From Streptomyces sp. AC555_RSS877 (GTDB taxonomy: Bacteria; Actinomycetota; Actinomycetes; Streptomycetales; Streptomycetaceae): DNA of 64,000 nucleotides. The notes under the pieces are model-generated. The model was not told the origin of the DNA. It did not search any database and saw only the letters and a program-made list of their open reading frames with translations. Position 1 is the stretch's first letter; each line of letters starts with the position of its first letter. The translations under genes and the position numbers were made by a program. Below, piece after piece: positions 1 to 64,000 of the stretch. The stretch spans positions 17,447 to 81,446 of the forward strand of contig NZ_JAGMUK010000077.1 in the NCBI RefSeq assembly GCF_019049245.1, written 5' to 3'.

Positions 1-18
1 CCATAGTGAAAGGACCCC

Positions 19-1836
19 TTACTCCACCGTTACCGACTTGGCGAGGTTGCGCGGCTTGTCGATGTCCCTGCCCAGGGCCAATGCCGTGTGGTAGGCGAGG
101 AGTTGGAGGGGGATGCCCATGAGGATCGGGTCCAGCTCGTCCTCGTTCTTGGGCACGATGATCGTCTGGTCGGCCTTCTCCTGGTTCTGGTGGGCGACCG
201 CGAGGATCCTGCCGCTGCGGGCCTTGATCTCCTCCAGGGCGGCGCGGTTCTTCTCGAGGAGGTCGTCGTCGGGGACGATCGCGACCGTCGGCAGGGCCGG
301 CTCGATCAGGGCCAGCGGGCCGTGCTTGAGCTCGGAGGCCGGGTAGGCCTCGGCGTGGATGTAGGAGACCTCCTTGAGCTTCAGGGAGGCCTCACGGGCC
401 ACCGGGTAGCCCCGGACACGGCCGATGAAGAGCATCGAGCGGGCCTCGGCGTACTCCGCGGCCAGCTTCTTGATCTCGTCCTCCTGCTCCAGCATCTCGG
501 AGATCTGCGCGGGCAGCTTGCGCAGGCCCTCGATGATCCGCTTGCCGTCGCGGACGGAGAGGTCACGGGTGCGGCCCAGGTGCAGGGCGAGCAGCGCGAA
601 GGCGACCGTGGTGTTCGTGAAGCACTTCGTCGAGACCACGCAGACCTCGGGGCCCGCGTGGACGTACACGCCGCCGTCGGCCTCGCGGGCGATCGCCGAG
701 CCGACCACGTTCACCACGCCGAGGACCCGCGCGCCCTTGCGCTTCAGCTCCTGGACGGCGGCCAGTACGTCGTACGTCTCACCGGACTGGGAGACGGCGA
801 TGTAGAGGGTGTCGGGGTCGACGACCGCGTTGCGGTAGCGGAATTCCGAAGCCGGCTCTGCGTCGGCGGGGATGCGGGCCAGCTCCTCGATCATCTGGGC
901 GCCGATCATGCCCGCGTGGTACGAGGTGCCGCAGCCGAGGATCTTCACGCGGCGGATCTGGCGTGCCGCGCGGGCGTCCAGGTTCAGGCCGCCGAGGTGC
1001 ACGGTGGAGAAGCGGTCGTCGATGCGGCCGCGCAGCACGCGGTCCACGGCGTCGGCCTGCTCGTGGATCTCCTTGTGCATGTACGTGTCGTGGCCGCCCA
1101 TGTCGTACGAGGCGGCCTCCCACTCCACGGTGGTGGGCTCGGCCGTCGTGCGGGTGCCCTCGGTGGTGTAGGTGCGGAAGTCGTCGGCCTTGAGGGTGGC
1201 CATCTCGCCGTCGTCGAGGGTGACGACCTGCCGGGTGTGGGCGACCAGGGCGGCGATGTCCGAGGCGACGAACATCTCCTTCTCGCCGATGCCGAGGACG
1301 ACCGGGGAGCCGTTGCGGGCGACCACGATCCGGTCGGGGAAGTCGGCGTGCAGGACGGCGATGCCGTACGTGCCCTCGATGACCCGCAGCGTGTCGCGGA
1401 CCTTGTCCTCCAGCTTCTCGGCCTGCGAGCGGGCGATGAGGTGGACGAGGACCTCGGTGTCGGTCTCGGAGAGGAACTCGACGCCGTCCGCTTCCAGCTT
1501 GCGGCGCAGGTCGGAGGCGTTGTCGATGATGCCGTTGTGGACGACGGCGACCTTGCCCTCGGCGTCGAGGTGCGGGTGGGCGTTCACGTCGGAGGGGGCG
1601 CCGTGGGTGGCCCAGCGGGTGTGGGCGATGCCGGTCGTGCCCTTGAAGCGGGCCGGGACCTTGGCCTCCAGGTCCCGGACCCGGCCCTTGGCCTTGACCA
1701 TCTTCAGGCCGGCCGCCTTCGGGGAGGTGACGACGATGCCCGCCGAGTCGTAGCCGCGGTACTCCAGGCGCTGCAGACCCTCCAGAAGGAGGGGGGCGAC
1801 GTCACGCTTCCCGATGTATCCGACGATTCCGCACAT
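19..1836 (-). CDS. glmS: glutamine-fructose-6-phosphate aminotransferase (isomerizing)
   Basis: Makes glucosamine-6-phosphate from fructose-6-phosphate and glutamine, the entry step to UDP-GlcNAc for peptidoglycan. The 605-aa protein has the family's usual length. It starts MCGIVGYIG, so Cys2 is the N-terminal nucleophile of the class II glutaminase domain (about residues 1-220). Two SIS sugar-isomerase domains follow; SQSGET and the C-terminal KPRNLAKSVTVE ending are typical. In S. coelicolor a second glmS lies close to the ferrioxamine genes and hexA, as here, so this is probably the glmS2-type paralogue (recalled gene order). No glmS ribozyme is expected or seen; the leader is short and AT-rich. 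The function is confident, the paralogue assignment less so. Confidence 0.97.
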   Translation of the reverse strand: MCGIVGYIGKRDVAPLLLEGLQRLEYRGYDSAGIVVTSPKAAGLKMVKAKGRVRDLEAKVPARFKGTTGIAHTRWATHGAPSDVNAHPHLDAEGKVAVVHNGIIDNASDLRRKLEADGVEFLSETDTEVLVHLIARSQAEKLEDKVRDTLRVIEGTYGIAVLHADFPDRIVVARNGSPVVLGIGEKEMFVASDIAALVAHTRQVVTLDDGEMATLKADDFRTYTTEGTRTTAEPTTVEWEAASYDMGGHDTYMHKEIHEQADAVDRVLRGRIDDRFSTVHLGGLNLDARAARQIRRVKILGCGTSYHAGMIGAQMIEELARIPADAEPASEFRYRNAVVDPDTLYIAVSQSGETYDVLAAVQELKRKGARVLGVVNVVGSAIAREADGGVYVHAGPEVCVVSTKCFTNTTVAFALLALHLGRTRDLSVRDGKRIIEGLRKLPAQISEMLEQEDEIKKLAAEYAEARSMLFIGRVRGYPVAREASLKLKEVSYIHAEAYPASELKHGPLALIEPALPTVAIVPDDDLLEKNRAALEEIKARSGRILAVAHQNQEKADQTIIVPKNEDELDPILMGIPLQLLAYHTALALGRDIDKPRNLAKSVTVE

Positions 1837-1884
1837 ATATACGTATTCCTCAGGTTGGGCCCGGTGGAAGGAGGCCGGCTCGGC

Positions 1885-2142
1885 TCAGCCGTAAACGATC
1901 CGCCGCAGCTGCCGGAGCGTGAGCTCCGGCGGCGCCACCGTGCGATATTTCAGGTCCGCCTCGATCCGTCCGAAGATCTCCGCGTTCACCAGGCCCTGTG
2001 CCTGGAGCTCGCGGTGGCGGCGACGGACGTACTCCTCGGTCGTCTCGTCGAAGAAGGCGAGCACGTCCTGGACCACCCGCAGTGCCTCGCCCCGGCTCAG
2101 GGGCGTGGACCGCGTCAGATGATCAACAAGTTCGTCGTGCAC
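1885..2142 (-). CDS. conserved hypothetical protein (85 aa)
   Basis: Small acidic, probably cytoplasmic helical protein with no recognised catalytic motif; it begins VHDELVDHL and ends LRRIVYG. I place the start at GTG 2142, which has an AGGA about 8 nt upstream. The open frame continues to an ATG at 2283, but the extra 47 residues (Arg-rich, RNRAAFLRKRRRYPRIYR) read like the non-coding 3' part of the adjacent TnpB-like element rather than protein. That ATG overlaps the stop of the TnpB-like gene, probably because the element inserted just upstream and the frame stayed open by chance. It lies 48 bp upstream of glmS on the same strand and may be cotranscribed. Function unknown. Confidence 0.6.
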   Translation of the reverse strand: MHDELVDHLTRSTPLSRGEALRVVQDVLAFFDETTEEYVRRRHRELQAQGLVNAEIFGRIEADLKYRTVAPPELTLRQLRRIVYG

Positions 2143-2279
2143 CCGGTAGATCCTGGGGTATCGGCGGCGCTTTCGCAAGAACGCTGCCCGGTTTCGGGCA
2201 AGCGGATGCTGAAACCTGTGTGAGGTTGTTCGTGAGCAGCCTCTTTCGTCCCGCAACTCGTTGCCTGCGGGGATGAGCT
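2143..2279 (-). ncRNA. possible 3' structured RNA (omega-RNA-like) of the TnpB-related element
   Basis: Reading leftward past the stop, the strand folds readily. CCCGCA and TGCGGG pair around GGCAACGAGT, and ACCT and AGGT pair around CACAC near 2217-2231. TnpB-type genes commonly carry a guide RNA overlapping their 3' end, and the neighbouring gene seems to begin after this segment. No exact element boundary or guide could be fixed by eye. Confidence 0.3.
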
Positions 2280-4010
2280 TCATGAGCCATGGGCATTCCT
2301 CGCATGGGAGTACCGTTCCTGTCGATACCGACCATCGCTGGCCGTATCGAATGAACCCGGTCCGCGCCGGAGCTCCCCCGAACGGTCTTGAGGAGCAGGG
2401 AACAACGCGAGCTGGTCACTTCGGCGCCGCCAGGTCTTGTCGCCCCGATGTGGCGCGCCTGTGGTCCTGGGTGGGCTCGCGGTCCCGCGTGGCCGAGGAA
2501 CGAATGCGGTCTGGCCGGTAGCTCTCCGTGCAACCATCCTCTGGTGGTTGCCGGTCACACCTGGCCGACGCCGGATCCGATGTCCGAGGCCACGTCTGCC
2601 GATTGCCACGGCGGCAGCGTGGTGCCGCGTGACGGTGGTCTTGGTCTGTCGCTGGAGCGGAGCCTTCCAGTGCTGGCCGCCCCAGATCGTGGTGTATGCG
2701 GGATCGACCGCGATCACGACGAGTCCGGAGTGATAGGCCATGCCGCGTAGGCGTTCGCGGAACCTCGCTGTCGGGATCCCGGCCACGGTGCGCCGGAACT
2801 GCCTGCCGCGCGCACCCCGGCCCATGGTCTCCCGTCCGGCGGCTCGAGCGTCGGCGAAACCCAGGTCTTCTACGACGACCCCCGCGCAGTGGTGCTCGCG
2901 GGCGAAGGCGAGCAGCTCGCTGATCGCAGCGCGTAGCCTTCCGTCACGTTGGGAGGCGGGGCCGGTCAGGGCAAGTGGGATCGTGATCGGCTCACCGATG
3001 GGGTTGCCGTTCGGGTCGAGCATGCATGCGGCCAGGTGGTCAGCGTTCAGGTCGGCAGCGAGTAGGTGCTGCCCGGACGCTTTGATCTCTTCCAGCGCGG
3101 GTGGGGCGGTCTTGTCCGAGCTCCAGGAGGCGTCAAGGTACCAGCGGTCCCGGCCGGGCTCGTACACGATGTCGTAGCGGACCGCTCGGTTCGCCGTCAC
3201 GCGGTCCAGCCATTCTTCTCGGCGGTGGCGGAAGGCGACGGTGCAGGCGAGCTGATACCGGCCGCGGGGTGCATTCGCCAGGTGCCGCAGCGGCTGCGGT
3301 AGCACGATCGTCACCGTGCCGGTCTCCGGATCCACGGAGATCGTGTAATTGCCGAGCGGGGCACCTGACTCTCCATCGGCGGTCAGGAACAGTCGGCTTG
3401 CGTCCCACCGTTGCCTCCACCGTTCTGACGTGAGTCGCCCCTGGGTCAAGTGGTGCCGGAGCTTCGCCAGGCGCTTGCCGCCGACCACGATCGAGGGGCG
3501 ACCGGCTGCGATGCGCTCCTCCACGATGTGGAGGCGGTCAGTGAGCAGCTGCAGGCGCCGCTGTTTCTGGAAGCGTTCGCTCTGGTTCGCATAGCCCCGC
3601 ACCTTGCCTCGGCGTTCTCCGCACGGCACCAGCAGACGACGGCGGATCGCCTTGATGGTCCGGAGCAGTGCGACCCGTTCTGTGCGCAGGCAGCGCAGGG
3701 AGAGCTGATACTGGTCCTCCGAGAGGCGTGTGATCGCTCCTGCCCATCGCGAGGACGAGACTGCCGTCAACGACTTCTTCCGCTCGGCCCGCTGGGCGTC
3801 CTTGGCCCTGACTGAGCCAATGCGGACGCGCTCGGCCAGATCGGCACGTTGATGGCGGCCCAGATGCTCGCCGACCAGCCGCAAGACCGTCTCGTCCGAC
3901 ACCAGGAGCCGCAGCCGGTCACGAATCCGGGCCCCCGACGGCGCCGCCACTGTGAATGGATCAGCCAACTCGCGCAGTTCGCGCTTCCTCTTAGGCGCAA
4001 CGAGTGCCAC
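2280..4010 (-). CDS. TnpB-related protein of an IS200/IS605-type element, no zinc ribbon
   Basis: About 576 aa from GTG 4010. The C-terminal half carries a RuvC-like fold: RuvC-I Asp in LLAADLNADH, RuvC-II Glu in GVVVEDLGF, then VIAVDPAYTTIWG. In ordinary TnpB the last part continues as a four-Cys zinc ribbon and a third Asp. Here the Cys residues are absent (WGGQHWKAPL) and the third acidic position falls at TRHHAAAVAIGRRGLG, i.e. His. This matches the Streptomyces family usually annotated 'IS200/IS605 accessory, TnpB-related'. The N-terminal 300 residues are basic and helical. No TnpA lies beside it, so it is either a TnpB-only element or domesticated. It sits between the small hypothetical gene and the DUF4429 gene, as an insertion. 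The start codon is uncertain; the open frame extends back to 5054 through the next gene. Confidence 0.75.
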   Translation of the reverse strand: MALVAPKRKRELRELADPFTVAAPSGARIRDRLRLLVSDETVLRLVGEHLGRHQRADLAERVRIGSVRAKDAQRAERKKSLTAVSSSRWAGAITRLSEDQYQLSLRCLRTERVALLRTIKAIRRRLLVPCGERRGKVRGYANQSERFQKQRRLQLLTDRLHIVEERIAAGRPSIVVGGKRLAKLRHHLTQGRLTSERWRQRWDASRLFLTADGESGAPLGNYTISVDPETGTVTIVLPQPLRHLANAPRGRYQLACTVAFRHRREEWLDRVTANRAVRYDIVYEPGRDRWYLDASWSSDKTAPPALEEIKASGQHLLAADLNADHLAACMLDPNGNPIGEPITIPLALTGPASQRDGRLRAAISELLAFAREHHCAGVVVEDLGFADARAAGRETMGRGARGRQFRRTVAGIPTARFRERLRGMAYHSGLVVIAVDPAYTTIWGGQHWKAPLQRQTKTTVTRHHAAAVAIGRRGLGHRIRRRPGVTGNHQRMVARRATGQTAFVPRPRGTASPPRTTGAPHRGDKTWRRRSDQLALFPAPQDRSGELRRGPGSFDTASDGRYRQERYSHARNAHGS

Positions 4011-4159
4011 CAGCCGACCCCCTCCCCACGGGTCACAACGAGCCAATTGCCACTGCCGACTATGCCTGTCTCGCGCTGGCAAGGTCTGAGGAACCAGCCG
4101 CTGTTCACCCGTACGAGGGCCGAACGGGCATTCCGATGCGACGCTAAACTCCCGTATGC

Positions 4160-5038
4160 CTAGATCCCTTTGAGGATCGCCTGCTTGGCCATCGTGAACT
4201 CCTCCTCCGTCAGCACGCCCGTGCGGTGCAGTTCGCCGAGCTCGCGCAGCCGTCGCAGGAGGGCGTCGTGGCCGTCCTCGGCGGCGGGCGCGGCCAGTGC
4301 CTTGGCCTCCGGCGGCCGGACGTCCCCCGGGGCGGCCGCCGCCGGATGCGGGAGCCGGGCCTGGACGGCCGCCGCGACCAGGGCCATCAACGGGTCCTTC
4401 TTGAAGCCCCACAGCTCCACGGCGTTGGGGTCGTACTTGGGCGGGGCCTTGGTCGGGGCGTTCTTCACGCTGAAGCGGAGGTAGCCGTTGTCCAGGCCGA
4501 TCGCCGGATGCCACTCCACGGCGGTGAGGTCGGTGACCGCGAGGGTGCGGGGGCCGGCGGCGGCCTTGGCGTCCTCCGTCTTCCAGTTCCACTCCAGCCG
4601 GATCAGCTCGCCGTCGAAGCTCGCGGTGCCGTCCCCGGCGGACACGGACAGCGGCAGCGCCGGGCCCGGCAGCAGATAGGCGTCGACCGGGCCGGTCGGC
4701 ACCTGGTCCAGGAGCAGGGCGCCGCGGACCTCGTCCACGAGGTACTCGGCGACGCCGTACCGGTCCGACTCGACGACCAGCTGGTACGGGTCGTGCGGCT
4801 CGGTGAGCCGGCCGCCGGTCGCGTGCAGCAGCGGGTCGGAGCCGTCGCGCAGCCGCAGCCGCAACCTCCCGGTCTTCTTGCCCTGTTCGAAGGAGACACC
4901 GGCCAACGCGCCGAGCGGCACGACGAGTTCGCCCAGCGTCCTGCGGAGCAGGCTGACGTTCTTGTCCCGTCCGGGGGTCAGCCGCAGGGCGTCGCCGTCG
5001 AAGACCCAAGTGCCGTCCTTCTGGAGGATTTCCGCCAT
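4160..5038 (-). CDS. DUF4429 domain protein with C-terminal SHOCT motif
   Basis: 292 aa, cytoplasmic, with no signal peptide or membrane segment. Two related beta-rich halves (about residues 5-95 and 130-215) match the duplicated DUF4429 arrangement of actinobacteria, including EILQKDGTWVFDGDALRLTPG at the start. After an Ala/Pro-rich linker the last ~37 residues (LLRRLRELGELHRTGVLTEEEFTMAKQAIL) are a SHOCT domain, a short helical oligomerisation module. The role is unknown; such proteins are proposed to act as binding scaffolds. The gene is intact, but a TnpB-family gene lies on each side (ending 2280 and starting 5320). Each insertion has separated it from an old neighbour. Confidence 0.85.
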   Translation of the reverse strand: MAEILQKDGTWVFDGDALRLTPGRDKNVSLLRRTLGELVVPLGALAGVSFEQGKKTGRLRLRLRDGSDPLLHATGGRLTEPHDPYQLVVESDRYGVAEYLVDEVRGALLLDQVPTGPVDAYLLPGPALPLSVSAGDGTASFDGELIRLEWNWKTEDAKAAAGPRTLAVTDLTAVEWHPAIGLDNGYLRFSVKNAPTKAPPKYDPNAVELWGFKKDPLMALVAAAVQARLPHPAAAAPGDVRPPEAKALAAPAAEDGHDALLRRLRELGELHRTGVLTEEEFTMAKQAILKGI

Positions 5039-5319
5039 GGGGGGATTGTTTCACCTGTTCCTTGCGAGGAGGCCCTGGCGTTCACGCTGGGGAGGAATCG
5101 CATCCGGGGGTCGCGACGCGGAGCGTCGCCGCATCCGGTTCAGGGCGCGGAGCGCCCGTACTGCTGCCGGTATCGCCGAGGTGATGCGAACGCGTGTTCC
5201 TGTGATCGCTGGTCGGGGTGGTTGCCGTGGGATCGGGGTGCGTTTGTGCGGCTGTCGTACATACGGTCCTTCAAAGGGTTCGGGGCGGCGCATGTCCTGG
5301 CCGGGGCTGTGGGGGCGAG
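5039..5319. other. spacer holding DUF4429 promoter and left part of the TnpB element
   Basis: 281 bp with no convincing gene. The part next to 5038 should hold the leftward promoter of the DUF4429 gene. Somewhere here the left end of the TnpB element begins, but I cannot place it. Short GC palindromes are present, for example GGGCGCGGAGCGCCC near 5133-5147. Confidence 0.4.
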
Positions 5320-6540
5320 ATGACACATGGGGGAGTGGCGGCGGGGGTCGGGCATGCCCGCTACACGTACCGGTTGCGCGTGTCGTTGACCGCTCGCACC
5401 GCCCTGGCGGCGGAGTGGGACCGGTGCCGCTGGGTGTGGAACGAATGCCTCGCCAAGTCTCAGGCCGTAAACCTGCAGAACAAGTCCACCGGCCACAAGG
5501 CCACGTGCGGTCCTGCTCAGCTCGACAGGATGCTGACCCAAGCCCGGAAGACGACGCCGTGGCTGCGTGAGGGATCGTCGGTTCCCCAGCAGCAGGTCAT
5601 CCGCGACTTCGGCCGCTCCCGCGCCAAGGCGCACAAGGACATCACGGAGCGCCTGCCCATGGCGCGCCGGACCGGGATGCCGAAGTGGAAGACCAAGCGC
5701 GAGGCGCTGCCGACCCTCAACTACACGAAGCGCGGGTTCCGGTTGAAGGAGGGCCGGCTGCACCTGGGGGGCGGCATCGTGGTGACGGTGGTGTGGTCGC
5801 GGGAACTGCCTGGTGAGCCGTCCTCGGTGCGCGTGTACCAGGACAGCCTCGGGTACTGGTACTGCTCCTTCGTCGTCCCCGCCCAGGTCCAGCCGCTGCC
5901 GGAAACCGGTCGCGTACTCGGCGTCGACTGGGGTGTGAAGGAGACCGCGACCACCACGTCCGACGCGCACGACCTGCCGCACGCCGGGTACGGCAGGAAG
6001 GCCCAGGCGAAGCTGACGCGGTATGACCGGATGATGGCCCGCCGCAGGCCGGAGAAGGGCCGGCCCGGATCGAAGGGCTACCGCGAGGCGAAGAAACTGC
6101 GGGCGAAGGCCTACAAGAAGGTCGCCAGGCAGCGTCAGGACACCGGCCGCAAGTGGGCCAAGAAAGTTGTCCGCGACCACGACATCATCGCTGTCGAGGA
6201 CTTCCGCCCGAAGTTCCTCGCTCGGACCAGCATGGCCCGCAAGGCCGCTGACGCCGCCATCGGCGCCACCAAGGCCGCTCTGATCGAGATGGGCCGCAAG
6301 CACGGGCGGGACATCCGCCTGGTACACCCCGCGCACACCACGATGGACTGCGCGCACTGCGATGCGAGAGCCAAGCACGCACTGCCGCTGGGAATGCGCA
6401 CCTACACCCGCGCCGCGTGCGGAGCGGTGTCCCCACGGGACAAGAACTCCGCACGCGTGATGCTCGTCCGGGCTGGTCTCAACCCGGCTGGTGCTGATGG
6501 CGCAAGACCTCCTGGAGCGCTGCTCCAGGAGGCTGCCTGA
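5320..6540 (+). CDS. tnpB: TnpB, RNA-guided nuclease of IS605/IS1341-type element
   Basis: 406 aa from ATG 5320. The open frame reaches back to 5218, but RYTYRLRVSLT is where the family's N-terminal domain starts. RuvC-I Asp lies in VLGVDWGVKETAT, RuvC-II Glu in IIAVEDFRPKFL and the RuvC-III Asp in SPRDKNSARVML. A zinc ribbon sits between the last two: the first pair, DCAHCDA, is intact. The second pair reads TRAACGA, where the first Cys should be in place of Arg. A TGC-to-CGC change would explain this, so zinc binding may be impaired. TnpB uses a guide RNA from its own 3' end to cut DNA next to a short motif. No tnpA is adjacent, so this is a TnpB-only element. It lies just upstream of the hexosaminidase gene. 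Confidence 0.9.
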   Translation: MTHGGVAAGVGHARYTYRLRVSLTARTALAAEWDRCRWVWNECLAKSQAVNLQNKSTGHKATCGPAQLDRMLTQARKTTPWLREGSSVPQQQVIRDFGRSRAKAHKDITERLPMARRTGMPKWKTKREALPTLNYTKRGFRLKEGRLHLGGGIVVTVVWSRELPGEPSSVRVYQDSLGYWYCSFVVPAQVQPLPETGRVLGVDWGVKETATTTSDAHDLPHAGYGRKAQAKLTRYDRMMARRRPEKGRPGSKGYREAKKLRAKAYKKVARQRQDTGRKWAKKVVRDHDIIAVEDFRPKFLARTSMARKAADAAIGATKAALIEMGRKHGRDIRLVHPAHTTMDCAHCDARAKHALPLGMRTYTRAACGAVSPRDKNSARVMLVRAGLNPAGADGARPPGALLQEAA

Positions 6541-6548
6541 GCCAGGAA

Positions 6549-6578
6549 TCCCCTCCCTTCAGGGAGGGGAGGATTCAA
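6549..6578 (+). ncRNA. right-end hairpin and 3' end of the TnpB guide-RNA scaffold
   Basis: TCCCCTCCC and GGGAGGGGA form a perfect 9-bp stem with loop TTCA (6549-6570), followed by GGATTCAA ending at 6578. This is the usual right end of Streptomyces IS605-type elements; TCAA is the known right cleavage site type in IS608. The stem lies 9 nt after the tnpB stop. The guide of the RNA would begin at 6579 (TGGTTTCGAGGG...). The 5' limit of the RNA, inside tnpB, cannot be seen. Confidence 0.6.
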
Positions 6579-6633
6579 TGGTTTCGAGGGAGAGTTGGTC
6601 CATACCTGTTCGGGCTCAAGGAAGGGACCGTAG

Positions 6634-8223
6634 GTGAGACAGCACCACAGAACGACCCGCCTTCTCGGCTCGCTGCTGCTCGTCGCGGCGGCGGGTGTCT
6701 CCGCCGTCGGCGCGACCCCGACTACCGCCGCGCAGAGCGCCCAGCCGCTCGACCGGATCGTCCCGGCCCCCGCCTCGGTCACCCCCGGGGGGTCGCCGTA
6801 CCGCCTCACCCGGGACACGCACATCCGCGTCGACGACACCCGCGAGGGCCGCCGCATCGGCGCCTACCTCGCGGACGTCCTGCGCCCCTCGACCGGCTAC
6901 CGCCTGCCCGTCACCACGCACGGCAAGGGCGGCATCCGACTGCGCCTGGCCAAGGGCCCGTTCGGGGCCGAGGGCTACCGCCTCGACAGCGGCGGCAAGG
7001 GCGTCACCATCACGGCGGCCGAGCCCGCGGGGCTCTTCCACGGCGTGCAGACTCTGCGCCAGCTCCTCCCGGCGGCCGTCGAGAAGGACTCCGTCCAGCC
7101 CGGACCGTGGCTGGTCGCGGGCGGCACGATCACCGACACCCCCCGCTACGGCTGGCGCGGCGCGATGCTCGACGTCTCCCGGCACTTCTTCACCGTCGAC
7201 CAGGTCAAGCGCCACATCGACCAGTTGGCCCTCTACAAGATCAACAAGCTGCACCTGCACCTCAGCGACGACCAGGGCTGGCGCCTGGCCGTCGACGCTT
7301 GGCCGCGCCTGGCGACCCACGGCGGCTCCACGCAGGTCGGCGGCGGCGCCGGCGGCCACTACACCAAGGCCGACTACCGGGAGATCGTCGGCTACGCGGC
7401 CTCCCGCTACCTGGAGGTCGTCCCCGAGATAGACATGCCGGGCCACACCAACGCGGCCCTGGCCTCCTACGCCGAGCTCAACTGCGACGGCGTCGCACCC
7501 CCGCTCTACACCGGCACCGAGGTCGGCTTCAGCTCCCTGTGCGTGGACAAGGAGATCACGTACGACTTCGTGGACGACGTCGTCCGGGAACTCGCCGCCC
7601 TCACCCCGGGCCGTTACCTCCACATCGGCGGCGACGAGGCGCACTCCACCAGCCACGAGGACTACGTGCAGTTCATGGACCGGGTGCAGCCGATCGTCGC
7701 CGAGTACGGCAAGACGGTGGTCGGCTGGCACCAGCTGACCGGCGCGACCCCGGCGAAGGGGGCGCTCGCCCAGTACTGGGGCCTGGACTCCACCAGCGCC
7801 GAGGAGAAGGCGCGGGTCGCCAAGGCGGCGCGGAGCGGGACCGGGCTGATCCTCTCGCCCGCCGACCGGATCTACCTCGACATGAAGTACGACGAGGACA
7901 CCCCGCTGGGGCTGTCATGGGCGGGCTTCGTCGACGTGAAGCGGTCCTACGACTGGGATCCGGGCACCTACCTGCCGGGAGCGCCGCCCGAGGCGGTGCG
8001 GGGCGTCGAGGCGCCGATCTGGACCGAGACGATCGTGACCGGCGAGGACGTCGAGTACATGGCCTTCCCGCGGCTCGCGGGTGCCGCCGAACTCGGCTGG
8101 TCGCCGGCCGCCACGCACGACTGGGACGGCTACCGGGTCCGGCTGGCGGCGCAGGGGCCGCGGTGGGACGCGTTGGGGATCGGCTACTACCGCTCGCCCC
8201 AGGTCCCTTGGCCCGAGGCGTAG
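6634..8223 (+). CDS. hexA: secreted beta-N-acetylhexosaminidase, GH20
   Basis: 529 aa. Releases terminal GlcNAc/GalNAc from chitin oligomers and related glycans. A signal peptide (MRQHHRTTRLLGSLLLVAAAGVSA, cleavage near TTAAQ) exports it. A GH20b-like N-terminal domain precedes the catalytic barrel. HLHLSDDQGWRLAV and the Asp-Glu pair in HIGGDEAHST are the GH20 signatures; the Glu is the acid/base and the mechanism is substrate-assisted. GTG 6634 follows AAGGAAGGGA. In S. coelicolor the hexosaminidase beside desABCD is SCO2786, supporting the symbol. The TnpB right end stops only 55 bp before the start codon, so the native promoter may have been displaced. Confidence 0.95.
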   Translation: MRQHHRTTRLLGSLLLVAAAGVSAVGATPTTAAQSAQPLDRIVPAPASVTPGGSPYRLTRDTHIRVDDTREGRRIGAYLADVLRPSTGYRLPVTTHGKGGIRLRLAKGPFGAEGYRLDSGGKGVTITAAEPAGLFHGVQTLRQLLPAAVEKDSVQPGPWLVAGGTITDTPRYGWRGAMLDVSRHFFTVDQVKRHIDQLALYKINKLHLHLSDDQGWRLAVDAWPRLATHGGSTQVGGGAGGHYTKADYREIVGYAASRYLEVVPEIDMPGHTNAALASYAELNCDGVAPPLYTGTEVGFSSLCVDKEITYDFVDDVVRELAALTPGRYLHIGGDEAHSTSHEDYVQFMDRVQPIVAEYGKTVVGWHQLTGATPAKGALAQYWGLDSTSAEEKARVAKAARSGTGLILSPADRIYLDMKYDEDTPLGLSWAGFVDVKRSYDWDPGTYLPGAPPEAVRGVEAPIWTETIVTGEDVEYMAFPRLAGAAELGWSPAATHDWDGYRVRLAAQGPRWDALGIGYYRSPQVPWPEA

Positions 8224-8238
8224 GAGTCGGGACATGAT

Positions 8239-8277
8239 GACGGGCACCCCGAAGGACCGTACTCCGGGGTGCCCGTC
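8239..8277. terminator. bidirectional terminator between hexA and desD
   Basis: GACGGGCACCCCG and CGGGGTGCCCGTC form a perfect 13-bp stem with a 13-nt loop, between the convergent ends of hexA (8223) and desD (8297). It should stop transcripts from both sides. No U-tract is present, as is usual in Streptomyces. Confidence 0.8.
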
Positions 8278-8296
8278 CGTCTGTGGGGACTGGTGG

Positions 8297-10078
8297 TCAC
8301 AGTCCCGCGATGGGGTTCTCCAGGTCGCCGATCAGCTGGAGGGCGCCGGCCGGGTCCGCGAGGTCCACCATCTGCTCGTTGTTGCGCAGCTGGAGCCGGT
8401 TGAGGCAGGACAGCGCGAACTCGGGGGCGAACATGTCGTACCGCTTGAACTTGTCGGCGAGTTCGGGCACCGAGTGCTGGTAGTCGCGGGTCACCTCCGC
8501 GACCGTGCGCCAGAAGTCGTCCTCCTCCAGAATCCCCTCGGTGACGAGGTTCGCGGCGAGGAAGCGGAAGAAGCAGTCGAAGACGTCCGTGAAGATCGAC
8601 AGGAGTTTCTTGTCGTCCGGGACCTCGACGCGCAGCCGCTCCACCGTCGGCGGCAGTACCGCCTCCGGGTCCATGACGGCGATCTCCTCGGCGATGTCCT
8701 TGTAGATCGCGCGCTGGACCACGCCGTCCTTCAGGACCAGGATCACGTTCTCGCCGTGCGGCATGAACACCAGGTCATAGGCGTAGAAGCTGTGCAGGAG
8801 AGGGGTGAGGTAGGCCCGCAGGTAGTGGCGCAGCCACTCGGCCGGCGTCAGTCCGGACTGTTCGATCAGCGCGCCCGCGAACGAAGCGCCCGCGTGGTCC
8901 ACGTGGACCAGGGAGGCCATCGTCGCGAGGGACTCGCCGTCCTGGAGGGAGGACACCGGGCTCTCGCGCCACAGCGCGGCGAGCATTTTGCGGTACGGCG
9001 AGTAGCGGTCCGTCGCCTGCTCGTACTCCAGGTGCCGGTAGCCCACGGCCGCCCGCTCCCGGATGATCGTGAGGCCGGTCGACTTCAGTAGCGGGTCGCC
9101 CTCGATGAGCTGGGCGAGCCAGTCGTTGATCGCGGGGGTCGCCTCCATGTAGGCGGCCGAGAGCCCACGCATGAAGCCCATGTTGAGGACGGACAGGGCC
9201 GTCTTCACGTAGTGCTTCTCGGGGTGCGACGTGTTGAAGAAGGTCCGGATGGACTGCTGGGCCAGGTACTCGTCGTCGCCCTCGCCCAGGCACACGAGGT
9301 GACCACGGGCGACTTCGGCGGCGAAGGTGACGGTGAGCTTGTTCCACCACTGCCAGGGGTGGACGGGGATGAGGAGGTAGTCCTCCGGGTCCCGTCCCTG
9401 GTCCTTGAGCACCTGGGAGAACCGCTCGACCGTGGCCTCGCCCAGCTCGTCCCGCACGAAGGACTCGTACTCGATCCCGACGCCCGCCGTGAACGCCGCC
9501 CGCGAGCGGTGCGCGGCCAGCCACACCAGGCGGACCGGGCTCGCGGTCTCGGGGGCGTACGACAGGTACTCGTGGATGCCGAAGCCGAGCCGTCCGTTGT
9601 TGGCGACGAAGCAGGGGTGGCCCTCGGTCATGCCGGTCTCGATGGCCTGGAAGTCGCTCTTCACCAGCTCGGCGACCGGGATCTGGGGCTTGGTGAGCTT
9701 GTAGCAGGTGCCGGAGAGGGTGGAGGAGATCTCCTCCAGGTAGACCGGCAGGATCGCGTCGCTCAGACCGAGGGTCCGCTTCAGCTCGATGAAGAAGTCC
9801 AGGGCCGCCAGGGGAAGTTCGTTGCCGTCCCGGGTGCGGGTGATCGAGTCGGCGGCCACCTGCCAGTGGTCGAGGGCGTGGCGGGTGGCGGAGAAGCGGT
9901 AGCGGGTCAGGCCGTCGTCACTCCGTACGACGTACTCGTCCCCGCCCCCGTCTCCGTCCTTCTCCGGCGCGATCAGCCGTTCGTGCGCGAACTCGGCCAG
10001 TGCCTTGCGGATGAGCAGGCGGTTGGCCGTCTCCCAGCGCTCGGGGGAGAGGTGGGCCACGGCGTCGGCGAGGCTCAT
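8297..10078 (-). CDS. desD: desferrioxamine synthetase DesD (NIS synthetase)
   Basis: 593-aa IucA/IucC-family NRPS-independent siderophore synthetase. It uses ATP to condense and cyclise N-hydroxy-N-succinyl (or acyl) cadaverine units into desferrioxamine E/B. Typical features are GHPCFVANNGRLGFG and VHPWQWWNK in the N-terminal part and the FhuF-like C-terminal part with LSCLNRLQLRNNEQMVD. The start ATG 10078 overlaps the desC stop (ATGA), so the two are translationally coupled at the end of desABCD. It is controlled with the operon by the iron box before desA. A convergent terminator separates it from hexA. Confidence 0.96.
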   Translation of the reverse strand: MSLADAVAHLSPERWETANRLLIRKALAEFAHERLIAPEKDGDGGGDEYVVRSDDGLTRYRFSATRHALDHWQVAADSITRTRDGNELPLAALDFFIELKRTLGLSDAILPVYLEEISSTLSGTCYKLTKPQIPVAELVKSDFQAIETGMTEGHPCFVANNGRLGFGIHEYLSYAPETASPVRLVWLAAHRSRAAFTAGVGIEYESFVRDELGEATVERFSQVLKDQGRDPEDYLLIPVHPWQWWNKLTVTFAAEVARGHLVCLGEGDDEYLAQQSIRTFFNTSHPEKHYVKTALSVLNMGFMRGLSAAYMEATPAINDWLAQLIEGDPLLKSTGLTIIRERAAVGYRHLEYEQATDRYSPYRKMLAALWRESPVSSLQDGESLATMASLVHVDHAGASFAGALIEQSGLTPAEWLRHYLRAYLTPLLHSFYAYDLVFMPHGENVILVLKDGVVQRAIYKDIAEEIAVMDPEAVLPPTVERLRVEVPDDKKLLSIFTDVFDCFFRFLAANLVTEGILEEDDFWRTVAEVTRDYQHSVPELADKFKRYDMFAPEFALSCLNRLQLRNNEQMVDLADPAGALQLIGDLENPIAGL

Positions 10079-10638
10079 GCCGCCACCCCCGTCGCCGCGG
10101 CGAACTGTTCCCGGGTGCAGAAGCTCAGCAACGCCTTCTTCTCCGGCTTCTGTATCTGGCGGTCGGGCACGAACCCGACGGCTTCGTTCAGGGCGTGGAC
10201 GGCCTTGTTGGACACGTCGGGTTCGACGACCACCCGGGCGGTGGCGGGGTCCTCGAAGAGGTGCGTCATCACGGCCGTGATGACCGCGCGGGTGAAGCCG
10301 TGCACGGGCCGGTCGGTGGGGGCGACCAGGAAGTGCATGCCGACGTCTCCGGGCTCGGGCTCGTACAGACCGACCAGCTCGTGGTGGGCGGGGTCGTACT
10401 TCTCCATCAGGAACGCGGGCACGCCGTCGTGCAGGCCGATCAGCGCGTGCCAGTGCTCGTCGGCGGCGATCTCCATGTACGCGCGCTCGACGTCCTCCAG
10501 TCTGGCGTCCTGCATCATCCAGAAGGCCGCCTTGGGGTGGGTGACCCAGGAGTGCACGAGCTCGGCGTCCTTGAGGGGGTCGAGGGGGCGGAGGGTGAGG
10601 GTGCCCAGGTCGGTGCGGGTGCCGGTGGTGGGGGTCAT
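10075..10638 (-). CDS. desC: desferrioxamine N-acyltransferase DesC (GNAT family)
   Basis: 187 aa. Transfers a succinyl or acetyl group from its CoA ester to N-hydroxycadaverine, giving the hydroxamate. It resembles IucB/AcsA-type siderophore acyltransferases: [18 protein letters not shown] at the start, [22 protein letters not shown], and a conserved GNAT core ending in [24 protein letters not shown] 10638 overlaps the desB stop at 10635-10637 and its own stop overlaps the desD start, so desBCD form a tightly coupled unit. The C-terminal part of a long open frame (10075-11775) is the real gene; upstream of 10638 that frame is antisense of nothing and out of frame with desB. Confidence 0.95.
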
Positions 10639-11942
10639 GCGGCGAACTCCTGGAACGCGATGGTCTTCTCGACCGGGTAGTACTCGCTGCCGAGCAGCTC
10701 TCGGATGATGTAGCTGTTGCGGTACGCGCCCATGCCCAGGTCGGGGCTGGTGATGCTGTGCGTGTGGACGCCGGCGTTCTGCAGGAACACGCCCCGGCCG
10801 GTCACGTCGATCGCGTAGTTGCGGGCGATGTCGTAGTTGCCCTGGGAGTCGTAGAGCAGCCGGTCGCGGACGGGCTTGAGGAACTCCGGCTCGGCGTACT
10901 TGTAGCCGGTGGCCAGGACCAGTCCCTGCGAGGTCAGCTCGTAGTCCTTCTCCTGCTCCTCCTGGCGGAAGGACAGGGTGTACGTGCCGTTCTCGTACCG
11001 GGCGCTGTGCAGCGAGGAGTTGGTGAGCAGCCGGGTGGGCACCGGACCGCCGAGGTTCTTCTGGTAGAGCAGGTCGAAGATCTCGTTGATCAGGTCGCCG
11101 TCGATGCCCTTGAACAGGTTCTTCTGCTCGGCCGTGAGGCGGTAGCGGGTCTTCTCCGGCAGCGCGTGGTAGTAGTCGACGTACTCCGGGGAGGTCATCT
11201 CCAGCGTGAGTTTCGTGTACTCCAGCGGGAAGAAGCGCGGCGAGCGGGTGACCCAGTTCAGCTGGTAGCCGTGGACGTCGATCTCGCTGAGGAGGTCGTA
11301 GTAGATCTCGGCGGCGGACTGGCCGGAGCCGACGAGGGTGATCGACTCCTTCTTCTGCAGCTCCTGCTTGTGCTGCATGTAGCGGGAGTTGTGCAGGAAG
11401 TCGCCGCCCAGGCCCTGACAGGCCTCGGGGACATAAGGCGGGGTGCCGGTGCCGAGGACCAGGCGGCGGGCGCGGAAGGTCTCGCCGGCCGTGGTCCGCA
11501 CGACGTACAGCTCGTCGCCTTCGTCGTACTGGACGTCCGTGACGGTGGTGTTGAAGCGGACGCAGCTCAGTTTGTCCGCGGCCCAGCGGCAGTAGTCGTC
11601 GTACTCGACCCGCAGCGGGTAGAAGTTCTCGCGGATGTAGAACGAGTACAGCCGGCCCTTCTCCTTCAGGTAGTTGAGGAAGGAGTACGGCGAGGTCGGG
11701 TCGGCGAGGGTGACCAGGTCCGACATGAAAGGGGTCTGGAGGTGGGCGCCGTCCAGGAACATGCCCGCGTGCCACTCGAAGCCGGGCTTCGAGTCCAGGA
11801 AGATGCCGTTCAGTTCGTCGATGGGCTCGGTGAGGCAGGCGAGGCCCAGGTTGAACGGGCCGAGCCCGATCCCCACGAAGTCGTAACTGCGGGCGGATTC
11901 AGGAAGCGCGGTCAAGGGACTCTCCCAGGTACTGCTCGGCAT
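10635..11942 (-). CDS. desB: cadaverine N-monooxygenase DesB
   Basis: 435 aa. FAD- and NADPH-dependent hydroxylation of cadaverine to N-hydroxycadaverine, second step to desferrioxamine. It belongs to the IucD/PvdA family: [14 protein letters not shown] is the FAD-binding GxGxxN-type motif, [19 protein letters not shown] the NADPH Rossmann motif, and [14 protein letters not shown] the C-terminal ATGY motif. ATG 11942 lies inside desA, overlapping it by 44 bp. A TTG at 11915 with GGGAGAG five bases upstream is a plausible alternative start, losing nine residues. Confidence 0.95.
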
Positions 11943-13365
11943 GGCCGGCGATCAGGTCGAGTACGGCGGCCATGTCGTCGGTCGTCGTCTCGGGATTGAG
12001 CAGGGTGAACTTGAGGTAGTGGCGGCCGGCCACCTTGGTGCCCGCGACCACCGCGTCGCCGGAGGCGAACAGGGCCTTGCGGGCGTACAGGTTGGCGCGG
12101 TCGATCTCGGCCGGGTCGGTGACGGCGGCCGGGATGTAGCGGAAGACGAGGGTGGAGAGGGTGGGCTCGACCACGACGTCGAAGCGCGGGTCGGCGGCCA
12201 GCAGCTTCCAGCCCTCCACCGCCAGGTCGCAGACCTCGTCGAAGAGCTGACCGATGCCGTCGGCGCCCATCACGCGCAGCGTCATCCACAGCTTGAGGGC
12301 GTCGAAGCGGCGGGTGGTCTGCAGGGACTTGTCGACCTGGTTGGGGATACGTTCCTGCACCATGCGGCGCGGGTTCAGGTACTCCGCGTGGTAGGTGGCG
12401 TGGCGCAGGGTGGACGCGTCCCGGACCAGCACCGCGGACGAACTCACCGGCTGGAAGAACGACTTGTGGTAGTCGACGGTGACCGAGTCGGCGCGCTCGA
12501 TGCCGTCGATGCGGTCGCGGTACTTCACCGAGGCGAGCAGTCCGCAGCCGTAGGCGGCGTCGACGTGCATCCACACGCCGTACTGGTCGCACAGCTCGGC
12601 GATCTCGGGCAGCGGGTCGATGGAGCCGAAGTCGGTGGTGCCGGCGGTGGCGACGACGGCCATGGGGACGAGGCCGTCCTGCTTGCAGCGCTCCAGCTCG
12701 TGGGCGAGCGCGACGGTCTGCATGCGCTTGTCGGTGTCGACGGGGATCGACACGACGGAGTCCTGGCTGAGGCCGAGCAGTTTCGCGGACTTCTGCACGC
12801 TGAAGTGGCTGACCTCGGAGGTGAAGATGCGCAGTTTGGCGAAGGAGGCCGGCCCGTCCCATCCGTCCCGGCCCGGCTTCGCCTCCTCGCGGGCGAGGAG
12901 CAGCGCCTGGAGGTTGGACTGGGTGCCGCCGGAGGTGAACACGCCGTCGGCGTTCTCGCCGAGGCCGATGCGGGCCGTGGTCCAGTCGACGAGCTTGCGC
13001 TCGATGAGGGTGCCGCCGGCCGACTGGTCCCAGGTGTCCAGGGAGGAGTTGACGGCGGAGAGGACGGCCTCGCCGACCACGGCCGGGATGACGACCGGGC
13101 AGTTGAGATGGGCGAGGTAGCGGGGGTGGTGGAAGTAGACCGCGTCCCGGAGGTAGACGTCCTCCAGTTCGTCGAGCACCGCACTGGTGTCGTGCAGCGG
13201 CTTGTCGAGGTCGATCTCGTCGATCGTGGGGGAGAGGGCGTCGACCGTGACGCCGGTGAACGGACGGTTCGTGGTGGCGAGTTTGGCCGCCACCCGCTCT
13301 ATTCCTTCCGTCACGGAGCGGCGGTAGTGCTCCGCGGTCGTGTCGTTGAGCAGGTGCGAGCGCAT
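11899..13365 (-). CDS. desA: lysine decarboxylase DesA (PLP, group II)
   Basis: 488 aa. Decarboxylates L-lysine to cadaverine, the first committed step of desferrioxamine synthesis. It is a group II PLP decarboxylase: [31 protein letters not shown], and the PLP Lys in [20 protein letters not shown] 13365 is preceded by GGAGGA at about 7 nt. It heads desABCD and has a 19-bp iron box about 64 bp upstream, so iron-loaded DmdR/IdeR should repress it and low iron induce it. Confidence 0.96.
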
Positions 13366-13428
13366 GTGCAAGTCCTCCGGTGGGGACAGTCCGTGGGGCT
13401 GGGAGCGGGGCGGAGCCTCGGCTTCAAC

Positions 13429-13447
13429 TTAAGTTAGCCTAACCTAA
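13429..13447. promoter_or_regulatory. iron box (DmdR/IdeR operator) of desABCD
   Basis: TTAAGTTAGCCTAACCTAA, a 19-bp interrupted palindrome; its complement TTAGGTTAGGCTAACTTAA differs by one base from the usual actinobacterial iron-box core. It lies upstream of desA, so iron-bound DmdR1/IdeR should repress desABCD. Confidence 0.92.
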
Positions 13448-13529
13448 GTAACGTGCAGGAAATGCAGCCCCTGCCGTGACTGCGGTCACTCTGAACGCAG
13501 CCCTGCCTTGTACGAGTTGGACGTTTCGG

Positions 13530-14399
13530 TCATTCCTGCTCGCGCAGCTGCTCCTCGGTCAGGCCCTGCCGCCAGTAGCCGACGAAGGTGACTCTGCGGC
13601 GGTCGAACTCGCGCTCGCGCACGAAGTGCCGACGCAGCTCCTTCACGCACCCGGACTCGCCCGCGATCCAGACGTACGGGTGCTCGGCGGGCGGGAGTTG
13701 AGTGTCACGCAGGGCGCTGAGCGCCATGGGGGAGCTCTGGATGCTGCTCTTCTCGTCCTGCACCAGCCAGGTGATCTCGGCGTCCGCCTGCGTCACCACG
13801 TCCTGGATGTCACCGGCGTGCGGGACCTCCAGCCAGACCCGGGCGCCAAGGCCCGCCGGCAGCGACTCGACGATGGAGCAGGCGGCCGGTACGGCGGTCT
13901 CGTCGCCCCAGATCACCACCAGGTCGGTGTCCTCGGGCGGGCGGAAACGGATCGCCCGGTTGTCCGCGATCGCCGGGCCGAGCAGGACGACCTGGTCGCC
14001 GGCGGCGGCGTCCGCGGCCCACCGGGAGGCGGGGCCGGCCTCGATGGCCGCGTCCGGCTCGACGCCGTGCAGCACGAAGTCGATGTCGATCTCGTCCGTA
14101 TGGCCGTCGGCGTCCCGCCGCAGGGCGCGGAGCGTGTACGAGCGCATCACCGCCCGTACGTCGTCCGGGAGTTCGCGCCAGCCCTGCCACCAGCCGTCGC
14201 CGAGCTCGATCGGAACCCGGGGCTCCTTCTGGCCGGGTTGCGGGATGAACAGCGACAGGGACTGGTCCTGTCCGTCGGAGTGGAAGTCGCGGAGGTCGGG
14301 GCCGTCGAAGGTGACCCGGACCAGGGACGGGCCGAGCCGCCTCGTCCGCACGACCTGGAGGGAGAAGAAACGGAACGGGGCGGCTACGGCGGTGGCCAT
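13530..14399 (-). CDS. desF: siderophore-interacting protein (ferrioxamine reductase-like)
   Basis: 289 aa. FAD-dependent ferric-siderophore reductase of the ViuB/SIP family, which reduces Fe3+ in imported ferrioxamine to free the iron in the cytoplasm. The N-terminal FAD-binding barrel has the RSYTLR motif (MRSYTLRALRRD). The C-terminal lobe has VVIWGDETAVPA and WIAGESGCVKELRRH, then GYWRQGLTEEQLRE, all characteristic. It sits between desE and desA on the same strand, as in the recalled S. coelicolor desEF-desABCD order (SCO2781). No iron box is visible directly upstream (134-bp gap), so it is probably read through from the desE promoter. Confidence 0.93.
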   Translation of the reverse strand: MATAVAAPFRFFSLQVVRTRRLGPSLVRVTFDGPDLRDFHSDGQDQSLSLFIPQPGQKEPRVPIELGDGWWQGWRELPDDVRAVMRSYTLRALRRDADGHTDEIDIDFVLHGVEPDAAIEAGPASRWAADAAAGDQVVLLGPAIADNRAIRFRPPEDTDLVVIWGDETAVPAACSIVESLPAGLGARVWLEVPHAGDIQDVVTQADAEITWLVQDEKSSIQSSPMALSALRDTQLPPAEHPYVWIAGESGCVKELRRHFVREREFDRRRVTFVGYWRQGLTEEQLREQE

Positions 14400-14533
14400 G
14401 GGGTAACTCCTGAATCGACGTCAGGTACAGGTGCCTGGGGGCGCGGGGCTGGGCCGGTATGCGGCTTCGCCGCGGGGCGCGACCGGCCACAACCGGCCCG
14501 CGGTCACCTCCGGCAAAGCTCAGCGACCCCTGG
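14400..14533. other. desE-desF spacer with short GC hairpins
   Basis: 134 bp containing GCGGC-TTC-GCCGC (near 14461-14473) and CCGGCCACAACCGG-like repeats. These are common Streptomyces spacer palindromes that may partly terminate or stabilise the desE message. No iron box is seen here. Confidence 0.4.
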
Positions 14534-15580
14534 TCAGCTGACCTTCTTCGCCTTCTCCAGCGCCTCGGCGAGGCTGGTGAGCAGCGGGGTGCACTTGGCG
14601 TAGGACAGGATCGGCTCGGGGGAGCGCGCGATGACCTGGCCGGCCTTGACGGCGGGCAGCTTCTTCCAGGTGGCCTCGGTGATGTCGGCCGGCTGGATGG
14701 TCGAGGAGCGGTCGTCCATCATGATGATGTCGGCCTTGTACTTGTCGACATTCTCCCAGCTCAGCGACTCGAACCAGCCGCCACCGACCTTCTTCGCGCT
14801 CTCCGGGGGCTCGACGAAGTTCACGCCGAGGGCCTTGAAGTACTCCAGGTCGATGGAGAGGTTGGTGCCGGAGACGTAGAACAGCTCCGCGCTGGCGGAA
14901 CCGGCCATCACCTTGATGTCGGGCTTGGCCTTGGCGGCCGCGCGCAGGCGGGTGGCGGCCGCCTCGAAGGCCTTCTTGGCGTCCGTCACCTTGGCGGAGG
15001 TCAGGTCGCCGCCGAGGGACTCGGCCAGCTGCCACATGCGCTCCAGCGGCTGGGTGAGCTGGCGGTCGTAGACGGAGATGCCGACGCTCGGGGCGAGCTG
15101 GGCGATCTTGTCCTTCGACGCCTCGGGGACGTACCAGAGGGTGCCGGCGTCGTCGAACAGCGTGGAGATCAGCACGTCGGGCGCGAGGGCCGCGTACTTC
15201 TCGACGTTGAACTGGTCCCAGGCGTTGCCGAGGACGGTGAGCTTGCTGATGTCCATGTCGCCGGCCTGGACGTCGGCCTTGCCGTCCGCGGTCTTGGTCG
15301 GGCCGAAGACGCCCTTGACCGAGATGCCGTAGTCGAAGAGGGCGGCGGCGACGCCGGTGAAGGCGACGATGTTGGCGGGGGCCTTGTCCAGCTTCACGGT
15401 CGTGCCGCGGTCGTCCTTGAAGCTCCAGGGGCCGGAGGCCTTCGCGGACGCCGTCGAGTCCGAGCCGCTGCTCTCCGAGTCGCTGTCGCCGCACGCGGCG
15501 AGGAAGGCGCCGAGGCCGAGCGCACCCCCGGTGGCGAGGATCCCGCGGCGGGAGAAGTTGGCGGTTGTGGCGTTCGACAT
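14534..15580 (-). CDS. desE: ferrioxamine-binding lipoprotein DesE
   Basis: 348 aa. Extracytoplasmic substrate-binding lipoprotein that captures ferrioxamines for ABC import (FecB/BtuF-like, helical-backbone family). The N-terminus has a twin-Arg-type signal (NFSRRGILATGG) and a lipobox LAAC, giving a diacylated Cys at about residue 30, followed by a Ser/Asp-rich tether. Two binding lobes follow, with GTTVKLDKAPANIVAF and PDVLISTLFDDAG. No permease or ATPase gene is adjacent, as is usual for desE. The iron box at 15651-15669 lies 70 bp upstream. Confidence 0.95.
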   Translation of the reverse strand: MSNATTANFSRRGILATGGALGLGAFLAACGDSDSESSGSDSTASAKASGPWSFKDDRGTTVKLDKAPANIVAFTGVAAALFDYGISVKGVFGPTKTADGKADVQAGDMDISKLTVLGNAWDQFNVEKYAALAPDVLISTLFDDAGTLWYVPEASKDKIAQLAPSVGISVYDRQLTQPLERMWQLAESLGGDLTSAKVTDAKKAFEAAATRLRAAAKAKPDIKVMAGSASAELFYVSGTNLSIDLEYFKALGVNFVEPPESAKKVGGGWFESLSWENVDKYKADIIMMDDRSSTIQPADITEATWKKLPAVKAGQVIARSPEPILSYAKCTPLLTSLAEALEKAKKVS

Positions 15581-15880
15581 GGGATGGGTCTGCTTTCGTG
15601 CGTACGGGGGCCACTGGGGGGTCCGCGCCTGCGGGTGGCTGGAATCAGACTTAGGTTAGCCTAACCTTGCACGCTGTCCAGAAGGCACCCGGTACCTGTT
15701 CCCCGGCTGCGGAGGGCGATACCCGGGACTTCTGTGAGGCGAGCCACAAACGGGCCGGGTCCCGCGGAACGGCTCCTGCGGAATCACGCCGGTGAACTCC
15801 CTTACGGCGCCCGCCTCTTCGCCCCTGCGGCGGGGATGACGTGGCGCGGCTGGCAGGGACGTCCACTGCCGTCGTCAGTT
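15581..15880. other. desE upstream region
   Basis: 300 bp containing the desE leader and iron box. Beyond 15670 I see no convincing gene or repeat; open frames here are short and unlike known proteins. Confidence 0.5.
15651..15669. promoter_or_regulatory. iron box (DmdR/IdeR operator) of desE
   Basis: TTAGGTTAGCCTAACCTTG, a near-perfect 19-bp palindrome matching the consensus on its left arm exactly. It lies 70 bp upstream of desE and should repress desE (and probably desF) when iron is plentiful. Confidence 0.93.
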
Positions 15881-16066
15881 ATGTCATCGCCTCGGCTTCC
15901 CTGGGTGCTCCCCGGCGCCGCGAACCTCGTCCTGGGCGTGGTCGCCGTCGTTCCCCCGTGGTTTCTCGTGCAGTTCGCGAGCAACTACCCCCTCGCGGCC
16001 CTGGGCACCACCAGCCGCGAACCCACGGACGACGACGGCATGTTGCCGTGGGCGATGCCGCTACAG
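15881..16066 (+). pseudogene. truncated membrane-protein remnant (5' part only)
   Basis: From ATG 15881 the frame reads MSSPRLPWVLPGAANLVLG, then a hydrophobic stretch (VLGVVAVVPPWFLVQFA) and LAALGTTSREPTDDDGMLPW. This looks like the start of a small integral membrane protein. Soon after LPWAMPLQ the frame runs antisense into the Uma2 remnant and meaningful sequence stops. I read it as a gene whose 3' end was lost at the same rearrangement joining the neighbouring remnants. The family is not firmly recognised. Confidence 0.35.
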
Positions 16067-16070
16067 CTCG

Positions 16071-16317
16071 TCAGAGCCAGTTCACGTCGGGGACGTGACC
16101 GGAATCCGCTTCAAGCTCGGTTTCAGGTGCGCGGCGAATGAACCCTGAGGTGTCCAGCTCGAAGTCGAAAGGGGCGGGAACCCGCACGGGCCGCCCGAAC
16201 GGGACGTTGGTCCGCGACCGGTATCCCTTCGGAGACGGGTCCCAGAAGACCGAGACCTCCTGCACCTGCATGTCGAGCACGAGGTACACCGGCACGATCC
16301 GCCCGTACGTTTCCTGA
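16071..16317 (-). pseudogene. C-terminal remnant of an Uma2-family (DUF820) nuclease-like gene
   Basis: The frame gives IVPVYLVLDMQVQEV, then GYRSRTNVPFGRPVRVP, FDFELDTSGF and a stop at 16071. This is the C-terminal strand-rich part of Uma2/DUF820 proteins (restriction-endonuclease-like fold), of which streptomycetes have many. The N-terminal two thirds, with the catalytic acids, are missing. Upstream the DNA switches directly into the FG-GAP gene in another frame, so this is a fusion scar and not a working gene. Confidence 0.55.
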
Positions 16318-17395
16318 CCTGGGTGTATGCGCCGGACGATTGGACGCGGACGACCGCGACACCACCGGCGTCCGCCAGCGTTCCGACGTCCTCGCCGGGC
16401 ATCCCGATGGCGAGCAGTACGTCGGAGTTGTACGTCTGGTCGCTCGGCCGGTGGCCGGTCATGGAGATCGAGGTACCGAAGCCGTCGCCGGCTTCCGGCG
16501 CGCCGGCGATCCCGGTGCTGTTCTGGTCGAGTCCGAGGAGTGGCGTGGGCATGCCATTGGAGAGGTTGTGGGTGAAGACCGCGACGCCTCCGGCGAACTT
16601 TTCGTCACCGATGGCCTCTCCCAGGCTGCCGACCGCGAAGTAGCGGTTGGTCCCGGCGAGCGAGTAACCGAAGCGGTCGTTGGCCTCGACCGCACCGGGG
16701 ATATCAGGGTCGTTCTGGCTGAGGGGCTTCTTGGTGCTGCCCTGCACGTATTCGATACAGCCGGCGTCCGAGTAGGTCTTGCCGTCCACGGTGACGTTCT
16801 CACCGGGGACACCGACGATCAGGTACGGCGCACCGCTCGCGGTCGAGCCCGCCTTCAGGGAGAAGCCGAACCAGTCGGACGCCTCGATCCCGGTGGTCGA
16901 GTCGAGCCCCTTCTGGGTATAACCCCCGATCTTGGAGCCCGCCCCGATGCCGGTGGGCGTGCCATGGACGATGAAGATTGCCCCCGCGTTGACGACGTTG
17001 ACGCCGTCCTGCACGACATCCTCGTACGGCGCCCCCACCACCAGGTCGCTACAGCCGTCACTGTCGGCGTCATAGGAGGCGACGGAGGCCCCGAAGCTGT
17101 CACCCGTCTCCGGCGCCGCCGACATTCCGGTGGTGGCCTGAGAGACTTCCGAGACCCCCTTGCCGCCGCCGAGTACTACGCGCACCAGGCCGGCCTGCTT
17201 GGCCCCGTTGACCGTGGCGTCCGGGTCCGCGATCACGGTGTCGGTCACCCCGTCGCCGTTGAAATCGCTCGTCGTCCCAGCCGTGCACGTGGCCGCCGCT
17301 GCCTGTGGCGACGCCAGCGTCACGACCCCCATAGCGGCCAGGAGCAAGTTGGCCAGCGCGGCTAACCCCCCGGCCAGATGTGTACGCGCTCGCAC
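16310..17395 (-). pseudogene. FG-GAP repeat (integrin alpha-like) exported protein, 3'-truncated
   Basis: From GTG 17395 (after AAGGGGTGGGAG) a signal peptide (HLAGGLAALANLLLAAMGVV, cleavage near QAAAA) leads into FG-GAP/VCBS-type blades. Examples are DFNGDGVTDTVIADPDA, DADSDGCSDLVVGAPYEDV, WFGFSLKAG and RFGYSLAG...AVGSLGEAIGD, with Asp-rich calcium-binding loops, i.e. a beta-propeller. After GGVAVVRVQSSGAYTQVR the frame runs into the Uma2 remnant in the wrong frame, giving a Cys/Arg-rich nonsense tail to 16082. The last part of the propeller is missing. Role unknown; such proteins are cell-surface or secreted. Confidence 0.6.
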
Positions 17396-17903
17396 ACTCC
17401 CACCCCTTGTTTTTCTTCGAGCACGCCAACGTAAGGCCACCCTATGAATGATGTAAGAGGAGACTAAATGCGATCCAAATAAAGATCGTCAAGACTTATC
17501 GGAAAACTGGCTGCATACAGCAATTGCATCGATTGCGTTGATCTTTGCCTTACGTACTGCAATTAGTGAGAAATGGACTGTTGGCTTCGAATCGGGGCAA
17601 ACGGGTCGGCTCGGCGCCTCAAGGTCCAGCGATTGGCCACTACTTCATCAAACTCTCATCTGGCGGGCGCAGGGGAGTCGTTATATCTTCACTACTCAAC
17701 GAGACTTCTTGAATGCAAATTACGCTTGGCGCGGGCGGTGAAAGTCACGCGATACCGCCGAGTCTGTTATGCCTGTCAGCTCTTCGGGAAATGCGTAACG
17801 ACGGCCGGGGCGGCTATTTCGATGATTGTCTCTGCGCTCGAATCGATCCTGTTGCTCGGCGAACAATCCGTCGACGCCCAGGCCGGCAGGTAAGGTCCGT
17901 GGG
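17396..17903. other. AT-rich gene-free spacer
   Basis: About 500 bp with clearly lower GC than the rest (for example AAATAAAGATCG near 17475 and GCAATTGCATCGATTGCG near 17518). No reading frame looks like a protein. The composition break beside three broken genes suggests foreign or decaying DNA. It must include the promoter of the FG-GAP gene on the minus strand and of the glycosyltransferase on the plus strand. Confidence 0.5.
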
Positions 17904-19831
17904 ATGCGGAGAATCAAGGTCAGCGTGATCGTCCCCGTCTACAACACCGGGAAGTACGTGGACGAATGTGCGCCATCGCTGCCGGGGCAGAGTTTGCCCG
18001 CCGACGAGTACGAGGTGATCTACGTCGACGACGGGTCGACGGACGACACGCCGGCCCGGCTGGGAAAGATCGCGTTAGCGCATCCGAACGTCCAGGTGCA
18101 CACCATGCCGAACTCCGGGTGGCCGGTGCGCCACGCAACCTCGGTATGCGGCACGCCAAGGGTGAGTACGTCCAGTTCGTCGACCACGACGACACGCTCG
18201 GGTCCGAGGCCCTGGAGCGGCTCTACGAGCACGCGAAGCGCAACGACGCCGATGTGGTGATCGGAAAGATGTCCACCACGATGGCGCGGCCACGGCGGCT
18301 GTTCCGGTACACGGTGGACGCCTGCACGATCGAGAACGACGAGCTGATGCAGAGCTTGTCGCCGCACAAGATGTTCCGGCGGGCCTTCATCGAGGAACAC
18401 GGGCTGCGGTTCCCGGAAGGGCCGTGGATCATGGAGGATCTGGCCTTCGTCAGCGCTGCCTACCTCAAAGCCGAACGGATATCGATCCTCGCCGACTACC
18501 CCTGCTACTACTGGATGAAGCGGGACGACGGTGGCAATAACACCCGGCACCGGTTCAACCCGCAGCAGGGGTTCTGGCCCAACTTGCGCACCATCGTCCG
18601 CCAGATCAAGGACGGCACCACCCCGTCCGACGACCTCGACGCGTTGCAGAACCGGCTGCTGCACCGCCTCTACCACGTGGAGATCCTCTCCCGGGCCCGT
18701 GAGCCCGAGATCCTGCGCGAGGACCCGGCCGAGCAGCGGCAGCGATTAGAGATGGCCCGTGCGGTGGTGCTGGAGGAGTTTCCAGTGGCTGTCCGGGAGG
18801 GCCTGCCCGCAGTGTCACGGCTGCGGGCCGAACTGCTCGAACGCGGCGATTTCGACGGGGCGGTGGCGTTAGCGGAGCGCATCCGTGAGGTGCAGGCACG
18901 CAGCGAGCTCGGCGAACCGCGGTGGGAGGACGGCTGCCTGGTCGCCGACGTCACGCTGGACCTGGTGCGCGGCGACGGCGAACCCCTGGTCCTCGTAGAG
19001 CGGGAGGGGAAGTGGTGGCTGGACCCCGCGCTGCTGGACGGCGTGCCGGGAACGGGCGGCGGCTGGGAGGTCCGCGATCCGTTCCGGCTGGCCTACGCGG
19101 AGCTGGTGGTGAAGGACCGGGATCGCGAGGACTGGTGGTACCCGGAGGGCGACCTGGAGGTGCGGCTGCAGCCCTTCGAGGAGGGTCGGTCGCGGCTCGT
19201 CGGGACCGGGCGGCTGCGCCTCGACCCGGAGCGGCTGGCGGGCGGCCGGCCGCTGGAGCGCGGGGTTCACGAAGTGTGGGCGTACGTCCAACTGCTGGGC
19301 GTCGACCGGATGGTCCGCATGACCGGCGACGGCACTCCGAGCGCCCCGGCCGCGGGCCCGGCGCTGACCGGCGGGCGGCTCGCTCTCCCGTACTGGACGG
19401 CAGGCAGGGGCCAGCTCACCCTCGACCTGGACCAGCGCCTGCGAAGACTCGGCCCCGACACGACCAGTGCCGCCGCCGTGAACGCCGCGCGCGGCAAGAC
19501 GTCACTCCCGCTGCCGTACGTGGTGACGGCGGACAGCGCCCCGGTTCCCGTCAAGGTCACCGTGTCCGCCCTGACAGTGGAGGCCAAGCTGACCTCCGGC
19601 GCCGACGGAACGGCGCGGCTGCGCCTCCCGGCCCGCCTCAAGCTGCCGGCCGGACGCCACCCGGTCGCCCTCCCGAAGGCGGACACCCCGGTCGCGTACG
19701 CCGTCGTCCGGGACGGGACCCTGCTGCGTCTGGAGGGCCCGGCGTACGAGGCCGGCACCGGGCGTCGGCTCCGGGACCTTGTCGCCGACAACCGTCAGGT
19801 CCGGCGTGTACGGCGGCGGTTGGGCGCTTAG
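17904..19831 (+). pseudogene. GT2 glycosyltransferase, broken by a 1-base deletion
   Basis: From ATG 17904 the first 73 codons give a GT-A fold start: VSVIVPVYNTGKYVDEC, YEVIYVDDGSTDDTPARL, VHTMPNSGW. The family then expects a Gly-X-Pro-Arg-Asn-Leu-Gly run; it appears in the next frame (GAPRNLGMRHAKGEYVQFVDHDDTL), so one base is missing near 18123-18124. The rest is open to 19831. It includes the DxD-like DHDD, MEDLAFVSAAYL and a long C-terminal extension (from about residue 330) resembling wall-polymer glycosyltransferases of the TarS type. The role is probably attachment of a sugar to a cell-wall polymer. It is either a true frameshift mutant or a sequencing error; the rest of the frame shows no further damage. 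Confidence 0.75.
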
Positions 19832-19846
19832 GGCCGAGTGGACCTC

Positions 19847-19878
19847 GCCGGCCCGTTTCCGCGCGGACGCGGGCCGGC
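19847..19878. terminator. hairpin between convergent genes
   Basis: GCCGGCCCG and CGGGCCGGC form a 9-bp stem with a 14-nt loop, between the glycosyltransferase end (19831) and the acyl-CoA dehydrogenase end (19888). Likely bidirectional terminator. Confidence 0.55.
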
Positions 19879-19887
19879 GTCCGGCAC

Positions 19888-21048
19888 TCAGCCCGTCAGG
19901 CCCAACTCCCGTGCGATCAGCATGCGCTGGACCTCGCTCGTGCCCTCGCCGATCTCCAGGATCTTGGAGTCGCGCCACATGCGGGCGACCGGGTACTCGT
20001 TCATGAAGCCGTAGCCGCCGTGGATCTGGGTGGCGTCGCGGGCGTTGTCCACCGCGATCGTCGAGGAGTAGAGCTTCGCCAGGGCGGCCTCCTTCTTGAA
20101 GGGGTCGCCGGACACCAGGCGGGACGCCGCGTCGCGCCAGGCGAGGCGGGCGGTGTGGGCCTTCATCTCCATGTCGGCGATCTTGAACTGGATGGCCTGG
20201 TTGGCGCCGATGGGCCGGCCGAAGGCGTGGCGTTCCTTCGCGTACCTCACCGACTCGTCCACGCAGCCCTGGGCGAGGCCCGTCGCCAGCGCCGCGATCG
20301 CGATCCGGCCCTCGTCGAGGATGCGCAGGAACTGGGCGTAACCCCGGCCCTCCTCGCCCAGCAGGTTCGCCGCCGGGACCCGGACGTCGGAGAACGACAG
20401 CTCACGGGTGTCCGAGGCGTTCCAGCCGACCTTCGAGTACGGCGCCGCGACCGAGAAGCCCGGGGTGCCCGAAGGGACGATGATCGCGGAGATGCGCGGA
20501 CCGCCGTCCGGCTTGCGGCCCGTGACCGCCGTGACCGTCACCAGGCCCGTGATGTCGGTGCCCGAGTTGGTGATGAAGCACTTGGTGCCGTTGATCACCC
20601 ACTCGTTGGTCGCCTCGTCCAGGCGGGCCGTCGTGCGCGTCGCGCCCGCGTCCGAGCCGCCGTCCGGCTCCGTGAGGCCGAACGCGCCGAGCATCTCGCC
20701 CGTGCACAGACGGGGGAGCCATTCCCGCTTCTGCGCCTCCGTGCCGTACAGGTGGATCGGCATCGCGCCCAGCGACACGCCCGCCTCCAGCGTGATCGCC
20801 ACCGACGAGTCGACGCGCGCCAGTTCCTCCAACGCGATACCGAGGGCGAGATAGTCGCCGCCCATACCGCCGTACTCCTCCGGGAACGGCAGCCCGAACA
20901 GGCCCATGCGGCCCATCTCGCGGACGATCTCGTACGGGAACTCGTGCCGCTCGTAGAAGTCGCCGATCTTGGGGGCGACGACGTCGTGCGCGAACTCCTC
21001 TACCGTGCGGCGGAGTTCCTCCAGCTCGGGGGAGAGACGGTGGTCCAT
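19888..21048 (-). CDS. acyl-CoA dehydrogenase (probable isovaleryl-CoA type)
   Basis: 386 aa, the usual length. FAD-dependent alpha,beta-dehydrogenation of an acyl-CoA. AFGLTEPDGGSDAG and FITNSG are FAD/substrate-binding motifs; IHGGYGFMNEYPVARMWRD and GEGTSEVQRMLIAREL close the fold, with Glu in GEGT at the usual catalytic base position. It is the last gene of a run with HMG-CoA lyase and both subunits of a biotin-dependent carboxylase, a leucine-degradation set, so isovaleryl-CoA is the likely substrate. True isovaleryl-CoA dehydrogenases place the base elsewhere, so the exact acyl chain is uncertain. It starts 6 bp after the HMG-CoA lyase stop. Confidence 0.9.
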   Translation of the reverse strand: MDHRLSPELEELRRTVEEFAHDVVAPKIGDFYERHEFPYEIVREMGRMGLFGLPFPEEYGGMGGDYLALGIALEELARVDSSVAITLEAGVSLGAMPIHLYGTEAQKREWLPRLCTGEMLGAFGLTEPDGGSDAGATRTTARLDEATNEWVINGTKCFITNSGTDITGLVTVTAVTGRKPDGGPRISAIIVPSGTPGFSVAAPYSKVGWNASDTRELSFSDVRVPAANLLGEEGRGYAQFLRILDEGRIAIAALATGLAQGCVDESVRYAKERHAFGRPIGANQAIQFKIADMEMKAHTARLAWRDAASRLVSGDPFKKEAALAKLYSSTIAVDNARDATQIHGGYGFMNEYPVARMWRDSKILEIGEGTSEVQRMLIARELGLTG

Positions 21049-21054
21049 GACAGG

Positions 21055-22011
21055 TCACTGCTCCTTGGGGTCCTCGTGAGACAAGGCTCGGACGGTACGA
21101 GAAGGGCTGGGTCGGCCCAGTTGTGCGGCCATCCACGCGCTCGTGGCGACGAGGTGGTCGAGGTCGACCCCGGTGTCGATGCCGAGGCCCTGAAGCATCC
21201 ACACGAGGTCTTCGGTGGCGAGGTTGCCGGTCGCGGACTTCGCGTACGGGCAGCCGCCGAGGCCGCCCGCCGAGGCGTCGACCGTGGTGACGCCGTACTG
21301 GAGCGCCGCCAGGGTGTTGGCGAGCGCCTGGCCGTACGTGTCGTGGAAGTGCACGCCCAGCGTGCCCGTGGGGACCCGCTGTTCGGTGAGCTCGGTGAGC
21401 AGTGCGAGGACGTGGCCCGGCGTCGCCACGCCGATCGTGTCGCCCAGGCTCAGCTCGTCGCAGCCCATGTCGAGGAGGGCCCGGCAGACCCGGACGACCT
21501 GCGGGACCGGCACCGCGCCCTCCCACGGGTCGCCGAAGCACATCGACAGGTAGCCGCGGACATGGACGTCCTGTGCCTTCGCCCGCGCCACCACCGGCTC
21601 GAACATCGCCAGTGCCTCGTCGACCGTGCGGTTGAGGTTGGCCTTGGCGAAGGACTCGGTGGCGCTGGCGAAGACGGCGACCCGGCGGGCGCCCAGCGCG
21701 AGGGCCCGGTCCAGGCCGCGTTCGTTCGGCACGAGGACCGGGAGCGCCACCTCCAGGTCGCTCACCAGCGGGAAGAGCTTTTCCGCGTCGGCCAGTTGAG
21801 GCACCCACTTCGGGTGGACGAAGCTGGTCGCCTCGATCGTCGTCAGGCCCGCGTCGGCCAGCCGGCGGACGAACTGAGCCTTGACCTCCGTGGGGACGGT
21901 GCTCTTCTCGTTCTGCAGGCCGTCGCGCGCGCCGACCTCGTGGATGCGGACGCGGGCGGGCAGGCCCGGGGCCGGTACGACCATGGGCAGGCCCCGTTCG
22001 GGAGTGCTCAT
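21055..22011 (-). CDS. hydroxymethylglutaryl-CoA lyase
   Basis: 318 aa. Cleaves HMG-CoA to acetyl-CoA and acetoacetate, the last step of leucine breakdown. It is a DRE-TIM metallolyase: [16 protein letters not shown] holds the metal-binding Asp, [19 protein letters not shown] the HxH metal ligands, and [20 protein letters not shown] the signature loop with the catalytic Cys. It occupies the 3' part of a much longer open frame; the true start is ATG 22011, overlapping the stop of the carboxylase alpha gene (ATGA), so translation is coupled. Confidence 0.94.
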
Positions 22012-24053
22012 GCGGTCTCCTCCTCCGCCGGGGTGATGACGGCCAGCACTTGGTCCATGGCGACCGTCGACCCCGGCGCCACGTCCAGTTCGGCGACCGT
22101 GCCGGCGTGCGGGGCGGAGATGACGTGCTCCATCTTCATCGCCTCGACGACCAACAGGCTCTGCCCGGCGGTCACCTCGTCGCCCACGGCGACCTTCACG
22201 ACGGTGACCGTGCCGGGCATGGGCGCGGTCAGCGAGTCGGCGCCCGCGTGCCCGGCCCGGGTGAGGGAGGCGGCGACCGGGTCGTGGTCGCGCACCTGCC
22301 AGGCGTCGCCGTCGCGGCCCAGCCAGGTGCCGTCCGGCAGCGCGGCGAAGGTGTGGGCGACGCCGTCGAGGTGAACGGTGAAGCGGGCCGGGCCGCCCTC
22401 GCCCGGGGGTGGGCCCCCGCGTACCGGGAGGGGTACCTCTGTGCCCTCGAGGAGCACTTCCGTCCCGCCGTCCGGCGTGCTGCGCACGCGTACCGTGCAC
22501 GGGTCGTGCCCGGCCACCCGCAGGTGGTGCGCCGTCCACGCCCGTTCCCCGCCCAGGCGCCAGCCGGTGGTGGCCGAGAACGGGTCGCTCCAGCCGGTCC
22601 CCTGCGCGGTCCCCTCCGCGCCGAGGGCGGTCTGGCGCAGCAGTGCCGCCGCCGCGTAGACCTCCCGCGGCACGTCGGCCGGGACGAGTCCTTCGGCCTC
22701 CCGCTCCACCAGCCCCGTGTCCAGCTCGCCCGCCACCACCGCCGGGTGCGCGAGCAGCCGCCGCAGGAACCCCGCGTTGGTCGGCACGCCGAGCGTGACC
22801 GTCTCCGCGAGGGCCGCCCGGAGCTTCCTGAGCGCGGTCGCCCGGTCCGGCCCGTACGCGATCACCTTGGACAGCATCGGGTCGTACAGGCTGCCGACCT
22901 CGGTGCCCTCGCTGAGCCCGGAGTCGGTGCGGATCCCGTCGCCCTGCGGCTCGCTCAGCTTCAGCAGCGTGCCGCCGGAGGGGAGGAACCCGCGCGCGGG
23001 GTCCTCGGCGCAGATACGGGCCTCGACGGCGTGCCCGGTGAGCTCGACGTCCTTCTGCCCGAAGGGCAGCGGCTCGCCCGCGGCGACCCGCAGTTGCCAC
23101 TCCACCAGGTCGAGGCCGGTGACGAGCTCGGTGACCGGGTGTTCCACCTGGAGGCGGGTGTTCATCTCCATGAAGTAGTACGAGGACGGGTCGTTCCCTG
23201 GGACGATGAACTCGACCGTGCCCGCGCCCGCGTACCCGCACGAACGTGCCGCCTGGACCGCCGCCTCGCCCATCGCCGCGCGTGTCTCCTCGTCGAGGAG
23301 CACGCTGGGCGCCTCCTCGATGATCTTCTGGTGGCGGCGCTGGAGGGAGCACTCGCGCTCGCCGAGATGGACCACGTGCCCGTGGCCGTCCGCCAGGACC
23401 TGGATCTCGATGTGCCGGGGCCGGTCGACCCACCGCTCGACGAGGAGCGTGTCGTCACCGAAGGAGGCGCGGGCCTCGCGGCGGGCGGCGGTGATCTCGT
23501 CGGCGAGCACCGCGGCATCGCGCACCAGCCGCATGCCCTTGCCGCCGCCGCCCGCGCTCGGCTTCAGCAGCACCGGCATGCCGATCTCGTGGGCGGCGTC
23601 GGCCAGTTCGGCGTCGGTGAGTCCGCTGCCGCTGGATCCGGGCACGACCGGCACGCCGGCCGCCCGCACCGTCTCCTTGGCGCGGATCTTGTCGCCCATG
23701 AGCGCGATCGCCTCGGCCGGCGGCCCGATGAAGACGAGCCCGGCGTCGGCGCAGGCGCGCGCGAAGCCGGCGTTCTCGGCGAGGAAGCCGTAGCCGGGGT
23801 GGACGGCCTGGGCGCCGGTGCGGGCGGCCGCCGCCAGCAGCCGCTCGGCGGACAGATAGCTCTCGGCGGCCGGCGCGGGACCGATCCGTACGGCCGTGTC
23901 GGCCTCCCGAACGTGCCGTGCGTCCGCGTCCGCGTCGGAGAAGACGGCCACCGAGCGCACGCCGAGCGACCGCAGCGTACGGATGACGCGGACGGCGATC
24001 TCGCCCCGGTTGGCCACAAGCACTGTGTCGAACATCGTGTGGAAGTCCCTCAC
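22008..24053 (-). CDS. acyl-CoA carboxylase alpha chain (biotin carboxylase + BCCP), probably methylcrotonyl-CoA
   Basis: Up to 681 aa. ATP-dependent carboxylation of its own biotin, passed on to the beta chain. The biotin carboxylase domain (about residues 7-455) has [27 protein letters not shown] (ATP-grasp loop) and [15 protein letters not shown]. The C-terminal biotinyl domain has [14 protein letters not shown] with the biotin Lys. GTG 24053 overlaps the beta-chain stop (GTGA). ATG 24035 (MFDTVLVAN), with GAGGGA ten bases upstream, is an equally good start and fits the family's N-terminus better. Between beta subunit and HMG-CoA lyase, 3-methylcrotonyl-CoA is the likely substrate. Confidence 0.92.
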
Positions 24054-25702
24054 ATCCGGAAGACGCCGAACTGGGGGTCACCCAGCGGGGCGTTCGCACA
24101 AGCGGTCAGAGCCAGTCCCAGCACCTGCCGGGTGTCGAGCGGGTCGATGACCCCGTCGTCCCACAGGCGGGCGGTGGCGTAGTAGGCGTTGCCCTGGCGC
24201 TCGTACTGCGCGCGGATCGGTGCCTTGAAGGCCTCTTCCTCCTCCGCGGGCCACATCTCTCCGCGGGTCTCCGACTGGTCGCGCTTGACGGTCGCGAGGA
24301 CGGAGGCGGCCTGTTCGCCGCCCATGACCGAGATCTTGGCGTTGGGCCACATCCACAGGAAGCGGGGGGAGTAGGCCCGGCCGCACATGGAGTAGTTCCC
24401 CGCGCCGTACGACCCGCCGACCACGACGGTCAGCTTCGGCACGCGCGTGCACGCCACCGCCGTCACCATCTTGGCGCCGTGCTTGGCGATGCCGCCCGCC
24501 TCGTAGTCCTTGCCGACCATGAAGCCGGAGATGTTCTGCAGGAAGAGGAGCGGGATCCCGCGCTGGTCGCACAGCTCGATGAAGTGGGCGCCCTTCTGGG
24601 CGGACTCGGAGAACAGGATGCCGTTGTTGGCGACGATCCCGACCGGGTGGCCGTGGACGCGGGCGAAGCCGGTGACGAGGGTCTGCCCGAACTCGGACTT
24701 GAACTCGGCGAAACGGGAACCGTCGACCACGCGCGCGATGATCTCGCGCACGTCGTAGGGGGTGCGGGAGTCGGCCGGCACCGCGCCGTACAGCCCGTAC
24801 GGGTCGACCTTCGGCTCGGTCGCCTCGGTCACCTTCCAGGGCAGGGGGCCGCGCCCGGGGAGCGTGGCGGCGATGGTCCGCACGATCCGCAGGGCGTGCG
24901 CGTCGTCCTCCGCGAGGTGGTCGGTGACGCCGGACACGCGCGCGTGCACCTCTCCGCCGCCGAGCTCCTCGGCGGTGACGACCTCGCCGGTGGCGGCCTT
25001 CACGAGCGGGGGACCGCCGAGGAAGATGGTCCCCTGGTTCCGCACGATCACGGCCTCGTCGCTCATCGCGGGGACGTACGCCCCGCCGGCCGTGCACGAG
25101 CCGAGCACCGCGGCGATCTGCGGGATCCCCGCCCCCGACATCCGGGCCTGGTTGTAGAAGATCCGCCCGAAGTGCTCCCGGTCGGGGAACACCTCGTCCT
25201 GCATGGGCAGGAAGGCGCCGCCGGAGTCCACGAGGTAGAGGCACGGGAGGCGGTTCTCCAGCGCCACCTCCTGGGCGCGCAGGTGCTTCTTCACCGTCAT
25301 CGGGTAGTACGTCCCGCCCTTGACGGTGGCGTCGTTGGCGACGATCACGCACTCGCGTCCGCTGACCCGGCCGATCCCGGCGATGACACCGGCGGCCGGG
25401 GCCTGTCCCTCGTACATCCCGTCGGCCGCGAGGGGCGCCAGCTCCAGGAAGGGGGAGCCGGGGTCGAGGAGCGTGTCGACCCTGTCCCGGGGCAGCAGTT
25501 TCCCGCGCGCGGTGTGCCGTGCCCGCGCCTTCTCACCACCGCCCAGCCGGGCCGCGGCCAGCTTGCCGCGCAGCTCCTCGACGAGTGCGAGGTGGGCTTT
25601 CTCGTTGGCCCGCCAGGCCTCCGACGCGGGATCTTCCCCCACGCTCGAAAGGACTCGCGCGGGGGGACCCCCATCGCTCGTCAGTTCCGCTGCCTCGTGC
25701 AT
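24050..25702 (-). CDS. acyl-CoA carboxylase beta chain (carboxyltransferase), probably methylcrotonyl-CoA
   Basis: 550 aa. Transfers the carboxyl group from carboxybiotin to 3-methylcrotonyl-CoA. Two crotonase-like halves are present: N-terminal [61 protein letters not shown]-terminal [20 protein letters not shown] and [23 protein letters not shown]. It is the first gene of the operon, read leftward from the intergenic operators. Near the N-terminus, residues about 10-24 ([14 protein letters not shown]) are encoded by a common Streptomyces GC repeat inserted in frame and appear additional to the family. Confidence 0.93.
25633..25674. repeat. short GC inverted repeat inside the carboxyltransferase gene
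   Basis: CTTCCCCCACGCTCG followed by AAAGGACTCGCGCGGGGGGAC resembles the widespread Streptomyces spacer repeat whose ends pair as CCCCC/GGGGG. Here it lies inside a gene and adds about 14 codons in frame. Confidence 0.5.
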
Positions 25703-25731
25703 CCTGCGGTCCCCTCACCCAGCGATCGACT

Positions 25732-25775
25732 GTTAATGAGCGTTAACCATTTCCATCAGGTTAACGACCGCTAAC
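25732..25775. promoter_or_regulatory. twin operators of the TetR/carboxylase divergent promoter
   Basis: GTTAATGAGCGTTAAC (25732-25747) and GTTAACGACCGCTAAC (25760-25775) are two copies of a 16-bp imperfect palindrome, 28 bp apart. They fill the 95-bp gap between the carboxylase operon and the divergent TetR gene and are its most likely binding sites. Confidence 0.8.
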
Positions 25776-25797
25776 CTCCCTGTCTAGAATTACTTCC

Positions 25798-26397
25798 ATG
25801 GCCACCAGAACCGACGCCCCCACCCGCCGCGAGCAGATCCTCAAAGAGGCTGCGCGGCTGTTCGCCGAACGCGGTTTCCACGGCGTCGGTGTCGACGAGA
25901 TAGGCGCCGCGGTCGGCATCAGCGGCCCCGGTCTCTACCGTCACTTCGCCGGCAAGGACGCGATGCTCGCCGAGCTGCTGGTCGGGATCAGCGGGCAGCT
26001 CCTGACCGGAGCGAAGCGACGCGTCCAGGAGGCGGACGGCGTGGGTGCCGATGCCCTCCTCGACTCCCTCATCGAGGGCCACATCGACTTCGCCCTCGAC
26101 GACCGCCCACTCATCACGTTGCACGACCGCGAGCTGGACCGCCTGCGGGACAGCGACCGCAAGCTGGTACGGCAGCTCCAGCGGCAGTACGTCGAGCTGT
26201 GGGTGGAGGTGGTGCGGGAGGTGTACCCGGCGCTCGGTGAACCGGCGGCGCGGTCCGCCGTGCACTCGGTGTTCGGGCTGCTGAACTCGACGCCGCACCT
26301 CGGAAGGCCGGGGGCGCTGCCCGGGCGGGCGGTCACGGCGGGCTTGCTGCACCGGATGGCACGGGGGGCGTTCGGGGCGGCGGGCGGGGTGGCCTAG
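25798..26397 (+). CDS. TetR-family repressor of the leucine-catabolism operon
   Basis: 199 aa. The N-terminal helix-turn-helix (REQILKEAARLFAERGFHGVGVDEIGAAVGISGPGLYRHFAGKDAML) is a textbook TetR DNA-binding domain. The C-terminal ligand domain is the type common in acyl-CoA-responsive actinobacterial regulators. It is divergent from the methylcrotonyl-CoA carboxylase operon with twin palindromes between, so it probably autoregulates and represses that operon, with an acyl-CoA intermediate as inducer (inference). Its TAG stop lies in the target-site copy at the left edge of the MITE-like element, so the insertion may have changed the extreme C-terminus. Confidence 0.9.
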   Translation: MATRTDAPTRREQILKEAARLFAERGFHGVGVDEIGAAVGISGPGLYRHFAGKDAMLAELLVGISGQLLTGAKRRVQEADGVGADALLDSLIEGHIDFALDDRPLITLHDRELDRLRDSDRKLVRQLQRQYVELWVEVVREVYPALGEPAARSAVHSVFGLLNSTPHLGRPGALPGRAVTAGLLHRMARGAFGAAGGVA

Positions 26398-26563
26398 GGG
26401 GTGTTTCGAAAGTCCCGCACAGCACCCACGGCGCCCGGCACGCACTCTCGCCGCACCGGCCAAAAGCCCAAGTACGTCCAGTACGAGAGCTTTCGTCCGG
26501 CACGCCGAGAGCACGCACCGGACACCGCGGGCACCGCACAGGACTTTCGAAACACCCCCTAGG
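26393..26563. mobile_element. MITE-like element with 23-bp perfect outer repeats, IS5-type ends
   Basis: The outer 23 bases (26393-26415 and 26541-26563) are perfect inverted copies. Taking CTAG as the duplicated target (26394-26397 and 26558-26561), the terminal repeat is GGGGTGTTTCGAAAGTCC. No gene is inside. The interior also pairs: the two arms match base for base through the inner CTCTCG, differing only by transitions, then continue with a few mismatches to a GTAC-GTCCA-GTAC tip. CTAG targets are typical of IS5-family insertion sequences, so this is probably a non-autonomous derivative moved by an IS5-type transposase encoded elsewhere. Confidence 0.75.
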
Positions 26564-26586
26564 GGGCGCGCGTAATCCTCCGAGAG

Positions 26587-26607
26587 GGTTGCACTTTGTA
26601 TGCAACC
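26587..26607. promoter_or_regulatory. palindrome upstream of the SARP gene
   Basis: GGTTGCA-CTTTGTA-TGCAACC, a 7+7 inverted repeat. It is followed by overlapping palindromes (ATGCGC-A-GCGCAT, 26610-26622), about 50-85 bp before the SARP start. This is a probable operator controlling the cluster regulator. Confidence 0.5.
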
Positions 26608-26672
26608 GAATGCGCAGCGCATACTCTGCTCTGAGCCGCACGGCTGTACGCAGGGCCTCGGGGGAGGCGGTA

Positions 26673-29600
26673 GTGAGGGAGGATCGCGTGGGTGGGGACG
26701 TTCATTTCGCCGTCTTGGGCTCCTTGGAAGTCAGGGTCGGCGACATCCGGCTGAAACTGGGCGGACCGGTTCCCAAGCGGATCCTGACCACGCTGCTGCT
26801 GGAACCGGGGCGCATGGTCCCCGTCTCCCGGCTGGTGGAGGCCGCCTGGGGCGAACAACCGCCGCGCACCGCCGCCCACCAGGTGCGCAAGGCGATCGCC
26901 GACCTGCGCCAGCGCATGCCGGACGGCGGCTCGCTGCTCGTCACCGAAGGTCCGGGGTACCGCCTGGACGTCGACCCCGCGAACCTGGACCTCAGCCAGT
27001 TCTCGCTCCGGCTGCGACAGGCGCGCGAGGCACAGGAGAACGGCCGTACGGCCGAGGCGGCGGGCAGGCTGCGGGCCGCGCTCGCGTTGTGGCGGGGCCC
27101 GGTCATGTCCGGCAGCGGAGGCTCGGTGATCGCCGCCGCCTCCGCCGTGCTGGAGGAGCGCCGGCTGGCCGCCGTCGAACAGCTCGTCGAGCTCAGGCTC
27201 GCACTCGGGGAGTCGGGGGAGCTCGTCGGGGATCTGCGCCAGCTCATCGCCGAGCACCCGCTGTGGGAGACCCTGCGGGGCCATCTCATGGTCGCGCTGT
27301 ACCGCTCGGGGCGGCAGGCCGAGGCCCTGGAGGAGTTCGGCCGGGTCCGCGACCTCCTCGTCGAGGAGCTCGGCATCGACCCCAGCCCGCAGCTGACCCG
27401 TCTGTACGAGGCGATCCTGCGCGACAGCCCCGAACTGGCCGCGGTGGCGCCGGGCGCCCTGGGGCAGGAGGAGACCGAGGCCGCCGCGCACCGGCCGGCG
27501 GCACCGCAGGGCATGGCGCCGTGCACGCTGCCGCACGACCTGATGGACTTCGCCGGCCGGGACCGCGAACTGCGCAGGCTGCTGGAGTCCGCGGAGCTGA
27601 CCGACGGCGGTACCGTCCGCATCGTCGCCATCGACGGCATGGGCGGCAGCGGCAAGACCTCCCTGGCCGTACGCGCCGCACACCGCCTCGCCGACCGCTA
27701 TCCGGACGGGCAGATCTACGTCGACCTGCGCGGTTTCACCCCCGGCGAGGAACCCCGCCGGCCGGCCGTCGTCATCGGCGCGCTGCTGCGCACCCTGGGC
27801 GTGCCGAGCGAGCGGATCCCCGACGACGTGGACGGCCGGGTCGCCCTGTGGCGGGCCACCCTCGCCAGGCGCAGGGTGCTGCTGGTCCTGGACAACGCCC
27901 TGGACGCCGCGCAGGTCCGGCCGCTGATACCCGCGTCGACGGGCTGCCTGGTCCTGGTCGCGAGCCGGAACCACATGGTCGGGCTGGACGGCGCCGACTG
28001 GCTGTCCATCGGGATGATGTCGCCGTCGGACAGCCTGGAGCTGATCAAACTGGCGCTCGGCGAGGACCGCGCGGCGGGCGAGCCGGAGGCCGTGGCGGAG
28101 CTGAGCGCGCTGTGCGGCCGGCTGCCGCTCGCCCTGCGCGTCGCCACCGCCCGGCTGCGCAGCCGGCCGCGCTGGACCGTGCGGCACCTCGTCGACCGGC
28201 TGGGCGACGAGGCCCGGCGGCTGGACGAGCTGAAGTCCGGTGACCACAGTGTCGAGGCGACGCTTCAGCTGTCGTACCAGGCACTGGACGACGAACGGCG
28301 CGACGCCTTCCGGCTGCTGGGCCTGCACCCGGGTACCGAGACCGACGCCCACTCGGCCGCGGCGCTGCTCGGCACCGGTGTGCGCGAGGCCGAGGAGGTG
28401 CTGGAACACCTCCTGGACATGCATCTGGTCGAGCAGTACGAGATCGGCCGGTACGCGTTCCACGACCTGGTGCGCAGCTTCGCCCGGCGGTTGCAGGGCC
28501 AGCGCCCCCAGGAGGAGCGGGCCGCCTTCGGGCGGCTGCTCGACTACTACCTGTCGGTGACCGAGAAAGCCTGCCGCACCCTCTATCCGGGACGGGCCCC
28601 GATCGGTGAGCGGTCCGGCGCCCCGGCGGCGGCCCAGCTGCCCGCGATCACCACCGCGGCCCAGGCGGAAGGGCTGTTCGACCGGGAACACGTCACGCTG
28701 CTCGCCGCCGTCGAGCGCGCGGAACAGGAGGAATTCCACCACCATGCCGTCCACCTGGCCCGGAACCTGATCTTCCATCTGAACTCGCGCAGCTATCTGG
28801 AGGAGTACCGGCGGGCCGCGGGCGTCGCGGTGTCCGCGGCCCGCAGGCTCGGCGCGCCCCGCACCCTGCGCCTGAGCCTGACGAACCTGGCGGCCGTGCT
28901 GTGGAAGCTCGGCCGGTTCCGGGAGGGGATCACGGCCGCCACGGAGGCTCTCGACGTCACCCGGCGTCTCGGTGACCGCGGCGGCGAGGCCGTCTGCCTC
29001 GACATGCTGGGGCTCCTGCACAGCTGCCTCGGCCATCTCGCGCAGGCCCGGCGCTACCTGGAGCAGGCCGTCGACCTGCACGAGGACCTGCCCGACGGCC
29101 GCCAGCGGGCCTACGCCTGGTGCAACCTGAGCTCGGTGTACGCCTGGTTCGGCCGGTACGAGGACGCGGCGGCGGCGGCCGAACGCGCGGTGTTCCTCTG
29201 CCAGGGCGCCGAGGCCCGCGGCGAGGAGATCATCGCCCTGACCGACCTGGCGACGGCCCGGCTGGGCACGGGGCAGCATGCCGCGGCCCTCGTCAGCCTG
29301 GAGCGGGCGCTGGAGCTGGGCGACGAGTCCCGGATGCCGGAGAACCTGGCCCTCACCTTCGCGCTCGCCGCGGAGGCGAGTGAACGGCTCGGCGCGGTGG
29401 AGCGGGCGACGGAGTACGCGGCCGAGGCGCTGCGGATGATCCAGTCCAAGGGAACCGCCACCCGGAACGCGACCGTGGAGAACCTTCTCGGGCGCTTCCA
29501 CCGCCGGCGTGGCGATCTCCCGTTGGCGCTGGAACTGCACGCGAGCGCGCACCGGCACGCGGTGACCGTCGAGTACCGCATAGAAATCGCCCACGCCCTG

Positions 29601-29723
29601 GACGGAATGGCGGAGGTCCTCAAGGGCATGGGCGAGTTCCAGGAGTCCGCGCTTCACCGGACGCGGGCACACGACCTTTTCCAGGGAATGGAGGTCCCTG
29701 TAAAGCGCTCGTCCACGGTCTGA
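26673..29723 (+). CDS. AfsR-type SARP transcriptional activator (SARP + NB-ARC + TPR)
   Basis: About 1016 aa. The N-terminal OmpR-like winged helix (FAVLGSLEVRVGDIRLKLGG, KRILTTLLLEPGRMVPVSRLVEAAWG) and bacterial activation domain (to about residue 255, RLYEAILRDSPE) form the SARP core. An NB-ARC ATPase follows, with Walker A GMGGSGKTSLAV (near residue 322) and VLLVLDNALDAAQVRPLIP. The last ~330 residues are tetratricopeptide repeats. The start is GTG 26673 after GGGGAGG; GTG 26688 with GGAGGA is an alternative. SARPs bind heptamer direct repeats 11 bp apart, and two such sites exist in the adjacent cluster. It is the likely pathway-specific activator, possibly autoregulated through the palindrome upstream. 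Confidence 0.93.
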   Translation: MREDRVGGDVHFAVLGSLEVRVGDIRLKLGGPVPKRILTTLLLEPGRMVPVSRLVEAAWGEQPPRTAAHQVRKAIADLRQRMPDGGSLLVTEGPGYRLDVDPANLDLSQFSLRLRQAREAQENGRTAEAAGRLRAALALWRGPVMSGSGGSVIAAASAVLEERRLAAVEQLVELRLALGESGELVGDLRQLIAEHPLWETLRGHLMVALYRSGRQAEALEEFGRVRDLLVEELGIDPSPQLTRLYEAILRDSPELAAVAPGALGQEETEAAAHRPAAPQGMAPCTLPHDLMDFAGRDRELRRLLESAELTDGGTVRIVAIDGMGGSGKTSLAVRAAHRLADRYPDGQIYVDLRGFTPGEEPRRPAVVIGALLRTLGVPSERIPDDVDGRVALWRATLARRRVLLVLDNALDAAQVRPLIPASTGCLVLVASRNHMVGLDGADWLSIGMMSPSDSLELIKLALGEDRAAGEPEAVAELSALCGRLPLALRVATARLRSRPRWTVRHLVDRLGDEARRLDELKSGDHSVEATLQLSYQALDDERRDAFRLLGLHPGTETDAHSAAALLGTGVREAEEVLEHLLDMHLVEQYEIGRYAFHDLVRSFARRLQGQRPQEERAAFGRLLDYYLSVTEKACRTLYPGRAPIGERSGAPAAAQLPAITTAAQAEGLFDREHVTLLAAVERAEQEEFHHHAVHLARNLIFHLNSRSYLEEYRRAAGVAVSAARRLGAPRTLRLSLTNLAAVLWKLGRFREGITAATEALDVTRRLGDRGGEAVCLDMLGLLHSCLGHLAQARRYLEQAVDLHEDLPDGRQRAYAWCNLSSVYAWFGRYEDAAAAAERAVFLCQGAEARGEEIIALTDLATARLGTGQHAAALVSLERALELGDESRMPENLALTFALAAEASERLGAVERATEYAAEALRMIQSKGTATRNATVENLLGRFHRRRGDLPLALELHASAHRHAVTVEYRIEIAHALDGMAEVLKGMGEFQESALHRTRAHDLFQGMEVPVKRSSTV

Positions 29724-29728
29724 CCCGG

Positions 29729-29875
29729 TCAGGAACCGGCGCTTCCGGGTCCGGTTCCGTTGTCCAGGACGCCCAGTTCGAATGCGGGGTGCGCGGCGGC
29801 CGGGGCGGCGGATCCGAACCCGACGGTGACGGCCAGCGCGAGAATTCCCACGACCGTGGCGAGCTTGCTGAGCAT
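29729..29875 (-). CDS. 48-aa putative secreted peptide of the biosynthetic cluster
   Basis: ATG 29875 follows AAGGTGG at a good distance. The peptide begins MLSKLATVVGILALAVTVGF and reaches AAPAAA, a signal-peptide-like N-terminus with an Ala-rich cleavage site. It ends with about 20 residues starting HPAFELGVLDNG and finishing GSAGS. No Cys, Ser/Thr clusters or known leader motif indicate a RiPP class. A GTG at 29938 would give 69 aa but places the SARP-like box only 8 bp before the start, so 29875 is preferred. It ends 5 bp from the convergent SARP gene and lies after the P450 gene on the same strand. Its role is unknown: precursor peptide, small secreted factor, or chance frame. Coregulation with the ligase operon argues it is real. 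Confidence 0.55.
   Translation of the reverse strand: MLSKLATVVGILALAVTVGFGSAAPAAAHPAFELGVLDNGTGPGSAGS
29732..29758. terminator. hairpin at the SARP/peptide convergent end
   Basis: GGAACCGG and CCGGTTCC pair over an 11-nt loop, overlapping the last codons of the peptide gene and lying just past the SARP stop. It may terminate the SARP transcript. Confidence 0.45.
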
Positions 29876-29946
29876 CTTGTTCCACCTTTGTGCTGTGGAC
29901 TTTCGTCCCTGTTTTCCTTCGGTGGTGTGGATACTCACGGCGCCCG

Positions 29947-29968
29947 TTCCCGATCGATTCCCGGACCG
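29947..29968 (+). promoter_or_regulatory. SARP-type direct-repeat box before the peptide gene
   Basis: TTCCCGA-TCGA-TTCCCGG-ACCG: two heptamers 11 bp apart, 71 bp before ATG 29875 of the leftward peptide gene. Twenty of 22 bases match the box at 33836-33857 at the same relative position and orientation to the PLP gene. Probable binding site for the adjacent SARP. Confidence 0.7.
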
Positions 29969-30014
29969 GTACCGGGGAAAGGGCCGGTCCGGGGAAAGGA
30001 CCGGTACCGGGAAA
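29963..30014. repeat. three tandem ~18-bp copies between P450 and peptide genes
   Basis: Three successive copies of GGACCGGTACCGGGGAAA-like sequence (29963-29980, 29981-29997, 29998-30014), the middle one GGGCCGGTCCGGGGAAA. Each contains a palindromic ACCGGT or similar core. They overlap the downstream edge of the SARP-type box and may be part of the regulatory region or a repeat expansion. Confidence 0.6.
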
Positions 30015-30029
30015 ACGGAATCTCGTCTC

Positions 30030-31280
30030 TCATTCGGTTCGGCGCGGTGTCAGCCGCAGCGGGAGCGCGCGCAGGCCGTTCACCACGATGGAGTCCAGGT
30101 ACTCGGGTTCGCCGTCGACGGCCGCGTCGCCGACCTGGGCGAAGAACTCCCGCAGCACGGCCCGGATCTCCAGCTTCGCCAGCTGGGTGCCCACGCAGTA
30201 GTGCGGGCCGGCGCCCAGGGCGAGGTGCCGGTTGGGGCCGCGGCGGACGTCGAAGACGTCGGGGTCGGGGAAGTGCGCCGGGTCGCGGTTCGCGGACGTC
30301 AGCCAGCACACCACCAGCTCGCCCCGCCGGATCAGCCGCCCGCCCAGCTCCACGTCCCGGGTCGCCCGGCGCATGATGTGCGTGGCGCTCGACGTCCACC
30401 GCAGGATCTCGTCGATCGCGGTGTTCACCACGGTGTCGAAGTCGTCGCGCAGCAGCGCCCACTGCTCCGGGTGCTCCAGCAGCGCGAGCATCCCGCCGGA
30501 CATGGCGAGCCGGACGTTCTCGGTCCCGCCGACGAGCAGGTTGTCGCAGTTGAGGACGACCTCGTCGACGGGCAGGTGCTCGCCCTGGTGGGTCAGGCCG
30601 GCGAGAACGCTGACCAGGTCCTCGCCCGGCGTGGCCCGCCGCCGCTCCACCAGGTCGCCGAAGTAGTCGAGGATTTCCAGGTGGGCGATGCTGCGGTCCT
30701 CGGCGGTGCCGGCGCAGAACGCGTCCGTCGACCACTGGACGAGGGACGGCCGGTCCTCGTCGGGAACGCCCAGGAACGAGCAGACGACCTCGATCGGCAG
30801 CTTCGCGGCGACATCGCCGACGAAGTCGATCCGCGAGGCCGCGACGGCCGACCGGACGATCGAGTACGCCGCCGAGTCCAGGGAGTCCGACAGCCGCCGC
30901 AGGTTCCTGGGCGCGAACCAGCCCGCGACGGCGCCGCGCAGCAGCTGGTGACGCGGGGGGTCGGACAGGGCCAGGGTCCGGTTGCTGCCGGGGTCCTCGC
31001 CCTGGGCCAGCGGGCGCAGCAGGATGCCGGAGGAGGAGCTGAAGGTCTCGGCGTCCCGCAGCACCTCCTTCACCTCGTCGAACCGGGTGAGCGACCAGAA
31101 CGCGGGGAAGACGCCCGGCTCGTGGCGGACCACCGGCTCGTTCTCCCGCATCCAGCGCCACAGCCCGAACGGGTTGCCGTGCCGGTAGGTCTCCCCGTCG
31201 ACGAGCCGGCCGATGTCGTGGACGTCGTGGACGCCATGGACGGCATGGATGCCGTCGATCACGGTGCTTGTGTCGATCAC
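30030..31280 (-). CDS. cytochrome P450, probable carrier-bound amino acid beta-hydroxylase
   Basis: 416 aa. The haem Cys lies in LALGAGPHYCVGTQLAKLE, the ExxR in DEILRWTS. The I-helix reads LLVGGTENVRLA, so the usual Thr after Glu is Asn. GTG 31280 overlaps the thioesterase stop (GTGA). With the upstream adenylation-carrier and thioesterase genes it completes the set used in nikkomycin (NikP1/NikP2/NikQ) and, without thioesterase, novobiocin (NovH/NovI). In those pathways the P450 beta-hydroxylates the aminoacyl-S-carrier. The substrate is therefore probably a carrier-bound amino acid, histidine on adenylation-code grounds. The N-terminus is odd, with a His-Val repeat (GIHAVHGVHDVHDIG). Confidence 0.88.
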   Translation of the reverse strand: MIDTSTVIDGIHAVHGVHDVHDIGRLVDGETYRHGNPFGLWRWMRENEPVVRHEPGVFPAFWSLTRFDEVKEVLRDAETFSSSSGILLRPLAQGEDPGSNRTLALSDPPRHQLLRGAVAGWFAPRNLRRLSDSLDSAAYSIVRSAVAASRIDFVGDVAAKLPIEVVCSFLGVPDEDRPSLVQWSTDAFCAGTAEDRSIAHLEILDYFGDLVERRRATPGEDLVSVLAGLTHQGEHLPVDEVVLNCDNLLVGGTENVRLAMSGGMLALLEHPEQWALLRDDFDTVVNTAIDEILRWTSSATHIMRRATRDVELGGRLIRRGELVVCWLTSANRDPAHFPDPDVFDVRRGPNRHLALGAGPHYCVGTQLAKLEIRAVLREFFAQVGDAAVDGEPEYLDSIVVNGLRALPLRLTPRRTE

Positions 31281-32038
31281 AGTGCTTTCCCCCAGGAACG
31301 AGCGAGCTCGGCGGCGATCAGCCCGGTGGGCGGATCGTTGCGCAGGTAGAAGTGCCCGCCCGGCGTGACCACCGGGACGAACGCGCCTTCCGTGTGGTCC
31401 CGCCACTGCCCGGTGTGGGACCGGATCTCCGGGATGTCGTCCTCGCCGACCACGGCCACCAGCCGGGCGTCGATCCGCTTGCCGGCATGCTCCCGGTACC
31501 GGGCGACGAGACGCAGGTCGTCCTTGATGTAGTCGAGGATCAGTTCGAGCAGTTCCTCGTCCTGCCGGATCTCCGGGCTCACCGGCTCGTAGCGTTCGAG
31601 ATACCGCAGTACGTCCGCGGAGTCCTCGAAGGGGACGGGTGGCCGCAGTGCGGGCGCCGCTGCGGACGAGACCACCAGCGTCGGTACGCCTGCTCCGGCC
31701 TCGCGCAGACAGTGCGCGACCTCGAAGGCGACGTACGCGCCCATGCTGTGCCCGAACAGCACGGAGTACCGCTCGGAACCCGCGAGGATCTGACCGGCCA
31801 CGGCCTCGGCGAGGTCGCGCAGCCGGGCCGGCGACTCGTCCAGGACGCGGTCCTCCCGCCCCGGGTACTGCACGGCGTGCACCCGGGCCGCGGGCAGCAG
31901 CGACTGCCAGGACCGGAAGAACGACGCGCAGCCGCCGGCGTGCGGGAAACACAGCACGGCCGGGAGCGAGCCGTCGGCGGAGCCGAACCGTCGTATCGGG
32001 CCGAGGGAGGTGACCGACGGCAAGGAGTGCCCCCTCAC
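31277..32038 (-). CDS. type II-like thioesterase
   Basis: 253-aa alpha/beta hydrolase of the GrsT/TycF family. The nucleophile Ser is in FGHSMGAYVAFEVA, the Asp in VVGEDDIPEI and the His in TPGGHFYLRND. CFPHAGGCASFF is the family's N-terminal motif. GTG 32038 overlaps the stop of the adenylation-carrier gene and its stop overlaps the P450 start, so the three are translationally coupled. In the inferred scheme it releases the hydroxylated amino acid from the carrier domain (the NikP2 role); editing of mis-primed carrier is the alternative. Confidence 0.9.
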   Translation of the reverse strand: MRGHSLPSVTSLGPIRRFGSADGSLPAVLCFPHAGGCASFFRSWQSLLPAARVHAVQYPGREDRVLDESPARLRDLAEAVAGQILAGSERYSVLFGHSMGAYVAFEVAHCLREAGAGVPTLVVSSAAAPALRPPVPFEDSADVLRYLERYEPVSPEIRQDEELLELILDYIKDDLRLVARYREHAGKRIDARLVAVVGEDDIPEIRSHTGQWRDHTEGAFVPVVTPGGHFYLRNDPPTGLIAAELARSWGKAL

Positions 32039-33792
32039 GACCGGGTCAGCAGGTCCACCTGCTGGGGGATCGTGCCGCAGCGGTACACCTGCTTCACCCC
32101 GACGGGCCGCCCGACGATCTTCCCGAGGGCGCGAGACAGCTTGAGCACGGTCAGCGAGTTGCCGCCGAGATCGAAGAAGGTGCCGGTCTCGCCCTGCCGC
32201 ACCGGGACTCCGAGGATCTGCTCCCAGGCCTGCGCGACCTGATCGGCGAGGCCGTCCCCCGCGGTCGACTTCGGTACGGCGGTGCGCACCGAGGCCAGCA
32301 GCGCGGCCCGGTCGATCTTGTCGTGCGCGGAGCGCGGCAGGGTGTCGGCGAACAGGATCCGGTCGGGGACGACGGCGGCGCCGAGCGCCTCGGTGACGAA
32401 CCGGCGTACCGACGCCGCGTCGACCTCGGCGCCGGGCTCCTTGACGGCGAAGGCGTAGCAGACCGACGTCCCGGTGTCGTAGGCGACCGCGGCGGACTGG
32501 ACGCCGGGATGCGCGGCCAGCGCCTCCTCGATCGTCTCCAGGTGCACGCGCACCCCGCGGATCTTGACCTCGTTGTCGAGCCGCCCCACGAACTCCAGCC
32601 CGCCCCGGTCCGACCAGCGTCCGAGGTCGCCGGTGAGATAGACCCGTACGGTCCGCCCGGCCTCGGCCTCCACCTCGACGAACCTGGCCCTCGTCTCCGC
32701 CTCGTCGCCGACGTAACCCCGGGTCACGCCGACGCCGGAGACGGCGATCTGACCGACCTCGCCCGGCGGGACCTCACGCAGGTGGCCGTCGAGGAGGTGG
32801 ACGGCGGTGCCCGGTACCGGGAAGCCGATGGTGGGCTCGGCGGGCTTGTCGTAGACGCGGCAGGTGGACCAGACGGTGCACTCGGTCGGCCCGTACTCGT
32901 TGCCGAGGCTGACCGCGGGCAGCAGCGCGAAGTGCTGGTCGATGACACCACGGGTCAGCGACTCGCCCGCGCAGATCACCAGCCGCAGCGAGGCCAGGTC
33001 CCCGGCGAGCCGGTCGTCCTCCCGCACCGTGTGCAGGAGTTCGGTGTAGAAGCTCGGCACCGTCAGGGTGTGCGTCACGCCGTGCCGGGCGACCAGCCCG
33101 ACGAGCGCCCGCGGATTGCGCCGCTCGTCCTCCCCGGCCACGACGAGCGTGCCGCCGGCCGCCAGGGTGCCCCAGATCCCGGCCACCGACGAGTCGAAGT
33201 GGAACGGCGACAGCAGCAGGAACACTGGGGTGCCGAACCCGTCGTACACGGTGAGCCGCGCGGCGTTGGAGGCGGCCAGGTTGTCGTGGGAGACCGAGAC
33301 GCCCTTGGGCCTGCCGCTCGTGCCCGAGGTGTAGAGCACGTACGCCTCGTCCTCCGGTGCGGGGGCCGCGGCCGGCTCCGCGTCCGCACGGGGATACGTC
33401 ACCCGCTCCCCGGTCCGCGGATCGAGGACCACCGACACCCCCGACGAGGACCGGATGTGCCGGGCGACACCGTCCGGAGCCTCGGGGTTCAGGAACACGA
33501 AGGACCGGCCGGACAGCGAGACGCCCAGCGCGAGGGCGACCGTGGAGACCGTCCGGTGCGAGCGGATCCCGATCCGGCGGGAGCCGGCGTACCGGCCGTC
33601 CGTGCTCAGCTCCCGGGCCAGCGGCAAAGCCGCCGCGGCGAGTTCGCCGTACGAAAGGGTGTCGTCCCCGCAGATCACGGCGGGACGGTCGGGGTGCTGC
33701 CCCGCCCGCTCCATGACCGCGTCGCAGACGCGTGGTCCGGGAGGGGGCAGATGGAGCTCGTCGGGCATTCCGCGAAGCTGAAGTCTCGTCAT
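32035..33792 (-). CDS. NRPS adenylation-carrier (A-T) didomain
   Basis: 585 aa from ATG 33792. The adenylation domain (to about residue 500) has LYTSGTSGRPKGVSVSH (A3), GNEYGPTECTVW (A5), YLTGDLGRWSD (A7), RLDNEVKIRGVRVHLETIE (A8) and the catalytic Lys in RSAHDKIDR (A10). The carrier domain has the phosphopantetheine Ser in FFDLGGNSLTVLKL. There is no condensation domain and no MbtH. My reading of the specificity positions is D-S-A-T-I-A-E-V-W(-K). The D-S, A-E-V pattern with Glu at position 322 resembles the His code as I recall it for bacitracin synthetase, so histidine is the best guess. It heads the leftward arm from a 137-bp divergent promoter. Confidence 0.93.
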   Translation of the reverse strand: MTRLQLRGMPDELHLPPPGPRVCDAVMERAGQHPDRPAVICGDDTLSYGELAAAALPLARELSTDGRYAGSRRIGIRSHRTVSTVALALGVSLSGRSFVFLNPEAPDGVARHIRSSSGVSVVLDPRTGERVTYPRADAEPAAAPAPEDEAYVLYTSGTSGRPKGVSVSHDNLAASNAARLTVYDGFGTPVFLLLSPFHFDSSVAGIWGTLAAGGTLVVAGEDERRNPRALVGLVARHGVTHTLTVPSFYTELLHTVREDDRLAGDLASLRLVICAGESLTRGVIDQHFALLPAVSLGNEYGPTECTVWSTCRVYDKPAEPTIGFPVPGTAVHLLDGHLREVPPGEVGQIAVSGVGVTRGYVGDEAETRARFVEVEAEAGRTVRVYLTGDLGRWSDRGGLEFVGRLDNEVKIRGVRVHLETIEEALAAHPGVQSAAVAYDTGTSVCYAFAVKEPGAEVDAASVRRFVTEALGAAVVPDRILFADTLPRSAHDKIDRAALLASVRTAVPKSTAGDGLADQVAQAWEQILGVPVRQGETGTFFDLGGNSLTVLKLSRALGKIVGRPVGVKQVYRCGTIPQQVDLLTRS

Positions 33793-33929
33793 GGACGAAG
33801 ATCCTCCGCACCTCATTCCGGAAATCTTCCCGGCACGGTCCGGGAACGGATCGGGAATGCCCCGGGATCCCGTCCTCCTACCTTTCGACTGTCGACGACC
33901 GGCATTCGCAGTCATGGGAAAGGGACGCG
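33793..33929. promoter_or_regulatory. divergent promoter region of the biosynthetic cluster, with SARP-type box
   Basis: 137 bp between the A-T gene and the PLP operon. On the minus strand 33857-33836 reads TTCCCGA-TCCG-TTCCCGG-ACCG, matching the box before the peptide gene at 20 of 22 bases. It ends 72 bp before GTG 33930. Further TTCCGGAA and CCCGGG palindromes lie around it. It probably drives both arms under the SARP. Confidence 0.75.
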
Positions 33930-34970
33930 GTGTACTCCTCATTCGCCGAGAAACTGTCAGAACCGGATCTCATAGACCTGGGCAACGGGATCTACGTGGT
34001 CCGCTTCGAGGTCATGAAGGTCACCTCCGTCCGGGCCGCGGTCAAGGACCTGCTCGACCGCAAGGTCATCCGCCCGGGCCAGACGCTGGTCGACAGCTCC
34101 AGCGGCATCTACGGCCACGCCCTCGCGCTGGTCTGCCGCGAACTGGGCCTGAAGTGTCACATCTTCGCCTCCGTGGCGGTCGACGCGGCCATCAGAACCC
34201 AGCTCAAGTACCTGGGGGCGACCTACACCCAGGTCCCGTCCTCCGGCGACGACGGCCTCCAGCACGACCAGGAGACCCGGGTCCGGCTCGTCCACGCCTA
34301 CATGAAGGACAACCCGGACGCGTACTGGATGCAGCAGTACCACGACGACGTGCACTACATCGGCTACGAGAGCGTCGCGAACACCGTGGTCAAGGAGCTC
34401 GGTTCGGCCGGGGTCACCCTGGTGGGAGGGGTCGGCACGGGCGCGTCGACCAGCGCGATGGGCCGCTACCTGCGGGAGGCCGGCTGCGACGCGCGGGTGG
34501 TCGGCATCCAGCCCTTCGGCAGCCGCTCGTTCGGCTCGGAGACCATCCCGCTCGACGGGTTCATCATCGCCGGCATCGGCAGCGGCATCCGGTTCGGCAA
34601 CATCGACTACCGCGCCTACGACGACATCCACTGGATCAACTTCGACGTCTCCGCCGCCGGCTGCCGCCGGCTGCTGGCCACCACGGGCGTCTTCGCCGGC
34701 CTCTCCGCCGGCGCGGGCTGGCAGGTCGCCAACCACATCCGCGCGACCGAACCCGACAGCGGCCCCGTCGTGTTCCTGGCCGCCGACCCGGGACACCGCT
34801 ACGTCGACCGCGTCTTCCCGCCCGACGGCCCCGTCGAGGACGACCCCGCGTACCGCCCCGAGATCATCACCGATCTCGCCGACATGACCGGCCCCTGGTG
34901 CGCCATGAACTGGGCCCGCCGCCCGTACGACGTCCAGGACGACCTGCCCGTCTTCGCGCTGCAGACCTGA
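33930..34970 (+). CDS. cysteine-synthase-like PLP enzyme (fold type II), atypical
   Basis: 346 aa from GTG 33930 (AAAGGGA upstream). The fold is that of cysteine synthase/cystathionine beta-synthase: LVDSSSGIYGHALALVCRELG replaces the usual SSGNxG substrate loop, LVGGVGTGASTSAMGRYLRE is the phosphate-binding GTGxT-type loop, and FAGLSAGAG closes the site. The normal NPTGSVKDR motif with the PLP Lys reads RFEVMKVTSVRAAVKDLL here. A simple alignment puts Arg at the Lys position, leaving Lys in EVMK or AVKD as candidates. In peptide pathways such enzymes make beta-substituted alanines, including 2,3-diaminopropionate. Reaction unknown; first gene of the rightward arm. Confidence 0.8.
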   Translation: MYSSFAEKLSEPDLIDLGNGIYVVRFEVMKVTSVRAAVKDLLDRKVIRPGQTLVDSSSGIYGHALALVCRELGLKCHIFASVAVDAAIRTQLKYLGATYTQVPSSGDDGLQHDQETRVRLVHAYMKDNPDAYWMQQYHDDVHYIGYESVANTVVKELGSAGVTLVGGVGTGASTSAMGRYLREAGCDARVVGIQPFGSRSFGSETIPLDGFIIAGIGSGIRFGNIDYRAYDDIHWINFDVSAAGCRRLLATTGVFAGLSAGAGWQVANHIRATEPDSGPVVFLAADPGHRYVDRVFPPDGPVEDDPAYRPEIITDLADMTGPWCAMNWARRPYDVQDDLPVFALQT

Positions 34971-35001
34971 TGTCCCGGAATCCCACTGTGAGGCCACTCC
35001 C

Positions 35002-36219
35002 ATGACCCGTGTCGCCGTCATCAACTACGGCCCGAAGAGCGACTACGCCGCCATGCTGCCGGAACTGGCGGACACCCTCCACGTGTTCACCCACAACGAG
35101 CTGCACAACACCGACGCCTTCGCCCGCTACGAACACGTACCCGACTGCGAATTCGTCCCCTACCCGGAACTGCGGATCAGGCAGCTCGCCGCGGAGAAAC
35201 CGTTCACCCACCTCATCACGGACAACGAGTACGACCTGGAACGGGTCGCCCGCATCCGCGAGGACCTCGGCATTCCCGGCCAGTCCGCGGCGAGCGCGCT
35301 GTCCTTCCGCGACAAGGTCGTGATGAAGGAGGTCGCGAGCCGTACCGTCCCGACGGCCGCCTTCGCCCGGCTGGAGACGATCACCGACCTCACCGGCTTC
35401 ATCGCGGCCCACGCGTACCCGGTCGTGGTCAAGCCGGTGAAGCAGGGCGGCTCCCGCGACATCTCGGTGCTGCGCGGCGAGGACGACCTGATGGAGTTCA
35501 GCCGCCGGCACTGGCGCGAGGACCTGATGGTCGAGGACTTCGTCGAGGGACGGATGTACCACGTCGACGCGGTGCTGGCCCCCGGCTACCGGTTCGTCGC
35601 CTCCTCCCGCTATGTGCGCAGCTGCCTCGGCGTCTTCTCCGGCGAGAACAACGGCTCGATCCAGCTGCACCCCGAGGAGAAGTTCGCCGGACGCCTGGAG
35701 GAGTTCCTCGACCGCGTCCTGGAGGCGTTCGAGGTCCCCGAGATCAGCGCCTACCACCTGGAGGTGTTCCACACCCCCGAGGACGAACTGGTGCTGTGCG
35801 AGATCGCCTCCCGTGTCGGCGGCGACCGCATCCCCGCCCTCACCCGCCTCACCTACGGCGTGGACCTGCACGCCAGCTGGCTGCGCCAGTCCTGCGGCCT
35901 GCCCGTCGACCCGCCCCCGGCCGCTCCGCCCGCCGAGGTGCACGGCTCGATCTCGATCCTGCCGCAGGGCCGCCCCGTACGCGCGCCGCGCCGGCCCCCG
36001 TTCGCGTGGGTGCGGCACTACGAGGTCAACGAGAAGCTGGCCCCCGGTGCCGTCGCGCAGAACAGCACCTCGTTCCTCTGCTTCGTCATCGTCGGCGGCC
36101 GTGATCTCGCCGAGGTCGAGGAGCGGCTGCTCCAGGCGGAGACCTGGCTGATGGAGAACCTGGAAGAAGCGGACGCCGCAAAAGATGCGGAAGCCGCGGA
36201 AGAAGCCCGCGCGTCATGA
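35002..36219 (+). CDS. ATP-grasp ligase 1
   Basis: 405 aa. A Rossmann-like N-terminal domain (VAVINYGPKSDYAAML; LRIRQLAAEKPFTHLITDNEYD) precedes a classical ATP-grasp fold. PVVVKPVKQGGSRDISVL is the ATP-binding loop, MVEDFVEGRMYHVDAVL a phosphate/Mg strand, and VLCEIASRVGGDR the Mg ligand motif. It resembles carboxylate-amine ligases such as BacD, so it may form an amide between two amino acids. Substrates cannot be read from sequence. The last ~25 residues are Ala/Glu-rich. Its stop overlaps the transporter start (ATGA). Confidence 0.85.
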   Translation: MTRVAVINYGPKSDYAAMLPELADTLHVFTHNELHNTDAFARYEHVPDCEFVPYPELRIRQLAAEKPFTHLITDNEYDLERVARIREDLGIPGQSAASALSFRDKVVMKEVASRTVPTAAFARLETITDLTGFIAAHAYPVVVKPVKQGGSRDISVLRGEDDLMEFSRRHWREDLMVEDFVEGRMYHVDAVLAPGYRFVASSRYVRSCLGVFSGENNGSIQLHPEEKFAGRLEEFLDRVLEAFEVPEISAYHLEVFHTPEDELVLCEIASRVGGDRIPALTRLTYGVDLHASWLRQSCGLPVDPPPAAPPAEVHGSISILPQGRPVRAPRRPPFAWVRHYEVNEKLAPGAVAQNSTSFLCFVIVGGRDLAEVEERLLQAETWLMENLEEADAAKDAEAAEEARAS

Positions 36220-37427
36220 AGACCTGGCGCCGGACGTCGGCGAACGGGCGGGCGCTGCTGGTGGCCGTGCTCGTCACCGGCCTCACGACGTTCATGTTCC
36301 TGCCGCTGCTGGCCATCCACTTCACCGCCGAGGGCCTTCCGGCGGGGCGGGTCGGCTTCCTCGTGGGCCTGCTCGCCTTCTGCAGCCAGGGTTTCTCCCT
36401 CGTGTGCGGGCTGATCGTGGACCGGCTGGGCACCCGCGTGGTGCTGACCAGCGGGTTCGCGCTGCGAATCGTCGGCTATCTGCTGCTCGCGCTCGGCGAC
36501 GGCGGCCGGATGGTGCCGCTGGTCGCCGGTATCGCGGCCATCGGTGTCGGCGGCTCCCTGCTGGGGCTGTCCATCAAGACGCTGCTGGTGCGGGAGGACA
36601 GTGTCCAGCCGCGCGAGATGCTGGCGCTGCGCTCGACCTTCGTGAACATCGGCGTGGTCGCCGGACCGGCGCTCGGCGCGGTGGTCTACCCGCTCGGTTT
36701 CTCCTACATCCTCGCCGCCTGCGTGCTGTCGCACCTGCTCCTCGGCATACGGCTGACGCTCCGCCCGGCGGCGCGGGCGCTCCCCGGGCCGCCGGCCGCC
36801 ACCGAGGCGGCGAAGAACGGCCCGGCGGCCGGCGGCCCGCCTGATGACGGCCCGCCGCGGTGGGAGCGCTGGCGGTGGGTGCCGCTGTGCCTGGTCGGCG
36901 CCGCGTTCTGGGCCATCTACAGCCAGCTCAACGTGCTGCTGCCCATCACCGCCAGGGAACTGACCGGGAGCACCGAGGCGATCTCGGTCGTCTTCACCCT
37001 CAACGGAGTGCTGTGCGTGCTGTTCCAGTACACGCTGCTGCACCACGTGTTCGGCAAGGCCGCCACCCGCACCCTGCTCGTCGTCGGCTTCGTCGCGTTC
37101 GCCTGCGCCTACGCCGTGTTCATCCCGCTCGCCGGCTGGTACTCCCTGCTCGCCTTCGTCCTGCCGGTCACCGTCGCCGAGATGCTGATCGCCCCGAGCC
37201 TCGACGAGCAGGCCGTCAAGGTCAGCTCCGTCCGCCGCACCGGACTCGCCCTCGGCACCATGAGCGCCGCCGGTGCCGTCGGCAGCCTCCTCGGATCCAG
37301 CATGGGCGGCTACCTCCTCCAGACACTGCACGGCGGCACGGGCGTCTGGCTGGTGCTCGTCCTCTTCTCCCTCGCCGCCGCAGCCACCTCATTCCTCCTA
37401 CCGAAGGTGCACACGCAGCATGCCTGA
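36216..37427 (+). CDS. MFS transporter, probable product exporter
   Basis: 403 aa with about twelve hydrophobic segments in two halves and a Pro/Gly/Ala-rich central loop (residues about 185-215). VDRLGTRVVL after helix 2 is the MFS loop 2-3 motif. It lies within the ligase operon, overlapping the genes on both sides, so export of the finished compound (self-protection) is the likely role. Uptake of a precursor is possible. Specificity unknown. Confidence 0.88.
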   Translation: MKTWRRTSANGRALLVAVLVTGLTTFMFLPLLAIHFTAEGLPAGRVGFLVGLLAFCSQGFSLVCGLIVDRLGTRVVLTSGFALRIVGYLLLALGDGGRMVPLVAGIAAIGVGGSLLGLSIKTLLVREDSVQPREMLALRSTFVNIGVVAGPALGAVVYPLGFSYILAACVLSHLLLGIRLTLRPAARALPGPPAATEAAKNGPAAGGPPDDGPPRWERWRWVPLCLVGAAFWAIYSQLNVLLPITARELTGSTEAISVVFTLNGVLCVLFQYTLLHHVFGKAATRTLLVVGFVAFACAYAVFIPLAGWYSLLAFVLPVTVAEMLIAPSLDEQAVKVSSVRRTGLALGTMSAAGAVGSLLGSSMGGYLLQTLHGGTGVWLVLVLFSLAAAATSFLLPKVHTQHA

Positions 37428-38598
37428 CACCCGGCCGACAGCCGTCCTGCTCAACCCCCGCGATCTGGTCGTCACCGCCGCCCAGAAACTCGGCTTCTCG
37501 GTGATCGTCGTCGGCGACCCGGAGGCACCGCTGCCCGGCAACGCCCCCGAGCCGGTCCTCCGCAGCCCGTGGATCACCGACGTAGACCAGCTCGTCGAGC
37601 AACTGCGCGCCCTCGACCTGCCCGCGCCCGTCAGCTGCTTCGGCTTCGGAGAGCTGGGCTGTGCGACCTCGGCGGTGGTCAACGAGCGCCTGGGCTGGCC
37701 CGGGAACCCGCCCGAGGCACTCGCCGCGTTCAAGGACAAGGCGAGGCTGCGGGCCGAGGTCGGCGATCGCGCCGGCGCCCCGGTCGCGCACGTGACCTGC
37801 GCGACCGAGGAGGAGCTGCGCCCCGCCGTCGAGCGGATCGGCTTCCCCTGTGTGGTCAAGCCGGTGGACGGCACCGGGAGTTCGGGTGTGCGGTACCTGG
37901 CGGACCGGGAGGAGACGGAGCGGTACCTCGCCGCCCTGAGCTTCGACACCCCGCACATCGTGGAGGAGTTCCTGGTCGGCGCCGAGTACAGCGTGGAGGC
38001 GGTCAGCTCCTTGGAGGGGCACCGCATCCTGGCGATCACGGAGAAGACCACCACCGGCGCCCCGCACTTCGTCGAGACCGGCCACACCCTGCCGGTGAGG
38101 CTCGATCCCGCGTCCGAGGCCGCGATCACCGACCTCGTCACCGGGATGCTGGACGCGATCGGCTACCGCTACGGCCCCTCGCACACCGAGGTCATGCTCA
38201 CCGAGGCCGGCCCGCGCCTCATCGAGTCCCACGGCCGCCCCGGCGGCGACCGGATCAGCGATCTGCTGGTCCTCGCCCTCGGCGAGGACGTGTTCGCGCA
38301 GATGATGACCGCCGTCTTCGGCCTGCCGACACCCGCCGCGGCCACCCGGAAGCAGGTCGCCGGCATCCGCTACGTCACCTACGACCGCACGGTCCCGATG
38401 CCGGGCATCAGCACCGAACTCGTCGCCTCGCTGCCGGGCGTCGCCGAGACGGCCATCACCGTCGCGGCCGGCGAGCAGCCGCCGGAGGTCCGCAGGTCGG
38501 CCGACCGGCACGGCTTCGTCGTCGCCACCGGCAACACCCGCGACGAGCTCGAGACCAACCTGGCCCGCGCGGTGCGCACGCTCACCGCGAAGGCCTGA
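37420..38598 (+). CDS. ATP-grasp ligase 2 (BacD/L-amino acid ligase-like)
   Basis: 392 aa from ATG 37420, overlapping the transporter gene by 8 bp. The N-terminal PreATP-grasp domain is followed by FPCVVKPVDGTGSSGVRYL (ATP loop), IVEEFLVGAEYSVEAV, HTEVMLTEAGPRLIESHGRPGGD (Mg ligands) and a C-terminal dimer-like domain. This arrangement is close to L-amino acid alpha-ligases (BacD, RizA type) that make dipeptides with ATP. Together with the other ATP-grasp genes it suggests stepwise peptide assembly. Order of use and substrates are unknown. Confidence 0.87.
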   Translation: MPDTRPTAVLLNPRDLVVTAAQKLGFSVIVVGDPEAPLPGNAPEPVLRSPWITDVDQLVEQLRALDLPAPVSCFGFGELGCATSAVVNERLGWPGNPPEALAAFKDKARLRAEVGDRAGAPVAHVTCATEEELRPAVERIGFPCVVKPVDGTGSSGVRYLADREETERYLAALSFDTPHIVEEFLVGAEYSVEAVSSLEGHRILAITEKTTTGAPHFVETGHTLPVRLDPASEAAITDLVTGMLDAIGYRYGPSHTEVMLTEAGPRLIESHGRPGGDRISDLLVLALGEDVFAQMMTAVFGLPTPAAATRKQVAGIRYVTYDRTVPMPGISTELVASLPGVAETAITVAAGEQPPEVRRSADRHGFVVATGNTRDELETNLARAVRTLTAKA

Positions 38599-38644
38599 AC
38601 AGCCCCTACTTTCCGCCCCGTTTCTCCAGAACAGGTGTCCTGAG

Positions 38645-39652
38645 GTGCCGTACAAGATCCTCGTCCTCGTCTCCGAGGCGTCCAAGTTCGAACTCGACAA
38701 CCACTCGATCATTCCCAGTGCCCTGTACCGCGAGGGTCACGAGGTGCACATCGGTGACATCGACACGCTGAGCGTGCACGACGCCGTCGTCGTCTGCGAC
38801 CGCATGAAGGTGACCGACGAGTTCACCTCCGGCGGCGACTTCCCGTCGCTGAGCGAGTCCTACGCCTCCGCGGAGGAGTTCGACCTGGTGTGGGTGCTCG
38901 CGGGCACCCACCCGGAGGCGGGCAACGACTCCTTCCAGCTGCTGTGGCTGCTCAACCAGCGGGTGCCGTTCGTCAACGACGCGTCCGCGCTGTTCTACCT
39001 GAACACCAAGACCAACCTGGTCGCCATCGTGCCGGGCGAGCACCTGCCGAAGTCGTACGTGACGAACGACTTCGACTTCCTGAACGACCTGGTCGAGTCC
39101 GACCCCGACCGTTCCTGGGTGGTCAAGCCGACCAACGACGGCTGCGGCGCGGACGTGTTCGTCGTCAACAAGTACGACCGCAACCGTTCGGCACTGCTGG
39201 GCTCGGCCACCGGCAACGCGATGTCGCGCTACGGGCGGTACGGCCGCGACATCATCGGCATGGCCAAGCGGCACACCGCCGTCCAGGAGTACATCCCCAA
39301 CGTCCGCGACAACGAGAAGCGCGTGATCATCGCCGGTGGTGAACCGGTCTCCGGCTTCCTCCGCTTCCACCCCGAGCACGACAACCGCTCGAACGCCACC
39401 CTCGGCGCCCGCTTCGAGAAGCTGGAACTGACCGCGGAGGAGGACGAGTTCGTCCGCGCCCTCGGCAAGCGGCTGATGGACCTCGGCATCTTCTACTCGG
39501 GCATCGACCTGGCGTACCCCTATGTCATCGAGGTCAACATGGTGAACCCGGGCGGCCTGAGCTACCACCAGCTCGCGACCGGTGAGGACAAGTCGTCGGA
39601 TGCGGTCAACACCGTGCTGGAGGCGCTGCGCACCGCCGGGAAGCTGACGTGA
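38645..39652 (+). CDS. ATP-grasp ligase 3 (glutathione synthetase GshB/RimK-like)
   Basis: 335 aa from GTG 38645. The start KILVLVSEASKFELDNHSII is a GshB-like N-terminal domain. SWVVKPTNDGCGADVFVV is the ATP loop, VQEYIPNVRDNEKRVIIAGG and IDLAYPYVIEVNMVNPGG are the paired Mg-binding strands (compare the E-x-N of GshB). It differs from ligases 1 and 2 and is the best candidate for adding a residue to an existing dipeptide or short peptide. Streptomycetes make mycothiol rather than glutathione, so housekeeping glutathione synthesis is unlikely. It ends in GTGA overlap with the next gene. Confidence 0.85.
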   Translation: MPYKILVLVSEASKFELDNHSIIPSALYREGHEVHIGDIDTLSVHDAVVVCDRMKVTDEFTSGGDFPSLSESYASAEEFDLVWVLAGTHPEAGNDSFQLLWLLNQRVPFVNDASALFYLNTKTNLVAIVPGEHLPKSYVTNDFDFLNDLVESDPDRSWVVKPTNDGCGADVFVVNKYDRNRSALLGSATGNAMSRYGRYGRDIIGMAKRHTAVQEYIPNVRDNEKRVIIAGGEPVSGFLRFHPEHDNRSNATLGARFEKLELTAEEDEFVRALGKRLMDLGIFYSGIDLAYPYVIEVNMVNPGGLSYHQLATGEDKSSDAVNTVLEALRTAGKLT

Positions 39653-40998
39653 GCGCCTGGTCCTGGGCCGACCCGCGGGCCCTGACGGCGTGGGACGACT
39701 TCGCGGCCGGGCAGGAGGCCGGCCCCGACCGGGAGCGGTTCGAGAAGGCGCTGTGGCGGCCAGGCTGGGGAACCGCCTACCCGCCGCAGGTGTTCACCGC
39801 CGACGCCGCGTCCGAGACGGCGACGGCCGGTGTGCGCCTCGCCGAGCTGATCTCCGCCTTCCCTCGGCGGGTCTTCGGGGAGGACCTCGACGCGTGGGTC
39901 GACTACCTGGGGGTTCCGGCCGAGGACGCCGCCCTCATGGGCGAGGCGCTGCGGCAGCCGCGGCTGCGGCGCGTCGCCACCGCCTTCATGCGCCCGGACC
40001 TGGTGCTGACCGACGACGGCCTGAAGCTGGTCGAACTGAACGTAGCCACCTCGCTGGGCGGGCTCAGCACGCTCGCCCCGTACACCGCCGCCACCCGGGA
40101 GTCGGCGTACGCGGCCTTCCTGGCGGAGCGCGGGCTCGCCGTGGAGGCCCCGGACACGGCGGCGATCTGGCTGGAGGTCTTCGCGGGGCTGACCCGGGCG
40201 CGCGGGGAGGGGCCGTTGCGGGTGTTCGAGGCGACCGCCGACCCGGCCGACCTGGACGGCGGCCGCCGGTTCTTCGTCGACATGATCCGCTCCGCCGGCC
40301 ACCACATCAGCTGCGGGCTCATCGGCGACCTGGAGCTCACCGACACCGGCGTTCGGTTCGAGGGCGAGCCGGTGGACGCCGTCTTCACCGCGTACACCTG
40401 GCACGAGACCAAGGAGTTCGTGCCGCCCGCGCTCACCCGCAGGCTCATGGAACTCGACGCCGCCGGACTGGTGGACTTCATCGGGTCGCCCGCCGCCGCC
40501 CTCCACGACAACAAGGGCAACCTGGCGCTGCTCCACGACGAGGCGTTCGACGGCCTGCTGAGCGAGGACGAGCGGTCCCTGGTCCGCCGGTACGTGCCGG
40601 TGACGTTCCGCCTGCGTCCGGAGAGCCTCGACCGGGCGGTCGCCGAGCGGGAGTCGCTGATCTGCAAGCCGGCCTCCGCCTACGGCGGCAAGGACCTGGT
40701 GTTCGGCTCCGGCACGGGCGACGACGAGTGGCGCGCCCTGCTGCGGGACCGGCTGGCCGACGCCGACGAGCGGTACGTCCTCCAGGCGCGCCAGTACCCG
40801 GCCGTGGTCTCGGTGCCCGGCTCCCGGCCCACCCCCGAGCGCGAAGTCGTCCTGGCACCCCTGGTCTTCGGCGGCACCTTCGCCGGAGTGTTCCTGCGCC
40901 AGGCGACACCCCGGCCCCAGTCGACGATCAACGCGTCCAGCGGCGCCGAGGTCGCGGCGGTGCTGACCCTCCGCGACCAGAGCACGTCCGACACCTGA
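39649..40998 (+). CDS. ATP-grasp protein 4 (glutathionylspermidine-synthase/circularly permuted type)
   Basis: 449 aa from GTG 39649. RPDLVLTDDGLKLVELNVATSLGG, a long middle region with EPVDAVFTAYTWHE, then LICKPASAYGGKDLVFG and YVLQARQYPAVVSV, ending with VLAPLVFGGTFAGVFLR. The Glu-x-Asn before the Lys-Pro...Gly-Gly-Lys loop is the permuted order seen in glutathionylspermidine synthase-like and type 2 ATP-grasp proteins. It is a fourth possible amide-forming enzyme in one operon and may attach an amine or a terminal amino acid. Function unproven. Confidence 0.7.
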   Translation: MSAWSWADPRALTAWDDFAAGQEAGPDRERFEKALWRPGWGTAYPPQVFTADAASETATAGVRLAELISAFPRRVFGEDLDAWVDYLGVPAEDAALMGEALRQPRLRRVATAFMRPDLVLTDDGLKLVELNVATSLGGLSTLAPYTAATRESAYAAFLAERGLAVEAPDTAAIWLEVFAGLTRARGEGPLRVFEATADPADLDGGRRFFVDMIRSAGHHISCGLIGDLELTDTGVRFEGEPVDAVFTAYTWHETKEFVPPALTRRLMELDAAGLVDFIGSPAAALHDNKGNLALLHDEAFDGLLSEDERSLVRRYVPVTFRLRPESLDRAVAERESLICKPASAYGGKDLVFGSGTGDDEWRALLRDRLADADERYVLQARQYPAVVSVPGSRPTPEREVVLAPLVFGGTFAGVFLRQATPRPQSTINASSGAEVAAVLTLRDQSTSDT

Positions 40999-41031
40999 CG
41001 TATGGGAATCCGAGGCGAAGGAAGCCGACGC

Positions 41032-41889
41032 ATGCTGCGCATAGCCGTGCCCAACAAGGGCTCGTTGTCCGGACCCACCATGGAGATGCTGCGTGAGGCG
41101 GGGTACCGGCAGCGCGAGGACAGCAAACAGCTCGCCCTCGTCGACCCGGTCAACGAGGTGGAGTTCTTCTACCTCCGCCCGCGCGACATCGCCGTGTACG
41201 TCTCCGCCGGCCGCCTGGACCTCGGCATCACCGGCCGTGACCTGCTCGTCGACTCCGCCGCGGGCGCCGAGGAGATCCTGTCGCTGGGCTTCGCCCGCTC
41301 CACGTTCCGCTTCGCCGCCCGGCCCGGCACGGCGCGGGGCGTCGAGGACTTCGACGGCATGACGATCGCCACCTCGTACGAGGGCGTCGTCGCCAAGCAC
41401 CTGGCGCAGGCCGGTGTCGTCGCCTCGGTCGTGCACCTCGACGGTGCCGTGGAGAACGCCATCGAGCTGGGCGTCGCCCAGGTCGTCGCCGACGTGGTGG
41501 AGACCGGGGCGAGTCTGCGCAACGTGGGCCTGGAGGTCATCGGCGAGCCGATCATGAGCTCGGAGGCGATCGTCGTCCGCCGCGCGGGTGCCGACGCGTC
41601 CGGCGACGACGCCACCACGGCCCGGCGCTTCCTGCGCCGTCTCCAGGGGGTTCTCGTCGCCCGCTCCTACGTGATGATGGACTACCACTGCCCGGCCGAG
41701 CACCTGGAACGGGCCATCGCCCTCACGCCCGGCCTGGAGTCCCCGACCATCTCCCCGCTGCACACCAGGGGCCGCGTCGCCGTCCGCGCGATGGTCCCCG
41801 CCGACCGCGCCCAGCAGATCATGGACGACCTGTACGCGGCGGGCGCCCGGGCCATCCTGACCGCCTCGATCCACGCCTGCCGCCTCTGA
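41032..41889 (+). CDS. hisG: ATP phosphoribosyltransferase HisG (cluster copy)
   Basis: 285 aa, long form. Condenses ATP and PRPP, the first and feedback-controlled step of histidine synthesis. It starts MLRIAVPNKGSLSGPTMEML and has DLGITGRDLLVDS, GMTIATSYEGVVAKHL, DGAVENAIELGVAQVVADVVETG (PRPP loop region) and a C-terminal regulatory ACT-like domain ending ARAILTASIHACRL. Start ATG 41032 follows GAAGGAAG; ATG 41002 in frame would add ten residues. In streptomycetes the housekeeping hisG lies elsewhere, beside hisE, so this is presumably an extra copy at the end of the ligase operon. It would raise histidine supply or be a resistant form of the enzyme. Confidence 0.93.
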   Translation: MLRIAVPNKGSLSGPTMEMLREAGYRQREDSKQLALVDPVNEVEFFYLRPRDIAVYVSAGRLDLGITGRDLLVDSAAGAEEILSLGFARSTFRFAARPGTARGVEDFDGMTIATSYEGVVAKHLAQAGVVASVVHLDGAVENAIELGVAQVVADVVETGASLRNVGLEVIGEPIMSSEAIVVRRAGADASGDDATTARRFLRRLQGVLVARSYVMMDYHCPAEHLERAIALTPGLESPTISPLHTRGRVAVRAMVPADRAQQIMDDLYAAGARAILTASIHACRL

Positions 41890-42068
41890 GTTGTTTCCGG
41901 CCGGGCGGGCGTGACGAGCATTACGTGGACGCGGCTCCCTACTCGCCGGTACCTTGGATGAGCAAGCGCTTAGCCATGGGGTCGCGACCATCAGTCGAGG
42001 AACCCCGACGGCGAGCAACCACGTACGCGAGAGCGGCGCCGGTTTAGGCGCAAGGAAGGGTGGCGGCG
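41890..42068. promoter_or_regulatory. acyl-CoA dehydrogenase promoter region with AAGCGCTT palindrome
   Basis: GCAAGCGCTTAGC at 41962-41974 is an inverted repeat centred on AAGCGCTT, with TACCTTGGATGA just before it. AGCAAGCGCTT-type sites are common before actinobacterial acyl-CoA dehydrogenase genes and usually bind a TetR-family regulator. This marks the right edge of the biosynthetic cluster. Confidence 0.5.
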
Positions 42069-43226
42069 GTGCGCCGTACGGTGTTCAACGAGGATCACGA
42101 GGCGTTCCGGGAGACCCTCCGGGCGTTCATCGAGGCCGAGGTCGTCCCGGTCTACGACGAGTGGTTCGCGGCCGGCCAGGCGCCGCGCGACTTCTACTAC
42201 AAGCTCGCCGAGCTCGGCGTCTTCGGCATCCGCGTCGACGAGGAGTACGGCGGCGCAGGCATCGACTCGTACAAGTTCGAAGCCGTCATGTACGAGGAGA
42301 CCGCCCGCGCCGGCGTCCAGTTCGGCGGCTCCGGTGTGCACGTGCTGCTCGGCCTGCCGTACATCAAGATGCTGGCCACCGACGAGCAGAAGAAGCGGTT
42401 CCTGCCGAAGTTCGTCTCCGGCGAGGAGATGTGGGCCCTCGCGATGACCGAGCCGGGCACCGGCTCCGACCTCGCGGGCATGAAGACCACCGCCAAGCTG
42501 AGCGAGGACGGCACGCACTACGTCCTCAACGGCTCCAAGACCTTCATCACCGGTGGCGTCCACGCCGACCGCGTGATCGTCTGCGCCCGCACCTCCGCGC
42601 CCACCGCCGACGACCGCCGCTTCGGCATCTCCCTGTTCGCCGTGGACACGAAGTCCGAGGGCTACTCCATCGGCCGCAAGCTCGACAAGCTCGGCCTGAA
42701 GACCTCCGACACCGCCGAGCTGGCCTTCGTCGACGTCAAGGTGCCCGTCGAGGACCTTCTCGGCGAGGAGAACAAGGGCTTCTACTACCTCGGCCACAAC
42801 CTGGCCTCCGAGCGCTGGGGCATCGCCTTCGGCGCCTACGCGCAGGCCAAGGCGGCCGTCCGGTTCGCCAAGGAGTACGTGCAGGACCGCACCGTCTTCG
42901 GCAAGACCGTCGCCTCCTTCCAGAACACCAAGTTCGAACTCGCCGCCTGCCAGGCCGAGGTGGACGCGGCCGAGGCCGTCGCCGACCGCGCGCTCGAGGC
43001 CCTGGACGCCGGCGAGCTGACCCCCGCCGAGGCCGCCAGCGCCAAGCTGTTCTGCACCGAGGTCGCGCACCGCGTGATCGACCGCTGCCTCCAGCTGCAC
43101 GGCGGCTACGGCTTCATGAACGAGTACCCGATCGCCCGCCTGTACGCGGACAACCGCGTCAACCGCATCTACGGCGGCACCAGCGAGATCATGAAGTCGA
43201 TCATCGCGAAGGACATGGGTCTGTAA
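42069..43226 (+). CDS. acyl-CoA dehydrogenase
   Basis: 385 aa from GTG 42069 (MRRTVFNEDHEAFRE, with AAGGAAGG upstream); GTG 42060 would add three residues but sits too close to the ribosome-binding site. FAD-dependent acyl-CoA oxidation: ALAMTEPGTGSDLAGMKT, TFITGG, CLQLHGGYGFMNEYPIARLYAD and the catalytic Glu region IYGGTSEIMKSIIAKDMGL. The usual Glu-Gly-Thr at this place reads Gly-Gly-Thr, so the base may lie on another helix, as in isovaleryl- and long-chain acyl-CoA dehydrogenases. Followed closely by a thioesterase II gene, suggesting fatty acid turnover. The paralogue at 19888 belongs to another set. Confidence 0.92.
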   Translation: MRRTVFNEDHEAFRETLRAFIEAEVVPVYDEWFAAGQAPRDFYYKLAELGVFGIRVDEEYGGAGIDSYKFEAVMYEETARAGVQFGGSGVHVLLGLPYIKMLATDEQKKRFLPKFVSGEEMWALAMTEPGTGSDLAGMKTTAKLSEDGTHYVLNGSKTFITGGVHADRVIVCARTSAPTADDRRFGISLFAVDTKSEGYSIGRKLDKLGLKTSDTAELAFVDVKVPVEDLLGEENKGFYYLGHNLASERWGIAFGAYAQAKAAVRFAKEYVQDRTVFGKTVASFQNTKFELAACQAEVDAAEAVADRALEALDAGELTPAEAASAKLFCTEVAHRVIDRCLQLHGGYGFMNEYPIARLYADNRVNRIYGGTSEIMKSIIAKDMGL

Positions 43227-43261
43227 GGCTCCGGAAAACACTGACCCGTAGAAATGACTGC

Positions 43262-44131
43262 ATGAGTCAGGCACTGCAGAGTCTCCTCGATCTGCTCGAC
43301 ATCGAGCAGATCGAGGAGAACATCTTCCGCGGCCGGTCCCGGTCCGCCGTCGTCCCGCGCGTCTTCGGCGGGCAGGTCGCGGCCCAGGCGCTCGTCGCCG
43401 CCGGGCGGACGGTCCCCGAGGACCGCCTCGCCCACTCGCTCCACGCGTACTTCCTGCGCCCCGGCGACCCCGGCGCGCCGATCGTCTACACGGTCGACCG
43501 CATGAACGACGGCCGCTCCTTCACCGCGCGCCGCGTCGTCGCCGTCCAGCACGGACAGCCGATCTTCGCGCTGTCCGCCTCCTTCCAGCGGCACGAGGAG
43601 GGCTTCGACCACCAGGCCCCCATGCCGCCCTCCGTCGACCCCGTCACGCTGCCCACCTCCGAGGAGCGGCTGCGCGGCTACGGTCACCTCGCCCCCGAGG
43701 TCGTGGAGAAGTTCCTGGAGGCCCGCGAGGCGATCGACCTGCGCTACGTCGACGAGCCGCCGTACGGCGCCTTCGGCGAGCCGCGCGAGCCGCACTCCCA
43801 GGTCTGGTTCCGCACCAACGGCAAACTCGCCGACGACCCGCTCCTGCACGTCGTCCTCGCCACCTACGTCTCCGACATGACGCTGCTCGACTCGGTCCTG
43901 CTCGCGCACGGCCGGGGCGGCTGGGCGGTCGGCGACGTCGTCGGGGCCTCCCTGGACCACGCGATGTGGTTCCACCGCCCGTTCCGCGCCGACGAATGGC
44001 TCCTCTACGACCAGGAGTCGCCCTCGGCCCACGGCGGCCGCGGCCTCGGCCAGGCCCGCATCTACACGCAGGACGGCCAGCTCGCCCTCTCGGTCATCCA
44101 GGAAGGCGTGGTCCGCGCCCCCAGACGCTGA
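43262..44131 (+). CDS. tesB: acyl-CoA thioesterase II (TesB)
   Basis: 289 aa. Hydrolyses medium- and long-chain acyl-CoA. It has two hotdog domains: FRGRSRSAVVPRVFGGQVAAQAL in the first and the conserved SLDHAMWFHRPFRADEWLLYDQESPSAHGGRGL block in the second. The Asp-Thr/Ser-Gln triad residues typical of TesB are plausible (YVSDMTLLDSVL gives the Asp). ATG 43262 lies 35 bp after the acyl-CoA dehydrogenase stop, probably in one transcript. The convergent phosphatase-like gene ends only 4 bp away. Confidence 0.92.
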   Translation: MSQALQSLLDLLDIEQIEENIFRGRSRSAVVPRVFGGQVAAQALVAAGRTVPEDRLAHSLHAYFLRPGDPGAPIVYTVDRMNDGRSFTARRVVAVQHGQPIFALSASFQRHEEGFDHQAPMPPSVDPVTLPTSEERLRGYGHLAPEVVEKFLEAREAIDLRYVDEPPYGAFGEPREPHSQVWFRTNGKLADDPLLHVVLATYVSDMTLLDSVLLAHGRGGWAVGDVVGASLDHAMWFHRPFRADEWLLYDQESPSAHGGRGLGQARIYTQDGQLALSVIQEGVVRAPRR

Positions 44132-44135
44132 GGGC

Positions 44136-44924
44136 TCAGGCCAGTCCCGCCTCCGACAGCAGGTACGCCGTCATCGGGTCGTAGTGGCGCGGGCTGACCA
44201 CATGGTCGTCGAGCGGGACCGACACCTGGACCGTGCCCTCCGACTCGGCGAGGAACAGCGCCGGGTCGTTGCAGTCGGCGTACCCGACGGAGTCCACGCC
44301 GTGCTGCCCTGCGTAGCCCGCCCAGCCGTGGTCGGCGACGACCAGGTCGGGCAGCGGGCGGCCGTCCCGCTCCAGGGCGGTGAGGATGGCCTTCATCGGC
44401 TCGCCGGAGTGCGTGTGCCACAGGGTGGCGCCGTGCTCCAGGACCGCCACGTCGGCGAACTGCATGACGTACCCCTCGTCCGTCTGCAGCCCGTCCGGGA
44501 TGACCACGATCTCGCAGCCCGCCGTGCGCAGGGCGGCGGCCGTGGCCCGGTGCACGTCCAGCAGGCCGCCGGGGTGGCCGGTCGCGAACAGGACGCGCTG
44601 CTGCCCGCCGGCCGCCTTGCGCAGCCGGCCCGCCATCCGCTCCAGGCCGGCCACCGTCAGCTCGGGGTCGATGGTGTCCTGGCCGTAGCGGTACTCCGGG
44701 TCGTCGTTGACACCCACCCGCTCCGCCATCACCGCGAGCACGTCCTGCTCGTCCGTCCAGCGGTCGCCGAGCTCCAGGCCGAGCCAGAAGTTGCGGACGC
44801 CGTTGGCGAGCTGGCGGTAGTGGGAGAGGTTGTTCTCGCGCGGCGTGGCGACGTCGCCCGCGATACGGGTCTTCACAAGGTGCTCGACGAGCTCGTCGCG
44901 GCTGGGTGTCCCGGATATCGGCAT
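44136..44924 (-). CDS. phosphatase-annotated conserved actinobacterial protein
   Basis: 262 aa, cytoplasmic. I recognise the family as the one labelled 'phosphatase' in Streptomyces genomes: ENNLSHYRQLANGVRNFWLGLELGDRW, RVLFATGHPGGLLDVH, VVADHGWAGYAGQHG and LDDHVVSPRHYDPMTAYLL. His/Asp pairs (TGHPGG, ADHGW) suggest a metal or phosphate site, but I cannot name a substrate. It sits between tesB (convergent) and the PucR regulator (same strand, 85 bp gap). Confidence 0.6.
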   Translation of the reverse strand: MPISGTPSRDELVEHLVKTRIAGDVATPRENNLSHYRQLANGVRNFWLGLELGDRWTDEQDVLAVMAERVGVNDDPEYRYGQDTIDPELTVAGLERMAGRLRKAAGGQQRVLFATGHPGGLLDVHRATAAALRTAGCEIVVIPDGLQTDEGYVMQFADVAVLEHGATLWHTHSGEPMKAILTALERDGRPLPDLVVADHGWAGYAGQHGVDSVGYADCNDPALFLAESEGTVQVSVPLDDHVVSPRHYDPMTAYLLSEAGLA

Positions 44925-45009
44925 GCCCCCATTGTGAGGCAGAGCCGGGTGCGAACACCCGTCGTCCCGCGCGCTGCGACGTGGGTCACGTGGTGCCTCC
45001 CCGGCGAGG

Positions 45010-46479
45010 TCAGAGCCGCCGCAGCGCGAACCACAGCTCCATCCGTACGTCCGGATCGTCCAGGTCCGCCGCCAGCAGCGCCGCACACCGGGCGATGCGC
45101 TGCCGCACGGTGTTGCGGTGCACGCCCAGCGCCACCGCCGTACGGTCCCAGCTGCCGTGCAGCGACAGCCAGCCGCGCAGCGTCTCGGCGAGCACCGGCG
45201 TGAGCGGCGCCAGCAGTGCCCGGGTGTGCGCCTCGGCCTCCTCCTCGGGGACCAGGTCGGCGAGGGCCGGGCGTGCGCCGTGCCGGACCAGCGGGGTGCG
45301 GGTGGCGCGGGCCCGGGCGAGGGCACGGCCCGCCTGGGCGTCGGCGGAAGCCCACGCGCCGGGTCCGACGGCGGCGCTGACGCCCAGCGTCCAGCCGGGC
45401 TGCGCGGCCGGTTCGCGACCGGCCGGCACCAGCACCCGTACGACGTCCCGCGCCAGGTCGACCAGCGGGGACCCGAGCGACGCCCCCAGGGCGGAGGCCG
45501 CCACGGCGTCGGGAGCGTGACCGTCCGGCCGCGCGTGCACGACGACCCACCTCTCGCCGCCGAGCAGCGGTGCGACCGCCTCCGGCGCGGCACCCAGCAA
45601 CAGCCGTACCAGCGCCGAGGACCTGGCCGCCCCCGAACCGCTCTGCTGCTCGCCGGTGAGCAGCGCGAGCAGCACGGCGGCGACGGAGGCGATGGTGTGG
45701 TCACCGGCGTCCCGCCGCGGCGCCGCCACCCCGAGCACGAACCCCTGACCGGCACCGAGGGCGTAGGCGGCGAGACGGGTGCCGGCGACGGTGTCGGTGG
45801 CCGTGGTGGCGGAGGCGCGCCCGGCGAGGTTCCGGGCCAGCTCGGCCAGCGCCTCCCGCACCTCCGTCGTCCGGGCCGCACCCCCTCGCTCCGCTCTCTC
45901 CGCCGCCGCGATCTCCGTCCCCTCCGGCCCGTACAGCACCGCCCGGCCGCCCACGCGCCGGGCGAGCTGCCGTAGGACGGAGGGGACCGGGTCGGGGCGG
46001 GAGGCCGCGGCGGCCAGGCTCTGCTGGGCCTCGGTGACGCGGCGGAGTTCGGCCAGGCGGGCCTGGGCCATCAGCTGCCAGACCGCGCGGGCCACCCCGG
46101 AGAAGGTGGTCTGCGGCGGCACCTCCACCAGCGGCAGCTCGTACGCCTCGCAGGCCGCGACCAGCGCCCGCGGCACCGTGTCGTGCACGGGCGCCAGCCC
46201 GAAGCCGAGGGCCGCGCCACCCGCCGCGACGATCCGGGCGACGTAGTCGTCGAGGTACGGCCCCGAGCCGGCCGCCTCCGGGATGTGCACCCCGGCCGTC
46301 AGCAGCAGCTCGCCGCCCAGCAGGTACGGGTACGGGTCCGCCATCTCCGAGGTGTGCGCCCAGTGGATGACGACGTCCGCACCGGCGGGCCCGGCGATCT
46401 GCCGCAGAGCCAGGTCCTCGCGGGCCAGCAGCGAGGCGAGCGGTACCGGTGGGACGGGAGGGACGGCGGGCTCCGGCAT
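45010..46479 (-). CDS. PucR-family transcriptional regulator
   Basis: 489 aa. The N-terminal PucR ligand domain (LASLLAREDLALRQIAGPAG, WAHTSEMADPYPYLLGGELLLTAG) and middle GGDEF-like region precede the C-terminal PucR helix-turn-helix: ETLRGWLSLHGSWDRTAVAL and GVHRNTVRQRIARCAALL. ATG 46479 follows GGAGAG. It is divergent from the ureohydrolase gene 201 bp away, so it probably activates that gene and the TPP-enzyme gene in response to a nitrogen compound. Autoregulation is likely. A much longer open frame upstream is the antisense of the ureohydrolase gene. Confidence 0.9.
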   Translation of the reverse strand: MPEPAVPPVPPVPLASLLAREDLALRQIAGPAGADVVIHWAHTSEMADPYPYLLGGELLLTAGVHIPEAAGSGPYLDDYVARIVAAGGAALGFGLAPVHDTVPRALVAACEAYELPLVEVPPQTTFSGVARAVWQLMAQARLAELRRVTEAQQSLAAAASRPDPVPSVLRQLARRVGGRAVLYGPEGTEIAAAERAERGGAARTTEVREALAELARNLAGRASATTATDTVAGTRLAAYALGAGQGFVLGVAAPRRDAGDHTIASVAAVLLALLTGEQQSGSGAARSSALVRLLLGAAPEAVAPLLGGERWVVVHARPDGHAPDAVAASALGASLGSPLVDLARDVVRVLVPAGREPAAQPGWTLGVSAAVGPGAWASADAQAGRALARARATRTPLVRHGARPALADLVPEEEAEAHTRALLAPLTPVLAETLRGWLSLHGSWDRTAVALGVHRNTVRQRIARCAALLAADLDDPDVRMELWFALRRL

Positions 46480-46680
46480 GGTGGATGTTCTCTCCATTCG
46501 AAGCGGCACGAATGGAGGAAACGTACACTTCCGGGGCTCTTTCCGGCCACCTAGGGTCGACCCACGAACCGGCGGTACGGCCGCGGGGTTCCGGCTCCTC
46601 AGTAGGGTCGTACGAGAAGTAGTACATAACGCAGCAAACGCTCCATGCGCGATGACGCAGAGGAAAGAAGGCAGTACCTC
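46480..46680. promoter_or_regulatory. PucR/ureohydrolase divergent promoter
   Basis: 201 bp between two divergent starts. It contains CGAATGGAG and CATTCGTGCCGCTTCGAATGG-type repeats of CATTCG/CGAATG (near 46495-46517), a possible PucR site. Confidence 0.4.
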
Positions 46681-47649
46681 ATGAGCAGCAACGAGACGCC
46701 CCGCGGCCCCGTCGACTCGTCCCGCATCCCGCGGTACGCCGGTCCCGCGACCTTCGCCCGGCTGCCCCGCCTCGACGAGGTCGGCCGCGCCGACGTCGCC
46801 GTGGTCGGGGTGCCGTTCGACTCGGGCGTCTCGTACCGGCCGGGCGCCCGCTTCGGCGGCAACGCGATCCGCGAGGCGTCCCGGCTGCTGCGGCCGTACA
46901 ACCCGGCGCAGGACGCGTCCCCCTTCGCGCTGGCGCAGGTGGCGGACGGCGGCGACATCGCGGTGAACCCGTTCGACATCCACGAGGCCGTGGAGACGAT
47001 CGAGGCGGCGGCGGACGACCTGCTGGGCACGGGCGCCCGTCTCATGACCCTGGGCGGCGACCACACGATCGCGCTGCCGCTGCTGCGGTCGGTCGCGAGG
47101 AAGCACGGCCCGGTGGCGCTGCTGCACTTCGACGCCCACCTCGACACCTGGGACACGTACTTCGGCGCGGAGTACACCCACGGGACCCCGTTCCGGCGGG
47201 CGGTGGAGGAGGGCATCCTCGACACCTCGGCCCTCTCCCACGTCGGCACCCGAGGCCCGCTCTACGGCAAGCAGGACCTGACCGACGACGAGAAGATGGG
47301 CTTCGGCATCGTCACGTCGGCGGACGTCTACCGGCGCGGCGCCGACGAGGTCGCCGACCAGCTCCGCCAGCGCATCGGCGACCGCCCGCTCTACATCTCC
47401 ATCGACATCGACTGCCTCGACCCGGCGCACGCGCCCGGCACGGGTACGCCCGAGGCGGGCGGCATGACCTCCCGCGAGCTGCTGGAGATCCTGCGCGGCC
47501 TGGCGTCCTGCAACCTGGTCTCGGCGGACGTCGTCGAGGTGGCCCCCGCGTACGATCACGCGGAGATCACGTCGGTGGCGGCATCCCACACGGCGTACGA
47601 ACTGACCACGATCATGTCCCGCCAGATTGCAGAGGCCCGCGCGAAGTGA
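46681..47649 (+). CDS. agmatinase / ureohydrolase (guanidinobutyrase possible)
   Basis: 322-aa manganese ureohydrolase that releases urea from a guanidino compound. All metal-ligand motifs are present: [11 protein letters not shown] (His), [15 protein letters not shown] (Asp-x-His-x-Asp) and [24 protein letters not shown] (Asp-x-Asp). Length and THGTPF fit agmatinase; in actinobacteria similar enzymes use 4-guanidinobutyrate. The divergent PucR gene and overlapping TPP-enzyme gene (GTGA) suggest an inducible catabolic unit for guanidino compounds. Confidence 0.9.
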
Positions 47650-49340
47650 CTCACGACCACGACCTGGTGCTCCGTCCGACGGCCGCCCAGACATCAGCCG
47701 CCCTGAACCCGCCCCCCGGGCGCAACGGCGGAGACCTGGTCGTGGAGACGCTGGCCGGGCTCGGCGCGACGACGGTGTTCGGCCTGCCCGGTCAGCACGC
47801 CCTCGGCATGTTCGACGCCCTGCGCCGCTCCGACCTGCGGTACATCGGCCTGCGGGTGGAGAACAACGCGGGCTTCGCGGCGGACGCGTACGGCCGGATC
47901 ACCGGCGAGGCGGCCCCACTGCTGCTGTCGACGGGACCGGGCGCGCTGACCTCGCTCGCCGCCCTGCAGGAGGCGGCGGCCGCCTCCGCCCCCGTTCTGG
48001 CGATCAGCAGCCAGATCCCGACGGCGGGGCTGGGCGGCGGCCGTCACGGCTATCTGCACGAACTGCCGGACCAGTCGGCCTCCTTCCGGGGCGTCGTGAA
48101 GTCGGTTCACACGGCCCGCGCCCAGTCCCAGATTCCGTCCGCGATCGCGGAGGCGTGGAAGTCGGCGCTGACGGCCCCGCACGGCCCGGTGTGGGTGGAG
48201 ATCCCGCAGGACGTCCTGCTGGCCGAGACGGCCATCCCCGTGGTGACCGGCGGCGACGCCTTCCCCGAGGAACTGCCCCCGCGCCCCGAACTGACGGCGG
48301 TGGCAGCCGACTTGCTGTCGCGTGCGGAGAGGCCGGCGATCATCGCGGGCGGGGGAGTCGTACGGGCGGACGCGTCGGGCAAGCTGAAGCAGCTGGCGGA
48401 GAAGCTCCAGGCCCCGGTCGTGACCACCTTCGGAGGCAAGGGCGCGTTCCCCTGGCAGCACCCGCTGTCCCTGCAGTCCTGGCTGGAGGACCGCCACACC
48501 ACGGACTTCCTGGAGGACGCGGACGTCCTCCTCGTCGTCGGCTCGGGCCTGGGCGAACTCTCCTCCAACTACCACACGTTCAAGCCACGAGGCCGGGTCA
48601 TCCAGATCGAGGCGGACCTCGGCAAACTGGAGTCCAACCATCCGGCCCTCGGCATCCACGCGGACGCGCGACTGGCGCTGCAGGCTCTGCTGGAGACGGT
48701 GGACACGGTCGAGCCGAGGCAGGACGGAACCGTCCACGAGCGGGTCCGTGACCTGCTCTCGCGAGTGCGCACCCGCATCGACTCCCAGGAACTCACCCTG
48801 GAACAGGGCGTGTTGGCCTCCGTCCGCAAGGCACTGCCCGCCGCATCCCCGTCCTTCTGGGACATGACGATCCTCTCCTACTGGGCCTGGTCGGCCTTCG
48901 ACGCGAAGTCCCCGAACACCATGCACTCTGCCCAGGGCGCCGGCGGCCTCGGCTACGCCTTCCCCGCGGCGCTCGGCGCGGCGGCCGCCGACCCCACCCG
49001 CCCGGTACTCGCGGTCTCCGGCGACGGCGGTGCCCTCTACTCGATCGCCGAACTGGCCACCGCCCGCCAGTACGACCTGAACGTCACCTGGCTGATCGTC
49101 GACGACGGCGGCTACGGCATCCTGCGCGAGTACATGACCGACGCCTTCGGCGAGGCGACGGCGACGGACCTGACCCGCCCGGACTATGCGGCGCTGGCCG
49201 AGTCGTTCGGGGTGCCGGGGGTGCGTACGACCCCGGAAACCCTGTCGGACGACTTGACGAAGGCGCTGATGTCACCCGGCCCGGCGGTGGTCGTACTCCC
49301 CGCGGTACTACGGATGTTCGCGCCGACGCACCTCGGCTGA
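47646..49340 (+). CDS. thiamine pyrophosphate-dependent enzyme (acetolactate synthase-like)
   Basis: 564 aa. Three-domain TPP enzyme: PYR domain with the cofactor-activating Glu in [20 protein letters not shown], central domain ([14 protein letters not shown]), and PP domain with the GDG motif [35 protein letters not shown]. It resembles large-subunit acetolactate synthases and benzoylformate decarboxylases, but no small subunit is nearby. Overlap with the ureohydrolase gene suggests it decarboxylates or oxidises a keto acid from the same catabolic route. Substrate unknown. Confidence 0.85.
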
Positions 49341-49385
49341 GGTGAAACGCTGAGGGCCCGACCACGCAGCCGGAGAGAGGCCCTC

Positions 49386-50375
49386 ATGCAGAGCGCAGCC
49401 GACTTCATCGCCGACACCTACGGGCTCGGCGCCGGGCCATGGACGACGACACCGGTCACCCGCGGCGCGCTGGGCCAGATCTGGAAGTTGACGGGGAACG
49501 GGAGCAGTTCCTCGTGGGCGGTGAAGGAGCTCCTCTTCGGCTGTGACGAGGGTCAGGTCGACCGGGAGGCGGCACTGCGCAACGCCTCGGAGCAGCTGGG
49601 CATCTCCTCGCCACGGCTCATGCCGAACAGAGACGGTGCGTACGTCTCCCGGCTCACGCCCCCGCTGGGCGGGTCGTACGTGAAGCTGTACGACTGGATC
49701 GAGGGCACGGACGCGGACGCCTCCAAGCCGGAGATGCTGAGCTGGTGCGGCCGGACCCTGGCCCTGCTCCACCGGGCGGGAGAGAGCGCCGCCATCGGGG
49801 CGCCGAGTGCCTGGTACGAGCAGTGCCCTCAGGAGGCCGACTGGGAGAAGCTGCACGAGGAGACCCGGCGGGCCGGCGTGCCGTGGGCGGACGCGCTGGG
49901 CCGGTTCATCGCCACGTCGGCAACGGAGTTGGCGCGGTACGTCACGCCGTCCGACCCGGGAGACCTGGTGACGTCCCATCTCGACATGCGGCCCCAGAAC
50001 GTGCTGGTCGGCGCGGCCGGGCCGGTTCTCCTCGACTGGGACAACGCCGGGGTCATATCGGCGGAACGCGAACTCGCCCGTGCCGTGTACGTGTGGGCGG
50101 GCGGGAACGACTTCCACGCCGCATCCGCACGGCGGTTGGTGCGGGCATATCGGGATGCCGGAGGCCCCGGGGTCCTCAAGGGCCTGGACTCGTTCTCGAT
50201 GCTGTTCGCGACGGACCTGAACTACGTCCGCGTACAGGCCGAGTGCGCGGTCGATCCGACCGTGACCGCCGAACAGCGCGAGTTCGCGGGCGGTCAGGTC
50301 GTCGCCTCGCTGCGGAAACTGCCGGACCTGGCCGCCGTGTCCCGTCTGGTGGAAGCGGTGGAGGGCCCGGCCTGA
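49386..50375 (+). CDS. APH-fold phosphotransferase family protein
   Basis: 329 aa. Kinase-like fold of the aminoglycoside phosphotransferase/choline kinase family. WAVKELLFG holds the ATP-binding Lys, SHLDMRPQNVLV the catalytic Asp and Asn (HxDxxxxN), and LLDWDNAG the Mg-binding Asp. The substrate cannot be deduced; most chromosomal members in streptomycetes are not proven resistance genes. It follows the TPP-enzyme gene by 45 bp, possibly in the same transcript. Confidence 0.82.
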   Translation: MQSAADFIADTYGLGAGPWTTTPVTRGALGQIWKLTGNGSSSSWAVKELLFGCDEGQVDREAALRNASEQLGISSPRLMPNRDGAYVSRLTPPLGGSYVKLYDWIEGTDADASKPEMLSWCGRTLALLHRAGESAAIGAPSAWYEQCPQEADWEKLHEETRRAGVPWADALGRFIATSATELARYVTPSDPGDLVTSHLDMRPQNVLVGAAGPVLLDWDNAGVISAERELARAVYVWAGGNDFHAASARRLVRAYRDAGGPGVLKGLDSFSMLFATDLNYVRVQAECAVDPTVTAEQREFAGGQVVASLRKLPDLAAVSRLVEAVEGPA

Positions 50376-50406
50376 TCTCGTCGGCCGGGCCCCTGCCGCC
50401 CTGCTG

Positions 50407-51219
50407 CTACCAGATCGCCTCGACCCACTCCGGGTGGTCGATGAACGGGTTGCGGTTCTTCTGGTACGTGTCGTAGATGACCTGGTTGCGGCGCTCCTCG
50501 AAGGCGTCCGGCGGGTCCGCCTCGTTCCAGGCCTTGAGGACCGAGAGGCGGCCGTGGAGGGGGACGCTGCCGTTGGTCACGGCGTCGTTGGGCTCCAGGT
50601 CGGGCCAGCTGTCGTCGCCTTCGTAGCGGACGGCCATGTAGAGGATCATGCGGGCCACGTCGCCCTTGACGGCGGCGCGGGGCTCGAAGGAGTTCGAGTC
50701 GGTGAGGCTGCCACCGGAGTTGGTGAAGCTGCTGCCGCCGTTGTCGAAGTCCTTGTTGCCACGGATGCTGTTGACCTGCACGTCCTCGGGACGCAGATGG
50801 TGCAGGTCGGTGCCGGGACCGGCCGAGGTGCCGAAGTCGCCGTGGGACTGCGCCCACACGTGCTCACGGTTCCAGTTGCCGGTGTTGCCGCCGTTCAGGG
50901 TCTTGCTGCGGGAGATCCCGGAGTAGAGCAGCTTGACGTTGGCGGTGTTGTTCGGGTCCTGGTCGGTGACCTTCAGCGCTTCCCAGACGGCCGAGTACGA
51001 GAGCTTCGTCTGGGGGGTGATGATCGTGTGCAGCGAGGACTTGAGACTCGTCCCCGTCTTGCCGACCGCGTTCTTGTAGTACGTCGTGTCGTACGCGGTC
51101 GTCGTGGCGGCGGCCGGGGTCGCGGTCAGCGCGGGGGCGGTGAGGCCGACCAGGACGGTGGAGACGGCGAGCGCCAGGGGCTTCCAGCGGCGGCGCGTGC
51201 GTATGGGGGTCACGGGCAT
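50407..51219 (-). CDS. secreted endonuclease I-family nuclease
   Basis: 270 aa from ATG 51219. The signal peptide (RRRWKPLALAVSTVLVGLTAPALTA) suggests an extracellular enzyme. The beta-beta-alpha metal nuclease motif is NREHVWAQSHGDFG with general-base His, and DLHHLRPEDVQVNSIRGNKDF holds the second His and metal Asn. This matches the EndA/NucM endonuclease I family, which degrades DNA (and often RNA) outside the cell. Monocistronic, with a 192-bp gap to the transferase gene. It may serve nutrient scavenging or degrade DNA during mycelial lysis. Confidence 0.93.
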   Translation of the reverse strand: MPVTPIRTRRRWKPLALAVSTVLVGLTAPALTATPAAATTTAYDTTYYKNAVGKTGTSLKSSLHTIITPQTKLSYSAVWEALKVTDQDPNNTANVKLLYSGISRSKTLNGGNTGNWNREHVWAQSHGDFGTSAGPGTDLHHLRPEDVQVNSIRGNKDFDNGGSSFTNSGGSLTDSNSFEPRAAVKGDVARMILYMAVRYEGDDSWPDLEPNDAVTNGSVPLHGRLSVLKAWNEADPPDAFEERRNQVIYDTYQKNRNPFIDHPEWVEAIW

Positions 51220-51411
51220 CGGGGGTGTCCGTTCTACGCGGGTTGATTGAGCAGGCAATCGGGATCGTGACATGGACATGCGAGCGTGTCCATGAATCGA
51301 ACATGTCCATCAGGTGACTGGAACCGACAATTTGCCTCTTGTCTACGCGAGTTGACATACCAAAACGGCCCCCGATCGTAGGGTCAGGGGCCGTTGGGGC
51401 GGGGGGCCGGA

Positions 51412-53640
51412 TCAGCCGACGTCCGACGCGTCCAGCCGGTAGACAGTCGACTGGCTCTGGGTGGACGAGGACGTGTCCGAGTTGGAGTCGGAGCTGGAGC
51501 TGGAGTCGGTGGCGGAGGAGCTGTACTCGCTCTCCTTCACCGCCGTCCCGTTCTTCTGCACCCACTCCGTGACTTCGGAGGTGACTCCGGAGTCACCACC
51601 CGTGCCGCCGCCGCCCATCCCGCCGCCACCGAGCTGGATGTAGTGCAGCTCGCCCTTCTTCACCAGTTCCTTGAGCCTGGCGAGGGTCATCGCCTTGTCG
51701 CTGCCGGACCAGCCCCACATGGAGATGACGGGTTCGCCGCTGCTCACGATCAGCTGCGCGGCACTCTGGGAACTCGACACCGCCAGCAGCCACTTGGCGC
51801 CGTCCTGGTGCTTCTCCAGGTACGAAACGAGCTCGCTGCTCGCGCCACCCATGTCGCCGCCGCGGCCGGTGCCGCCGGTGCCTCCGGGTGGCGTACCGCC
51901 CGTCGCACCGGTACCGCCGGGAGCTTGGCCGCTCTGGCCGTCGCTCTGGCCGCCGGGCAGTTCACCGTTGCCGCCGCCGGGCGTCATCTGGCCGCCGCCG
52001 TCCTGGCTCGGCGGCTGACTGCCTGCCTGGCTGCCCGCCTGACCGCCCTGCTGCGTACCACCGTCCGGCATCTCACCGCCGCCGAAGCCGCCCCGGCCGC
52101 CGCCCGCGCCGCCGAAGCCGCTGCCCGTAGAAGGCCCAGCGGTCGGGTTGGTACCGCCGCCCATTCCGCCTCCGCCGCCCGAACCGGACGGCACCGACCA
52201 GGCGTACGCCGCAGGGCCCGCCACCGCGGCGACGATGGCCGCGACCACCGAGGCCGCCAGCAGCCGTACCCGGTTGCCGGAGCGGAAGCGGAAGACGAGC
52301 AGACCCGCGATCGCCAGCGCCATGACCACCGCGATCGTCGGCCACAGCCAGGTGTTCCAGCCGGAGGCCCGGCGCAGCAGTACGACGGACCAGAGCGCCG
52401 TGACCGCCAGCGCCGCCGGCAGCACCCACGCCCAGCGCCGGTCGGCGCGGAAGGCGCGCAGCAGCAGGACGCCGCCGCCCCCGCACAGCGCCGCGATGCC
52501 CGGAGCGAGCGCGGTCGTGTAGTACGGGTGCATGGTGCCCTCGGCCATGGCGAACGTCAGGTAGTGCAGCGTGGTCCAGCCGCCCCAGAGCACCAGCGCG
52601 GCCCGTGTCACATCCGTACGCGGCGCTCGGCCACACAGCACCAGACCGCCGGCGCAGGCGATCGCCGCGAAGGGGATCAGCCAGGAGATCTGGCCGCCGA
52701 GGGTGTCGTTGAAGAGGCGTCCGAGTCCGGCCGTACCGGAGAAGCCGCCCCCTCCGCCGCCGCCCCCGCCGTTGCCCTCGCCGCCGAAGATCCGGCCCAG
52801 GCCGTTGTAGCCCATGATCAGGTTCCAGGCGCTGCCGTCCGTCGAGCCGCCGATGTACGGCCGTTCGGACGCGGGCACCAGGGACACGGCGGCCGCCCAC
52901 CACAAGCTGGACACGGCGAGCGCCACGGCCGCCAGAACCAAGTTCACGATCTTCTTCCTCCAGCCGAGCCTCGACGCGTACACGTACACGGCGAAGACGG
53001 CCGGCAGGGCGATGTAGCCCTGCAGCATCTTGGTGTTGAAGGCGAGCCCGAAGCACACCGCGGTGCCGATCAGCGGCAGGAGCCTGTCATTGCGGACGGC
53101 CCGCAGCGCCAGCGCCGCACCGCCCACCATCAGCAGCACGAGCAGCGTGTCGGGGTTGTTGTCCCGGTTGATGGCGACCGTGATCGGCGTGAGGGCGAGC
53201 ACCAGCGCTGCGACGGCCGCCGCCGCGTGCCCGAACACCCGCCTCACGGAGGCGTGCAGGATCCAGATCGTGCCGAGCGCGGCCGCGATCACCGGCGCCA
53301 TCATCTGCCAGGTGCCGTACCCGAGGATCCGGCACGACAGGCCCATGACCATCAGCGCGAAGGGCGGCTTGTCGACGGTGATGAAGTTCCCGGCGTCCAA
53401 CGAGCCGAAGAACCAGGCCTTCCAGCTCTGCGTGCCGCTCAGCACGGCCGCGCTGTAGAAGCTGTTCAGGCCCGAGCCGGACAGGTTCCAGGCGTAGAGC
53501 ACCGCCGCCAGGATCATGATCGCGATCAGCGCGGGGAGCGACCAGCGGGGTGCCTTGTCCGGCGGCGCCGCGGGCGGGGCCGGCGGCGGCTGTTCGGGGG
53601 TCACGGTCGGGTGGGGGTGGGGATCGGTGGCTGATGTCAC
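51412..53640 (-). CDS. ArnT/PMT-like GT39 membrane glycosyltransferase
   Basis: 742 aa from GTG 53640. After a Pro-rich cytoplasmic tail come about a dozen membrane helices. The first periplasmic loop contains SFYSAAVLSG and ITVDKPPFALMVMGLS, the Asp-rich loop typical of GT39 and ArnT-type polyprenyl-phosphate-sugar transferases. Very Gly-rich linkers (GGGGGGGGG near residue 315; many GG/GQ repeats about 500-590) separate the membrane core from an extracytoplasmic domain. That domain (SSELVSYLEKHQDGAKWLLAVSSSQSAAQ) is found in the Bacillus YkcB-like group, and the protein ends in a Ser/Asp-rich tail. Probably glycosylates a surface polymer or protein; donor and acceptor unknown. Confidence 0.88.
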   Translation of the reverse strand: MTSATDPHPHPTVTPEQPPPAPPAAPPDKAPRWSLPALIAIMILAAVLYAWNLSGSGLNSFYSAAVLSGTQSWKAWFFGSLDAGNFITVDKPPFALMVMGLSCRILGYGTWQMMAPVIAAALGTIWILHASVRRVFGHAAAAVAALVLALTPITVAINRDNNPDTLLVLLMVGGAALALRAVRNDRLLPLIGTAVCFGLAFNTKMLQGYIALPAVFAVYVYASRLGWRKKIVNLVLAAVALAVSSLWWAAAVSLVPASERPYIGGSTDGSAWNLIMGYNGLGRIFGGEGNGGGGGGGGGFSGTAGLGRLFNDTLGGQISWLIPFAAIACAGGLVLCGRAPRTDVTRAALVLWGGWTTLHYLTFAMAEGTMHPYYTTALAPGIAALCGGGGVLLLRAFRADRRWAWVLPAALAVTALWSVVLLRRASGWNTWLWPTIAVVMALAIAGLLVFRFRSGNRVRLLAASVVAAIVAAVAGPAAYAWSVPSGSGGGGGMGGGTNPTAGPSTGSGFGGAGGGRGGFGGGEMPDGGTQQGGQAGSQAGSQPPSQDGGGQMTPGGGNGELPGGQSDGQSGQAPGGTGATGGTPPGGTGGTGRGGDMGGASSELVSYLEKHQDGAKWLLAVSSSQSAAQLIVSSGEPVISMWGWSGSDKAMTLARLKELVKKGELHYIQLGGGGMGGGGTGGDSGVTSEVTEWVQKNGTAVKESEYSSSATDSSSSSDSNSDTSSSTQSQSTVYRLDASDVG

Positions 53641-53782
53641 CCGGGCACGATGCCTGCGCCGGATGGGTGCGGACTGTGCCTTGCCTGGGGGGAGGCTGTG
53701 GATGGATGAGATACCGGTAAGAGTGTGCGGCTTGGTGCACCAGGTGTTCTGTCCCGGGAGGTTGTGGAGGGGGCACGCAACG

Positions 53783-53818
53783 GACAGCTCCCCCGGAGTG
53801 ATCTCCGGGGGAGCTGTC
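53783..53818. terminator. strong terminator hairpin left of the toxin island
   Basis: GACAGCTCCCCCGGAG and CTCCGGGGGAGCTGTC form a perfect 16-bp stem with loop TGAT. It lies between the 53866 gene (leftward) and the GT39 transferase start, so it ends the toxin-island transcript. Confidence 0.85.
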
Positions 53819-53865
53819 GTCTCACATGTCCCGCGAGGGCCGGCAGAGCCCCGCGTCACACCCTG

Positions 53866-54201
53866 TCACCAGGGCGGACATGGCAAGCCACTCGCTTTCC
53901 TCGGCTCCAGGAACTCCTCCCGGAACACGTCCAGGGAAGCCCTGAGCAGAGGAATGTCGATCTCCGGACGGACGTAGCTCAGCCGGGCCGAACTGTCGTC
54001 GAAGCGGAACTCCAACAGGAGCTCTTCCCGCTGGCCGTCGATCATCTCGACGACTTCCATCGACTCGTAGTCATTGTGGTCGCTCAGGATGATCGGACCA
54101 TGAACTGACGCCCTTGGACGGAGAACGATCTCATAGCCATCCCTCGAACTGGACTCGACCGCCGCGCGTGCTCCATCGGGCGCCACGGCCTGTTGCGCCA
54201 T
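53866..54201 (-). CDS. small hypothetical protein, possible immunity protein
   Basis: 111 aa from ATG 54201 (MAQQAVAPDGARAAVESS); an earlier start at 54225 is possible. Acidic and strand-rich: EIVLRPRASVHGPIILSD, EVVEMIDGQREELLLEFRFDDSSARLSYVRPEIDIPLL. No motif recognised. It lies in the polymorphic toxin island at the leftward end of the toxin/immunity genes, between two strong terminators. Accumulation of small acidic immunity genes there makes that role plausible but unproven. Confidence 0.55.
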   Translation of the reverse strand: MAQQAVAPDGARAAVESSSRDGYEIVLRPRASVHGPIILSDHNDYESMEVVEMIDGQREELLLEFRFDDSSARLSYVRPEIDIPLLRASLDVFREEFLEPRKASGLPCPPW

Positions 54202-54258
54202 CCATGATCTTGAGCTCCTCCCCACCGAATACAGAACGCGCCTGTCGAGGCGCCTACG

Positions 54259-54296
54259 CCCGGGGGCCCACCAGATGCTGCTGGTGGGCCCCCGGG
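54259..54296. terminator. terminator hairpin after the orphan immunity gene
   Basis: CCCGGGGGCCCACCAG and CTGGTGGGCCCCCGGG form a perfect 16-bp stem with loop ATGCTG, directly downstream of the 54325 gene in its reading direction. Confidence 0.85.
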
Positions 54297-54324
54297 TGCA
54301 TGAAACGGGACAGGCTGGAGCGGA

Positions 54325-54744
54325 TCAGTCGACTTCGTCGCTGCGAGCACGCACGAGAGTCTCGGTGGCCTCGCGCAGAGCCGCCTTCAGCCTCTCTCGC
54401 TCGTCCCGCACTTGATCCACCTTGCGGCCCGAGGCATGGTAGGCCGTCTCGAACTCGACCCATGCCTCGTAGGCGAGGCGCAGGGCCTCGGACCCGGCGT
54501 GGCCGATCTCGAACTTCCGCCGCAAGGTCAACGGCGGCTCATGGCGGCCCATCCACAGCTCCAGCCGTGCATGAGCGGCCATGTACTCCGCTGCGACCAG
54601 TACCACGTCGTTGCCGACGATGTTGCTGCCGATCACCTGAACCCCGAGGTTGAGGTCTGGCGACGCGGTCGGTGTACTCAGGAGCTCGGGCGCCTCCCAG
54701 CTGCGAGGCTGGTCCTTGATCCATTCCCAGCCGTCCGATGCCAC
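54325..54744 (-). CDS. hypothetical protein, candidate immunity protein of the orphan toxin cassette
   Basis: 139 aa. GTG 54744 overlaps the stop of the HINT/toxin gene (TAGTG), so translation is coupled to it, as is common for toxin and immunity pairs. The protein is mostly helical: VGNDVVLVAAEYMAAHARLELWMG, ALRLAYEAWVEFETAYHASG and a charged coiled-coil-like end (DQVRDERERLKAALREATETL). No known immunity family is recognised. A perfect terminator hairpin follows. Confidence 0.6.
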   Translation of the reverse strand: MASDGWEWIKDQPRSWEAPELLSTPTASPDLNLGVQVIGSNIVGNDVVLVAAEYMAAHARLELWMGRHEPPLTLRRKFEIGHAGSEALRLAYEAWVEFETAYHASGRKVDQVRDERERLKAALREATETLVRARSDEVD

Positions 54745-55697
54745 TAGCGGAGCCTCCTCTGTGGGTAACTCGAGTTCAGCAACCTGCCTGCGATGTTGTC
54801 CGAACTCTCATCCGGAATACTTACCCCCCCGGCTCTGAGGATCATCGCGCAGTACGTGACGCAGTTCCTCCGCTGGTTGTCGTGCGGGCCGAAGTTATGG
54901 TCCTCCGTGGCTTCCTGTGCCAGGCGCGCATTCCTGGCGTTCGCCAACGGAACCCGGATCACGATGGTTCCGGGGGCATGCTGGGCAGTCCGTACTCGGC
55001 CGATGGAGTCCTCGCCCTCACGCGAGCCTGCCTCGGTGTGCAACGTCCTGCCGCCGTGCGTCACGGCGATGGAGGCGTGGCCTTTCCGGTCGTCGAAGAA
55101 GACGTCCGCGTAGCCCGCGTCACCACAGTTGTGGGCGAGAACCGGTGTCGCCCCCGCCGGCACGTAGTACGTGTGGACGTCCGTGACGGTCAGGTTGTGG
55201 ACCGTCGCCTTCTTCGCCGTCCGCGCCTCGACCGCGCTGATCTGGATCCAGGTGCCCGAGGACGTCTGGAGCCACTGGCCCGGCTTCAGTTCACCGGCGT
55301 CGACCCATTCCCGCAGGGACGGCACCCAGCAGGGGTGGCCGGCCGTCGCGGTGACCGTCGTGGTGGTCTTGGACCGGCTGTCCGACGGGCCGTCAAGGAT
55401 CGTCAGCGTGATCCGCACCAGGTCCTTGCTGCCCTTGCCCACGATGGTCGCCGTGGCCGTCTCCAGCCCGCAGCACCAGGTGCCCACGCTGAGCGACCTG
55501 TCGGGCGCGGTTGCCGACGAGAACTCCACGCTGTATCGGGAAAAGTCCCAGCGGCGCCTGCCGAGGTCGCTGGAAGAGTGGAAGACGACCTCGTACAACA
55601 CGACCCGTCGATTCCGCGTCGTCACGGCCACCGGTATTGAGGCCGGACACGTCAGGGCTACGCCATCACCACTGAAGAACCCGAAGCTCCCGGCCAA
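54744..55697 (-). pseudogene. orphan polymorphic-toxin tip: half HINT domain + papain-like toxin domain
   Basis: Residues about 79-190 (ATATIVGKGSKDLVRITL ... GHPCWVPSLREWVDAG ... VLAHNC) are nearly identical to the C-terminal half of the HINT domain of the big RHS protein at 56536. The HINT start with its nucleophile is missing and the preceding 78 residues are unrelated. After HNC comes a separate toxin domain of 127 aa, with His in DDRKGHASIAVTHGG and Cys in RRNCVTYCAMIL. A His-then-Asn-Cys order resembles permuted NlpC/P60 (LRAT-like) papain folds. This looks like a stored toxin cassette that could replace the RHS tip by recombination through the shared HINT DNA. It has no obvious export signal of its own. 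Confidence 0.7.
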
Positions 55698-56005
55698 CTG
55701 GCTGTTGACCGGGAGCTTCGCTCACGTACGGGCGGAGATCTTTCGTCCCGCCGCTATTTGGTCAGTCGCTGCGCTCAGCGTCCCAACGCGTCATGGTTCA
55801 TTCAATGATGCACATGGTCGCTGAGGAGAAGGGATCCCCCGTAGTTGGTCCTTCAGGGACCCACCTCAAGGTCTCAGAGAAGCAATGTTTATCTCGGTCA
55901 CATGGTTGGGTCGTGGACCTGGTACATGTGGCGTAATGAGGCAATGGGCGTTCTGCCCCACCCGTTCCTCTGGACCGCCGCCGTCTCTCGACGGCGGATG
56001 GTTCA
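55698..56005. other. spacer between orphan cassette and SUKH gene
   Basis: 308 bp, less GC-rich than average. A 119-codon open frame on the minus strand (55798-56157) is Arg/Ser/Pro-rich and overlaps the SUKH gene; I regard it as chance. Nothing else is recognisable. Confidence 0.5.
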
Positions 56006-56509
56006 TCATTCCGGAGCAAGAGACCCGAGCTCGATTTCCTCAAATACCCGAGACCACCAGGAATCCTCATCCTCGAAGACCTCAGGGTCTGCATCGCCGG
56101 CCTCGGTAACAACCTGCTCCACCAAGGCGTCATAGGAGTCATCCTCCTCTTGAACACCAGAGAAGATGAATCCTTCCCAGATCTCCAGCATCCGCTGAAA
56201 GGTGTACAGCGATGAATTCACCCTTGTGAAATCGCCCTCCGTACCCTCATACCCCTTCTTGATCCAGACCGACCCATCAGCCACCGAGAGCCAGTAACTG
56301 TTGACTCCGTCTTCGAAGTCACCGAGGAACACCGCAGGCCCCACCCTGGGGAACTCCTGGAGGTGCAGTTCGCGGCGCGCATTGCGCACGAACATCCGAT
56401 TCGAGTCATTCGGCAAACCGCGTTCGGCCAGCAGTTCTGCGTCGGCACTCCTCAACCCCGCAGACCGCAAAGCCACTTGCTCGAAGGGAAGCCATCGAAT
56501 TGCACTCAC
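56006..56509 (-). CDS. SUKH-superfamily immunity protein (SUKH-4-like)
   Basis: 167 aa from GTG 56509 with GGAGG six bases upstream. The order of features fits SUKH-4: short N-terminal helix, Gly-Leu-Pro turn (AERGLPND), PAVFLGDFEDGVNSYWLSVADGSVWI and VNSSLYTFQRMLEIWEGF. It is strongly acidic at the C-terminus (EEDDSYD, EVFEDEDSW). The gene begins 26 bp after the RHS-deaminase toxin gene on the same strand, the place of the cognate immunity gene, so it should neutralise that toxin in the cytoplasm. Confidence 0.8.
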   Translation of the reverse strand: MSAIRWLPFEQVALRSAGLRSADAELLAERGLPNDSNRMFVRNARRELHLQEFPRVGPAVFLGDFEDGVNSYWLSVADGSVWIKKGYEGTEGDFTRVNSSLYTFQRMLEIWEGFIFSGVQEEDDSYDALVEQVVTEAGDADPEVFEDEDSWWSRVFEEIELGSLAPE

Positions 56510-56535
56510 ACCGTACCTCCAGGAGCACCGAGAAC

Positions 56536-59500
56536 CTACAACCGCCCTTGCCGGATAGCAGTCAGACCGCGCCTGAGTGCGTTCATGCCGTCTCTTCTGC
56601 CTTTCCGATCAGGGCCATACTTGTAGCTATATGTTACCGGCACCCCTCCAGGGGTGTTCCTCCCAAGCCAGGCTGAACAGTTCTGGTAGTCGGAACCGCA
56701 CGGCTCCAGCTCGGTGTAAATTCCCTTCAGACTGCTGGAGTCAAGCCCCAGCGAAGCCCAGGCTTCCACGGCCAAACGTTCCGAATGACGCCCGGAGCTA
56801 CGCCTCACGATGTGCCTTGTGGCTCCGTTGGCATCCTCGTAGGCCACTACTGCGACGTTTCTCCCGCCGGTAGTCCACCCGTTGTCCTTGCGAGCTTGGA
56901 TGGCGACCTGGCTGAGGTTGTCACCACCGTAAGGAACTTGTGTCGCACCACAGTTGTGGACGAGAACCGGCGCCTCACCGGCGAGTACGTAGTACGTGTG
57001 CGCGTCGGTGACGGTCAGGTTGTGGACCGTCGCCTTCGCCGTCCACGCCTTGACCGCGCTGATCTGGATCCAGGTGCCCGACGACATCTGGACCCACTGG
57101 CCGGGCTCGAGCTTGCCCGCGTCGACCCATTCCCGCAGGGACGGCACCCAGAAGGGGTGGCCGGCCGTGGCGGTGACGGTCGTGGTCTCGGCCTTGGCGG
57201 AGGAGCCGTCGTGGATCTTCAGTGTGATCCGGACGAGGTCCTTGCTGCCCTTGCCGATGATGGTCGCCGTGGCCGTCTGGACGGAGGTCTTCCCCGTCCT
57301 CGGGTCGGTGGCGAGGACCTTGTCGCCGGCCTTGACCTTCTCGATCGGCTTGGTCGAGCCGTCGGCCATCAGCACCCGGGTGCCGGGCTTGAAGCTGTTG
57401 GACTCGCAGGCCGCTGACTGGACCTCTTCCTTGACGGTCTCCTTGACCTCCTTCGCGACCTTCTTCACCGCCCGCTTCACCTGCGACGGTTTCGGACGGG
57501 GCTTCGGCTGGGAACGCGGCTTGGCGCGCGGCTTGGGACGGGCCGCTGCCTTGCGGGCCGCCGCACGCTTGGCCGCCGCCTTCCTGGCCGCCGCTCGCGC
57601 CGCACGGGCACGGGCCTGGGCTGCCGCCCTACGCGCCGCCGCGCGCTTGGCCGCCGCTCGTGCCGCCGCCCGCTTGGCGGCCGCTCGTTTGGCCGCAGCG
57701 GCCTTGCGGGCCGCCTCTCGGCGGGCCTTCGCCGCCGCGCGCTTCGCGGCCTCGAGGGCCCGCTTGCGGGCCAGTGCCGCGGCACGACGGGCCGCCGCCT
57801 GGGCCGCCTTGCGGGCCGCGATGATCGCCGCCCGGCGGGCCGCCGCGCGGATCGCCGCCTGGATGGCGATGCGGGCCGCGATCCCGATCAGGATCGGGAA
57901 GAACTCGCCCGACGGGTCGGAGAAGGTGGCCGGTGCGTTGTTGCTGTAGGCGTAGGGGTTCATCGTGGCCGGCTGGCCGTAGTCGACCATCGGGTCGACC
58001 TGGATGAACCGTCCCGTCACCGGGTCGTAGTCACGGGCGCCCAGGCGGGTCAGACCCGTGTCCTGGTCGACCGTCCCGCCGACGAAGCCGCGCTCTCCGG
58101 GCCAGGTGGAGGGCTGTTGGCCCCGCGCCTCACCGAACGGCATCGACTTGCGCCGCGTGACGCGCATCGCCGGGTCCACCATGTCCACGACCGTGTGGGA
58201 CGTGCCGTGGTGGTCGGCGAGCATCATCTGACGGACCCCGCCGGTCGCGCGGACCATCGTGGAACCGTCCGGCAGAGGGTAGAAGCGTTCCGCCTTCGCG
58301 CTGGTGTTGGCCGCGTTGACGGTCAGTTCCGCGTCGGCGAGGTAGAGCGTGCGACTGCCGTCCGCGCCGGTGCGGATCAGGCGTGCGCCGTCCGCGCCGT
58401 AGAGGTACGACGTGGTCTTCGTGCCGCCGCCCTCGACGGGCTGGGTCACCTTGCGGAGCTGGCCCTCGATGTCGTACTCGAGGGTCTGGTTGGTGCCGCC
58501 GTGCTGGCGTCCGGTGGTGTTGCCGGCCTTGTCGTAGGCGAAGGTGTTGAGGCGTTCACCCTGCGGGCCGACCGACTTGATCTCGGCCAGCGCGTTCGGG
58601 CCGCCCACGCCCTCCTTTCCGTACAGGTAGGAGCGGGTGACGTCCTTGGCGGTGTCGCCCGCCGGGTCGTGCTCGACGAGGGTCTTACGGTTGCCCGCCG
58701 TGTCGTACGCGTACGAGTTCCAGTAGGCGTCCGGGCCGCCGACGGTGTCCTTGGACGGGGCCGCCGTGCAGTCATCCGTCTTCGCCGTCCAGGCCGAGGA
58801 CATCTGTCGCAGCTGGTCGTAGACGAAGCACTGCGTGTCCGTCCCGCCCGCTCCGGGCGCCGCGCTGCCGGGCACGTCGGTGATCTTGGTGACGTTGCCG
58901 GCCTCGTCGTACCCGTACCGCGTCTCGCTGATGCGGCCTGGGGCGACCGAGCGGTCGAAGGTGGCCGTCTGCAGGCGACGGGTGAACTCGTCGTAGACGT
59001 AGGTGCCATACACCTTTTTGCCGGCCGGTCCCGCGTCGGTGCGCAGGATCTCGCCGAACGCCGAGTACTCGACGTCCGCGAGGTACGTGGACGCGCCGCC
59101 GATGGCGATCGGCAGGTCGTCCGTGTTGTAGCGGAAGACGACCCGCTCGGTGACCAGACCGCCCACACCTGGCACGGAGACCCAGGCGAGGTTGCCGGTC
59201 GGCGTGTAGGAGTACTCGTACTCGTACGTGCCGGCCACGCCGGTCTCCTCGGCGGGGATCACCGTCTGGGACTTCTTCACCCGGTAGGCGTTGTCGTAGT
59301 CGGTGACCTCCTCCCGGTACTCACGGCCGCCCTCGTAGCGGATCTGCGCGGTCGGCAGACCCTTGTAGAGGGAGTCGTAGGTCCACTCCAGGCGCTTGGG
59401 GCCGGTCTCGCTCCCCTCGCGCAGGGTGGTCAGGCGTCCGCCGACGTCGTACGTGGTGAACAGGGACCGGCCCAGTGGGTCGATGGTCTCCACCACGTTG

Positions 59501-62500
59501 TCGGAGCTGTCGTACCGCATCTCGGTACGGCCGCCGTCGGGGTCGGTCGAGGCCGTCTGGCGGCCCCGCTTGTCGTACTCGAAGGAGGTGACGGCGCCGC
59601 CGGGGGCGGTCACCTTGCGGAGGTTGTCGAGGTCGTCGTACTCGTAGACGGTGTCCCGCCACTTGGTGCGCTCCGCGTTGGTGTACTCGCGGAGCCGCTC
59701 CGGGCGGCCCTCGGCGTCCTCGAAGGTCGCCGTGACCGTGTCGCCCTTGGGCGGGATCGTCGTGGAGACGTCCCCGTCACGCTCGGTCGTCGTGCGGAGC
59801 TTCTCCGTGCCGCGGTAGTACGTGATCTCCGCGGTGGGCTGGCCCATGCCGTCGAAGGTGATGCGGTTCTGGGACGGGACGTCGTTGTCCCCGACCAGGA
59901 GAAGCTTCGCCTCGGGCTCGGCGACGTTGTAGTAGCCGTCGTTCTCCTTCCACACCCGCCCGGCGCTGTCGTAGAAGGTGTCGTTGACGATCCGGCCCGC
60001 GCCGACCGCCTCGTCCTGCGTCTGCCGCTCGCGCAGCAGGCCGTCGAGGATCTCGTACGACACGGCGTACTGGCCGTTGTCCTTCAGGGTGCGCGAGGTG
60101 ACGATGGTCGGACCGTCGCGGCGGACGGTGTAGTCGTACGTGGCCGTGGGCGTCTGGGTCGCCGGATCGCGGTCGATCTCCCAGACCTTCAGGAGCCGGC
60201 CCAGCGGGTCGTACTCCATCGTGGCCTTCTTGCCGTTGGCGTCCTCCTCGGTCAGCGGCAGGCCGCGGACGTCGTCGAACACCGTGGTCTCCGTGTGGCC
60301 GAGCGGGTCGTGCGAGACCTGCTTGGTCGGCCGCGCGACGGTGACCGGCGTGTACTCCATCCACGTCTTGCGGTTCTCCGCGTCCCAGGTCGCGGTCTCG
60401 CGGCCGTGGATGTCGTACGCGGTCTTGTCGATGGTGACGTAGCCGTCGCCGGTGCCGTTCAGCTCCTGCACCTCGGTGGGCAGCCCCTTGGTGGGGGCCG
60501 CGCCGAAGGCCAGGTTGTCGTAGAGCGTGCGGGTGTCCTCGACTACCTCGCCGCCGGTGGTGCCGCAGGCGCCGAGCGTCGTCTTCTCGCGGGACTCCGA
60601 CTCGATCAGGTACGCCGTGGTGTTGCGGGCGTAGCCGACCGTGGAGCAGCGGACCTTGCCGCCGGGTGTCTTCTCCTCGACCTGGTACGGCAGGCCGTAG
60701 CTGTCGTACTTGGTGGTCTCGGTGGAGGTGCGCCAGGTGTCGCCCTTGACTCGCTCGCGGGTGCGGACGGTCTCGGGGCGGGTCATCCACGCCTCCAGCG
60801 GCGTGGTTCCGGCACGGGTCCGGGTGGCCGTCTTCACCGCCCAGGGGGTGGTGACGGTCGCGGAGTCGATGGCTCCGCCGTCGGACTCGTAGGTGATCTG
60901 CTCAAGGAGTTGCCCCTGGTACTGGGGCAGGTCGTCGTGGTTCGTGCCGTCGCTGGTGGCGACGGACGAGCTACGGGTGCCGGAGGGCATCTTGTCGCCG
61001 TGCAGGCCGCGGAAGTAGCGGTGCTCGGTGAGCTGCTTGACGTCGTCGCCGGCGCCCTGCCGGGTGCGGACGCGCTGGTAGCCGCGGTACTGCGACCAGG
61101 TGCGGTGCTTGTTCTCGGTGAACTCGCTGTCGTCGTAGGCCCATCCGGCGCCGTCGAGGAACTGGTAGCTGGTCACCTTGACGACGCTGTCGGTGATGAC
61201 CAGGTCCTGTTCGCGGACCTCGGTGGCGACGTACTTGTGGAACCAGTCCTTCACCGGTGCGAGGGCACCCTTGGGCGTCCAGTACTGCGGGAAGCAGCGC
61301 ATGGTGTTGGTCTCGGGGGACGCCGGCATCCGCTTCGGCTCCAGGGCCTGGCAGTCACGCGGCGAGTAGGTCACGCCGATACGGCCGCCGGTCTCGGTGT
61401 CGATGGCGTGGATCCGGTAGCGGGAGAAGGGCGGCAGGCCCTCCACCTTGTCGACGCGGTTGTCCATCTGGAGGCCGGCGAAGGTGACCTTCGGCATCTC
61501 CGCGGTGGCGCCGGCACCGTGGCCGGTACGGGTGATCGACTCCAGCCACAGGGCCGGGGAGGTGCCGTCACCGGTGGGCGGGTATGTCTGCTCCAGAGTC
61601 CAGGAGTCGACAGGCTTCAGCGCGGTGCCGGACAGCACACTGGTGCTGATCTTCGTCAGACGCTTGGTCGACCAGAACGTCGGCGAGTACTTGTCGGTGC
61701 ACTTGGCCCCCGACGCGCACTCCTGGTCCAGCGGGGTGTCCGGCCAGCGCTTGGCGTTGGCGGTGGTCCGCTTGGACTCCGCGCAGTCGAACGCGGCGTC
61801 GGCGATGCACCGTTCGGCCAGCGTGAACGCGACCCGGCCGGCCGGCTGGACGCCGAACAGCTTGTCGGAACGCAGGCCGTAGTCGATGCGCGAGAGCTGC
61901 GCGTTGCGGTCGTAGGACGCCTGCTGGTCGGCCTTCATGTTCTGGCCGTAGAAGTTGGCCCACTTGGTCCACCACAGGGTCATGGCGTCACCCAGCGGGT
62001 CGACGACGTAGTCCAGGTTCCAGCGGTAGACCTGCTTGCAGTCTGAGTCCATGAACGCGGTGGCGTGGCACGGCTCGTCCGGGTGGTTGCCGAACACCGG
62101 CACCGTGAGGGCCGAGTTGGTGACCGTGCCGTCCGGGGCGCCCGGCAGCTTGTTCAGGCCGAAGTGGTACTGGGTGCCGTCGGTGGTGGTCAGGACCCAG
62201 TACTCACCGTCCTTCGAGCCGTTGGCGGCGCCGCTCTTGCGCTGCAGGCGGGAGCCGTCGTCGTCGGCGGGACGCCACTCGTCGGTGCCGTCCTTCTTGA
62301 CGAGTTCGGTGGTGTTGCCGCCCAGCGACATCACCACGTGGTCCGAGCCCCAGCACAGGTCTCCGCTGTCGCCGGTGTTGTTCGGCTTCAGCTCCTTGCC
62401 GGCGTCGTCCTTGATGGCCGCCTTGTCGTCCGAGCAGGAGCGGTAGCGCCGCTCGATGAAGCCCGGCTCGTAGTCCCAGCCCTCGGCGATCCACGAGGAC

Positions 62501-63495
62501 TGCGCGCTGGTGGAGGCGGTACGGCCGTCCACGGCCTGCGAGGAGTAGGACAGTTCGACCTCGGGCTGCGGGCCGCCGGGGACCTCGGGAGCCTCGATCG
62601 GGTACGCCCAGGAGAACCCGCCGGAGGACGAGCCCGCCATCCATGAACCGGAGGGCGACAGTGAGGTGGCCTCGTGGCTGCCGCCGGGCCCTGAGGCGTC
62701 GGCGGTCGCGGCGAGCACCGTGGGTCCGGCACTCGCGGCGGCGAGGTCGACGCTGGCGGTCACCGTCTTCGCGGCCGGGTCGTTCGCGCCGGGCAGTGCG
62801 GTACGGGTGCGGCAGCGCTCCAGCTCGGGCGTGGTCAGCGCACAGGCGGGAAGCCGGTGGAGCCGGAGCCGGGAGCCCCAGTCGCCGCCGTAGGTGTCCT
62901 TGAAGGTCTTGTAGTCCAACTCCAGTTCGACGGAGCCGGATGCGGCGGGAGCCGTGCTCTCGGCCGCGGGTGCCGCGGTGAACAGCACTCCCTGTACGCC
63001 CGCCTTGCGGGCGGCGGCCGTGTCCTGGACCTCGACCTGAACGGCGGTGCCGACGTCGGCGGCCGCCTGTTTCGGGGTCAGGCCGCGGGTGCGGACGCCC
63101 TTCTTGGCGGTGGATGCCGCGGTGGATGTCTGTCGGGCTTTCACCATGCTGGTCCGCAGGGCGGTCGAGCCCGGGGCCGCGTCGGTGATGAGCGACGCGC
63201 GCTGCGGCAACTTGTCACGGCTGTCGGTCACCAGCGTCGTGAACGTACCGGTCGCGACCTTGCCGGCCGCCGGCCTGAAGTCGCCCGCCACGTCGTCGCG
63301 AACCTTCGGGCGCTTCTTGCTGAACTCCCGTCCGGGAACGGACGGATCGCGCTTCACATCGGAGATCCGAGTACTCCCGGAGGCGGCGCTCGCGTCGTCG
63401 GGTATCAGTCCGACGAACAGCATGAGCCCCACTAACACGGAAACGGATCTGTGCCAGTGGCCGAGATAGCGTAACTGTCTTATGAAATGGTCCAC
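56536..63495 (-). CDS. secreted RHS polymorphic toxin with HINT and deaminase-like tip
   Basis: 2319 aa from GTG 63495 (GGGGGAGG upstream). A signal peptide (SVSVLVGLMLFVGLIPDDASA) leads to a long N-terminal region and an insecticidal-toxin-like section (GGFSWAYPIEAPEVPGG, VELSYSSQAVDGR). YD/RHS repeats follow, with the RHS core motif DYDPVTGRFIQVDPMVDYGQ near residue 1830. An Ala/Arg/Lys helix (about 1880-1990) precedes a HINT autoprotease (NSFKPGTRVLMADGSTKPI to VLVHNC, about 2030-2185). The last ~130 residues have RRSSGRHSERLAVEAW and YTELEPCGSDYQNCS, i.e. His-x-Glu and Pro-Cys...Cys of the cytidine-deaminase fold. It probably delivers a nucleic-acid or nucleotide deaminase into competitor cells. 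The adjacent SUKH gene is the likely immunity partner. Confidence 0.9.
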   Translation of the reverse strand: MDHFIRQLRYLGHWHRSVSVLVGLMLFVGLIPDDASAASGSTRISDVKRDPSVPGREFSKKRPKVRDDVAGDFRPAAGKVATGTFTTLVTDSRDKLPQRASLITDAAPGSTALRTSMVKARQTSTAASTAKKGVRTRGLTPKQAAADVGTAVQVEVQDTAAARKAGVQGVLFTAAPAAESTAPAASGSVELELDYKTFKDTYGGDWGSRLRLHRLPACALTTPELERCRTRTALPGANDPAAKTVTASVDLAAASAGPTVLAATADASGPGGSHEATSLSPSGSWMAGSSSGGFSWAYPIEAPEVPGGPQPEVELSYSSQAVDGRTASTSAQSSWIAEGWDYEPGFIERRYRSCSDDKAAIKDDAGKELKPNNTGDSGDLCWGSDHVVMSLGGNTTELVKKDGTDEWRPADDDGSRLQRKSGAANGSKDGEYWVLTTTDGTQYHFGLNKLPGAPDGTVTNSALTVPVFGNHPDEPCHATAFMDSDCKQVYRWNLDYVVDPLGDAMTLWWTKWANFYGQNMKADQQASYDRNAQLSRIDYGLRSDKLFGVQPAGRVAFTLAERCIADAAFDCAESKRTTANAKRWPDTPLDQECASGAKCTDKYSPTFWSTKRLTKISTSVLSGTALKPVDSWTLEQTYPPTGDGTSPALWLESITRTGHGAGATAEMPKVTFAGLQMDNRVDKVEGLPPFSRYRIHAIDTETGGRIGVTYSPRDCQALEPKRMPASPETNTMRCFPQYWTPKGALAPVKDWFHKYVATEVREQDLVITDSVVKVTSYQFLDGAGWAYDDSEFTENKHRTWSQYRGYQRVRTRQGAGDDVKQLTEHRYFRGLHGDKMPSGTRSSSVATSDGTNHDDLPQYQGQLLEQITYESDGGAIDSATVTTPWAVKTATRTRAGTTPLEAWMTRPETVRTRERVKGDTWRTSTETTKYDSYGLPYQVEEKTPGGKVRCSTVGYARNTTAYLIESESREKTTLGACGTTGGEVVEDTRTLYDNLAFGAAPTKGLPTEVQELNGTGDGYVTIDKTAYDIHGRETATWDAENRKTWMEYTPVTVARPTKQVSHDPLGHTETTVFDDVRGLPLTEEDANGKKATMEYDPLGRLLKVWEIDRDPATQTPTATYDYTVRRDGPTIVTSRTLKDNGQYAVSYEILDGLLRERQTQDEAVGAGRIVNDTFYDSAGRVWKENDGYYNVAEPEAKLLLVGDNDVPSQNRITFDGMGQPTAEITYYRGTEKLRTTTERDGDVSTTIPPKGDTVTATFEDAEGRPERLREYTNAERTKWRDTVYEYDDLDNLRKVTAPGGAVTSFEYDKRGRQTASTDPDGGRTEMRYDSSDNVVETIDPLGRSLFTTYDVGGRLTTLREGSETGPKRLEWTYDSLYKGLPTAQIRYEGGREYREEVTDYDNAYRVKKSQTVIPAEETGVAGTYEYEYSYTPTGNLAWVSVPGVGGLVTERVVFRYNTDDLPIAIGGASTYLADVEYSAFGEILRTDAGPAGKKVYGTYVYDEFTRRLQTATFDRSVAPGRISETRYGYDEAGNVTKITDVPGSAAPGAGGTDTQCFVYDQLRQMSSAWTAKTDDCTAAPSKDTVGGPDAYWNSYAYDTAGNRKTLVEHDPAGDTAKDVTRSYLYGKEGVGGPNALAEIKSVGPQGERLNTFAYDKAGNTTGRQHGGTNQTLEYDIEGQLRKVTQPVEGGGTKTTSYLYGADGARLIRTGADGSRTLYLADAELTVNAANTSAKAERFYPLPDGSTMVRATGGVRQMMLADHHGTSHTVVDMVDPAMRVTRRKSMPFGEARGQQPSTWPGERGFVGGTVDQDTGLTRLGARDYDPVTGRFIQVDPMVDYGQPATMNPYAYSNNAPATFSDPSGEFFPILIGIAARIAIQAAIRAAARRAAIIAARKAAQAAARRAAALARKRALEAAKRAAAKARREAARKAAAAKRAAAKRAAARAAAKRAAARRAAAQARARAARAAARKAAAKRAAARKAAARPKPRAKPRSQPKPRPKPSQVKRAVKKVAKEVKETVKEEVQSAACESNSFKPGTRVLMADGSTKPIEKVKAGDKVLATDPRTGKTSVQTATATIIGKGSKDLVRITLKIHDGSSAKAETTTVTATAGHPFWVPSLREWVDAGKLEPGQWVQMSSGTWIQISAVKAWTAKATVHNLTVTDAHTYYVLAGEAPVLVHNCGATQVPYGGDNLSQVAIQARKDNGWTTGGRNVAVVAYEDANGATRHIVRRSSGRHSERLAVEAWASLGLDSSSLKGIYTELEPCGSDYQNCSAWLGRNTPGGVPVTYSYKYGPDRKGRRDGMNALRRGLTAIRQGRL

Positions 63496-63724
63496 TAAAG
63501 GACCTCCCCCTCACTCTGTGTGACCGTTGAACGGTCAGACAGTAAGCGCTCTCGATCATCCTGACAAGTAATTCCAAGGCCATGCGACAACCCCCACTTC
63601 TCCCATGGGTCCGTAAAGAATTCCCCTGTTGACGTGTACTGTTCGGCGTCGCGGCCCGCGTGAAAGGGCGCGCAGCGACCCCCGAAAGGGGCTCGCATGG
63701 CAACGACTCCGGGGGGATTCGCCC
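63496..63724. promoter_or_regulatory. divergent promoter between two large secreted-protein genes
   Basis: 229 bp, less GC-rich (AAGAATTCCCC, GTAATTCCAAGG). It separates the leftward RHS gene and the rightward gene at 63725. The RHS ribosome-binding site GGGGGAGG lies at 63503-63510. No operator could be singled out. Confidence 0.5.
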
Positions 63725-64000
63725 ATGCCACAACCATCCCGAAGACAGCGCCCGACCAGGCGCTTAGTGCGCACCGCACTCGTCGCGGCGCTCGCCGGCG
63801 GGACGCTCGGGCTGACACCGCTGACACCGATGACATCGCTCACGGCCGCGGCGGCCGACACCGACTCGACCACGGTGACCGAGACCGCCACGAACGCCGA
63901 GGAGCACGCGCTCCAGGAGGCCGCCCGGACCGGGGAGCCCGTGGAGGTGGCGTCCGCCCGCACCGAGACCAGCGAGACACACGCCTTACCCAACGGGAAC
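63725..64000 (+). CDS. 5' end of a large secreted protein, probably a second RHS toxin (cut by window)
   Basis: From ATG 63725 the frame is open to the window edge (92 codons). It starts MPQPSRRQRPTRRLVRTALV and continues with a hydrophobic Ala/Leu/Gly stretch and Ala-rich cleavage region (SLTAAAADTDS), a signal peptide. The following TVTETATNAEEHALQEAARTG and EPVEVASARTETSETHALPNG resemble the N-terminal region of Streptomyces RHS/YD-repeat toxins, where the cell-surface domain starts with such a segment. It is divergent from the 2319-aa toxin, so the island continues to the right. Identity rests on the N-terminus only. Confidence 0.6.
   Translation, partial: MPQPSRRQRPTRRLVRTALVAALAGGTLGLTPLTPMTSLTAAAADTDSTTVTETATNAEEHALQEAARTGEPVEVASARTETSETHALPNGN

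Follow-up and report, generated by a model that had tools for sequence, protein, structure and literature searches.

A rare Streptomyces gene cluster combining free-standing ATP-grasp ligases with a nikkomycin-like gene trio, a candidate pathway to a beta-hydroxyhistidine peptide

Gene content and recurrence of the cluster

The window, that is, the whole 64,000-nucleotide stretch of DNA that was analysed, contains between positions 26715 and 41889 genes for a SARP regulator, a divergent trio of A-T didomain, thioesterase and cytochrome P450, an SbnA-like PLP enzyme, an MFS exporter, a second HisG and four ATP-grasp proteins. This gene set had been claimed in the earlier note and was borne out by domain matches and, for one ATP-grasp protein, by its predicted fold. 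No comparable cluster was found in the open full-text literature, in agreement with the note, where the combination had not been recognised as that of any known product.

Relatives were collected by a contig scan seeded with two short peptide patterns, which gave 14 loci; as the scan starts from such patterns, divergent relatives may be missed. Loci L046-L048 (27-28% identical) were confined to the role of tree outgroups, and L044 and L045 to that of outside contexts. L039, L033 and G071 denote a single record and L043, L096 and G258 another, each being counted once. A core consisting of the PLP enzyme, two LAL-like ATP-grasp proteins, the GshB-like ligase and the MFS protein was present in all 12 clusters compared, and so was found again in 11 further genomes. 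Synteny with the closest relative, L035, which has no HisG, ends at the SARP gene on one side and at g27 on the other. Given this recurrence and these synteny breaks, the grouping of the genes is not a matter of chance.

The trio was present in 5 of the 12 clusters, in all five in the same place adjoining the gene of the PLP enzyme (PALP); L037 (S. goshikiensis) is an example of a cluster lacking it. The earlier note had taken trio and HisG as parts of one cluster; both are indeed present here, but both are optional (absent from 7/12 and 5/12 clusters, respectively), being additions to an older core. Neither HisG nor g27 is essential, as they are absent from five and three of the 12 clusters.

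The trio and the shared promoter region

The trio genes are adjacent and co-directional on the reverse strand, with 4-bp overlaps: the A-T didomain (32035..33792, start corrected to 33792), a type II thioesterase (31277..32038), whose GHSMG motif is kept in the four proteins aligned (4/4), and the P450 (30030..31280). Read by motif at the usual code positions, the A domain of the window gives DSATIAEVWK, and those of three relatives give DSATVAEVWK. The former agrees in nine of its ten letters (T for L) with the published code DSALIAEVWK, which we take to be NikP1's own. DSALIAEVWK has been reported as a code for His and beta-OH-His (PMC12283262). As the code of the window is one residue off this one, beta-hydroxyhistidine is a reasonable prediction for the product of the trio.

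In nikkomycin biosynthesis, beta-OH-His is produced and released by an A-T protein together with a type II thioesterase (PMC4147253), and the P450 NikQ requires carrier-bound His (PMC10099666). The adjacency of the three genes and the His-type code support the nikkomycin-like trio of the earlier note, the set corresponding to NikP1, NikP2 and NikQ. In contrast to NikP1, for which an N-terminal MbtH-like part is described (PMC6668435), such a part was not found at the N-terminus of the A-T protein, where Pfam gives only AMP-binding, AMP-binding_C and PP-binding domains; the trio is therefore said to work like NikP1 rather than to be NikP1. It also differs in its setting: its neighbours are ATP-grasp ligases, a PLP enzyme and HisG, and the proteins scanned in and around the cluster include none of nucleoside biosynthesis. 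Corramycin is likewise a peptide carrying a beta-hydroxyhistidine-type residue, but it is made by a hybrid NRPS-PKS line, and its authors found no P450 in the corramycin cluster (PMC10099666).

The relatives of the P450 were also considered as a test of its substrate. The best one outside the clusters (G014) lies at a contig edge, with FMN-dehydrogenase/aminotransferase and glyoxalase-type genes nearby and no histidine setting, and thus decides nothing.

The SARP (26715..29723, forward strand) is of the AfsR type, with DNA-binding, BTAD, NB-ARC and TPR domain matches, but it is distinct from AfsR, reaching 581 of the 1430 bits required by the AfsR equivalog. A homologue was detected in 6 of the 12 clusters, within the stretches fetched. 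A pattern scan located a triple 11-bp direct repeat, the putative SARP operator, at 33841..33867 (forward strand) in the divergent A-T/PALP promoter. The repeat marks the six SARP-bearing clusters and is absent from the others; as the promoters of the window, L035, L036, L043, L095 and L037 had served to define the pattern, its presence in those six is by construction, and the independent part of the evidence is its absence from the other clusters together with its single match in the genome at up to one mismatch. The SARP control claimed in the earlier note is thus backed by a conserved, predicted operator-like repeat. A weaker match, with two mismatches, was seen in the gap where the SARP and P450 genes converge (29948-29974).

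The PLP enzyme, the ATP-grasp ligases and HisG

All genes of the operon facing the trio lie on the forward strand. The first encodes the PALP enzyme (33930..34970, start corrected to GTG 33930; 12/12 clusters), a domain match of an atypical subfamily. In the family alignment its K30 shares a column with the SxKDR lysine of CBS-like relatives, whereas the NPxGS loop ahead of the catalytic lysine is missing. A loss of this lysine, suggested by an Arg at the Lys position, was rejected, because K30 falls there after a 6-residue deletion. The cysteine-synthase-like enzyme is therefore atypical, as noted earlier, with its catalytic lysine kept. SbnA and CmnB, both diaminopropionate synthases, are its best named relatives in PDB and NCBIfam, but it does not reach the SbnA equivalog cut-off of TIGR03945 (131 bits vs 349.95) and has no SbnB-type partner (PF02423) among the proteins scanned, two PF02423 genes being located elsewhere in the genome.

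Beyond these relatives, approximately 112 Streptomyces genomes have a second-tier PALP gene; in 8 of the 13 loci opened, a Zur-like box (0-1 mismatch) precedes the PALP operon. Such PALP/DUF364 operons with Zur-like boxes in Streptomyces may represent a zinc-chelator pathway.

Four ATP-grasp proteins follow, interrupted by the MFS exporter (36216..37427; domain match, 12/12 clusters). AG1, or g23 (35002..36219; 12/12 clusters), resembles L-amino acid ligases; it falls slightly below the Pfam ATP-grasp cut-offs, yet matches 4wd3, an L-amino acid ligase of solved structure (E 9e-14). The product of g25 (37420..38598; 12/12 clusters) is an L-amino acid ligase with a LAL_C2 domain, and that of g26 (38645..39652) is GshB-like by domain match. 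For g27 (39649..40998; 9/12 clusters), no Pfam or NCBIfam match was obtained at E <= 0.001 and no credible sequence match in PDB. An AlphaFold2 model of the protein, predicted with modest confidence (mean pLDDT 60, pTM 0.64), resembles glutathione and glutathionylspermidine synthetases (Foldseek E 6e-15) and aligns with YgiC (7uk8; VIA-align Z 24.0, 335 residues, 4.0 A), which led to the rejection of an unrelated fold and identifies g27, as far as the model goes, as a circularly permuted ATP-grasp of the glutathionylspermidine-synthetase type. The earlier count of four different ATP-grasp proteins is therefore correct, the fourth being recognised solely via its predicted fold. Although g26 belongs to the GshB family and g27 shares the fold of glutathionylspermidine synthetase and YgiC, sequence identities to these enzymes are low, and both genes are placed in a biosynthetic operon.

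Profile searches of the 20 proteins between 22008 and 49340 gave no match to a condensation domain, as the earlier note had it. Hence, among the proteins scanned, no peptide-bond former other than the free-standing ATP-grasp ligases is visible, which supports the role proposed for them there, and they would form the amide bonds of the product. In Streptomyces, free-standing ATP-grasp ligases also make short peptides in the case of the phosphonoalamides, which carry a phosphonate headgroup and are built by two of them, PnaB and PnaC (PMC11867202). The present cluster instead encodes four ATP-grasps belonging to three kinds, and the proteins scanned in and around it give no hint of phosphonate genes. 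A search of the class with the GshB-like ligase gave, at E <= 1e-40, 2 of 394 genomes, the window's own and G374; the latter has a lone GshB-like piece (39-40%) with no other cassette gene found nearby.

When the core proteins were compared between clusters with and without the trio (Fisher test, columns treated as independent), the GshB-like ligase showed 27 fixed differences in 332 columns, compared to 0-4 in each of the four other core proteins (5/1198 for PALP, AG1, LAL and MFS together, the MFS alignment having just 118 columns, since tblastn recovered only partial pieces for L041 and L043); g27 showed 16/437, from nine clusters without Amycolatopsis. In the GshB-like tree, clusters with and without the trio are separated by one 100/100 branch. 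The AG1 tree splits likewise (97/96), and a single trio-bearing group was not rejected in the PALP (AU p 0.51) or LAL (AU p 0.20) trees. About three independent trio-bearing lineages stand behind the GshB split. The pattern suggests that the GshB-like ligase handles the (beta-hydroxy)histidine unit, but replacement of the gene could produce it as well.

The last gene of the operon encodes HisG (ATP phosphoribosyltransferase; 41032..41889; 7/12 clusters), with both the catalytic (PF01634) and the C-terminal histidine-binding (PF08029) domains over cut-off. As another HisG is encoded on contig C219, a housekeeping role was rejected, and the HisG pointed out in the earlier note is an extra copy. 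A second HisG-like match was found in 3 of 5 cassette genomes vs 2 of 387 others (392 Streptomyces). Of the five trio clusters, only two carry it.

The putative product and alternative readings

Building on the observed gene content and its conservation, the His-type code, the ATP-grasp folds, the GshB/trio split and the promoter repeat, we infer substrates, order of ligation, structure and activity of the product as follows. With moderate confidence, the locus is a SARP-switched cluster for a short exported peptide containing beta-hydroxyhistidine. The extra HisG would increase the supply of histidine; the A-T protein would load L-histidine, the P450 would hydroxylate it on the carrier and the thioesterase would free beta-OH-His, as in nikkomycin. 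The SbnA-like enzyme would provide a beta-substituted alanine; a beta-replacement in which an amine reacts with O-phosphoserine is the probable reaction. Joining of the amino acids would then be the task of the free-standing ATP-grasp ligases, with the GshB-like one taking the (hydroxy)histidine unit, and export of the product that of the MFS protein. Clusters that lack the trio would yield a variant with plain histidine. Feldamycin is a histidine-derived Streptomyces antibiotic. Its candidacy as the product found no support, as the literature passages seen on it give neither genes nor structure.

A possible, though doubtful, alternative is that the product serves chiefly as a secreted chelator of metals, with a PLP enzyme from a metal-uptake family and histidine or beta-OH-His as metal-binding residues. 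At 11 loci, outside relatives of the PLP enzyme are accompanied by importer, DUF364 or MFS genes, with a Zur-like box (0-1 mismatch) in nine of them, and beta-hydroxyhistidine is listed among the chelating groups of peptide metallophores in PMC12971057. However, the metallophore His hydroxylases named in that paper are Fe(II)/alpha-ketoglutarate enzymes and not P450s. The cluster of the window has no DmdR box and no metal importer, and a Zur box was found neither in the window (up to 2 mismatches) nor in 10 cassette loci scanned; a predicted SARP-type operator takes its place. Furthermore, the Zur-like box at L105 precedes a different ABC gene set, and the relatives L097, L098 and L044 have none. 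That the trio hydroxylates an amino acid other than histidine is unlikely: the T for L substitution and the different setting of the P450's closest outside relative would allow it, but the other nine code letters match the published His code (PMC12283262), and an extra HisG accompanies seven clusters, though just two of the five with the trio.

Less likely again is a self-resistance role of HisG, in which the product would inhibit histidine biosynthesis and the extra copy would replace or titrate the target. The recurrence of HisG in 7 of 12 clusters and the D218H change in the window copy, at a histidine-contact position (PMC3896937), are consistent with it. Nevertheless, D218 and the contact positions checked are unchanged in the other six cluster copies, three of the five clusters without HisG have the trio, and a supply role takes fewer assumptions. 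It is very unlikely that trio and operon are neighbouring pathways with separate products, even if they form divergent transcripts and seven clusters have the operon without the trio, since the trio lies beside PALP in all five trio clusters, the promoter region with its conserved repeat is shared, and residues of the GshB-like ligase are fixed differently according to the trio.

The interpretation of the earlier note is thus partly supported, and the exported beta-hydroxyhistidine peptide is the reading we retain. A broader picture can be put forward only tentatively, and is probably not right in full: an undescribed family of histidine peptides built by ATP-grasp ligases, with interchangeable His and beta-OH-His chemotypes, in which the trio and a matching GshB allele are exchanged together, the PLP enzyme was recruited from a Zur-controlled metal-chelator pathway, the product binds metals and the cluster has its own feedback-relaxed HisG. 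As the hydroxylating module is present in some clusters and absent from others, and one ligase tracks it, ligase specificity could be tested by a one-gene swap. If the proposal is right, the cluster would represent a compact, SARP-switchable way to beta-hydroxyhistidine peptides that needs no NRPS assembly line.

Gene content and distribution of the cluster

Gene calls and family scans of the window, which was drawn from a 10.36-Mb genome, recovered the gene list of the earlier note, whose observation is correct. A SARP gene (26715-29723, + strand) is followed on the - strand by the P450 (30030-31280), thioesterase (31277-32038) and A-T didomain (32035-33792) genes, here called the trio, which overlap by 4 bp each. 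Then come, all on the + strand and spaced by -8 to 46 bp, the genes for an SbnA-like PLP enzyme (PALP, 33930-34970), the ATP-grasp protein AG1 (35002-36219), an MFS exporter (36216-37427), three further ATP-grasp proteins, LAL (37420-38598), GshB-like (38645-39652) and g27 (39649-40998), and an extra HisG (41032-41889). As had been noted, no condensation domain was matched by any of 20 proteins scanned in and around the cluster.

The assignment of four ATP-grasp proteins also held, by sequence match for three and by predicted fold for g27. AG1 matched 4wd3, an L-amino acid ligase of solved structure (E 9e-14), with Pfam ATP-grasp scores slightly below the cut-offs; LAL carries ATP-grasp_4 and LAL_C2 domains, and the GshB-like protein matched GSH-S_ATP and E. 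coli glutathione synthetase. No family match and no credible PDB sequence match was found for g27; its AlphaFold2 model (pLDDT 60, pTM 0.64) matched YgiC (Z 24.0 at 4.0 A over 335 residues) as well as eukaryotic glutathione synthetases and, with Z about 22, glutathionylspermidine synthetase. A KP...G stretch is present in all four proteins, whose individual roles as ligases are putative.

A single scan across 84,980 species genomes yielded 14 loci, to which searches of Streptomyces genomes added G134 and G343. With duplicates merged (L033 = G071 = L039; L043 = G258; L095 = G343), 12 clusters were compared: that of the window, G134, L033, L035, L036, L037, L038, L040, L041, L042, L043 and L095. 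The core of PALP, AG1, MFS, LAL and GshB-like genes was detected in all 12, two of which belong to Amycolatopsis and have PALP on the strand opposite to the remaining core genes. HisG and g27 are dispensable to the cluster: g27 was found in nine (missing in L041, L042 and L043) and HisG in seven (missing in L035, L041, L042, L043 and L095). The trio is present in five (window, L035, L036, L043 and L095). The cluster is rare, as a close PALP was detected in only five of 392 sampled Streptomyces genomes.

Elsewhere in the window, a desferrioxamine-type siderophore (IucA/IucC) locus (8297-15651) has two iron boxes resembling those of DmdR/IdeR, at 13429 and at 15651. A polymorphic-toxin-like gene (56536-63357) encodes a 2273-aa RHS-repeat protein that carries a pretoxin HINT domain and, at its C-terminus, a deaminase domain. 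Close to a PucR regulator (46681-49340) lie genes of the arginase family and for a TPP enzyme, probably catabolic, for which no counterpart was seen in those loci of the relatives that were set against the window genes.

The trio, its promoter and the extra HisG

Read by motif, the A-domain code of the window A-T is DSATIAEVWK, one letter different from the code DSALIAEVWK published for histidine and beta-hydroxyhistidine (PMC12283262); the A-Ts of L035, L036 and L043 read DSATVAEVWK. In nikkomycin biosynthesis, NikP2 releases beta-hydroxyhistidine from NikP1, as a passage of PMC4147253 describes, and free histidine is not accepted by NikQ, according to a passage of PMC10099666. By analogy, the window trio would work like that of nikkomycin, although NikP1 has an N-terminal MbtH-like part that the window A-T lacks. 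The product that we infer, the beta-hydroxyhistidine peptide guessed in the earlier note, is reasonable chemistry. Of the five trio clusters, only the related L036 (5013-5945) and L095 (15748-16680) carry, between SARP and P450, a gene for a 2-hydroxyacid dehydrogenase.

The A-T/PALP promoter contains the repeat CGGGAA-n5-CGGGAA-n5-CGGKA, with an 11-bp period, in a pattern written from the cluster promoters themselves. At up to two mismatches the window held three matches, two of them overlapping, vs. 0.06 expected; at up to one mismatch, the promoter site was the sole match in the whole genome, where a reversed-pattern control gave none. In the stretches fetched, SARP was found in six of the 12 clusters, namely the five with the trio and L037, with L095 showing no more than a fragment where its stretch ends. 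The exact pattern was present in nine of 141 loci, corresponding to these six clusters and their duplicates, at the A-T/PALP promoter, and in none of the six clusters without SARP in the fetched stretch; L040 keeps a related but imperfect repeat.

Two HisG genes that share 75% identity are present in the window genome. Among ten genomes with the core genes (cassette genomes), two copies were counted in each of the six with a cluster HisG, vs. one in each of the four without it; G343, which lacks the cluster copy, also has one. A second HisG hit at E <= 1e-60 was obtained in three of five cassette genomes vs. two of 387 other Streptomyces genomes (Fisher 1e-5). These two are G318, where the hit consists of split pieces, and G073, where the extra HisG (L141:9115-9960, 53% identical) lies at a different locus near an unrelated SARP gene; judging by the G073 copy, secondary metabolism may have taken up HisG on more than one occasion. 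The window HisG has H in place of D218 (M. tuberculosis numbering), which is retained in the six other cluster copies and in 11 housekeeping copies and corresponds, through the offset of neighbouring contact residues, to C. glutamicum position 215. According to a passage of PMC3896937, position 215 is one of the histidine-contacting residues that mutation confirmed, and N215K is one of the changes in a triple mutant resistant to feedback. The simplest reading is that the cluster HisG provides extra histidine, which for the window copy rests on one changed contact.

The PLP enzyme and its relatives outside the cluster

The nearest named relatives of PALP are SbnA and CmnB, although it scores far under the SbnA cut-off; in the family alignment the catalytic lysine is kept, the NPxGS loop is missing and SSSGIY replaces TSGNTG. 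In the tree, the cassette copies group together in a single clade (support 1.000). A second-tier relative (E 1e-90 to 1e-112) is present in about 112 of 392 Streptomyces genomes; 13 such loci were opened, together with the more distant L109 and with L044 and L045 from other genera.

In 11 loci (L099-L104, L106-L108, L110 and L045), PALP lies beside DUF364, MFS or importer genes; most of these loci have importer genes of the Fec type, and L110 has an ABC importer of a different type. Pfam confirmed FecCD and Peripla_BP_2 in L045 and L099, and DUF364 in L044, L045 and L099, the others being assigned by BLAST family. A Zur-like box was found at 0-1 mismatch in nine of the 11 and at two mismatches in L107; none was found in L106 or in the ten cassette loci scanned (window, L035-L038, L040-L043 and L095). 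Such PALP/DUF364/MFS operons with Zur-like boxes seem to encode an as yet uncharacterised route to a metal (zinc) chelator. In five other loci (L044, L097, L098, L105 and L109), PALP adjoins genes for a kinase of GHMP type and a LAL of the ATP-grasp family (kinase by Pfam in L044, L097 and L109, LAL by Pfam in L044, otherwise by BLAST); these loci possibly make small peptides with the help of a kinase of their own, and the pairing would fit a phosphorylated serine substrate for PALP. L097 and L098 (50% identity to the cassette PALP) are as near as L099 (51%), so that either context may be the ancestral one. Recruitment of PALP from a pathway to small chelators is put forward as a lead rather than a finding.

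The GshB-like ligase and the trio

Fixed differences were defined as columns with one residue common to the five trio clusters and another common to those without it. They amounted to 27 of 332 columns in the GshB-like protein, compared to 0/337 in PALP, 4/378 in AG1, 1/365 in LAL and 0/118 in partial pieces of MFS (5/1198 together; Fisher 3e-14, with columns treated as independent); g27 had 16/437, from four clusters with and five without the trio. In a control comparing Amycolatopsis with Streptomyces clusters lacking the trio, the GshB-like protein was the least different (7.8% vs. 8.8-14.5% for the four others). Its identity is 80-99% among trio clusters and 83-99% among the others, despite two genera in the latter, vs. 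70-74% between groups. The trio split forms one branch in the GshB-like tree (100/100) and also in that of AG1 (97/96), whereas in the PALP and LAL trees the trio clusters are not on one side of any branch, although a single trio group is still not rejected (AU p 0.51 and 0.20, respectively).

Fixed differences 239, 243, 249, 251 and 255 align to E. coli residues 220-241 in the 1gsa alignment, and 306 and 308 sit just beyond its end, regions that we take to be substrate loops in GshB. From these sequences, the split fits a GshB-like ligase whose substrate would change upon histidine hydroxylation. The pattern would be no different if the GshB-like gene had been replaced along with the trio, and the trio clusters sample about three independent lineages.

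Compared against the open literature and sampled genome collections, the cluster combines known parts in a new way: a nikkomycin-type trio and putative peptide assembly by ATP-grasp ligases are set around a PLP enzyme of an unusual subfamily. It is not categorically new, and it is of clear interest for natural-product chemists.
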